From an uncultured Bacteroidales bacterium (lineage in GTDB: Bacteria > Bacteroidota > Bacteroidia > Bacteroidales > WCHB1-69): DNA of 36,281 nucleotides. Below the pieces are notes generated by a model that was not told where the DNA came from, ran no database searches, and worked only from the letters and a program-made list of their open reading frames with translations. Both the position numbers and the translations under genes were made by a program. This document shows positions 1 to 36,281 of the stretch, piece after piece (within the stretch, counting starts at the first letter, position 1; every line of letters begins with the position of its first letter). The DNA is taken from the NCBI GenBank assembly GCA_905235135.1, contig CAJOKR010000037.1:1-36281 (forward strand), in the 5' to 3' direction.

Positions 1-539
1 ATGGCGAAAAAGGTCCAGTAGCAGTATTTCTTGAAAGGCGGCTTCTGCAGGGAGTCAGGCAGGGAGGTGATCTGTGACTCTTCAATAAGCGTGTCCATAA
101 AGTAAAGCCATTCGTGGTGCGAGTCGCCGTTAATCCCACAATTCCCCGCTATGTATATCCGGTCGTCCCTAATCTCCATCCAGCACGGCACCGCCTCTTC
201 CGTACTCTGTTTCACCACTTTGTACCACAGCATGTTGCCCAAGGTGTCGAACTTGGCGAGCAAAATGGAAGGGTTGTTGGTGAGCAGCACCCGGGAGTCT
301 TCGCTGAAATGCAGCAGCTCGCCGTCAAACCGTGCCGTCCCTCCCATCATGCCATACACGTACAGGTTGCCCTCGCTGTCGAAAGCGGTGGAGTTTATGC
401 CGTTGTAGTAATCACCGGCACTTATTCCGTCGCCGCCCGTCCAGCAGTGCGCCCATTGCCAGCCGGGCTGGGCGGAGGCGGTAAAGATGGAAAACACTGC
501 GGCAAAAAGAGCTGCGGAAAGGGGGAGTTTCGGGTTCAT
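1..539 (-). CDS. Secreted protein, C-terminal part missing (window edge)
   Basis: The gene reads from an ATG at 539-537 on the minus strand and runs off the left edge after about 179 codons. The first residues (MNPKLPLSAALFAAVFSIF, then TASAQ) form a clear signal peptide with cleavage after the AQ region. The mature start (GWQWAHCWTGGDG) and phrases such as DSEGNLYVYG and LLAKFDTLGNMLWYKV are typical of Bacteroidales secreted beta-propeller-like proteins that often end in a T9SS sorting domain, but the C-terminus is not in the window. A good Bacteroidota promoter (TTGAC, 20 bp, TATCTTTG) lies upstream. The real role is unknown. Confidence 0.75.
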   Translation of the reverse strand, partial: MNPKLPLSAALFAAVFSIFTASAQPGWQWAHCWTGGDGISAGDYYNGINSTAFDSEGNLYVYGMMGGTARFDGELLHFSEDSRVLLTNNPSILLAKFDTLGNMLWYKVVKQSTEEAVPCWMEIRDDRIYIAGNCGINGDSHHEWLYFMDTLIEESQITSLPDSLQKPPFKKYCYWTFFA

Positions 540-567
540 AAGGTTTGCTGTTACGGGAAATATTTTG

Positions 568-575
568 CAAAGATA
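568..575 (-). promoter_or_regulatory. Bacteroidota-type promoter for the partial secreted protein
   Basis: The minus strand reads TATCTTTG, an exact match to the TAnnTTTG -7 element. TTGAC lies at 600-596, about 20 bp upstream, as a -33 element. The start codon follows 28 bp downstream. Confidence 0.6.
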
Positions 576-687
576 TAACATTCCGATGCCTTTGTCAAGT
601 CAAAAATATCAACACGTTATAAACAATGCACAATTCATAATGAAGAGCAGGAGCCGACAGTCTTGTCATTTTCCCAATCTTTATCAA

Positions 688-2550
688 TTATTGCACCACC
701 AGCTTCTTCGTCACCGCCGTCTTCTCGTCGCTAATCTTCATCAGGTAATATCCAGGGGTCAGTCCGTTGAGGCTCAGGCTGTTCACGCCGGGGGTGAGGG
801 TGGTCTGGAAGACAGTGCGGCCGGAGAGGTCGATGATTTGGCAGAGGGTCGCGGGGCTGTCGGTGTTGGCTGTGACAAAGCAATGGTCGGAAGCAGGATT
901 CGGATAGACGGTGAAGAGGGACTCCTTCGGGGAGGCGAAATCGTTCACACTCACGGTGGTGAGAGCCTTGAGGATAGCCTGATAGGCATTGACCTTGCCC
1001 GCGCCGAAGCGCAGCGGGCCGGAAATTTCCGTGTATTGATCCTCGTAGGCCGTCTCCAACAGGATTTCCTTGACCTGCGCGGCGGAAAGGTTGGGGTTTG
1101 CCTGTAACACCAGCGCTGCCACGCCTGCCACAAATGGACATGCCATGGAGGTGCCGGACAGCTGGGCGAAGTAGTAGGTGCGTCCGTTGAACTGCACGGA
1201 GGTGTAATAGCTGCCGCTGTAGGTGTTGGTGTAACTTGAAATGGACGATACGACATTCTTTCCGGGCGCGGAAATGTCGGGCTTGGATGTCTGGCTTAAG
1301 CTGGGACCTGAGCTGGAGAACGATGCGATGGAACCGCCGCCCCAGTTACCCGATGCGGCTTGGTAGCGGGAAGCGTGTGCCGCCACCGTGACAGCGCAGT
1401 CGATATTGCCAGGAGTGCTGATGCCGTAGAGCGCGTCAACGTCAGCCCAGCCAGGGCTGGTGCTGGGCCTCGTGAAGGCGCCGCCCCAGTTGCCGTATTT
1501 GGTCTCGATGAGGGCCATGTTCCAGGCGTGGAAGTCGCCGCCTGCCGACGTCACCGCGAGGCCGAACTTGTAGCCGCTTTGCTTGGCAACATCCAACTGC
1601 ACCTGAGGCCTGTTGTTGTAGCTGTTCGCCGAATCAGCCAGGAAAGTGTAATACACGCTGTCGCCGTTGACAACCAGCCAGTCTTCGTAAATACCGCCAT
1701 TGTTGGTGGAGAGGAACGGGGTCTCTGCCACAATGTTGTAGCTGTTGTCCATCGCAAAGAGGGAGAAAGCGAACGGAAATCCGGGCGTTCCCATCATGGT
1801 GATGCTGGAACCGATGGAGGAGTGGGGGAAGGTGAACAGTGTGCGGACGGTGTCCTGCTGGGTAAAGGTGTGCATGATGTGGTCGTTCTCGTCGCCGTTG
1901 TTGCCCGCGCTGGTCACGAAGACCACACCAAGGTCGTTGAGCCGTTGCATCTCTTCCGCCAAGGGGCCGGTGCCGTCCATGTTGTCCAGCCAGTAGAGCC
2001 CCCAGCTCATGCTGATTACCAGACGTTTGCCCTCCTGCTGCGCCACGTCGTACATCCACCGCCAGGCATCGATGACCTCCTCGTCGGTGAGGCTCACGCT
2101 GACAAAGAGGAACTCGGCATCGACGGCCACGCCACGGTATTGGGTGCCGGCGCCGCCACCACCGGCGATGCCCGCGCAGTGGGTGCCGTGGTAGGCGTAG
2201 TCATAGACGTTGCTGGTGTCGCATAGGGCCGTCAGCAGCGCCTCTGCACCGATATACTCTGTGCCGTAGTTATAGCCCGCCGGGGCGGGGCCGGAAGTCT
2301 TGAACTGGTCCCATGCCCGCAGCACGCGGTAGTGGACCATATTGGTGTCGTAAAACACGGGGTGCGTGTAATCGAAGCCCCAGTCGGTGACGCCGATGAT
2401 CACGCCCTCTCCGGTGTATTGCTGTGGCAAATTGATGGCCATGCGGACGCTGTCCACGCGCCCATCGACGGTTGCTCTGTGCAGCAGCGCCTGACCCTGA
2501 ACCGCAATCGCAAATGCGGTCAAAACGAAAATGGATAAAACTTTTTTCAT
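688..2550 (-). CDS. S8 family subtilisin-like serine protease with T9SS type A sorting domain
   Basis: A 620-residue secreted protease. Residues 1-20 are a signal peptide. The peptidase S8 fold follows, with the catalytic triad visible as Asp56 (VTDWGFD), His121 (HGTHCAGIAGG) and Ser468 (SGTSMACPFVAGVAAL). The oxyanion Asn is likely Asn217 (SAGNNGD). A long insertion of about 170 residues between the oxyanion Asn and the next conserved block (GNIDCAVTVAAH) probably forms a beta-rich inserted domain. The C-terminal 80 residues (VYPNPASDHCFV ... KKLVVQ) are a T9SS type A sorting signal, so the enzyme should be exported across the outer membrane and attached to or released from the surface. It starts 18 bp after the dnaX tau stop codon, so it may be co-transcribed with dnaX. 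The substrate is unknown. Confidence 0.93.
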   Translation of the reverse strand: MKKVLSIFVLTAFAIAVQGQALLHRATVDGRVDSVRMAINLPQQYTGEGVIIGVTDWGFDYTHPVFYDTNMVHYRVLRAWDQFKTSGPAPAGYNYGTEYIGAEALLTALCDTSNVYDYAYHGTHCAGIAGGGGAGTQYRGVAVDAEFLFVSVSLTDEEVIDAWRWMYDVAQQEGKRLVISMSWGLYWLDNMDGTGPLAEEMQRLNDLGVVFVTSAGNNGDENDHIMHTFTQQDTVRTLFTFPHSSIGSSITMMGTPGFPFAFSLFAMDNSYNIVAETPFLSTNNGGIYEDWLVVNGDSVYYTFLADSANSYNNRPQVQLDVAKQSGYKFGLAVTSAGGDFHAWNMALIETKYGNWGGAFTRPSTSPGWADVDALYGISTPGNIDCAVTVAAHASRYQAASGNWGGGSIASFSSSGPSLSQTSKPDISAPGKNVVSSISSYTNTYSGSYYTSVQFNGRTYYFAQLSGTSMACPFVAGVAALVLQANPNLSAAQVKEILLETAYEDQYTEISGPLRFGAGKVNAYQAILKALTTVSVNDFASPKESLFTVYPNPASDHCFVTANTDSPATLCQIIDLSGRTVFQTTLTPGVNSLSLNGLTPGYYLMKISDEKTAVTKKLVVQ

Positions 2551-2568
2551 ATTTCTAAATGCTAATTT

Positions 2569-3372
2569 CTAATCCTTGATTCTGAAATTTAGAACTTGCA
2601 GGAAGTCCTTCAACTCGGGGTTCTGCTCCAGCATGTTGTTGACCTTGTCCTCGCTGGTGTAGATTACCTTCTTCTTCTCGTGCTCGTGGATGACGAACTC
2701 TATGTCGTTGACGTTCAGCTGGAAATTGTTGCGCCAGAACTCCAGCATGGCGCGTTTGCTCATTTCGAGCTGGTTCTTCTGGAAGTCGTTCTCCACATCC
2801 ACGTAGATAATGTCGTTTTCGTAGCGGGGTGGGTAGTCGCGCAGCTGGTGGTAGAAGGCCGGCTTCTTCTGGAAGATGGCGTCCACCATCCGGGTCCAGC
2901 ACTCCTCGAAGGATTCCGTCGCGGCGGGTGCCTCGGTTGGCGGATTTGCGGTCACATCGTCATTGGTGACGGGTTGTGTTTCATTCGTTTGAGCGACAGC
3001 CGTATTTGCATCATCTGCGGGTTGTTGTAGAGACGCAGCGTGCTGCGTCTCTATAATTTGGGTATCCGTTTCCGTGACCTGGGCCTCGGAATCGGGTGGG
3101 GTGGGGGCCTCTGCGGATTGCGGGGTTGCGACGGTTTGCGCCACGACAGGATTTTGCGTCGCGACAACCGGTTGCTGCACCTGTTGGGCGAGATGCCGGG
3201 TTTGGGCCGTCACCTCCTTGATGGTGGGCAGCGGCTGAATCGGGGTGAAACCGGCGAATTGGAGGCCTTGTCTGGAGATCTGGGGTTCTGCAGGGGCGAT
3301 GCGGACTGAAGCATCTTCTGCGGCGGAACCTGCGCCTTCCGGGATGTTATCGCTCCTGCGATTGCCTCGCAC
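2569..3372 (-). CDS. dnaX: DNA polymerase III tau C-terminal region, in the +1 frame relative to dnaX
   Basis: This frame overlaps the end of the ATPase part of dnaX by 26 bases. It encodes a Pro/Ala/Thr/Gln-rich linker (about residues 30-145) followed by a folded, charged domain (about 150-267, FEECWTRMVDAIF to NPELKDFLQVLNFRIKD). That domain resembles the C-terminal region of Bacteroidota DnaX, which binds the polymerase alpha subunit. The only formal start is a GTG inside the upstream gene, so I infer that it is made as part of tau by frameshifting, or that the gene is broken. The linker contains ETQHAASLQQ, encoded by a 28-bp palindromic repeat. In related genomes dnaX is normally one reading frame of about 600 or more residues; joining the two pieces here would give about 640. 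Confidence 0.8.
   Translation of the reverse strand: MRGNRRSDNIPEGAGSAAEDASVRIAPAEPQISRQGLQFAGFTPIQPLPTIKEVTAQTRHLAQQVQQPVVATQNPVVAQTVATPQSAEAPTPPDSEAQVTETDTQIIETQHAASLQQPADDANTAVAQTNETQPVTNDDVTANPPTEAPAATESFEECWTRMVDAIFQKKPAFYHQLRDYPPRYENDIIYVDVENDFQKNQLEMSKRAMLEFWRNNFQLNVNDIEFVIHEHEKKKVIYTSEDKVNNMLEQNPELKDFLQVLNFRIKD
3027..3054. repeat. 28-bp palindromic element, in frame inside the tau linker
   Basis: The arms are GTAGAGACGC and GCGTCTCTAT around the centre AGCGTGCT. The element is read on the minus strand as part of IIETQHAASLQQ with no frame disruption. Confidence 0.85.
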
Positions 3373-4477
3373 GCTGACGCTTATAGACGTAGTTGGCGTT
3401 GATCTGCATCAGACAGAGCTCCACCGAAAGCCGCTTGTTGTTCGACATCTTGTAGTTGAAGTCGCACTGGTTGGCCAGTTCGAGGGCGCGGGTGAGCAGC
3501 ATCCGGTCGGCCCGCTGCGACTGCTCCTGCAGCCGTGCCTTGATGCTGTCGGAGACCTGCAGCAGCTGTATCGTGCCCGGACTCTGTGCGATGAGCAGGT
3601 TGCGGATATGGGAGGCTAATCCGGAGATGAAATTCTGGGCATCGAAGCCCTTTGCAAGGATGTCGTCAAGGAGCAGCAGGGCGCCGGAAACATCGTCGCT
3701 CAGCACGATGTCGATGACTTTGAAGTAGTTGTCAACATCCAAGACATTGAGGTTGCTGATGGTCTCCTTATAGGTGATGTTCTTGCCGGTGAAGCTGACG
3801 AGCTGGTCGAAGATGGAGAGGGCGTCGCGCAGGGCACCGTCGGCCTTGGCAGCGACCACACGCAGAGCATCCTCCTCGGCGGTGACACCCTCGTTTTGCG
3901 CCACAAATTGCAGATGACGCACGATGTCGTTATCGTTAATGCGCTTGAAGTCATACACTTGGCAGCGCGACAGAATAGTCGGCAGAATCTTGTGCTTCTC
4001 CGTGGTGGCCATGATGAACTTGGCGTAGGCGGGCGGCTCCTCCAGCGTTTTCAGGAAGGCGTTGAAGGCCGCGCCGGAGAGCATGTGCACCTCGTCGATG
4101 ATATAGACCTTGTATTTGGCCCCTTGCGGTTGCACGCGCACCTGCTCGACCAACTCGCGGATGTCCTCCACGGAGTTTTTCGAGGCGGCGTCGAGCTCGA
4201 AGACGTTGAAAGAGGCCGAGTTATTGAACGACTGGCACGACTCGCATTCGTTGCAGGGTTCGAAGTCGTCGGTGAGATGTTCGCAGTTGAGGGCTTTGGC
4301 GAAGATACGGGCGCAGGTGGTCTTGCCCACGCCACGCGGTCCGCAGAACAGGAAAGCTTGTGCCACCTGGTTGTTGCGGATGGCGTTCTTGAGGGTCGCC
4401 GTGATGGTCTCCTGCCCCACCACAGAGCTGAAAGTTGAGGGTCTGTATTTCCGTGCCGATACGATGAAATTATCCAT
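3347..4477 (-). CDS. dnaX: DNA polymerase III clamp-loader ATPase (gamma-like; N-terminal part of tau)
   Basis: A 376-residue AAA+ clamp-loader subunit. It loads the beta sliding clamp at replication forks. Visible motifs are Walker A GPRGVGKT (46-53), zinc-binding cysteines at 65, 75, 78 and 81, Walker B with DExx box IIDEVHML (127-133 region), sensor 1 ATTE (157-160) and the arginine-finger motif SRC (170-172). The start at 4477 (MDNFIVSARKYRPSTF) was chosen because that is the conserved DnaX N-terminus; the 45 codons upstream look non-coding. The protein ends just after the domain III helix (VELCLMQINANYVYKRQ) at a TAA, exactly where E. coli gamma ends. The rest of tau continues in the +1 frame. 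The sequence at the stop is AGGAG-CGA-TAA-C. Confidence 0.93.
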   Translation of the reverse strand: MDNFIVSARKYRPSTFSSVVGQETITATLKNAIRNNQVAQAFLFCGPRGVGKTTCARIFAKALNCEHLTDDFEPCNECESCQSFNNSASFNVFELDAASKNSVEDIRELVEQVRVQPQGAKYKVYIIDEVHMLSGAAFNAFLKTLEEPPAYAKFIMATTEKHKILPTILSRCQVYDFKRINDNDIVRHLQFVAQNEGVTAEEDALRVVAAKADGALRDALSIFDQLVSFTGKNITYKETISNLNVLDVDNYFKVIDIVLSDDVSGALLLLDDILAKGFDAQNFISGLASHIRNLLIAQSPGTIQLLQVSDSIKARLQEQSQRADRMLLTRALELANQCDFNYKMSNNKRLSVELCLMQINANYVYKRQRARQSQER

Positions 4478-4512
4478 AATGGTCCAGTTTTTGTCGCTAT
4501 AAATCGAATCGG

Positions 4513-4520
4513 CAAAGATA
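4513..4520 (-). promoter_or_regulatory. Promoter -7 element for dnaX
   Basis: The minus strand reads TATCTTTG, matching TAnnTTTG, 35 bp upstream of the dnaX ATG. A T-rich tract lies upstream, but I see no clear -33 element. Confidence 0.5.
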
Positions 4521-4560
4521 CGAAAAAATGATGAATGTTGAATGGTGAATGTTGAATATT

Positions 4561-5115
4561 TCAAGGTTTGTTGCGGACGAGCTCCCTCGTCGTTTTCCGA
4601 GCCTCCTTCCACCTCGGGAAGTAGCGGTCCATCAGCGCGTGGAAGCGGGGACTGTGGTTGGCCTCGATGAGGTGGGCGAGCTCGTGTACCACCACGTGCT
4701 CAATGCACCATTCGGGCAGCAACAGCAGGTAGGTGCTGAAGCAGATGTCGCCGGTTTTCTTGTTGCAGGCACCCCAGCGCGAGATGGTGGGCTTGTAGGT
4801 AATCCGCGTCGGCCGAACATCCATCAACGCGGTATATTTCAATAACATAGGCTGTATAAGTGCATCCAATCGCTGCGCCGCCTCACGAGCCTGTTCCTTC
4901 GTTTCCAACGGCAGCTGGCTGTAGAAACTGTACCGCTGTTGGTTCGCCGTGAGCTGTCGCTGTAACGCCTTTTGGATCCACGCTTCGTTGCCGCGGATGA
5001 ACCGATCCACCTCGCTCCTAGGCACCCCATACGGCGCACTCACATGCAGGTCGCCATTGCTCACCACCCGCATCGACAACCGCCGCGTCCTTCTATATGT
5101 AATTGTTATCTTCAT
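4561..5115 (-). CDS. YgjP/SprT-like zinc metallopeptidase (DUF45)
   Basis: 184 residues. The zinc-metallopeptidase signature HELAH is at 144-148, and the third ligand region EANHSPRFHALM follows at 151-162, as in YgjP-like M48-clan proteins. The preceding WGACNKKTGDICFSTYLLLLP is also typical of the family. No signal peptide is visible, so it is probably cytoplasmic; the in vivo substrate of this family is not well known. The start at 5115 (MKITITYRRT) was chosen over an ATG ten codons upstream, because the latter would overlap the preceding gene. The gap to the upstream stop codon is 8 bp, indicating an operon with the two small envelope genes. Confidence 0.88.
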   Translation of the reverse strand: MKITITYRRTRRLSMRVVSNGDLHVSAPYGVPRSEVDRFIRGNEAWIQKALQRQLTANQQRYSFYSQLPLETKEQAREAAQRLDALIQPMLLKYTALMDVRPTRITYKPTISRWGACNKKTGDICFSTYLLLLPEWCIEHVVVHELAHLIEANHSPRFHALMDRYFPRWKEARKTTRELVRNKP

Positions 5116-5123
5116 ACAAACTC

Positions 5124-5615
5124 TTATGTGTGAAACCTTACACACCCGCTACGTACCACGGTGTCGGCGGTGCGGAGGATGAAGAAGCATTCGTAGGGCA
5201 TGTTGCGATAGAGGTCGCGCAAGGTGATGCGCCAGGTACGGTCGCGACGCGCATGAGCCGTGACGGTGTACCAATCGGGGGTGTTTGGTATTCGGTAGCA
5301 GAGGATGACCGCCTCGGCACGCGGGGCTTTCGGGGCGAGCTGGCAGGTGAAGGTCACCGAGGGATGCCGACCCGAAAGAAGCGACCAGCTGGAGTCAACT
5401 CTGACATCTGCAGGGGTGAATCGGATGAGCGGGGAACCCTCGTCGTGCGGCTGCAGAGGTGTCTGCGCGTGTTCGGCCACCTCGCGGGTGTGTCGCTCGG
5501 TGCGCGTCATGAAGAACAGTCCCGCCACGACAAACACCGCGATAACGACTGCAATCCACAGATAACCAGTGGATTCCGTTGTTTCCGAGTCAGTGCGCGG
5601 GAAGGGGCTGGTCAT
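5124..5615 (-). CDS. Hypothetical single-pass membrane protein
   Basis: 163 residues of unknown function. A short N-terminal tail is followed by one strong membrane segment (about residues 18-36, YLWIAVVIAVFVVAGLFFM). The rest is a compact, probably beta-rich extracytoplasmic domain (VTFTCQLAPKAPRAEAVILCYRI). The ATG begins one base after the TGA of the upstream lipoprotein gene (TGACATG), so the two are likely translationally coupled and may work together in the envelope. I do not recognise a family. Confidence 0.75.
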   Translation of the reverse strand: MTSPFPRTDSETTESTGYLWIAVVIAVFVVAGLFFMTRTERHTREVAEHAQTPLQPHDEGSPLIRFTPADVRVDSSWSLLSGRHPSVTFTCQLAPKAPRAEAVILCYRIPNTPDWYTVTAHARRDRTWRITLRDLYRNMPYECFFILRTADTVVRSGCVRFHT

Positions 5616-5616
5616 G

Positions 5617-6066
5617 TCAATATTCTGACCGTGAGAACAGCTCTAACCGCCAGTGGTCGCCGTACTCGTCGTCAAATTCAATGAAGAACTCCTTGCGCGA
5701 CAGCCGCATGATGTCGGCGGTGAAGACATAATGCTTCCCGAAGAAGGTGTAGTCGAACGAGATGGTTTTCGCCTTGGGGTCCAGAATGTAAGTGGCGAAC
5801 GACGACTGCCGCAGCTGCCCGTTGCGGATACCCGTCAGCGACATCACATGGTCGGCGTACATGTAGTAGAAGGTCGTGGGGGCGTAGCCGACATATTCGG
5901 TGGAGTCGATTTCCACACCGTTGAGGTAGGTGTGCGATACCTGCCACGAGCCCACAATCCGGTACTCGCTGGAGTAGAAGCTGGGCACGCCTTCGGGATA
6001 GTTTTCGCAGGAGGCGAACGCGATGGCCGCCATTATCACCGCAATAAAGATTTTCAATCGTTTCAT
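5617..6066 (-). CDS. Small lipoprotein with lipocalin-like domain
   Basis: 149 residues. The start at 6066 gives MKRLKIFIAVIMAAIAFASC, a lipoprotein signal with lipobox AFAS-Cys20. The mature part (GSWQVSHTYLNGVEID, then ADHVMSLTGI, TISFDYTFFG, EFFIEFDDEYGDHWRLELF) has the alternating strand pattern of lipocalin-like domains of small Bacteroidota lipoproteins. Twelve codons further upstream lies an alternative ATG, but that extension enters a palindromic repeat region and lacks a signal peptide. It is coupled to the downstream membrane protein gene. Ligand and role are unknown. Confidence 0.8.
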   Translation of the reverse strand: MKRLKIFIAVIMAAIAFASCENYPEGVPSFYSSEYRIVGSWQVSHTYLNGVEIDSTEYVGYAPTTFYYMYADHVMSLTGIRNGQLRQSSFATYILDPKAKTISFDYTFFGKHYVFTADIMRLSRKEFFIEFDDEYGDHWRLELFSRSEY

Positions 6067-6090
6067 ATTATTGGTCGTTTTATGGGTGTC

Positions 6091-6118
6091 GTAGAGACGC
6101 AAAATATTGCGTCTCTAC
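6091..6118. repeat. 28-bp palindromic element
   Basis: Arms GTAGAGACGC / GCGTCTCTAC around AAAATATT. It lies 18 bp past the stop codon of the sirtuin gene (minus strand), between it and the lipoprotein gene. Confidence 0.9.
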
Positions 6119-6135
6119 ATACATCATGTATCCAA

Positions 6136-6819
6136 TTATCGTGTCATCAGTTTGTCGCACAGCTGTTTCATGCCGACGGTGGCCTTTTCGGTGATGTAGG
6201 TCACGCGGCGGGAGATGGAGCCGGGCTGTTTGGGGTCGATGACGTAGATTTCCGCGTTGGCGGGGGCGTAGTAGAGCAGACCGGCGGCGGGATAGACGGC
6301 TAACGAGGTGCCGATAATAATCAGAATGTCAGCCTGTTCCACCTCGCGGGCGGCGGCATCCAACAAAGGCACGGCTTCACCGAACCAGACGATGAAGGGA
6401 CGCAGCAGGGAGCCGTCCTTGGCACGCTCGCCGTATTTCATGGGCGCGTAGCCGATGTCGAAGACCTCCGTCTTGCGTTCGTTGCAGGCTTTCGTCAGCT
6501 CGCCGTGCAGGTGGATGATTTTCGAGGAGCCGCCGCGCTCGTGCAGGTTATCGACATTCTGCGTCACCACCGTCACGTCGTACTGTTCCTCCAACTTCGC
6601 CACGAGCTTGTGCGCGTCGTTGGGCTCGCAATGCTCCAATTGCGCGCGCCGCTCGTTGTAGAAGTCGATGATGAGTTTGGGGTTGCGGTACCAGCCGTCG
6701 ATGCTGGCCACATCCTCCACGTTATGGTTTTCCCAAAGGCCGTCGCTGTCGCGGAAGGTGCTGATGCCGCTCTCCGCGGAGATTCCGGCGCCGGATAAGA
6801 CTACGATTTTCTTTTTCAT
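6136..6819 (-). CDS. cobB: SIR2 family NAD-dependent protein deacylase
   Basis: 227 residues. Sirtuin motifs are GAGISAESGISTFR (10-23), TQNVDNLHERGG (86-97) with catalytic His105 in IHLHGE, and GTSLAVYPAAGL (170-182). It uses NAD+ to remove acyl groups from lysines. YNERR (Tyr54, Arg57) matches the YxxR pair of class III sirtuins that prefer succinyl/malonyl-lysine, so desuccinylase activity is plausible. The four zinc-binding cysteines of classical sirtuins are absent; only one Cys occurs in that region (ACNERK), as I recall for Bacteroidota homologues. The start at 6819 (MKKKIVVLSGAG) was chosen because the upstream extension runs through a palindromic repeat. Confidence 0.92.
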   Translation of the reverse strand: MKKKIVVLSGAGISAESGISTFRDSDGLWENHNVEDVASIDGWYRNPKLIIDFYNERRAQLEHCEPNDAHKLVAKLEEQYDVTVVTQNVDNLHERGGSSKIIHLHGELTKACNERKTEVFDIGYAPMKYGERAKDGSLLRPFIVWFGEAVPLLDAAAREVEQADILIIIGTSLAVYPAAGLLYYAPANAEIYVIDPKQPGSISRRVTYITEKATVGMKQLCDKLMTR

Positions 6820-6854
6820 AATATAATGGTTATAGGTTATTGTATCGGGATGTT

Positions 6855-6882
6855 GTAGAGACGCATGGCCATGCGTCTCTAC
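6855..6882. repeat. 28-bp palindromic element (perfect)
   Basis: Arms GTAGAGACGC / GCGTCTCTAC around ATGGCCAT, a perfect palindrome. It begins two bases past the stop codon of the phosphofructokinase gene on the minus strand. Confidence 0.92.
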
Positions 6883-6883
6883 A

Positions 6884-7993
6884 TCAGATCGTTTCGTCGC
6901 CGAAGACCACGCCAACACCGCGGGCGGCTTTCACGAGGAAATCGTCGGGTTTTACGAGATGCGGTTCCTTGACGGCCTCTTCGAGAGGTACGTACGAGAT
7001 GTCCGGGTGGCGATAGACCACGAGGTTGCCGTACTTTTTCTCCTTGACGAGCTCGAAGGCTTTCACGCCGAACTCGGTAGCGAGGATGCGGTCGTAGGCC
7101 ATGGGGGTGCCGCCGCGTTGCAGGTGTCCTAGCACCGTCACGCGGATGTCGTGCTCGATGCCGAGGTCGAGGAGTTCCTGTTTCAGCACATCGCCAACCC
7201 CGCCGAGCTTGATGTGGGGATCGCCGACAGCCGTGGGTGCCTTGCCGACAACATCGCCGCCAACCCGTTTCGCGCCCTCTGCAATCACGATGTTGCAGAA
7301 GCCCATGCCGTTCTTGTAGCGTTTTTCGATCTTGCGGGCAATGGCCTCGGGGTTGTACGGGATTTCGGGGATGATGCAGACGTCTGCGCCGCCGGCGATG
7401 GCAGTGTGCAGGGCAATCCAGCCCGCATCACGGCCCATCACCTCCATGATGAAGACGCGGTTGTGGCTCTCGGCGGTCGTCACTAACTTGTCGATGGCCT
7501 CCGTGGCGATCTGCACGGCCGTCTGGAACCCGAAGGTGAAGTCTGTGCTCGACAAGTCGTTGTCGATGGTCTTGGGCACGCCCACCACGGGGATGCCGAT
7601 GTTGAGGAGGTCCAAGGAGATGCGCTGCGAGCCGTCGCCGCCGATGTTGATGATGGCGTCGAAACCGATGTTGTTGAACCGTTTCTTCATCAGCTGCGAG
7701 CGGTCCTCAATCTTCCAGCTGCCGTCGGGTTGCCGCACGGGGAAGCGGAAGGGGCCGCCCTTGTTGGTGGTCTTGATGATGGTGCCGCCCTTGACGTGGA
7801 GGCCGGAGACCATGCTCTCGGTAAGCGGCACGATCTCCACATCGTCCTTGAGGATGCCGTTAAACGACTCGATGCAGCCGAAGACTTGCCAATCTTCGCC
7901 CTCCTGGGCTGCGCGTTTCACAATGCCGCGGATCACCGCGTTCAGTCCGGGGCAGTCGCCGCCGCCCGTGGCTACCAGTATTTTATGTGCCAT
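6884..7993 (-). CDS. pfkA: 6-phosphofructokinase
   Basis: 369 residues. It phosphorylates fructose 6-phosphate to the 1,6-bisphosphate in glycolysis. The N-terminal GGGDCPGLNAVIRG (10-23) and NIGGDGS (116-122) bind the phosphoryl donor; PKTIDND (140-146) holds the catalytic Asp144; MGRDAGWIA (186-194) is the sugar-phosphate region; HLQRGGTP is near the C-terminal third. The Gly in GGDGS is the residue found in ATP-dependent enzymes, while the Lys in PKTIDND is the residue common in pyrophosphate-dependent ones. The donor therefore cannot be called from sequence alone; ATP seems more likely. A promoter element TATCTTTG lies 24 bp upstream. Confidence 0.93.
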   Translation of the reverse strand: MAHKILVATGGGDCPGLNAVIRGIVKRAAQEGEDWQVFGCIESFNGILKDDVEIVPLTESMVSGLHVKGGTIIKTTNKGGPFRFPVRQPDGSWKIEDRSQLMKKRFNNIGFDAIINIGGDGSQRISLDLLNIGIPVVGVPKTIDNDLSSTDFTFGFQTAVQIATEAIDKLVTTAESHNRVFIMEVMGRDAGWIALHTAIAGGADVCIIPEIPYNPEAIARKIEKRYKNGMGFCNIVIAEGAKRVGGDVVGKAPTAVGDPHIKLGGVGDVLKQELLDLGIEHDIRVTVLGHLQRGGTPMAYDRILATEFGVKAFELVKEKKYGNLVVYRHPDISYVPLEEAVKEPHLVKPDDFLVKAARGVGVVFGDETI

Positions 7994-8016
7994 AACGTCC
8001 GTTGTTTTAGAAAGGG

Positions 8017-8024
8017 CAAAGATA
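8017..8024 (-). promoter_or_regulatory. Promoter -7 element for phosphofructokinase
   Basis: TATCTTTG on the minus strand, matching TAnnTTTG, 24 bp before the ATG at 7993. Confidence 0.5.
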
Positions 8025-8157
8025 CAATTTTTTTGGGTTACACGACTCTTCCCTCAAGTCCCGTGTCTGACTTGCATATCTTTCGCCCGTGCTTCGCCCG
8101 AAAGCCTGTTTGAGTGAAAGAGGGGCGACAGAAGGGCGACGCAATAGCGAAACAAAT

Positions 8158-8186
8158 GCAGGGCTGCCACATTGCGGCAACCCTGC
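8158..8186 (-). terminator. Strong hairpin downstream of the giant surface protein gene
   Basis: GCAGGG + TGCC pair with GGCA + CCCTGC (about 11 pairs including one wobble) around a 7-base loop. On the minus strand it is followed by ATTTGTTT, a weak U-rich tail. It lies about 80 bp past the stop of the giant gene, so it may act as its terminator. Confidence 0.4.
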
Positions 8187-8205
8187 AGCGGGATTTGTCA
8201 GAAAT

Positions 8206-8273
8206 ACGTGCAGATACGCGCGATACGCGGAGATAATCATACGTGCAGATCCGTGTGATCCGCGGAGATTATC
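8206..8273. repeat. Two tandem copies of a 33-bp unit overlapping a stop codon
   Basis: Units at 8206-8238 and 8241-8273 share ACGTGCAGAT ... CGCGGAGAT(A/T)ATC, with differences mainly in the middle. The second copy covers the TAA stop (8271-8269) of the giant surface protein. Confidence 0.75.
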
Positions 8274-11200
8274 CTTTCACTACTTTCCTTACGGCGACGG
8301 TCTTGTCACCCGCCACGGCCTTCACGAAATAGATACCTTTGGCATACCGCGACAAATCGATCTGCGCGGTCTGTCGAGACGCATAATTTTGCGTCTCCAC
8401 CACACCCAACAACCGCCCGTATGCGTCGCACAGGTGCAATTCCACCTCGCTCCATTCTTCATTCTGCATGATACATTCTACATTGACGATGTTGGAGGTG
8501 GGGTTGGGATAGACGGTCAGACCGGAGGCCGGGTCGTGTTCTTGGACACCGTCCGGACTGAGGTAGAAGGTGATTTCCTCCGCGTCGTCGCTGTGATAGC
8601 CGTCGTCGCAATGCGCCTCCACTTGCACCCTGTAGGTGGTATGGGGCTCCAAGTTTTCGAGCGTGTAAGGATGCGACGAGGTGTAGGTGGTCTGCCAGTT
8701 CGTGGCATTGGTATAGCGGATAACCCAAAAATCGGGATCCGGCCCCAACTGCACCCAGTCCACCGTGGCACTATTGGCGGTGATGTCGGAGACCGTGATG
8801 AAAGCCGGAGGTTCGCAAGACTGCCCGTAGTCGCCTTCCACACAGGATGTTTGCAGCGCGAAACCGCTTATGTAGTACGCTTGGTTAACAGGATGGATGG
8901 AACGCAAGTACAACGTGAGCGGGCCGACGGAAGAGGTGACCATAATGGGATTTTCGTGGACGCGGCTGTCGTACAACGGAACGCCCATGGTGTCTTTTCC
9001 GTCGTAAATAAGCAGGTAGTCGTTCGGGAAATACTGGTTGTTGTCATTCGGATACCAAAAGCCGAAGACCCGTACACCCATGCCCGGTTCCAACGGATTC
9101 AGCGTCACGGCCGCATCGCCGTCCTCTGTAAAGCTGCGGTTCGGGCCGCCGTCATCATAAATAACGCCATCGCAGACGGTAATAGAGCGCCGACCGAAAT
9201 TGGGAATGTAATAGGCTTGGGGCATGGCGTAAACGGGACCCGCCCACGCGCTGGCATCGTCGCCGCCGCAGTTGGCGCGCACGTAGAACTCGTAGTCCAC
9301 ACCTGAGCTGAGAGGTAACGAGAACGGTTCGTTGGGGGTGGAAACGATGGTTCCCGTCCCTAACCTGTATCCGGCAGGACCGTACTGGACATCCCAGGCA
9401 CTGGCCGATCCGCCTTCTTCCCACTCCAGGGTGATGTCGTTACTCCAATATTGGTCGTCTTTCACGTGCAAATGCTTCGGGACAACACAACTCACGCAGC
9501 TCACCGCCAAGTCGAACGCCCGATAGAGTTCTCCCTCCTCGAACGAACGGGTCACGTGCAACGTGATCGGGCCTGTGGAGGACTGCACCGAAAGCACTTT
9601 CCCGGCTTCGGCGGTGGCGAGCAACCTGCCTTCGGTGCCAATTCCGTCATAAACCCGGAAAATCTCATTCAGATTGCTCCAGCCCTCCAACTTCACGAAA
9701 TGTCCGGGTTCGTCCGGCATCAGCACTATGACGTTGTCGATGTCCGCTGCGTGATGGCGACCAGCGACACCGCCTTCGTCATAGAGGTGCCCGCCGCAAA
9801 GGACAAGGGTGTCCGTGCCGCTATGGTTCACCACGTAGGCATTGGGCACGAAGGTGATGGAATCCGCCCAAGGGCTGGCGTTGTCGGTGTCGCACAGCGA
9901 GCGCACATAGACATCGTATGTGGTGCCGGGGATAAGGTTCTGCAGCGTATAAGGGTTCGTGGTCACCACCAAGGAAGTCCCGCCACCATGAAGGAAGCCT
10001 TCCTCCCCGTATTCAATCTCCCATCTCTCAGCGGTGCCGTTTTCCACCCAGGAAAGGACAACCGCCGTGTCCTGAAAACTTTCAATATTGAGCGCCGTGG
10101 GGATAAAACACGAAGGGGCGGGAATGCAACTGACGGTGAAATCGAAGGGCGGATCATTAACGTAATGGTAATAATTAAACATCTGAATAGTAAGAGGGCC
10201 TGTGGAGGACTGCACTGAGACCAGTCCTGAGGTGACGGGATAATTATAGAAAAGAAGTGTGCCATCCGTTCCAATGCCATCGTAAATTTTAAGATAGTCA
10301 GGATCTGGAAGAAAAGAAACGGCCCCTAAGGATGAGTTGAGATATCCATCCAATCTAACCAATGAGTTTGGCGTAGTCGGAAAAATGGTGACCTCATAAT
10401 GCATATTAGACGGATTATTAAAGTTATAGGGGCCCCAAATATGTCCATCACACATATTTAGATGTACATTTCCAGACCCATGAACAATACTGCCAAACTG
10501 ATAATTGTCCGGATAAAGAATAGGAGGAACAATATATACAAGTTCATTGGTCCATTCACTATTGTCATTCTCTCCGCAAACGGACTGTACTCGAAAATGA
10601 AATAAATGTCCTGGGAGACATGTTGGGTGAGTGAAAGTAGGGGAATAGACAGTTAAGAGGGTGTCTTTCAGGAAATCTCCGTTCCCGGCATACTCCCGGT
10701 ACTCTATATTCCATGCCGTTGCATAGTCGCGTTCTGTCCACGAAAGGGTGACGATACTGTCATGCGCATCTATGATGGAAAAATCGATTGGTCTTCTACA
10801 TGTGATACACCGTATATCGAAGTTTATCCCGACATTATCTTCCAGATAAACAGTCAATATGCCCGAAGTGGATTCTATAAACAACCAACTATTGAAGTCA
10901 CTGCTATATCCATCATTTATGTATTGTTTTTCATAAATGATATTTGCGGTGGTATCGAGACCATCATAGATTCGGATATTCGATGAATTATGCAACGTGT
11001 AAAATCCCCATAATTGTACGTTACTACCCGTTTCTCCTGATTCGATAACCAAGGTGGTTTCCCCTTGATTGTCAAATGAGACATGTTCGAAACAAGTTTG
11101 AAGTGTTTGTGTCCTGCCTGGATGCACATTGAATTGTCCAACGGTGACCGAGGCGGGCCCTGCCCAGATGCTCAACTCACTGTCGGCGCACATCGTTCTA

Positions 11201-14200
11201 ATGTAAAAATCGTAAGGAAGGTTATCCAGCCCTTGCAGGAGAAGACTGTCACCCGTAACAGGAACTCTGCTTCCTTCTCCGATAATGAAACCATGGTAAC
11301 CATACTCCACTTGGTACGTGGCGGACGTGTCAGAACCTGTCCAAGACAGGAGGATATCTCCGTTCTGATAGGTGGTGGCGATGAAGTCTTCAGGGGTGGC
11401 GCACGAGGAACACACGACACTCATATCCAAGTCATAACAAAGATGCTGGTCTTCTACGGGTGAGATTCGTATGGTTAGCGGACCCGAGATAGATTGAATT
11501 GTCGGAAACGTTCCGTCAGCCCGCGGATGCTCCAACAACAAAACGCCATTGGTGTCCGCGCCGTCATAGATTCTTATTTCATCGTTTCCGTATGTGTAGA
11601 ATGAACCTTGAACCTGTACATAATGTCCTGGCATATCAGGATATAGTGTTAGCGTTGTGGCTTCCGAATGTTCACAGAAGAGTTCCTCCGGACCAGCAGG
11701 ATCGTAAAGATGCCCGCCACAAATGGAAAGGGAATCGTGTCCTTGGGTGGGGAAAAGATACGCGCCCGGAATCTGAATCGTCAAAGGCCCGACCCACAAT
11801 TCGTCCTGCACATCGCATTGAGGGTGTACATAGAAGTCCACGGCAAGACCGCCATACGGGATGTCATTCCATCGGTAAGTGTGCGAATGGGCGTGTGTAT
11901 GGATTTTCGAACCATTACCATGTATAATATCATGCAGCACATATTCGATTTCCCACTCCACATCGAAATCACCGGCTAACCACGACAGTGTGAACGTGCT
12001 GTCTGTGATGTCGGAAAAGGCCGCATTCATGGCCACAGGACAGGAATCCACGCACTCCACCTCGAAATCAAAGCCTAAGTAGGACACCTCATTCCACTGA
12101 TAGACGCTCATGTCCAACGTGAGCGGACCGGTCAACGACCGAAGGACGGGAATGTTTTCATCGTAAGGGGTGAATATATTATTGTCATCGCCTTCGAATT
12201 CACACATTTTCAGCCCATTGGTGTCAACCCCGTCAAAAACACGGATCAAATCGGGCTGATTGAAAAATCGGGTGCCGCTTAGCTGGACAAATCCCCCCTG
12301 CGTTTCCGGGAAAAGAGTGACGATGGCATGTTGATGCACAAAATTGTTGTCGGGAACATCCTCGTCATATAAATGGCCGCCACAAAGGATAACCGCATAT
12401 TTTCCAGCCGGGGGAATGTGGTAGGCGTTGTCTCCCTTAAGCAGATAGAATGGCTCGGAATAATCGCTGACATCACCACTGTCGCACTGAGAACGAACAT
12501 AAAATGCGTAAGATTGATGCTGCGCCAGATCCTGGACGGAGAAGTGGTTCGTGCTGACCACGGCGGAAGTGCCAGTGCCCAAGTCGAAGCCCACCGGGCC
12601 GTATTCCACTTCCCAAGACTCCGCCGGGGTCAAATCCGCCCAAGTCAAGGAGATGGAGGTGTCCGAAGCGGCGGTTGCTGTGAGGTTCACAGGCGGTTTG
12701 CACGTGATGCACTGCACCTCGAAGTCGAAGCCGTTTGTGTTACCCCAACCGCCGTCATCACCGGAAATCATCTCTATGGTGAGCGGACCGTTCGTGGAAA
12801 CCAGTCTCGGCAGAGTGTCCGTGACATAACCGGTAGGATCGAGAACCCCGTCATTCTGCTCATACAAAAGTTGTCCGTTGGTGTTGTCACCGTCATACAC
12901 TCGTATGGAATTCCAGAGATGGATGTTGGTCGTTCCCGTCAACTGGATATACTGTCCAGACGTTTCCGGCCATAGCGTCACCTCAACATGGCAGTCGTTG
13001 CTATACAGGCCGTCCGGACCGCCGTCATCATAGAGGTGTCCGCCGCACATCGTGACATCATACTGGCCCTCTTTGGGGAAGACAAAACCGTCGGGCAGAA
13101 AACGATGCGTGAGCGGCCCGACGAAAAGGCTTTGGTTGGTCGCATTGCAATGGGAACGGACATAGAAGTCATACGTGCCTGCCGAATCAAAAGGCTGAAC
13201 GGTATAGGGATTCTGTGTCGTGTGAACCATCGTTCCGGCACCGGCTCCCGGCGTGAATCCCGCAGGGCCATACTCGATGTCCCACGACTGTGCATCTCCG
13301 GTTTCAGTCCACGAAAGCGTGACGGAATTGACCGTGAACTGGTCCATTGACAAATCTATCGGACGTGCGCAATCCGTGCAGGACACGGTCATCGAGAAAT
13401 GATTGTCGGGAAGGGAATCATAAAACCATGGCAAAAACTGCGGGTCGTAGGCCACAATTGTCAACGGACCCGATATGGATTGTACCAAGATGTTCTGGCT
13501 ATAGGGGGTTATCCAACCCGAAAGGAACTTCGGGCTTTGGTATAGCACCGTTCCTTCCGTTCCCACCCCGTCATAAACGACAAACCAATGATCCCAATAG
13601 GCGTATTCCTGATGGATTGTTCCTTGCAGCTGGACAAGCTCTCCCTCGTGTACGGGCATCAGGGTCACCGAACGGTCCGGGGCATCCCACCCGAGTTGGT
13701 AGTTCACTTGTCCTCCGCACATCCCCACGATGTCGGAGGTTTGCGTCATGTTATAAAGGTTAGGGTTAGGGGTGTAAACAACAGGCTCCGGCCACCAAAC
13801 ACTGCCTTCACTGCCGCAAAGTGCACGGACATAGAATGAATACGTGTTGCCGGCCGGCAGGTTGGGTATTGTAATATAAGGCTCTGTCACGGTGTCGGAT
13901 GTGCCTAAAGAGGGATGGACGCCATTCGGGCAGAAGGTTACTTCCCAGGAATCCACGCCGCTGTGGGAAGCCCAAGCCAGCGTGATACTGTCGCCCGCGA
14001 CACTTTCGATATGAACGCTGTCCGGAGTGGGGCAGGCGTTACAGCTCACCGAAAGGGCAACGCTGTTGTTCGGGATGCAGAGGGCGCGAATCGTCAGCGG
14101 ACCGCTTTCCGACACAATGCCGTCCGGAGACGGACTCAGACGAACACCTGTCGTGTCCCGTCCGTCAAAAAATTCCAAGCAGTCGGTTTGGGTATTTTCT

Positions 14201-14787
14201 ATGGTGACAAAGCTGTTGGCGGACTTTGGGAACAACGTGAGGAGGTTGTCGCCCAAGTCGCCTTCGAATTGGATGGTGCCGTCGCAAATCCGCGCCGCAG
14301 AGACCCGGTCTAACGACACAGTGAATGTGCTGGACGTGTTGGGAGCGGAAAAGTAGGTGACAGGATCCGACCAACTGCTTGTTTCGCCTTGCCCGCAACT
14401 GGAACGCACGTAAAAGTCTTTGAGTGAGCCGATGCCAACACCCGTGATGGTGCAGGTCGTGTCGGTGACATGCAGGATGGTTCCTGTGCCGTGTTCGAAA
14501 CCGGCGGGACCGTACTCAACGTCCCATGCAACCCCTGCTCCTTGCTCCGACCACGACAAGGTGACAGAAAACGGCCCTACCGAGTCCACCCTGATAGGAG
14601 TCGGTCTCAGACATTCCGAGCAATGGACGTGCAAGTCAATACCGCCGTCGAATCGCAAATGGTCGGTCAACCGCAACGTCAGAGGACCCGACAAGGACTC
14701 CACAACATCCATAGTCCCGATGAGCGAATCATGGGTGGTCTGGAACAAGAGCGGTCCATCTGTGCCAATTCCGTCAAACACGCTCAA
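8269..14787 (-). CDS. Giant CUB-like/Fn3-like repeat surface protein with T9SS type A sorting domain (main part)
   Basis: 2172 codons that continue the reading frame broken at about 14.8 kb. The protein is an array of about 210-residue units. Each pairs a CUB-like beta domain (LCGGHLYDEGG, VTLFPETSG, IRVYDGxDTNG, GPLTI, FDFEVxC) with an Fn3-like domain (VTLSW, WEVEYGPAGF, GTGT, YDFYVRSxC). I count ten Fn3-like copies here and one more in the upstream part. The C-terminal 80 residues (LTVYPNPTSNIVNVEC to VRKVVKG) are a T9SS type A sorting signal, so it is probably a surface adhesin or glycan-binding protein. The first possible start is a TTG inside a CUB-like repeat, so this is not an independent gene. 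A 28-bp palindrome is read in frame inside the sorting domain (VVETQNYASRQT). The segment at about 10.4-11.4 kb is much more AT-rich than its neighbours. Confidence 0.9.
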   Translation of the reverse strand: MSVFDGIGTDGPLLFQTTHDSLIGTMDVVESLSGPLTLRLTDHLRFDGGIDLHVHCSECLRPTPIRVDSVGPFSVTLSWSEQGAGVAWDVEYGPAGFEHGTGTILHVTDTTCTITGVGIGSLKDFYVRSSCGQGETSSWSDPVTYFSAPNTSSTFTVSLDRVSAARICDGTIQFEGDLGDNLLTLFPKSANSFVTIENTQTDCLEFFDGRDTTGVRLSPSPDGIVSESGPLTIRALCIPNNSVALSVSCNACPTPDSVHIESVAGDSITLAWASHSGVDSWEVTFCPNGVHPSLGTSDTVTEPYITIPNLPAGNTYSFYVRALCGSEGSVWWPEPVVYTPNPNLYNMTQTSDIVGMCGGQVNYQLGWDAPDRSVTLMPVHEGELVQLQGTIHQEYAYWDHWFVVYDGVGTEGTVLYQSPKFLSGWITPYSQNILVQSISGPLTIVAYDPQFLPWFYDSLPDNHFSMTVSCTDCARPIDLSMDQFTVNSVTLSWTETGDAQSWDIEYGPAGFTPGAGAGTMVHTTQNPYTVQPFDSAGTYDFYVRSHCNATNQSLFVGPLTHRFLPDGFVFPKEGQYDVTMCGGHLYDDGGPDGLYSNDCHVEVTLWPETSGQYIQLTGTTNIHLWNSIRVYDGDNTNGQLLYEQNDGVLDPTGYVTDTLPRLVSTNGPLTIEMISGDDGGWGNTNGFDFEVQCITCKPPVNLTATAASDTSISLTWADLTPAESWEVEYGPVGFDLGTGTSAVVSTNHFSVQDLAQHQSYAFYVRSQCDSGDVSDYSEPFYLLKGDNAYHIPPAGKYAVILCGGHLYDEDVPDNNFVHQHAIVTLFPETQGGFVQLSGTRFFNQPDLIRVFDGVDTNGLKMCEFEGDDNNIFTPYDENIPVLRSLTGPLTLDMSVYQWNEVSYLGFDFEVECVDSCPVAMNAAFSDITDSTFTLSWLAGDFDVEWEIEYVLHDIIHGNGSKIHTHAHSHTYRWNDIPYGGLAVDFYVHPQCDVQDELWVGPLTIQIPGAYLFPTQGHDSLSICGGHLYDPAGPEELFCEHSEATTLTLYPDMPGHYVQVQGSFYTYGNDEIRIYDGADTNGVLLLEHPRADGTFPTIQSISGPLTIRISPVEDQHLCYDLDMSVVCSSCATPEDFIATTYQNGDILLSWTGSDTSATYQVEYGYHGFIIGEGSRVPVTGDSLLLQGLDNLPYDFYIRTMCADSELSIWAGPASVTVGQFNVHPGRTQTLQTCFEHVSFDNQGETTLVIESGETGSNVQLWGFYTLHNSSNIRIYDGLDTTANIIYEKQYINDGYSSDFNSWLFIESTSGILTVYLEDNVGINFDIRCITCRRPIDFSIIDAHDSIVTLSWTERDYATAWNIEYREYAGNGDFLKDTLLTVYSPTFTHPTCLPGHLFHFRVQSVCGENDNSEWTNELVYIVPPILYPDNYQFGSIVHGSGNVHLNMCDGHIWGPYNFNNPSNMHYEVTIFPTTPNSLVRLDGYLNSSLGAVSFLPDPDYLKIYDGIGTDGTLLFYNYPVTSGLVSVQSSTGPLTIQMFNYYHYVNDPPFDFTVSCIPAPSCFIPTALNIESFQDTAVVLSWVENGTAERWEIEYGEEGFLHGGGTSLVVTTNPYTLQNLIPGTTYDVYVRSLCDTDNASPWADSITFVPNAYVVNHSGTDTLVLCGGHLYDEGGVAGRHHAADIDNVIVLMPDEPGHFVKLEGWSNLNEIFRVYDGIGTEGRLLATAEAGKVLSVQSSTGPITLHVTRSFEEGELYRAFDLAVSCVSCVVPKHLHVKDDQYWSNDITLEWEEGGSASAWDVQYGPAGYRLGTGTIVSTPNEPFSLPLSSGVDYEFYVRANCGGDDASAWAGPVYAMPQAYYIPNFGRRSITVCDGVIYDDGGPNRSFTEDGDAAVTLNPLEPGMGVRVFGFWYPNDNNQYFPNDYLLIYDGKDTMGVPLYDSRVHENPIMVTSSVGPLTLYLRSIHPVNQAYYISGFALQTSCVEGDYGQSCEPPAFITVSDITANSATVDWVQLGPDPDFWVIRYTNATNWQTTYTSSHPYTLENLEPHTTYRVQVEAHCDDGYHSDDAEEITFYLSPDGVQEHDPASGLTVYPNPTSNIVNVECIMQNEEWSEVELHLCDAYGRLLGVVETQNYASRQTAQIDLSRYAKGIYFVKAVAGDKTVAVRKVVKG
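8373..8400. repeat. 28-bp palindromic element, in frame inside the sorting domain
   Basis: Arms GTCGAGACGC / GCGTCTCCAC (each one base from consensus) around ATAATTTT. Translated on the minus strand it gives VETQNYASRQ within the T9SS domain. Confidence 0.8.
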
Positions 14788-16055
14788 CGTGGCATATATT
14801 CCGTGGCCAAATTGTATGTTCCCAACAATTGCACTAACTGGCCGGAATGTTCGGGCAATAGGACTAATGTCGAGTTGAAATTGCCCCAGTCACTCACCTC
14901 CACATTCAGAATATGGGCGCCGCAGGAAGAGATTGTATCGGAGCCTTGCAGGGCCAACCGATAGACGAAACCTCCTGGAGTAATCGATTGCAACCAATCC
15001 GACCAAACACTGTACTGGTTTTCGCCGCACTTGGTCCGGACATAAAAATCGAGTGTTTCGCCTTGCGGGAACGAGGTGAGCGTGAACGGATTCGTGTTCA
15101 CCGCAACCGTGGTGCCTGCACCATGCGTGAAACCGACCGGTCCGTATTCCATCTCCCATTCCGTGGCAGAACTGTCCGAAAGCCATGAAAACGTCATCGA
15201 ATTGGAAGTGGTATCCGTCAAAGCGAGCATGGCGGGACTTTGGCAGACGGGAGGATCTGTCAAAGAGACTTCCATGTCAAAGCCGTCCCCCGGGTTGTAA
15301 AAATGCTTGTAATAGACTGTCAAAGCACCTGTCTGTGAAATCACGGCCGGAATATCGCCGTTTTCCATCTCATCACGTTCAAACAACAACGTTCCCGTGG
15401 TGTCAAAACCGTCATACACGCGCAAATGCACATAGTGATTGACCGGATTCCAAAAGGGATCCATTTCAAAGGTGTATGTACCCTGTAGTTGCACTCTTTT
15501 CGCGGCTGTCTCAGGATACAATACGATCATGGCTTCAGGATCCATATTCCATGCTCCGGACCCATATCCATCATCTATGAGATGGAATGCCTGATAATTA
15601 CATATTTTGATGCTGTCTGTGTTCAAATAAGAAATATTAAGCGCAGGCAATTGACAGATGTCGCCGTTCATGGTTAAGAAAGATTCCTCGGTGGGAAGGG
15701 CCTGGGCACTCAAACATTGGCAGATTTTTTGCCCTTGTGTATGATGAATGTCAAACGAACATTCGTCATTATACTGGGAGTCCTCGCCGGGATGCCAGTA
15801 GAAGTCATACGCCACATCCGGCAGCAGCCAAAGCGTGTCCACCTCCAAAAAGTCCTGATGGCTGCCAGTGCGGTGCACGCAAAGGGTGTCTATGGGGATA
15901 TTGCCCTGCATCACGTAAATAAAGGAACCACGCGAGCCGCCCCAGCCGTCGCCATACGAGTCGTGCATGGTGATGATGTATGGAATGGCACTTTGCGAAA
16001 AGGCCGTACAGCAAACGGCGAAAATCAATCCTAAAAGTGTAGATAACCTTTTCAT
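14784..16055 (-). CDS. N-terminal part of the giant CUB-like/Fn3-like surface protein (ends at a frameshift)
   Basis: 423 codons with a signal peptide (MKRLSTLLGLIFAVCCTAFS). A domain with the DSYGDGWGG motif (residues about 30-115) comes next, then one full CUB-like domain, one Fn3-like domain (WEMEYGPVGFTHGAGT), and the first half of a second CUB-like domain. It stops at GTYNLATEYMPR, in the middle of that domain. The other half (SVFDGIGTDGPLLFQ) follows at once in the -1 frame and overlaps by 4 bases. The simplest reading is one ancestral gene of about 2590 codons. Reading GGGG instead of GGG at 14821-14823 would restore VQLLGNIQFGHGIYATLSV. The gap to the upstream T9SS gene is 5 bp. Confidence 0.88.
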   Translation of the reverse strand: MKRLSTLLGLIFAVCCTAFSQSAIPYIITMHDSYGDGWGGSRGSFIYVMQGNIPIDTLCVHRTGSHQDFLEVDTLWLLPDVAYDFYWHPGEDSQYNDECSFDIHHTQGQKICQCLSAQALPTEESFLTMNGDICQLPALNISYLNTDSIKICNYQAFHLIDDGYGSGAWNMDPEAMIVLYPETAAKRVQLQGTYTFEMDPFWNPVNHYVHLRVYDGFDTTGTLLFERDEMENGDIPAVISQTGALTVYYKHFYNPGDGFDMEVSLTDPPVCQSPAMLALTDTTSNSMTFSWLSDSSATEWEMEYGPVGFTHGAGTTVAVNTNPFTLTSFPQGETLDFYVRTKCGENQYSVWSDWLQSITPGGFVYRLALQGSDTISSCGAHILNVEVSDWGNFNSTLVLLPEHSGQLVQLLGTYNLATEYMPR

Positions 16056-16060
16056 GGCGT

Positions 16061-17464
16061 TTATTTTTTGATGAGTTTAACGGTGGTGGAAGCTCCTGCG
16101 GCATCCTGAACATGCAACATATACAGACCCGCACGTAAATCGGCCACGTTGAGATCGGTCGAACTATCGAAAACGGAGAACTGCCGAATCTGTTTGCCCA
16201 TCATATCCGTAATGGTGAGGGTCAATTCTTGGTCGGCTGTCTGCGAGACATGCAGCACATCCGCCACCGGGTTCGGATAGACATTCACGTGGATATTCCG
16301 CTCCGGGATGTCGGCCGGGGAAACCACCCGGAACAACACGTTTTGTGTCTCATTGTCACAATGCAGGTTGCTCTCCGCTATATAGGTCATCAAGTGTTCC
16401 GAGGCGGTCAGATTTCCCGTGTTGAGAGTCATCCAACCGGAAGAGTAGCTGGAGACTAACACCTCATCCAGATAGACTCGTCCCCCGAAAGGATGGAAAT
16501 AGATTGTATAGGTGGTGTCCTTTTTCAGCACCGTGTCCATTTCGATCCATACGGGAGGGGCCACTTCCACCCAGACCGAATCGCGGGGTTTCGGACAAGG
16601 GCTCATGTTGTCGAAAGAGACCGTCACCCATCCCGATTCCGTGACGGGCGGTGTGAAGAAGCCAGACACAAAGTTGCCCTCAAGGTCTGTATAGGTGTTG
16701 GCATTGCTGCTGTCGCAAACGCCCCCATAGCACCAAGTGTAAATGCCGGGGGTAAAGGATTGCGCCACCAAGGGGATTTCCGTTCCCTCGCATACCCGAT
16801 GCACCGTGTCCCCGACAATCTCCATGTCCATTGCATATTCCCAAAGATAGACAAAAATATAAGCAATCTCCTCACCAAAGAAGTTGCATCCTCTGGAGTC
16901 ATGTATATTGTAACAATACCATCGCCCACCTCCTTCCATTCCGTATAGAGCCAAAGTTGTGTCCACCAAAGAGACAGTTACACCGTTTAACGTGTCTTCA
17001 TCAAAATACCAGTTAAACGTATAAGGTGGGGTGCCTCCCAAATGGCTGAAGACGGCACTTCCGGTATCTCCAGGGCAAACCGTATCAACATGAATCACAT
17101 TACTGACCCATGGCGCCGGCTTTTCAATCACAATGGAATCGGCAAATGTGCTGCCATCCATTCCGTAGGCGGTGACGTAATAGGTTGCCGCAGCCAAACC
17201 CGTCAAACGGAAGTTGCTATTAAAGGTCTGGTCGTAAAACAGGTAGTGAGAGGAATGCACCGTAATCTGCTGATAGTACTGTGCCGAATCGGTAAGATGC
17301 ACCGAAAAGGCCCCGTCGTTTGGATAATTGTTTAGGTCGCCGTCAGGGCAGCGGACGTGCTGCACGGAGTCGAAGACAAAGGTGTGCCCTTGCGCGTGCA
17401 AATCCGCCGGAAGCAACGCTATCATCGTGATTATCAGGATACTCCAATGGTAAAACTTTCGCAT
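16061..17464 (-). CDS. T9SS type A sorted surface protein with SprB-like region
   Basis: 467 residues. The signal peptide is residues 1-25 (MRKFYHWSILIITMIALLPA, then DLHAQ). A central region (VCPGDTGSAVFSHLGGTPPY, then TFNWYFDEDTL) resembles SprB-type repeats of gliding/adhesion proteins and is followed by further beta-rich Ig-like stretches. The last 74 residues (VYPNPVADVLHVSQ to TVKLIKK) are a type A sorting domain. The giant repeat protein begins 5 bp after its stop, so the two are probably one transcript and may form a surface assembly. Function is otherwise unknown. Confidence 0.85.
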   Translation of the reverse strand: MRKFYHWSILIITMIALLPADLHAQGHTFVFDSVQHVRCPDGDLNNYPNDGAFSVHLTDSAQYYQQITVHSSHYLFYDQTFNSNFRLTGLAAATYYVTAYGMDGSTFADSIVIEKPAPWVSNVIHVDTVCPGDTGSAVFSHLGGTPPYTFNWYFDEDTLNGVTVSLVDTTLALYGMEGGGRWYCYNIHDSRGCNFFGEEIAYIFVYLWEYAMDMEIVGDTVHRVCEGTEIPLVAQSFTPGIYTWCYGGVCDSSNANTYTDLEGNFVSGFFTPPVTESGWVTVSFDNMSPCPKPRDSVWVEVAPPVWIEMDTVLKKDTTYTIYFHPFGGRVYLDEVLVSSYSSGWMTLNTGNLTASEHLMTYIAESNLHCDNETQNVLFRVVSPADIPERNIHVNVYPNPVADVLHVSQTADQELTLTITDMMGKQIRQFSVFDSSTDLNVADLRAGLYMLHVQDAAGASTTVKLIKK

Positions 17465-17550
17465 AGTTTGTGGTTTAAGCTTTTGACTTCTTAACGAATA
17501 CTCGTCATATTATGTTTCAAAGTGAAGGGTGTATGTCTCGGTTAAAACCT

Positions 17551-17578
17551 GTAAGGGCGAATTATTATTCGCCCTTAC
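17551..17578. repeat. 28-bp palindrome of a second arm type
   Basis: Arms GTAAGGGCGAAT / ATTCGCCCTTAC around TATT. It has the same length and the same GTA...TAC ends as the GTAGAGACGC family, but a different arm sequence. It lies in the 185-bp gap upstream of the 467-residue gene, where I see nothing else. Confidence 0.8.
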
Positions 17579-17649
17579 AACGTTATCTGTTATTCATCAA
17601 CAGCCACATCCATCGCCTCCTCCAATTATTAGCTACTAACTGATAGCTA

Positions 17650-18570
17650 CTAACTCATCTCCAGCATCCGCTGTATCGGCACTAACGCTTTCTGCTGCAG
17701 CTCCTCGTCCATGATGAGCTCGGGCTGCTCTTCCAACAGGGCGGCATAGATGTTCAAGAGGTTGTTCTTCTTCATGTTCACGCAGTCGTGCTTCACCGCG
17801 CCGTTGTAGAGGGTGTAGAGCTTCTTGTCGGGGTTGCGCTTCTGCATCTCGTAGATGATGCCGCTTTCGGTGACGACAATGAACTCTTTGGTGTTGCTCT
17901 CGCCGATGTAGTTGAGCATGGCGGCGGTGGAACCGATGAAATCGACCTTCTCCAACAGCTCGCGGCGGCACTCGGGATGCGCCACCACCAAAGCGTTGGG
18001 ATGCTCGGCCTTGGCTTTCTCCAAATCCTCGACCTCATAGTGGTCGTGAACACAGCAGGCACCGTCCCAAAGGAGCATCTCGCGGCCCGTCATCCGGTTG
18101 ATGTAGTCGCCGAGGTTGCCGTCGGGCACGAAGATAATCTTCTCGTCTTTGGGCATCTGGTTGACGAGCTTCAGCGCGTTGCCGGAGGTGACGATCAGGT
18201 CGCACTGGGCCTTCACCGCCGCCGTGCAGTTGACGTACGCCAGCACCTTGTGGTCGGGGTGTTTCGCCTTGAATTCGGCGAGTTTTTCGGCCTTGCAGCT
18301 GTTGGCGAGGGAGCAGCCCGCGCTCATGTCGGGCACGAGCACCTTGCGCGTGGGGTTGAGGATTTTGGCCGTCTCCGCCATGAAGTGCACGCCGGCGAAG
18401 AGGATGATGTCGGCCTGTGTCTCGGCGGCCTTGCGGGCCAGCCCGAGGCTGTCGCCCACGAAGTCGGCCACCTCCTGCACTTCGGGCAGGGTGTAGTAAT
18501 GCGCCAGGATGATGGCGTTCTTCTCGCGTTTCAGGCGAGCGATTTCGGTTTTGAGTTCTTCGTTATTCAT
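17650..18570 (-). CDS. nadA: Quinolinate synthase A
   Basis: 306 residues. It condenses iminoaspartate with dihydroxyacetone phosphate to quinolinate in NAD synthesis, using a [4Fe-4S] cluster. Cluster ligands are Cys86 (DMSAGCSLANSC), Cys172 or 173 (WDGACCVHD) and Cys263 (HDCVNMKKNNL). The substrate motif AHYYTLPEVQEVAD (23-36) and TAAMLNYIGES are conserved. The start at 18570 (MNNEELKTEI) was chosen over an upstream one whose extra 14 residues come from repeat DNA. nadB and nadC are not nearby. No regulator site was recognised. Confidence 0.95.
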   Translation of the reverse strand: MNNEELKTEIARLKREKNAIILAHYYTLPEVQEVADFVGDSLGLARKAAETQADIILFAGVHFMAETAKILNPTRKVLVPDMSAGCSLANSCKAEKLAEFKAKHPDHKVLAYVNCTAAVKAQCDLIVTSGNALKLVNQMPKDEKIIFVPDGNLGDYINRMTGREMLLWDGACCVHDHYEVEDLEKAKAEHPNALVVAHPECRRELLEKVDFIGSTAAMLNYIGESNTKEFIVVTESGIIYEMQKRNPDKKLYTLYNGAVKHDCVNMKKNNLLNIYAALLEEQPELIMDEELQQKALVPIQRMLEMS

Positions 18571-18596
18571 AATGATTGATGTTTCGTTATTACCAC

Positions 18597-18628
18597 CCCG
18601 CCCTGCGGGCACCCCTCCAAAGGAGGGG
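18597..18628. repeat. GC-rich hairpin repeat between rseP and nadA
   Basis: Within the 111-bp gap, CCCCTCC (18612-18618) and GGAGGGG (18622-18628) form a perfect 7-bp stem around AAA, next to GCCCTGCGGGC (18600-18610). Just beyond lies TAACTACTAACTGCTAACTA, a loose repeat also seen near 17.63 kb and 27.22 kb. Confidence 0.6.
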
Positions 18629-18681
18629 AATGATCCTTCGACCGAGACACTTTCGTTTAACTGTTAACTACTAACTGCTAA

Positions 18682-20070
18682 CTACTTAAAAATGAACCTC
18701 TTGAAGTCCAGCCCCAAGGCATAGACCATAAGGGCAATGAGCAGGACGAAGCCGATGGTGTTGGCGACGCTCAGGAACTTGTCGGAGGGCTTCTTACCAG
18801 TGATCATCTCCACGAGGATGAAGAGGATGTAGCCGCCGTCGAGACCGGGAATCGGGATGATGTTCATGAAGGCGAGGATGATGCCTAAAAGGGCTGTCAT
18901 GCTCCAGAAACGGTACCAGTCCCAAACTTTCGGGAAGATGCTGCCGATGGTCAGGAAGCTGCCGAGCTGCGTGGCACCTTCTTTAGTAAAGATGATCTTG
19001 AACTGCTTGACGTAGTTGCCCAACGTGCTGAATCCCTGTGAGATACCTGTCGGAATGGACTGCCAGAAGGTATAGTCCACGTGCACCACATCGAAGAATT
19101 GCGCGGGCTGTTTGTATGCCACGCCGATGTTGCCGAGCGTGTCCAACGTGACCGCCGTGTGGCAGAGACTGTCGCCGCGCATGTAGTCGATTTGGATTTC
19201 TTGGCCTTTGCTCTCCATGAAGACCTTCTTGAAGTCGAAGAAGCAGAACATCGCGGAATCGTTGATGCCGACGAGCGAGTCGCCCTTTTGCAGACCGGCT
19301 TGGTCCGCCGGGGCGCCCGCCAGCACGCTGTCGATGACGAACGGGATGCGGTAGTTGCAGAACAGTGACGAACTTCCCGCGCCCACCACCTTTCGCGGCA
19401 GATCTTTCGGGATGTCAATGACTACTTCTTCACCGTCGCGCTCCACGGTGACGGTTTTCACGTTGTCGAGCAGCACGTTGTTGGCGAAGTCGCCGAGGGT
19501 TTGTGGGTGCGTGGTATCGACCAACAGCACCTTGTCGCCGTTGCGGAAGCCCGCATCCTGCATCTCCTGCGAGAATTCGAGGCCGTATTTAGCGTTTTCG
19601 AGCGGGATGTAGTCGTTGCCCCACGTGAAGCACATCAGAATGTAGATGACGATGGCTGTGAGGAAGTTAACGAGCACGCCGCCGATAATGATGAGGAAGC
19701 GCTGCCACGCGGGTTTCGCGCGGAACTCCCACGGATGCACTTCGCTGCTCAGGTCGCTGGCCTTGGTGGTCTCATCCACCATGCCGTTGATGGAGCAGTA
19801 GCCGCCGAGGGGCAGCCATCCAAGACCCCATTCGGTGCATTCGGGATGGTTGGCCCACTCTTCGGGGGCTTTCCGGGAGAAGAAGCTGAAGTGCATCTTT
19901 CCGTCGAAGCGTTTCATTCTCAAGATGGAGAACCCCGGATTGAAGAACACGTAGAACTGGTCCACGCGGGTCTTGAAGATCTTCGCGAAGGTGAAATGCC
20001 CGAGCTCGTGCGTGACCACGAGGAACGTCAGGCTGGCCAGAAGGCCGAGGATTTGCATTGAGATGCCCAT
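18682..20070 (-). CDS. rseP: RseP-type intramembrane zinc metalloprotease (site-2 protease)
   Basis: 462 residues. The zinc motif HELGH (21-25) lies in the first membrane segment; the third ligand Asp411 is in the NIIPIPGLDGG motif before the C-terminal membrane segments. One membrane segment lies at about 124-146 and two more near the C-terminus. PDZ-like sequence lies between (for example APADQAGLQKGDSLVGIND). The family cuts membrane-bound anti-sigma factors and remnant signal peptides in the inner membrane. The start could be codon 1 or codon 5 (MQILGLLASL). Five tandem GGTTTAA units lie directly upstream. No sigma or anti-sigma gene is nearby. Confidence 0.93.
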   Translation of the reverse strand: MGISMQILGLLASLTFLVVTHELGHFTFAKIFKTRVDQFYVFFNPGFSILRMKRFDGKMHFSFFSRKAPEEWANHPECTEWGLGWLPLGGYCSINGMVDETTKASDLSSEVHPWEFRAKPAWQRFLIIIGGVLVNFLTAIVIYILMCFTWGNDYIPLENAKYGLEFSQEMQDAGFRNGDKVLLVDTTHPQTLGDFANNVLLDNVKTVTVERDGEEVVIDIPKDLPRKVVGAGSSSLFCNYRIPFVIDSVLAGAPADQAGLQKGDSLVGINDSAMFCFFDFKKVFMESKGQEIQIDYMRGDSLCHTAVTLDTLGNIGVAYKQPAQFFDVVHVDYTFWQSIPTGISQGFSTLGNYVKQFKIIFTKEGATQLGSFLTIGSIFPKVWDWYRFWSMTALLGIILAFMNIIPIPGLDGGYILFILVEMITGKKPSDKFLSVANTIGFVLLIALMVYALGLDFKRFIFK

Positions 20071-20075
20071 TATTT

Positions 20076-20110
20076 GGTTTAAGGTTTAAGGTTTAAGGTT
20101 TAAGGTTTAA
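20076..20110. repeat. Five tandem copies of GGTTTAA
   Basis: Perfect heptamer array immediately upstream of the rseP start codon. Two further copies lie at 24411-24424. Confidence 0.9.
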
Positions 20111-20136
20111 GGGTATGATTAATGTATACGGGTGTC

Positions 20137-20164
20137 GTAGAGACGCAAAATTTTGCGTCTCTAC
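20137..20164. repeat. 28-bp palindromic element (perfect)
   Basis: Arms GTAGAGACGC / GCGTCTCTAC around AAAATTTT, 13 bp past the pyrF stop codon (minus strand). Confidence 0.92.
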
Positions 20165-20176
20165 AAACCACGAATA

Positions 20177-21040
20177 TTATAACCATTTTAAAATGTCGTC
20201 CCTCATGCGGATCGCCTCGGCGCGGGCGCAGTCGGCGAAGTGGATGGCGCCATTCTCCTGTTTGCGGTAAGCGAGAAGGATGCCACGGGAGGAGTTGACC
20301 ACGCCGCCGTTGCCGTTACGGAGGTACTTGGCGATGTCCTCGGCTTTGCCACCTTGGGCACCGTAGCCGGGAATGAGGAAGAAGGTGGTGTCGAGCATGT
20401 TACGGATTTCCGCAGCCTCGTCAGGGTGGGTGCAACCCATTACGCCGCCGACGGCCGAGTAGCCGCATTCGCCCATGTAGTCCTTGCCCAGCTGCTGCAG
20501 CTTTTCACCCACGACGTGATAGACGCGCTTGCCGTCCTCGGTGGGCAGGTATTCGATGTCCTTCGCGCCCTCGTTGGAGGTGCGGATGAGCACGAACACA
20601 CCCTTGTCGTGGTCCTTGAGGTAGGGCAGGTACGGTGACAGGCTGTCGAGACCCATGTAGGGGCTGAGGGTGATGAAGTCGGCTTCGAACTCGCCGGTGA
20701 AGTGCGCCCGGGCGTACATTTCGGCGGTCTTGGCGATGTCGCCGCGCTTGATGTCGGCGATAATCACGGCCTTCTTCTCGCGCAGGTAGGCGAGCGTGCG
20801 GGCGTATGCGCGCAAACCGGCCATACCGTAGGCCTCGTAGTAGGCAATCTGCACCTTGTAGCAGGCGCAAACGTCCAACGTGCTGTCAATGAGAGCTTTG
20901 TTAAAGGCTACCAACCCGTCCTCAATGGTGGGGTGCTGCAGGGCGAGATGCTCGGGCAGGTAGGTCACGTCGGTATCCAAACCAACGCAAACGTGACCGT
21001 TTTTGGCCACGTTTGCATACAATTTATCGATATTAAGCAT
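20177..21040 (-). CDS. pyrF: Orotidine 5'-phosphate decarboxylase (longer type)
   Basis: 287 residues. It decarboxylates OMP to UMP, the last step of pyrimidine synthesis. The catalytic motif IADIKRGDIAKTAEMYA is at 94-110, with Asp96, Lys98 and Asp101. VGLDTDVTYLP (19-29) and FFLIPGYGAQGG followed by GVVNSSRGI form the nucleotide-phosphate site. The length and the GDIAKTA form fit the longer bacterial OMPDC type. It starts 3 bp after the stop of the response regulator gene, so it is probably co-transcribed with it. Confidence 0.95.
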   Translation of the reverse strand: MLNIDKLYANVAKNGHVCVGLDTDVTYLPEHLALQHPTIEDGLVAFNKALIDSTLDVCACYKVQIAYYEAYGMAGLRAYARTLAYLREKKAVIIADIKRGDIAKTAEMYARAHFTGEFEADFITLSPYMGLDSLSPYLPYLKDHDKGVFVLIRTSNEGAKDIEYLPTEDGKRVYHVVGEKLQQLGKDYMGECGYSAVGGVMGCTHPDEAAEIRNMLDTTFFLIPGYGAQGGKAEDIAKYLRNGNGGVVNSSRGILLAYRKQENGAIHFADCARAEAIRMRDDILKWL

Positions 21041-21043
21041 AGT

Positions 21044-21823
21044 TTATTTCGGGTCTAAAACGCGTAACATGAAACCGGTTCCGTGAATATTGCAAATTTC
21101 CACAAGGGGTTGATAACCCTCGGCATATTTGGTCTTGCGTTGGCCGGGGTCTTTGGGTAGCACCTTGTCTTCGCTGTCGATGATGAGGTAACCGCGCAGC
21201 TTGGTCATGAAGACATCCATGCTGCGGGAGGTGGTGTTGTCGTCTTCGCCCCATACCTCGCGGAGGATGATCTCGCGCGGCACGAGCTTGTTCTTGTGGT
21301 CGAGCATCAGCTTGAGCAGTTCACATTCCTTGCGGGTGAGCGTGCGGCTGACTTTCGGGTGGATGAGCTGCATTTCGGTGTAGTTGAGCATGAAGTTTCC
21401 GAACTTGATGGTCTCGTCCTCGCTAACATATTCGCGCGGGGCCGTGGCCTTGCAGCGGCGCAGAATGGCCTGGATGCGCAGCCCGAGCTCCTCGATGCTG
21501 AACGGTTTGGCCACGTAGTCGTCGCAACCCATGTTGAAGCCTTTGATGCGGTCTTCCTTGGCAGAAGCTGAGGAAAGCACGATGATGGGCACGTTTTTAT
21601 CAACTTTTCTCATGCTGCTCAGCAGTCTGAACCCGTCATAATGACGCAGCGCAACATCGATGATGCAGATGTCGAAAAGCCCCTTGTTGAAGTGGGCGTC
21701 TGCTTCGGTGCCGTCGCGGAAGTCAGTGACTTCATAACCGGTCATCTCGAGATAATCTTTAATTACGTGGCGCAGGTTGTCGCTGCTGTCCACTAACATT
21801 ACTTTTTCTTTTTTCAGTTTCAT
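21044..21823 (-). CDS. OmpR-type response regulator without nearby kinase
   Basis: 259 residues. The receiver domain is about 1-120, with phospho-acceptor Asp56 (ICIIDVALRHYDGF), Lys106 (YVAKPFSIEEL), and Ser in place of Thr in VLSSASA. The usual acidic pair near the N-terminus reads LVDSSDN, so the second acid is missing. The winged-helix DNA-binding domain (about 140-255) has RTLTRKECELLKLML and a wing loop about 18 residues longer than usual between TKLRGYL and HGTGFML. The start at 21823 (MKLKKEKVMLVDSS) fits the receiver start; an upstream ATG adds 24 unlikely residues. pyrF follows after 3 bp. Target genes are unknown. Confidence 0.9.
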   Translation of the reverse strand: MKLKKEKVMLVDSSDNLRHVIKDYLEMTGYEVTDFRDGTEADAHFNKGLFDICIIDVALRHYDGFRLLSSMRKVDKNVPIIVLSSASAKEDRIKGFNMGCDDYVAKPFSIEELGLRIQAILRRCKATAPREYVSEDETIKFGNFMLNYTEMQLIHPKVSRTLTRKECELLKLMLDHKNKLVPREIILREVWGEDDNTTSRSMDVFMTKLRGYLIIDSEDKVLPKDPGQRKTKYAEGYQPLVEICNIHGTGFMLRVLDPK

Positions 21824-22056
21824 ATTATCTGATTTTTCTTGATAAAATTCCGTTAAAACTAACTCTTTTATAATTATTCCCGTTTCTGTAACCAATAATC
21901 GTTTGTGTTTTAAAACTCTTTGCCTGTTAATAAATAAAGCATTCTTAGAGCGATTATCCTGCTAACAAAAACAGCCGCAAAAATAATAATTTTTTTTCAA
22001 AATCCCTACGAGAAATAAAAATTTTTCTTTCTGATGGCAGTCCGCTATATTTTTTA

Positions 22057-22064
22057 TACTTTTG
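22057..22064 (+). promoter_or_regulatory. Promoter -7 element for the nagB-lmbE fusion gene
   Basis: TACTTTTG matches TAnnTTTG, 36 bp before the ATG. The surrounding divergent gap (21824-22099) is strongly AT-rich. No clear TTTG -33 element is present; TTTCTG lies at about the right place. Confidence 0.5.
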
Positions 22065-22099
22065 CGACCGTTTGAAAATAATCAGTAACTGTTTAAAAT

Positions 22100-24409
22100 A
22101 TGGTCAATTATACATCGGTGGAACAAAGTTTCCTGCAGAACAGCTTTCGTAAGTACCCCACGAATGTACCCTACATTACCGTAGCCAATTCTCCAGAGAT
22201 GGGCTTGCTGATCGCCCTGCGTTTTTTGGAATGGGTAGGGGAGAACCCCGAGGGCGTCATCAGCCTGCCGACTGGAAAGTCCTCCGCTTCGTTTATCAAC
22301 TGGGTGAAGCGGATTTTGGATGGCTGGGACACTCCTGACGGCAAGGCTTTCCGGGAAAAACACGGCCTTACGCTCACGCGCAAGCCGGTGCTCTCGGGAC
22401 TTCGGTTTGTGCAGATGGAGGAGTTTTACCCCATCAGTCCGTCGCAGCACAACAGCTCCTACAACTACGTGCAGAAGTACTTCGTGGACGGTTTCGGATT
22501 GGACGTTTCGAAGGGACTTTTCATCAACTGCGACGAGATTCCGCTGGTTGGCGGCCGGCACTTCAGCGAGGTCTTTCCCGACCATCATGTGGATCTCTCG
22601 CTACGTTTCCGCGAGGACCGGAACCCTACGGAACTGCTTCAGCAACAGTCGATTTTCATGATTGACGACTGGTGCAGCGCCTACGAGCAGAAGATTCGCG
22701 ACATGGGTGGCATCGGCTTTTTCCTCAGCGGCATCGGTCCCGACGGGCACATTGCGCTCAACGTGCGGGGCAGCGACTTCAACTCCACCACGCGGCTGAC
22801 GGCCACCAATTTCGAGACGGCGGCGGATACGGCCAGCGACCTCGGCGGCATCGAGGTTTCGCGCCACCGCCCGGTCATCACCATCGGTTTGCAGACCATC
22901 ACCTGCAACCCCGACGCGGTGGCCATCATCTATGCGGCGGGCGAGGCCAAGGCCGAAGTGATCCGGCTTGCGTTGGAGGAGAAACCCGCCAACGTCTATC
23001 CCGCTTCTGTACTCGCCAAGCTTTCCAACGCCCGTTTCTTCCTCACTACGGGTGCAGCTTCAATGCTGAAAGATTCTGTGTATCAGTATTATACTACCGA
23101 TGGCTGGAGTCAAGAGAAAACCGACCGCGCCGTCATCGACCTTTGTAAGCATCTCAACATATTCAGCGACAAACTCACTTCCGAAGATTTGCAGAGCGAT
23201 CCTTTCTGCGCGATGATTCCGAATGTGGGCGAGCAGACCATCCAGCAGAGTACCGGTTCCATCACGGCCAAAATCGAGCGCGGCATGTCACCCGTGCGTG
23301 GCAAGGTTATCTACAACACCGCGCCGCATCACGACGACATTATGCTCGGCATGTTTCCCTATATCAGCCACATTTCCAGCGACCCGTCCAACGAGCTGCA
23401 CTTCTCCATCATGACCTCCGGTTTCAATGCCGTCACCAACCGTTTCCTCATCAAGCATCTCGAAAACACCCTCCAACTCCTGCGCGACGGCCAGATTCAG
23501 ATGGTGAATTATGAAAATTTCTTCACCGAAGGCTATAAAATCAAGCGGGAGAAAGATGTTTACCATTCGTTGATTAAGATTGCCTCGCGGCAACGGCCCG
23601 AATTTCTGCGCGGTTTCGCCCACCGGCTTGTGCGCGACATTGTGGAGATTTGGCGAGTCGATTCCGTGCAGGCGCTTTACAACCGGATTGTGAAAATCAT
23701 CGAGTTTACGAAGGGCTGTTACGACGGGCAGAAGATGCCGACCGACATCCAGAAGCTCAAAGGGATGATTCGAGAGTTCGAGGAAGAGCTGGTTTGGGGA
23801 CACTTCGGTTTTATGGAAGACCGCGTGCATCATCTGCGGCTCGGCTTCTACACGGGCGACCTCGTCACTGAAAGTCCTGACCGCAATCGCGACGTGATGC
23901 CCATTTTGGAGGAGTTGCGCACCATCAAGCCCGACATCATCACGCTGGCTTTCGACCCCGAGGGCAACGGTCCCGACACGCACTACAAGGTGCTGCAGGC
24001 CATCGCCGACGCAGTGCGGCTTTGGCGCGAGGAACGCGACCTCTCCAACCTCAAGATTTGGGGCTACCGCAACGTTTGGTACAAGTATCACCCGTCGGAG
24101 GTTTCCCACATCGTGCCAGTGTCGCTCAACGACATCAACGCCTTCAACGAGGCCTTTTCCAACTGCTACCTCAGTCAGGTGGATGCGTCGTTCCCGAGCT
24201 ACAAGTTAGACGGCAAGTTCAGCACGTTAGCGCAGAGTATCTGGGTAGAGCAACTCAAGACCGTGCAGTTGCTTCTCGGCAAGCCCTTCTTCTTCCAGAA
24301 CCCGAGTCCTGTTTTGCGCGCCACACACGGTCTCGTCTTCCTCAAGGAGATGACCGCCGACGAGTTCCTCGCGCACGCCAGCGAGCTGGAAAAATCGGTG
24401 GTGGGGTGA
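22100..24409 (+). CDS. nagB: Glucosamine-6-phosphate deaminase fused to a PIG-L/LmbE-type domain
   Basis: 769 residues with two modules. The N-terminal part (about 20-345) is a NagB-type isomerase/deaminase with MEEFYPISPSQHNSSYNYV (106-124) and the signature GIGPDGHIALN (211-221); it converts glucosamine 6-phosphate to fructose 6-phosphate and ammonia. The C-terminal part (about 400-769) begins with NTAPHHDDIMLGMFP (PHHDD at 409-413), a variant of the PHPDD zinc motif of LmbE/PIG-L N-deacetylases. Such fusions occur in Bacteroidota and could link deacetylation and deamination of amino sugars, though whether the LmbE part is active is not shown. The gene has its own promoter and is divergent from the response regulator. 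Confidence 0.92.
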   Translation: MVNYTSVEQSFLQNSFRKYPTNVPYITVANSPEMGLLIALRFLEWVGENPEGVISLPTGKSSASFINWVKRILDGWDTPDGKAFREKHGLTLTRKPVLSGLRFVQMEEFYPISPSQHNSSYNYVQKYFVDGFGLDVSKGLFINCDEIPLVGGRHFSEVFPDHHVDLSLRFREDRNPTELLQQQSIFMIDDWCSAYEQKIRDMGGIGFFLSGIGPDGHIALNVRGSDFNSTTRLTATNFETAADTASDLGGIEVSRHRPVITIGLQTITCNPDAVAIIYAAGEAKAEVIRLALEEKPANVYPASVLAKLSNARFFLTTGAASMLKDSVYQYYTTDGWSQEKTDRAVIDLCKHLNIFSDKLTSEDLQSDPFCAMIPNVGEQTIQQSTGSITAKIERGMSPVRGKVIYNTAPHHDDIMLGMFPYISHISSDPSNELHFSIMTSGFNAVTNRFLIKHLENTLQLLRDGQIQMVNYENFFTEGYKIKREKDVYHSLIKIASRQRPEFLRGFAHRLVRDIVEIWRVDSVQALYNRIVKIIEFTKGCYDGQKMPTDIQKLKGMIREFEEELVWGHFGFMEDRVHHLRLGFYTGDLVTESPDRNRDVMPILEELRTIKPDIITLAFDPEGNGPDTHYKVLQAIADAVRLWREERDLSNLKIWGYRNVWYKYHPSEVSHIVPVSLNDINAFNEAFSNCYLSQVDASFPSYKLDGKFSTLAQSIWVEQLKTVQLLLGKPFFFQNPSPVLRATHGLVFLKEMTADEFLAHASELEKSVVG

Positions 24410-24410
24410 T

Positions 24411-24424
24411 GGTTTAAGGTTTAA
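24411..24424. repeat. Two GGTTTAA units after the nagB stop
   Basis: The same heptamer as the array upstream of rseP, starting 2 bp after the stop codon. Confidence 0.7.
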
Positions 24425-24475
24425 TGAAGTTTTGCTGTGGGGCGTGTTTTTGAGAGAAGATGTTGTCCGTACGTT

Positions 24476-24503
24476 GTAGAGACGCAAAATTTTGCGTCTC
24501 TAC
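24476..24503. repeat. 28-bp palindromic element (perfect)
   Basis: Arms GTAGAGACGC / GCGTCTCTAC around AAAATTTT, in the 158-bp gap between the nagB fusion and the type B sorted protein. A TATTTTTG promoter-like element follows 2 bp later. Confidence 0.92.
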
Positions 24504-24505
24504 AG

Positions 24506-24513
24506 TATTTTTG
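24506..24513 (+). promoter_or_regulatory. Possible promoter -7 element next to the palindrome
   Basis: TATTTTTG matches TAnnTTTG, 54 bp before the start of the sorted surface protein. The TTTG inside the palindrome is only 11 bp upstream, too close for the usual -33 spacing. Confidence 0.35.
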
Positions 24514-24567
24514 CAACAAAATGGTCGGTTTTTCGTTATACTAAAAATTTGTAGCAAATATGATTTT

Positions 24568-26328
24568 ATGATACGAAAACCTATCTTGATATGTGCGCTG
24601 TTGGTGATGTCTGTGGTGGCTTTTGCGCAGGCCGACCACTGCGATTCCGTGCTTATTTCGCAGGATACCACTATCTTCGTCGGACAGTCTGTTAATTTGC
24701 AGTCGCACAACCTGTTCGAATACACATGGGTGCCGGAGACGGCTTTCGACAATCCGCACGACAGTAATCAGGTCGTTTCCCCGACGGAGACCACCACGTA
24801 TCACATCACGGGACGATATATCTCAGGCAATATTGTCACCAACGGCGATTTCCAGAGTGGCAATACCGGATTCACCAGCGGGTACACATATTACACTACT
24901 AACTCCAATACATGGGGTATCATCGGACAGGAGGGAACCTATACCATCAATACAAATTCCTCCAATGTACACAATAATTTCGGCAATTATCCTTGCTATG
25001 ATCACACTTCCGGCAATGGCACGGGCAAGTGCATGTATGTAAACGGGGCTGGTACGGCCAACACCACGGTTTGGCAGCAGGTGATTCCCGTTGTGCCCAA
25101 CACGGACTACATTTTCATCACATGGGTGGCCTCGCTTTCCCCGAATTCAACTTCTTCGTCTTCGGAGTTGGCCCGCCTGCAGTTCAGCATTAACGGTGCC
25201 ACCATCGGCAGCATCTTCACCGCGCCCACGACTACGGCGCAATGGCAGCAGTTCTACCAGATTTGGAACAGCGGCAATTCCACCTCGGCGACTATCCGCA
25301 TCCTCAACCAAAACACGGTGAACAGCGGTAACGACTTCGCCCTCGATGACATCAGTTTCTGTCCGATGTACCCGTGCGACGATTCCGTGACTGTGGAGGT
25401 GCTTGTCCCGCTGTACGCGTTGCCCGACACGGTGATTTCCTGCATCGGCGGCACGCACTCTATCCAGCCGTTGGACAATGACACCATCGACGAGTTCTGC
25501 ACTGCCGAGGGTCCGATAGAGCCCGAAATCGTCCAATATCCGTCGCATGCGCAGGTCTCCGTCACGGGATCCGCCCACGATGTCTTCAACTTCCAGTTCA
25601 GCAATGATTTTGTGGGGGAGGATACGCTGTTGTACCGCATTTGCTGTGCCAACAGCTGCGACACGACCGCGGTAATCTTGATTTCGAAGGGTTATACGTC
25701 CGAGTTTAGCGACACGGCTTGCGTGCAGTATTCGTGGAATGGCCACACCTATTCCGCGACCGGCGACTACGAGCAACATCTCACTGCTGCCGATGGCTGC
25801 GACAGTACAGTTACGTTGCACCTCGAAATCATCAACCCATACGTCATCATCGTCTCCAACAACCCGGATTTCTGTTCCACACACGAGACCGTGTTGGAGG
25901 TGGAGAGCGATTTTGAGCATTTCGTGTGGAGCACCGGCGATACGACCACGTTCCTCGCCGTGGAGGAGCCTGGCGTCTATTCTGTGACGGGCAGCAATAA
26001 ATTCTGCGACGGGCGGGCGAATTTCACCATCGAAAATTGTGAGATTGTCGTATATCTGCCCAACGTCATCACGCCTTCTCGCTCCGACGGCCTCAACGAC
26101 TACATCTCCATTCCCGAGGAGGAGAGACCTGAGATTTTGGCGTTTGAGCTTACCGTTTTCGACCGCTGGGGCGAGATCATCTTCGCCACCACGGACGTGA
26201 ATTTCGTCTGGGACGGCACCATGAAGAACGGAAAACTGGTGACCAACGGCGTTTACACATACCTGATGCATTACACGCCGCCAACGGGCAAACCAGTGGT
26301 GAAACGAGGAACGATTACCGTTTTGTAA
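24568..26328 (+). CDS. Surface protein with gliding-motility-type (T9SS type B) C-terminal domain
   Basis: 586 residues. The start at 24568 gives the signal peptide MIRKPILICALLVMSVVAFA; an upstream in-frame ATG would run through the palindrome. Then come a PKD-like strand region (DTTIFVGQSVNLQSHNLFEY), a jelly-roll-like domain (about 90-270, NGDFQSGNTGFTSGYTYY to ALDDISFCP) of the kind seen in carbohydrate-binding modules, and Ig-like segments. Residues 494-586 (LPNVITPSRSDGLNDY, FELTVFDRWGEIIF, WDGTMKNGKLVTNGVY) are a CHU_C-type sorting domain. The protein should be secreted by the T9SS and stay at the surface. The ligand is unknown. Its last 14 bp overlap the convergent agmatinase gene. 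Confidence 0.9.
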   Translation: MIRKPILICALLVMSVVAFAQADHCDSVLISQDTTIFVGQSVNLQSHNLFEYTWVPETAFDNPHDSNQVVSPTETTTYHITGRYISGNIVTNGDFQSGNTGFTSGYTYYTTNSNTWGIIGQEGTYTINTNSSNVHNNFGNYPCYDHTSGNGTGKCMYVNGAGTANTTVWQQVIPVVPNTDYIFITWVASLSPNSTSSSSELARLQFSINGATIGSIFTAPTTTAQWQQFYQIWNSGNSTSATIRILNQNTVNSGNDFALDDISFCPMYPCDDSVTVEVLVPLYALPDTVISCIGGTHSIQPLDNDTIDEFCTAEGPIEPEIVQYPSHAQVSVTGSAHDVFNFQFSNDFVGEDTLLYRICCANSCDTTAVILISKGYTSEFSDTACVQYSWNGHTYSATGDYEQHLTAADGCDSTVTLHLEIINPYVIIVSNNPDFCSTHETVLEVESDFEHFVWSTGDTTTFLAVEEPGVYSVTGSNKFCDGRANFTIENCEIVVYLPNVITPSRSDGLNDYISIPEEERPEILAFELTVFDRWGEIIFATTDVNFVWDGTMKNGKLVTNGVYTYLMHYTPPTGKPVVKRGTITVL

Positions 26329-27181
26329 TCTCCCACATCGTAATCATCTTATACACCAGCGTTGCGGCAAGCACGTCGGAGACCTTGTTGTCGGGTTGCG
26401 GGCAAAGTTCCACCACGTCAAAGCCGACCACGTTGCGGTTTTCGAATACTTTCTGTAAAAACGACAGGGTGGGATACCATTGCAGACCGCCGGGCAGCGG
26501 CGTACCCGTGGCGGGCAGTATCGACGGATCGAAGCCGTCTAAATCCACGGTGATATAGACGTTGTTGGTGAGGCGGTTAACGGCCTTTTCCATCCAATCT
26601 TCCTGATTGTGAATAAGATGCGCGTAGAAGATGTTCTCCGGCACGACGTTGTGCATCTCATCGGTACATACATTCCGGATGCCGACCTGCACCACGCGGG
26701 CGCACTCCTGGGCGCGGCGCATCACGCAGGCGTGGTTGTAGGGTGAGTCGTGGTAGCTGTCGCGAAGGTCCGCATGCGCGTCGATCTGCAGCACCGTGAG
26801 GTCCGGGTAGGTCGCGGCCATCGCGCGGATCGCCCCCACGGAAACCGAGTGCTCGCCACCGATGAGAATAGGCCGTTTGCCGAGTTCCATAAAGTGGCGC
26901 ACCCGGCTATAGACCGAGTCCACCATCCTTTCGGGTGTACGCAGGTCGTAGTCGTGGTGGTCAGTGTGGATGCCGGCCTTCCAAGCTTCGTACTGGTACT
27001 GGATGTCGTACAGCTCCAAGCTGTCGGAGGCATCGAGGATGGCCTGCGGACCCTTGTCGGCACCCTTCACGAAGGTGCTCGTGCCGTCATAGGGCACACC
27101 GAGGATGACGTAACGGGCGTCGTCCAGCTCGTAGTGCCGGTCGTCGTCCATATCGAGGAAATGGGGCATGGTTTTTATCAT
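26315..27181 (-). CDS. speB: Agmatinase / arginase-family ureohydrolase
   Basis: 288 residues. Mn-binding motifs of the ureohydrolase family are present: GGEHS (His111), QIDAHADLRDSY (Asp134, His136, Asp138) and VDLDGFDPSILPATGTP with the last two Asp ligands. GVPYDGTSTF (28-37) is the usual N-terminal motif. The likely reaction is agmatine to putrescine and urea, feeding polyamine synthesis; other guanidino substrates are possible. The start may be codon 1 or codon 5. The neighbouring MTAN-like nucleosidase would recycle methylthioadenosine from spermidine synthesis, which fits a polyamine role. Confidence 0.9.
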   Translation of the reverse strand: MIKTMPHFLDMDDDRHYELDDARYVILGVPYDGTSTFVKGADKGPQAILDASDSLELYDIQYQYEAWKAGIHTDHHDYDLRTPERMVDSVYSRVRHFMELGKRPILIGGEHSVSVGAIRAMAATYPDLTVLQIDAHADLRDSYHDSPYNHACVMRRAQECARVVQVGIRNVCTDEMHNVVPENIFYAHLIHNQEDWMEKAVNRLTNNVYITVDLDGFDPSILPATGTPLPGGLQWYPTLSFLQKVFENRNVVGFDVVELCPQPDNKVSDVLAATLVYKMITMWEITKR

Positions 27182-27266
27182 AATGGTTAAGGGTGTGGGT
27201 TTATGGTTTAAGGAGTTAGCAGTTAGTAGTTATTCCAAAAAGGCCCGAAGGCCCGAAGTATGACAG

Positions 27267-27295
27267 CCCAGGGTGGAGCGAAGCGGAGCCCTGGG
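27267..27295. repeat. Hairpin repeat CCCAGGG...CCCTGGG
   Basis: A 7-bp perfect stem around a 15-base purine-rich loop. It lies in the repeat-dense gap between speB and the nucleosidase gene, and is preceded by two copies of GGCCCGAA (27242-27257). Confidence 0.7.
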
Positions 27296-27316
27296 TTATT
27301 GAATAGAGTTCGAATA

Positions 27317-27371
27317 GAGTTACACCGGAGTTACACCGGAGTTAGACCGGAGTTAGACCGGAGTTAGACCG
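27317..27371. repeat. Five tandem 11-bp units, GAGTTA(C/G)ACCG
   Basis: The first two units have C and the last three G at the seventh position. A sixth partial unit merges directly into the 28-bp palindrome at 27374. Confidence 0.9.
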
Positions 27372-27373
27372 GA

Positions 27374-27401
27374 GTAGAGACGCAAAATTTTGCGTCTCAT
27401 T
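27374..27401. repeat. 28-bp palindromic element overlapping a stop codon
   Basis: The left arm is GTAGAGACGC and the centre AAAATTTT. The right arm is intact only to GCGTCTC and then reads ATT. It includes the TGA stop (27399-27397) of the nucleosidase gene. Confidence 0.88.
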
Positions 27402-27981
27402 TACCAATCAGTTCCACGGGTTCCGTTTGGGAGAGTGCGTCGAGCAGGCGGAGGGTGAAGTCGCAAAGTTTCGGGGAAAGCTCGTGGACGCGCTGTTGCC
27501 AGGTGGCGAGATCGACATCGAGATGGTCGGAGACGATTTTGAAGGAGACGTAGGGCTTCCCGAAGTGTTTGGCGATGCTGTAGAGGGCCGAGGATTCCAT
27601 GTCGAAGCAGTCGGCACGGGTGGTGAGGTCTTGCAGGAACTCGGCCGAATAGACGTGCGGGGAAACGAAACAGTCGGAGGAAAAGAGCTTTCCATCGGTG
27701 GCGTCAGGAACCTCCACGGGCAGGTGGTCGAGGAGCATCGGGTGGTCGAGGAAGGCCGCGCCGCCCGACACAATCTCGGTGACGCGGATGATGCTTCCCA
27801 CGGGCGCGGCGTGTGCGCCGGCGGTGCCGATGTTCAGGATGGTGAACTCTTCGTCACGGTGCTCCTCCATGAACCGGAGCATGGTGTTGGTGGCGTTCTC
27901 GCGGCCGATGCCGCAAAGGTGCACTTTCTCTTTGATGTTTAGGACTTCTTCTTGTACGGCTGCAAATAGGGCGATTTTCAT
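27397..27981 (-). CDS. MTA/SAH nucleosidase-like protein (phosphorylase superfamily)
   Basis: 194 residues, shorter than the usual 230 or so of MTAN. NIGTAGAHAAPVGSIIRV (50-67) is the phosphate/ribose region, and CFDMESSALYSIAKHFGKP (125-143) carries the Met-Glu pair that binds the ribose; Asp152 in IVSDHLD matches the catalytic Asp. It probably cleaves adenine from methylthioadenosine or S-adenosylhomocysteine, or another nucleoside. The start at 27981 (MKIALFAAVQEE) is the conserved family start. The stop codon lies inside a palindromic element, which may have replaced the original C-terminus. speB follows downstream. Confidence 0.85.
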   Translation of the reverse strand: MKIALFAAVQEEVLNIKEKVHLCGIGRENATNTMLRFMEEHRDEEFTILNIGTAGAHAAPVGSIIRVTEIVSGGAAFLDHPMLLDHLPVEVPDATDGKLFSSDCFVSPHVYSAEFLQDLTTRADCFDMESSALYSIAKHFGKPYVSFKIVSDHLDVDLATWQQRVHELSPKLCDFTLRLLDALSQTEPVELIGK

Positions 27982-28011
27982 TTTTATTACGTTTTTTGTT
28001 TGTTCGTGGGG

Positions 28012-28077
28012 CCCCACACTGCTGCTTACGCCTTGTGTGGGGTTAATTGCACTTCGTGCGTTTTGCCTCTTCGAGGC
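28012..28077. repeat. Cluster of three hairpins upstream of the nucleosidase gene
   Basis: CCCCACAC (28012-28019) pairs with GTGTGGGG (28035-28042). GCAC/GTGC (28049-28059) and GCCTC/GAGGC (28065-28077) each enclose TTC. They fill most of the 125-bp gap. No U-run follows on either strand, so a plain terminator is not supported. Confidence 0.65.
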
Positions 28078-28106
28078 TGCTTATGGAATATTTTTTTATT
28101 AACATA

Positions 28107-29792
28107 TTACCGGTTGCCGATGAGTACCCCGGAGACGTTCCAGGCGCTGAAGTAGGTGCCTTCGCGCTGGCCTTGGGGGATGGCGATGGTGAGGGTGTGC
28201 GTGCCGGGGGTGAGGCCGGTGAGGTCGAAATAGACGGGCTGCGTGGCCGTGCCGGGACACCAGCCGGAGCGGGAGTAGTCGGATGAGGAGAGACCGTTCC
28301 AGAAATTGCCGGATGCGGGGTTAAAGACACGGAAGGTGCCGCAATCGCTGCGCCACGGGGTGTGACGGAAGCGCGGTTGCCCGTCGATGAGGATGACGTT
28401 CTCCTTCGGCACGAACTCGTCGCCCGAGTCCCAGCCGCCGTGTCCCGTGCTCAGGTAGCGCAAACGCAGGGATTTCAGCCCCTCGGGAACGGTGAACGTC
28501 ACCGTAAGGCTGTCGGTCTCAAAGAGTTTGCCGTAGTTCTGCCCCGACATCTCCATTACGTTGCAAGTGTTGAAGAGCGGCAGTGTCCAGCAGTGCTCGT
28601 CGGTGTTGCCCGACCATTCATAGCTTTCGGGGTAGGCCTTGAGGTCGAGGGTGATCTTGTGCCCGCCGGCGTCGTAGTTGCCGATGAACGCCCCGATATA
28701 GACATCGCCCTGCAGGAACTGCCGCAAATCGCTGACATCCTGCTTGTAGTAGGCCGCATCCTCCCACTCCTTGTCATTGAGTGAGCGGTATTGGTTGAAG
28801 TGGTGCACGCCGAACGGGGTGAAGAATCGGACCAACTCCACCAACGGGGTGTAGTCCTTTTCCAGTTTGATGCCCTGATACTGTTCGCCATTCTTGTCTG
28901 TGACGACGGGCAACACACCTACGCTGTCGATCAGCGCGTTGAGGAAGCTGATTTTCGAGGCGGGAATCACGAAGATGGAGCCGGTGCGGTCGTAGGCATC
29001 GCCGTTGGATTGCTCGGTCAGCTCCGCGAAAATCTGGTAGTGCGGTGGCAACTGCTTCATGTTCAGTCGTTTCAGGATGATGGTGCCGTTGGAGTAGGGT
29101 AGAACTGTATCGAACGGGACGACCTTGGACTTCGGCAGTTTCGGGTTGAAGCAGATTTGCGCGTCATGGAACACGGGGATGGTGATGACCAGCTTCTCCT
29201 TTTCAAGGTTGCCGAGGGCGCGGCGGTCGGTGTATTGTCCGAGGTCTTGCGGGATGATGTTGGCCAGTTTCTTGTCTTTTTTCACGGAGGCTAACTCAGT
29301 GGCACTGTTGCCGTTGCGCACGAGTTTCACGAGTACGCCGGGCAGGTTGGCAAATCCCGACGAAGCCGTGGCGCGAAATCCGAGGTCCTCGGTGACCCAG
29401 ATTTCCATCTTGTTGGAAAAGAGCGAGGTGGTGTATTTCTTGCAATTGTAGCCGTTCACTTTCTCGGTCTTTTCTAATGTGTAATCGTTATCGTTTTGGA
29501 TGCCGAACCCGCAGTAATATTGCTCATTGTCGGTGTAATAAAGCTGGTAGAAAGCGGTGTCTCGGCTGTAGTCGATGTAGGTGATATGCTGTGCGATGCC
29601 GGGAATGGGATTTTCCTCGGTCGGGTCAGCGGAAGCGATGCGCAGGCAGTTCTGCGCCGCGAGCACCTCGGTGTGAGAGGTGTCGCCGCCCGCGTCCACG
29701 GCGTAGGAGTTGTAAATCAGGCGGTACTGCGCGTTCGCTACAAAAGCCGCCGTTACTGCGGCAAAAAGGAGGAGTAAGGTTCTCTTTATCAT
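28107..29792 (-). CDS. Secreted PNGase F-like peptide-N-glycosidase with GLPGLI-like N-terminal domain
   Basis: 561 residues. The signal peptide is residues 1-21 (MIKRTLLLLFAAVTAAFVAN). Residues about 22-200 resemble the GLPGLI family, with NLPGVLVKLV near 149-158 in place of GLPGLI. Residues about 235-385 match the N-terminal and 400-561 the C-terminal lobe of PNGase F (GHGGWDSGDEFVPKENVILI, TPWRSDCGTFRVFNP, SSSDYSRSGWCPGT, FSAWNVSGVLIG). Asp268 in DAYDRTG corresponds to the catalytic Asp60 of PNGase F, and Glu459 probably to Glu206. It should release N-glycans from glycoproteins outside the cytoplasm. No T9SS sorting domain is visible, so periplasm or outer membrane vesicles are possible sites. 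The start at 29792 was chosen for the signal peptide. Confidence 0.87.
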   Translation of the reverse strand: MIKRTLLLLFAAVTAAFVANAQYRLIYNSYAVDAGGDTSHTEVLAAQNCLRIASADPTEENPIPGIAQHITYIDYSRDTAFYQLYYTDNEQYYCGFGIQNDNDYTLEKTEKVNGYNCKKYTTSLFSNKMEIWVTEDLGFRATASSGFANLPGVLVKLVRNGNSATELASVKKDKKLANIIPQDLGQYTDRRALGNLEKEKLVITIPVFHDAQICFNPKLPKSKVVPFDTVLPYSNGTIILKRLNMKQLPPHYQIFAELTEQSNGDAYDRTGSIFVIPASKISFLNALIDSVGVLPVVTDKNGEQYQGIKLEKDYTPLVELVRFFTPFGVHHFNQYRSLNDKEWEDAAYYKQDVSDLRQFLQGDVYIGAFIGNYDAGGHKITLDLKAYPESYEWSGNTDEHCWTLPLFNTCNVMEMSGQNYGKLFETDSLTVTFTVPEGLKSLRLRYLSTGHGGWDSGDEFVPKENVILIDGQPRFRHTPWRSDCGTFRVFNPASGNFWNGLSSSDYSRSGWCPGTATQPVYFDLTGLTPGTHTLTIAIPQGQREGTYFSAWNVSGVLIGNR

Positions 29793-29819
29793 AATTATTC
29801 GATTTTCCAAAAGAAGTGG

Positions 29820-29827
29820 CAAAAGTA
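29820..29827 (-). promoter_or_regulatory. Promoter -7 element for the PNGase F-like gene
   Basis: TACTTTTG on the minus strand matches TAnnTTTG, 28 bp before the ATG at 29792. Confidence 0.5.
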
Positions 29828-29869
29828 CACAAAATGCGGATATGCACTTTCCCTATTCGATAATTTTTG

Positions 29870-29877
29870 TATTTTTG
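29870..29877 (+). promoter_or_regulatory. Promoter -7 element facing the structured RNA region
   Basis: TATTTTTG matches TAnnTTTG on the plus strand, divergent from the PNGase promoter. The nearest coding start on this strand is more than 400 bp away, which suggests a non-coding transcript. Confidence 0.5.
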
Positions 29878-30067
29878 CCGTGTCAAACGTCCGTGGTCAT
29901 TGATAGGTTCGCGGGCGGGCGACGAAACATATAAAAGGCGTTGAGTCAACGTCTTATCTGCGGCTTGTAGAACTTCGCAAATTCAAACCGTCCGCAAGGT
30001 AAGGCAATGGTCAATGTCCATGGTTTGTATATTTCCGGTCGGCACACGATTCGTCGTGTCCGCATCC

Positions 30068-30095
30068 GTAGAGACGCAATGCATTGCGTCTCTAC
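30068..30095. repeat. 28-bp palindromic element (perfect) inside the RNA candidate
   Basis: Arms GTAGAGACGC / GCGTCTCTAC around AATGCATT. The flanks ATCCG (30064-30068) and CGGAT (30099-30103) extend the stem. Confidence 0.92.
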
Positions 30096-30189
30096 AAACG
30101 GATAAATCCAAACATCCGTTTCAAATATACAACAGCGTGGGCTTCGGCATTGCTTATCCTCGGACGGGGGCAATGCGAAGGCCTTACAA

Positions 30190-30228
30190 GCGGGATGAGC
30201 GATGAGTTCAGATTCCCGCGCTTTTTTT
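30190..30228 (+). terminator. Intrinsic terminator of the RNA candidate
   Basis: GCGGGA (30190-30195) pairs with TCCCGC (30214-30219), followed two bases later by seven T. The first four bases also take part in the closing stem of the RNA candidate, so the two structures compete. Confidence 0.6.
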
Positions 30229-30301
30229 ATGTTGCGATTTGGTTATAACAATCAAGATTCCGTGCAGGGGAGTCCGCGGGACAACATAAAAAAGAGAAAC
30301 A

Positions 30302-30982
30302 ATGAAAAGGTTTACGATTTTTCTTATGAGCCTGTTCGTGCTCGGCGCAGCATCCGCACAAAATTCCGACGATTACAAAGCCTTCATCAAGGAGCGCAAG
30401 GCCGTACAAAAGTTGGTAAAGCAAGAACGTGACGAGAAAGTGTCGAAAGAGGCAAAGAAGATGGCAAAGAAGTATGCCAAAGAAGGCTGGAAAGTCACCG
30501 TAGGCACTCTCCCGTTGGAAAAACAGTTAGAGAAGTCCTTCACGATGCAGTACGAGTTAGATATGAACAACAGCATGCCCAAGTACATCAGAGGTGAAGG
30601 AAAGGCTATCAGTACCAGCTACGATGCGGCCAAGATGCACGCGATTGCAGATGCCAAGGTGGTGCTTGCAGGAAATATCCAAACGGAAGTGGCTGCCATT
30701 ATTGAGGAACGGTTGGCCAACCATGAATTGGGCAAAGAAGAGGCAGTGGCCATCTCAAACGCTGTGCAGGTCTCCAAGCAGGTCATCGTCCAGTCCATCG
30801 GGCGGGTTATCACCGTGGTGGAATGCTACCGCGAGCTGAAAAACAAGAACTACGAGGTGCTGGTGCATATCTACTACAACGGCGAAATGGCCGCTGAAGC
30901 CGCCAAGAAGGCCGTTCGCGAGGATTTGGAAAAGAAGGGCGACAAATTGGCGAAGGAGCTGGATGAACTGTTGGGGTTTTGA
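30302..30982 (+). CDS. Secreted LPP20-like protein
   Basis: 226 residues. The signal peptide is residues 1-19 (MKRFTIFLMSLFVLGAASA). A lysine-rich, probably coiled-coil stretch follows (25-60). Residues about 100-226 (GEGKAISTSYDAAKMHAIAD, AGNIQTEV, VIVQSIGRVITVVECYRE, YEVLVHIYYN) have the pattern of LPP20-type envelope proteins. No lipobox is visible, so it is predicted periplasmic. It is the first gene of a plus-strand cluster with a CsgG-like and a second LPP20-like gene. The 73 bp between the upstream terminator and the ATG hold no clear promoter. Confidence 0.8.
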   Translation: MKRFTIFLMSLFVLGAASAQNSDDYKAFIKERKAVQKLVKQERDEKVSKEAKKMAKKYAKEGWKVTVGTLPLEKQLEKSFTMQYELDMNNSMPKYIRGEGKAISTSYDAAKMHAIADAKVVLAGNIQTEVAAIIEERLANHELGKEEAVAISNAVQVSKQVIVQSIGRVITVVECYRELKNKNYEVLVHIYYNGEMAAEAAKKAVREDLEKKGDKLAKELDELLGF

Positions 30983-31037
30983 GGAAATGCAGAATGCAGA
31001 ATAAAGGGTTGACAATCATCCATAAAAGCAAACAGTA

Positions 31038-32051
31038 ATGAAAAAGAATTTGTTTTTTGTGTTGTCCCTCATATTGGGATTGATAGGTGTTTCCTTTGCC
31101 CAAAACACTGGCAACAACGACCGTTACAATCTGGCTGTGTATGCCACGGGGTTGCAGGATGGAAATGCGTTGTCGGCATCTGTTAAATCCGTAGCCCAAA
31201 ACACAGCCAGCACCAATCTGCAAAAAGGAGGAAATTACCAGTTGATAGAGCGTTCGAACGAATTTCTAAAGCAGATTGAAGAAGAACAGAGAATCCAGCA
31301 GTCGGGCAATGTGGCAGACGATCAAATTGCCGAAGTGGGTGCTTCCTATGGCGCACAGAAGATTTGTGTGATAAATGTTATTATTGAGGGGGATTATCTG
31401 TACGTGGCTACCCGTTTTGTGGATGTGACCACCAAAACCTCTTACGAATCGGCGGAGGCCGATGTCAAAGGATACCAAGGAATTGCGCAAATCCGTCCGA
31501 CAGTTGCCGATGCCATCAATCAAATCCTTAAAGCGAACGCTGTGCCCCAAAAAGCAGTCAAATCGGCGGAGGCCATGAATTCAAATACTCAAATATCCCA
31601 TAACAATGCGGCTCATCAGAGTGACAATCTTACAGTTGCCGAGATTAAAAAGGCGAAAAAGGAAGCAGATGATGACCTCAAAGCGTACAGAAAACGGCTA
31701 ATGAAAGAAAAAGGTGGCTTCTTGGAAGTGAACAGTTTGGCATATACAGAGTATCGCAAATGGAAAAGAAATATGGTTTCAGGATCTATACTCGTATCTC
31801 TATTGCCGTTTCCAACAGTGATATGTATGGCATTGGCAATAGATAATCCATCATGGTATTGGATATTGGCTTCTGGCTTGACACTTGCGGGTTTTACAAC
31901 TGGTGTTGTCCAATTATGCACTATGAACAAGCATCTTAAGAAAAGCTACAATTACTACCTCAACGGCGATTCGCAAACCGCCACCCTGCAGTTCTACCCC
32001 TACTACGGCGGCAACAACACCTTCGGGGTGGGGCTGACGCTGCGGTTCTGA
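31038..32051 (+). CDS. CsgG-like secreted protein with C-terminal membrane segments
   Basis: 337 residues. The signal peptide is residues 1-21 (MKKNLFFVLSLILGLIGVSF). Residues about 28-165 (YNLAVYATGLQDGN, GNYQLIERSNEFLKQI, GASYGAQKICVINVIIEGDY, RFVDVTTKTSYESAEADV) resemble the CsgG/LpoB-type periplasmic fold. A charged helix follows (about 200-235). Two hydrophobic segments lie at about 247-290 (SILVSLLPFPTVICMALAI, then WYWILASGLTLAGFTTGVV), and the C-terminus ends in FGVGLTLRF. The gene lies 55 bp after the first LPP20-like gene, and a second follows 36 bp later. CsgG and LPP20 proteins often occur together in envelope assembly systems; the job of this one is unknown. Confidence 0.8.
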   Translation: MKKNLFFVLSLILGLIGVSFAQNTGNNDRYNLAVYATGLQDGNALSASVKSVAQNTASTNLQKGGNYQLIERSNEFLKQIEEEQRIQQSGNVADDQIAEVGASYGAQKICVINVIIEGDYLYVATRFVDVTTKTSYESAEADVKGYQGIAQIRPTVADAINQILKANAVPQKAVKSAEAMNSNTQISHNNAAHQSDNLTVAEIKKAKKEADDDLKAYRKRLMKEKGGFLEVNSLAYTEYRKWKRNMVSGSILVSLLPFPTVICMALAIDNPSWYWILASGLTLAGFTTGVVQLCTMNKHLKKSYNYYLNGDSQTATLQFYPYYGGNNTFGVGLTLRF

Positions 32052-32087
32052 AGAATCAGGAATGAGAAATTTGAAAGAAACCATAAC

Positions 32088-32435
32088 ATGAAAAGGCTGT
32101 TAATCATTGTATGTTTGCTCTTGCCACTGGCACTCTTTGCGCAAACGCCGCCCGCGTGGCTTTACCCGCAGGTGCGCGAGGCGAGCTACCCGCCGGATGT
32201 CTATTTCTCTGAGTTTACCGAGGGAAACCTGCGTGCCGGAGAGGATGTCTCCACGCTTCTGGACCGGCTGATGCCAAACGCGGCACGGCGGGCAACATCC
32301 GCACCCTTGTTGAATCGGTGGTGGAGAAAACGGAACGGCAGACCTCCTACGGTCACGATTTGCGTTTTCATTCCGTCTATCAGGATTTCACTCGACAAAC
32401 GGCAAACGCCGACATTGCCAACATCTATACGATGA
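32088..32435 (+). CDS. N-terminal part of an LPP20-like secreted protein (frameshifted)
   Basis: The signal peptide is residues 1-19 (MKRLLIIVCLLLPLALFAQ). The start of an LPP20-type domain follows (PPAWLYPQVREASYPPDVYF, then SEFTEGNLRAGEDVSTLLDR). After about residue 61 the frame turns into unlikely Arg/Pro-rich sequence. The true continuation (ADAKRGTAGNIRTLVESVVE) is in the -1 frame. A GGG at 32266-32267, where GG is now present, would give LLDRADAKRG without a break. Confidence 0.75.
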   Translation: MKRLLIIVCLLLPLALFAQTPPAWLYPQVREASYPPDVYFSEFTEGNLRAGEDVSTLLDRLMPNAARRATSAPLLNRWWRKRNGRPPTVTICVFIPSIRISLDKRQTPTLPTSIR

Positions 32436-33145
32436 GTTATTATGACGAGCAGCGGCGGTGGGGCTATGCTTTTGCCTACGTGGAGAAAAGCGAGCTGGTG
32501 ACCTACTATCGCGCGCAAATTGGCAATCAACTCCAACAGGTGGAGAACGCTATCACTCTCTCTGCCAGCCTCTTCAAATCAGGTCAGAAAGCCCATGCGA
32601 GGAAGGTTTGCGAAGATGCGCTGTCGCTGCTCTCCAAGGTCGAGTTTGCCCAAGATCTGATCACCGCTATCGTGCCGGGGGACACCACGGGGATGCAACA
32701 GTCACGGTTCGCCCAAGATAAGAAAACTCTCTTGCAATCGCTCATCGACTTGGAGCAGAGTATTTACGTCTATTTCCATTGCACCGAAACCAACTTCGGG
32801 CAAACGGTTCGCATTCTCGGCCCTGAGTTGAAACGCATTCTCGCAAACGAACAATGCAGCCTCACTGATGAACCTGAGGAAGCCGACTTTGTCGTCACTA
32901 TTACGGCTTCCACCCGCGAACACGATGGGAACGTAGTATTTGGCGACGGAGTGAACAAATATTCCCTCGCCGATGTCGAGGTGGAAGTTTACAGTAACCT
33001 CAAACGGAAAGTGGTCTATGATGAGAGTATCTCGGTGAAAAATAACGGCGATGGAGCCACTTACGAAAGCGCAGGCCGCAACGCCTTGAAACGTGCAGCT
33101 GGAAAGGTTTGGGAAGGGATGCGACCGTGGGTTATTGGGAAATGA
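32318..33145 (+). CDS. C-terminal part of the frameshifted LPP20-like protein
   Basis: 275 codons from a GTG, but the coding signal clearly begins earlier, near 32268 (ADAKRGTAGNIRTLVES). It contains FTRQTANADIANIYTMSYYD and WGYAFAYVEKSELVTYYRAQ, typical of LPP20-like domains. A helical segment follows (QVENAITLSASLFKSGQKAH), then a second alpha/beta domain (about 140-275, ADFVVTITASTRE, VDVEVEVY-type strands) ending GKVWEGMRPWVIGK. Joined to the upstream piece it gives a protein of about 350 residues. It is probably functional if the frame break is an assembly error, and a pseudogene if not. Confidence 0.78.
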   Translation: MVEKTERQTSYGHDLRFHSVYQDFTRQTANADIANIYTMSYYDEQRRWGYAFAYVEKSELVTYYRAQIGNQLQQVENAITLSASLFKSGQKAHARKVCEDALSLLSKVEFAQDLITAIVPGDTTGMQQSRFAQDKKTLLQSLIDLEQSIYVYFHCTETNFGQTVRILGPELKRILANEQCSLTDEPEEADFVVTITASTREHDGNVVFGDGVNKYSLADVEVEVYSNLKRKVVYDESISVKNNGDGATYESAGRNALKRAAGKVWEGMRPWVIGK

Positions 33146-33170
33146 GGATGGAAGTTAAATGTGGAATGAA

Positions 33171-33198
33171 TAGTGCGTGGCCGTTTGGTCGCGCCCTA
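33171..33198. repeat. Diverged 28-bp palindrome of a third arm type
   Basis: TAGTGCGTGG ... GCGCCCTA, with mismatched but mostly complementary arms (several G-T pairs), the same length as the other palindromes. It lies 26 bp past the stop of the second LPP20-like gene. Confidence 0.5.
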
Positions 33199-33249
33199 CA
33201 TTTTTGAAAAAAAAATATTTGGGAAGTGTTTTGCTATTGAAAAAAGTGT

Positions 33250-33257
33250 ATTTTTGC
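33250..33257 (+). promoter_or_regulatory. Possible promoter -7 element with no gene downstream on its strand
   Basis: TATTTTTG matches TAnnTTTG, with TTTG at 33230-33233. Downstream on this strand lies only about 80 bp before a hairpin with a U-rich tail. Confidence 0.35.
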
Positions 33258-33311
33258 AGCGAGGTTAGACGTATGTCTGGCTGACGATTCTACGGATTCG
33301 TCGAATACTGG

Positions 33312-33345
33312 GCTGATACCATTGTGTATCAGCTTTCAGTTTTAA
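33312..33345 (+). terminator. Hairpin terminator between convergent genes
   Basis: GCTGATAC (33312-33319) and GTATCAGC (33326-33333) form a perfect 8-bp stem around CATTGT. On the plus strand TTTCAGTTTT follows. It may end the LPP20/CsgG transcript or a short RNA. On the minus strand the hairpin overlaps the stop of the nuclease-like gene. Confidence 0.55.
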
Positions 33346-33859
33346 ATACTTGCCTGCATTCGTTATTTGAATGTACCCACAATTCAGAAACCTTTGTGCC
33401 CGCTTTGATTTGACCTTCCAAAGAACGGAGCATATAACCATCTGACAACCCGCAATCCTCAATAATAATCTTGTCCGACTGTTTAAATCCATGGTTACAC
33501 ATATTACGGAATGACCTCTTGGGGTTGTTCCCCGAGAACCCTTCATGCTCATACCATTCAGTATTAATTTGCAAGTCAGGACATTTTCCAAAGTAGGCTG
33601 TTCCTTTTAGGCTGTTATAAATCTTGTCATAGGCTGAGTTCTTGTAGGGCACATCCACTTTGGGAGTTATGATTACGTTTTTTCCCAAGCGAGCGAAAAA
33701 CATTGCGCAGTTCAGAATACGTCCATAATCCGCCGTGGTGCGGTCAATAACATTATACACGGTAACGCTTCCATTATTCGGGAACGTCGCCAGTACCTCT
33801 GTACTCAAATCCATAACATGCCTGTTTGTTTTCACAGCCAGAATCTTTTGTTTTGTCAT
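33329..33859 (-). CDS. CdiA C-terminal-like (possible tRNA nuclease) protein
   Basis: 176 residues from MTKQKILAVKTNRHVM. The core (GRILNCAMFFARLGKNVIIT, KIYNSLKGTAYFGKCPDLQI, EWYEHEGFSG, NHGFKQSDKIIIEDCG, KVSELWVHSN) resembles a family related to CdiA C-terminal toxins with a PD-(D/E)XK-like fold. The CPDL Asp and the YEHE glutamates are candidate metal ligands. No secretion or adhesin part and no adjacent immunity gene is seen. An upstream ATG adds 26 residues, but the TATCTTTG promoter (33876-33869) lies inside that extension, so 33859 is preferred. It is clearly more AT-rich than its neighbours, suggesting transfer. The toxin role is uncertain. Confidence 0.7.
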   Translation of the reverse strand: MTKQKILAVKTNRHVMDLSTEVLATFPNNGSVTVYNVIDRTTADYGRILNCAMFFARLGKNVIITPKVDVPYKNSAYDKIYNSLKGTAYFGKCPDLQINTEWYEHEGFSGNNPKRSFRNMCNHGFKQSDKIIIEDCGLSDGYMLRSLEGQIKAGTKVSELWVHSNNECRQVFKTES

Positions 33860-33868
33860 AATTGGCGG

Positions 33869-33876
33869 CAAAGATA
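33869..33876 (-). promoter_or_regulatory. Promoter -7 element for the CdiA-CT-like gene
   Basis: TATCTTTG on the minus strand matches TAnnTTTG. It is only 10 bp before the ATG, so the transcript would have almost no leader. Confidence 0.5.
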
Positions 33877-33948
33877 AGAAAAATAGCGATATCTTGGAAA
33901 AGATATGTCCAAAAAAAATGTATCTTCGCGGCCTCATTTTTTTAGGAT

Positions 33949-36281
<2,333 letters not shown>

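What the first reader, a model, noticed from the sequence alone, without database searches (positions are those of the whole stretch)
3027..30095. Family of 28-bp palindromes with fixed arms and a co-varying centre
Eight copies (3027, 6091, 6855, 8373, 20137, 24476, 27374, 30068) share arms GTAGAGACGC / GCGTCTCTAC. The eight central bases differ (AAAATTTT three times, AAAATATT, ATGGCCAT, AATGCATT, AGCGTGCT, ATAATTTT) yet stay largely self-complementary. Paired changes in the centre suggest selection or a copying process that keeps a hairpin. Several copies sit within 20 bp of a stop codon. No transposase is in the window. Similar small palindromes are known in cyanobacteria and Rickettsia; I do not know of a described mobiliser for this one.
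Basis: seen in the sequence. Interest (0 to 1): 0.72.

Follow-up and report, generated by a model that had tools for sequence, protein, structure and literature searches.

The report
Swappable 28-base palindrome cassettes
The repeats belong to a 28-base palindrome family with 184 copies in this bacterial genome; close matches sit inside and beside genes of one transposase family that likely moves them, and related species carry different palindromes at the same spot in the same gene, so copies are probably overwritten in place.

Summary
In detail: eight copies in the window, 125 exact-arm copies in the genome, 184 with a looser pattern, reversed-pattern control 0. The family is a "double-foot" REP (GTAG...CTAC) tied to TnpA-REP/RAYT transposases close to the described subclass 2.4. 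Of the 80 best-matching such genes from named genomes, 40 carry a double-foot palindrome inside and 22 beside the gene, and copies inside and beside one gene match. The window's genome has such a gene on another contig.

The centre does not vary by stepwise compensation: centres are discrete classes that diverge together with their RAYTs; 9 of 12 near-class variants are unpaired decay.

What I did not find in print is in-place swapping. One slot in an alpha-2-macroglobulin-family gene holds CCATGG, AATGCATT, AAAATTTT or GATTAATC centres in same-genus species. The window copy at 8373 lies in a type IX secretion sorting tail; in related tails that slot holds at least seven palindrome classes between conserved flanks. 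Arms change together with centres (no AA/GG hybrid in 322 intact-foot copies), pointing to exchange at the GTAG feet, where an E. coli RAYT is reported to cut. RAYT catalysis is inferred; no clean empty site was found.

The parts
3027..3054 (.). 28-bp double-foot palindrome, centre AGCGTGCT (decayed); in frame in ORF 2569-3372(-), reading IETQHAASLQ
   Evidence: frame
6091..6118 (.). 28-bp palindrome, centre AAAATATT, an unpaired change from AAAATTTT
   Evidence: the orthologous copy in same-genus G012 has AAAATTTT
6855..6882 (.). 28-bp palindrome, centre ATGGCCAT, where the ORFs of a SIR2-family gene and a phosphofructokinase gene meet
8373..8400 (.). 28-bp palindrome (2 arm mismatches), in frame (VETQNYASRQ) inside the type IX secretion sorting tail of a 2172-aa fibronectin-type-III protein; the swappable slot
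8269..14787 (-). Host gene of the 8373 slot: fn3 repeats and Por_Secre_tail (residues 2092-2169)
17551..17578 (.). Ninth copy, sister class (decayed GTAGGGGCG-AATAATTATT-CGCCCCTAC)
20137..20164 (.). 28-bp palindrome, centre AAAATTTT, intergenic; identical orthologous copy in same-genus G051, absent at that place in ten other relatives, whose spacers have diverged
24476..24503 (.). 28-bp palindrome, centre AAAATTTT, at the 5' side of an ORF with a type IX secretion signal domain (CHU_C); degraded copy at the same place in G013
27374..27401 (.). 28-bp palindrome (3 arm mismatches), centre AAAATTTT; contains the stop codon of the phosphorylase-family ORF 27397-28017(-)
30068..30095 (.). 28-bp palindrome, centre AATGCATT; the corresponding place holds TTGCGCGCAA in G006 and an arm-changed third palindrome in G013 (flanks only partly conserved)

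Best explanation
These are double-foot REP elements, 28-base palindromes from GTAG to CTAC that occur inside and beside genes of one RAYT (REP-associated tyrosine transposase) group, which likely mobilises them and would overwrite an old copy in place with a new one by exchange at the GTAG feet. Shown: copy number, discrete centre classes, matching copies inside and beside RAYT genes, co-divergence of RAYT and palindrome, 3'-end bias, in-frame residence in genes, and different palindromes at the same slot of related genes between conserved flanks. Inferred: that the RAYT makes the cut, that the intermediate is a single-stranded hairpin, that the exchange unit is the stretch between the two feet, and that the class in play is set by whichever RAYT lineage was active. 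Coding slots would tolerate the swaps because two of the three reading frames stay open (VET...SLQ and CRD...VST) while the third reads the TAG of the foot.
For: Cognate transposase: 13 of 30 same-genus RAYT loci carry the palindrome inside the gene, five of the 13 decayed. Of 80 named loci, 40 carry it inside, 22 within 400 bp, 47 either; density 0.94/kb in gene and 0.58/kb in flanks against 0.016/kb beyond 800 bp. Where both exist (13 loci), the closest inside and flanking copies differ by 1.2 bases on average against 6.9 shuffled, 0 of 2000 shuffles as low; RAYT divergence tracks palindrome divergence, Mantel r 0.53, p 0.0005, 38 genes. The own genome has such a RAYT (C86:47-622) with decayed AAAATTTT copies inside and downstream. 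The group's profile matches E. coli TnpA-REP 4er8 at E 7e-7, and 11 of 11 members match NCBIfam REP_Tyr_transpos, the own protein below the curated cut-off. Genomes with the AAAATTTT-type RAYT hold 10-59 copies of that class, the other 35 a median of 1 (p 4e-4). Flanking direct repeats at 320 copies stay within shuffles, as expected for Y1 rather than DDE transposition. In-place swap: A2M slot, own genome CAATGCATTG against TGCCATGGCG in relatives, left flank 23 of 24 bases identical, same frame. Sorting-tail slot: 40 of 90 tails match the filled pattern; among 16 pairs with flanks at least 85% identical 6 have different occupants (at most 5 of 9 residues alike), and 28 of 46 pairs at 80%. On DNA, C86 and G014:C18 share 20 of 21 left-flank bases up to the foot but hold different arm families. 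GH2 slot: GTAGGGGCG-AATAATTATT in G014 and G020 against GTAGAGACG-GGGCGCGCCC in G051. Arms agree as a pair in 314 of 322 copies with intact feet; none is an AA/GG hybrid. E. coli RAYT is reported to cleave the GTAG motif (PMC3733652, passage).
Against: No biochemical evidence for this RAYT group was seen. The CCATGG class shows no link between copy number and RAYT presence (p 0.37), and three genomes without a detected AAAATTTT-type RAYT still hold 16, 21 and 53 copies of that class. No clean empty site was found on DNA, so insertion itself is not shown and the net inserted length is unknown; one protein, P0323, lacks exactly nine residues against the filled tail P0321, a candidate empty site of 27 bases. 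Of 15 sites filled in both G014 and G020, 11 hold the same class, so swapping is not the rule. In the A2M slot the AAAATTTT group has other flanks and G045 uses another reading frame, so some differences could be separate insertions; eight of 21 rows have no intact copy. Eight copies have unequal arms, one of them at both variable positions. Palindromes with paired feet differ from the canonical REP, and strengthening the REP stem is reported to abolish cleavage by the E. coli enzyme (passage).
Confidence: 0.68

Rival explanations
1. Arm-mediated gene conversion: the short common arms anneal with another palindrome during replication or repair and the centre is copied over, without any transposase.
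For: Arms and feet are shared by the classes; swaps keep flanks largely intact. CCATGG copy number does not follow RAYT presence. Eight of 322 copies have unequal arms.
Against: Homology would be 9 bases per side, and 7 of 9 between arm families. Swaps also exchange arm families, yet none of 322 copies is an AA/GG arm hybrid. Palindromes track RAYT lineages.
Confidence: 0.15
2. Independent insertions at a hotspot: the slots are preferred targets that were empty in the ancestor and were filled separately by different classes.
For: A pyrimidine precedes the foot on 527 of 640 sides; slots lie in loops; G045 uses another frame at the A2M slot; P0323 is a candidate empty tail.
Against: Slot-less tails with both flanks alike are few among 90 (P0323, in part P0312, P0315, P0316). 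At the A2M slot own and CCATGG copies have the same frame and a left flank that differs in one base of 24.
Confidence: 0.15
3. Maintained hairpins under selection (transcript ends or mRNA stability): the centre covaries because base pairing is selected.
For: Copies cluster at 3' gene ends: nearest end is 3' in 42 of 54 intergenic copies, median distance to a 3' end 23 bp against 108 bp to a 5' end. Single strands fold at -8.4 to -12.9 kcal/mol in five examples.
Against: Near-class variants are mostly unpaired (9, against 3 paired doubles). The commonest class is stably asymmetric. The four central bases would be loop, yet are self-complementary in most classes.
Confidence: 0.05

Closest known systems
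Double-foot REPs with TnpA-REP subclass 2.4 (RAYT group 4), Quentin et al. 2018, PMC6006769 (passages seen)
   Same: GT[AG]G at one end and C[TC]AC at the other; [quoted passage not shown] abundant in Cyanobacteria and Bacteroidetes.
   Different: The passages propose a central deletion of an inverted dimer as origin. Lineage-specific centre classes, host-gene slots with different occupants, and in-place swapping were not in the passages I saw. The own RAYT has YIENNV at the Y motif, not YIxNNP.
GTAG-tagged REPs and REPINs with RAYTs (PMC3733652: first two parts of the text and passages; PMC3116915: listing only)
   Same: GTAG foot, hairpin, 3'-end bias, occasional residence inside genes.
   Different: The GTAG foot there is unpaired and at one end; here both ends bear it and it is part of the stem.
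RAYT 'orthoswitch' in Pseudomonas and Stenotrophomonas (PMC3686654, passages seen)
   Same: Orthologous RAYT genes flanked by different REP classes; class abundance follows the cognate RAYT with exceptions after its loss.
   Different: Described there at RAYT genes. Here the change is seen at ordinary host genes and spacers, within the 28 bases.
Small dispersed repeats of cyanobacteria (Elhai 2008; recalled, paper not seen)
   Same: Very short mobile repeats; the TTGCATGCAA 28-mer matches exactly on Anabaena and Planktothrix plasmids and less exactly on Nostoc ones.
   Different: Identity with a named SDR family was not tested.
Rickettsia palindromic elements (recalled; described in PMC3733652, passage)
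   Same: Palindromes in frame inside genes.
   Different: Another tag (CGTC) or longer element, with no dedicated transposase known according to that paper.

Membership tests
Double-foot REP of TnpA-REP subclass 2.4 | GTRG foot at one end and CYAC at the other | tested here: met
Double-foot REP of TnpA-REP subclass 2.4 | Copies flank the tnpA-REP gene | tested here: met
   22 of 80 named loci within 400 bp; 58 of 80 without
Double-foot REP of TnpA-REP subclass 2.4 | Copies in frame inside the tnpA-REP gene between HuH and Y | tested here: met
   40 of 80 loci; 39 in-gene 28-mers in frames 28 / 11 / 0 for frames 0 / 1 / 2, open frames being partly by construction; a minority lie nearer the 5' end of the gene
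Double-foot REP of TnpA-REP subclass 2.4 | Protein motifs NH[IFV]H, WQ, YIxNNP (as given in PMC6006769) | tested here: inconclusive
   WQ met; HuH is NHIH in the own protein, DHVH or DHIH in some rows; the Y motif has V or I in place of P in the A1 rows, YIxNNP in many of the named rows; no subclass profile was available
Double-foot REP of TnpA-REP subclass 2.4 | Long HuH-to-Y spacing (median 88 residues in that paper) | tested here: met
   Own protein: H89 to Y182
REP-associated tyrosine transposase (RAYT) | Sequence homology to TnpA-REP | tested here: met
   4er8 E 7e-7 with the A1 profile; REP_Tyr_transpos matched by 11 of 11; own protein 39 bits and L143 protein 60.5 bits, both below the curated 80
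REP-associated tyrosine transposase (RAYT) | Cleaves its REP at GTAG as single strand | not testable with these tools
   Needs protein work
Canonical GTAG REP | GTAG foot unpaired, beside the stem | tested here: not met
   Foot is paired in all five sequences folded
DDE-type MITE | Target-site duplication | tested here: not met
   Flanking direct repeats of 1-9 bases stay within the range of 300 shuffles at 320 copies
REPIN | Mostly close inverted doublets | not tested
   Pairs about 50 bp apart occur (G014_C3 25072/25124, 55221/55272) but were not counted against expectation

The most novel reading that the evidence does not exclude
RAYTs of this group are cassette exchangers: they cut both GTAG feet of a resident palindrome and replace the whole stretch between them with their own class, so REP slots persist for long evolutionary times while their content is overwritten, including inside host proteins such as type IX secretion sorting tails, where nine to ten residues are rewritten at a stroke.
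Probability: 0.4. Interest if true: 0.85.

Novelty: new variant of a known kind. Interest (0 to 1): 0.63.

Why it matters
How REPs multiply and what RAYTs do has long been open. Slots in conserved genes with swapped occupants give a readable record of the reaction: its boundaries, its reading-frame limits and its direction. That makes the RAYT question testable by resequencing and simple substrate assays. It would also be a route by which a transposase rewrites short loops of secreted proteins without breaking the gene.

Tried and rejected
Own-genome Y1 genes first found by Pfam (C111, C6, C94, C20) are framed by other repeat families, and a search of their loci found no close copy of this one apart from a sister-class copy in L016; they were dropped as cognates. 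The L133/L134 RAYT has a copy about 350 bp away in a neighbouring spacer only. A recurrent 1857-bp spacing in viral contigs looked like one phage seen in several samples rather than a transposon; only its ORFs were listed. Clean empty sites: tried with window copies in relatives, in all loci held at the time, in G014/G020/G006 and on cyanobacterial plasmids; spacers had turned over, no counterpart was found or the site was filled, so none was obtained on DNA. A text search for GTAGAGACG gave 143 papers; the 20 listed are on unrelated subjects by their titles. 'Not in print' for in-place swapping rests and on passages, not whole texts, in an open-access library without bioRxiv; the GBE 2017 RAYT paper is not held and Elhai 2008 was not seen. 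GH2 rows other than G014, G020, G012 and G051 were dropped from the argument, as their alignment is uncertain.
Full report
What is there. The eight palindromes of the finding are at the stated places and are not chance. A ninth, of a sister class with GGGGCG-type arms, is at 17551. The genome holds 125 copies with the exact arms and 184 with GTAGAGACG-N10-CGTCTCTAC; the reversed pattern gives none. All 23 same-genus relatives have 3 to 237 copies, and 6 of 16 genomes of other families of the order have 1 to 16. A 30-base query with the TTGCATGCAA centre matches 23 plasmid records, exactly over the 28 bases in three (Anabaena cylindrica, two of Planktothrix) and less exactly in Nostoc, Persicobacter and others; the pattern is in 109 stretches of viral contigs.

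Centres. Of 115 distinct copies held from the genus, 76 have a perfectly symmetric centre, and nine classes account for 91. The commonest, CGCCATGGCA/TGCCATGGCG, is not symmetric: it has one T-G pair on one strand and C/A on the other, and that exact form is in 29 of 40 genomes. A process that copies one arm onto the other would remove this. Of the 12 variants within two changes of a class, 9 are unpaired and 3 paired. The window's AAAATATT at 6091 is such an unpaired change, as its orthologue in G012 is AAAATTTT.

The transposase. A Y1 search with Pfam first gave four own genes framed by other repeats. A relative, L143, showed a RAYT with the palindrome in frame inside the gene and again just downstream. 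Searching with it found matches in 24 of 40 genus genomes, including one on own contig C86; 13 of the 30 loci inspected have the palindrome inside the gene, five of them decayed, and several have the same one beside it. In 80 named loci, mostly Bacteroidota but also Calothrix, Planktothrix, Kuenenia, Methylomonas, Spirochaetota, Chlorobiota, Desulfobacteraceae and Falkowbacteria, 40 have it inside and 22 beside the gene, 33 have neither; the in-gene density is about 60 times that further out. Inside and flanking copies match (10 of 13 loci identical), and palindrome divergence tracks RAYT divergence. Genome-level coupling is mixed: clear for the AAAATTTT class, absent for the CCATGG class. Similar exceptions are reported for Pseudomonas (PMC3686654, passages).

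Where copies sit. In 2.08 Mb of G000, G014 and G020, with a crude ORF caller, 87.6% of bases are coding but only 20 of 74 copies lie wholly inside an ORF; among intergenic copies the nearest gene end is 3' in 42 of 54, and 28 of 59 distances to a 3' end are 20 bp or less. The base before the foot is a pyrimidine on 527 of 640 sides, and flanking direct repeats do not exceed shuffles. The 20 in ORFs read in frame 0 (15) or 1 (5), never in frame 2, where the foot gives TAG; frame 2 copies could not be counted inside an open ORF, so this is by construction.

In-place swapping. Comparison of G014 and G020 (about 90% identical) gave 15 places filled in both: 11 hold the same class, one of them as a 48-bp inverted form in G020, and 4 hold different palindromes. 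Of the four, one (G020_C21:94314 and G014_C3:55221) has both flanks conserved apart from small indels, one has the right flank only, and two have weaker flanks or decayed copies. Nine or more further copies have no counterpart because the spacer has changed. The place of the window's 30068 copy holds AATGCATT here, TTGCGCGCAA in G006 and a third form in G013, with partly conserved flanks. Coding slots are sharper. In an alpha-2-macroglobulin-family gene, homologous proteins read RRDVPWRVST, GRDVSGNVST, GRDAKFCVST or RRDDVHIVST at one place. DNA from 20 genus genomes plus G014 shows CCATGG-type copies in G014, G009, G002, G005, G040 and G001 (G009 and G005 altered); AATGCATT in the own genome, in the same frame, with 23 of 24 left-flank bases unchanged and a right flank one codon shorter; AAAATTTT in four with other flanks; GATTAATC in G003; and GTGCATGCAC in G045 in another frame. 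Eight of the 21 rows have no intact copy, three of them with visible remnants. The gene tree around the slot has mostly weak forks and needs 10 label changes where 7 is the least possible, so it does not by itself date the swaps. In a GH2 gene the slot holds GTAGGGGCG-AATAATTATT in G014 and G020 or GTAGAGACG-GGGCGCGCCC in G051. The window's copy at 8373 lies in a type IX secretion sorting tail. Among 90 related tails 40 match the filled pattern at that slot, with at least seven classes, between conserved flanks; some of the other 50 hold decayed forms. Of 16 pairs with flanks at least 85% identical 6 differ in occupant. On DNA, own C86 and G014:C18 share 20 of 21 bases up to the foot with different families inside. 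Over 322 copies with intact feet the two arms agree at both variable positions in 314, and none is an AA/GG hybrid, so the unit that changes seems to reach to the feet.

Reading. A RAYT-borne double-foot REP fits the anatomy; the described subclass 2.4 is the closest kind (PMC6006769). That E. coli RAYT cuts at GTAG (PMC3733652, passage) offers a cause for exchange limited to the feet, but the catalyst is inferred. Gene conversion through the arms and repeated insertion at hotspots remain possible. Insertion itself was not caught: no clean empty site was found on DNA, though the tail P0323 lacks exactly nine residues against P0321.

Noticed in passing
L019 1399-2382, G000:C20: A second own RAYT with its own different repeat family (TAGGAG-type, CGGCATTCCTGCCG stem) beside the gene and coding both ends of the protein.
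   Followed up: partly
L018 51-1253, G000:C94: A RAYT-like N-terminal half runs in one frame into a C-terminal half that looks Fic-like by eye; no family search was made.
   Followed up: no
L017 (G000:C6) and L016 (G000:C111): Short Y1 genes with the Y--Q--HH pattern of subclass 1.2 lie among inverted repeats (AGGGCTCACTGCGTTCACCCT; CCGTGTGGTG), although that subclass is said to lack typical end structures.
   Followed up: no
L252, L254, L259, L271 (RAYT genes): In-gene palindrome regions have grown into several copies or short tandem peptide arrays (e.g. WRVST repeats), so RAYT linkers expand by the repeats.
   Followed up: no
L372 16155 (G014:C1) against L407 about 18800 (G020:C10): A 28-bp palindrome in one species is a 48-bp inverted dimer form in the other, a natural pair for the central-deletion origin proposed in PMC6006769.
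   Followed up: partly
window 28107-29822: Peptide-N-glycosidase F homologue (N- and C-terminal domains) beside the copies at 27374 and 30068.
   Followed up: no
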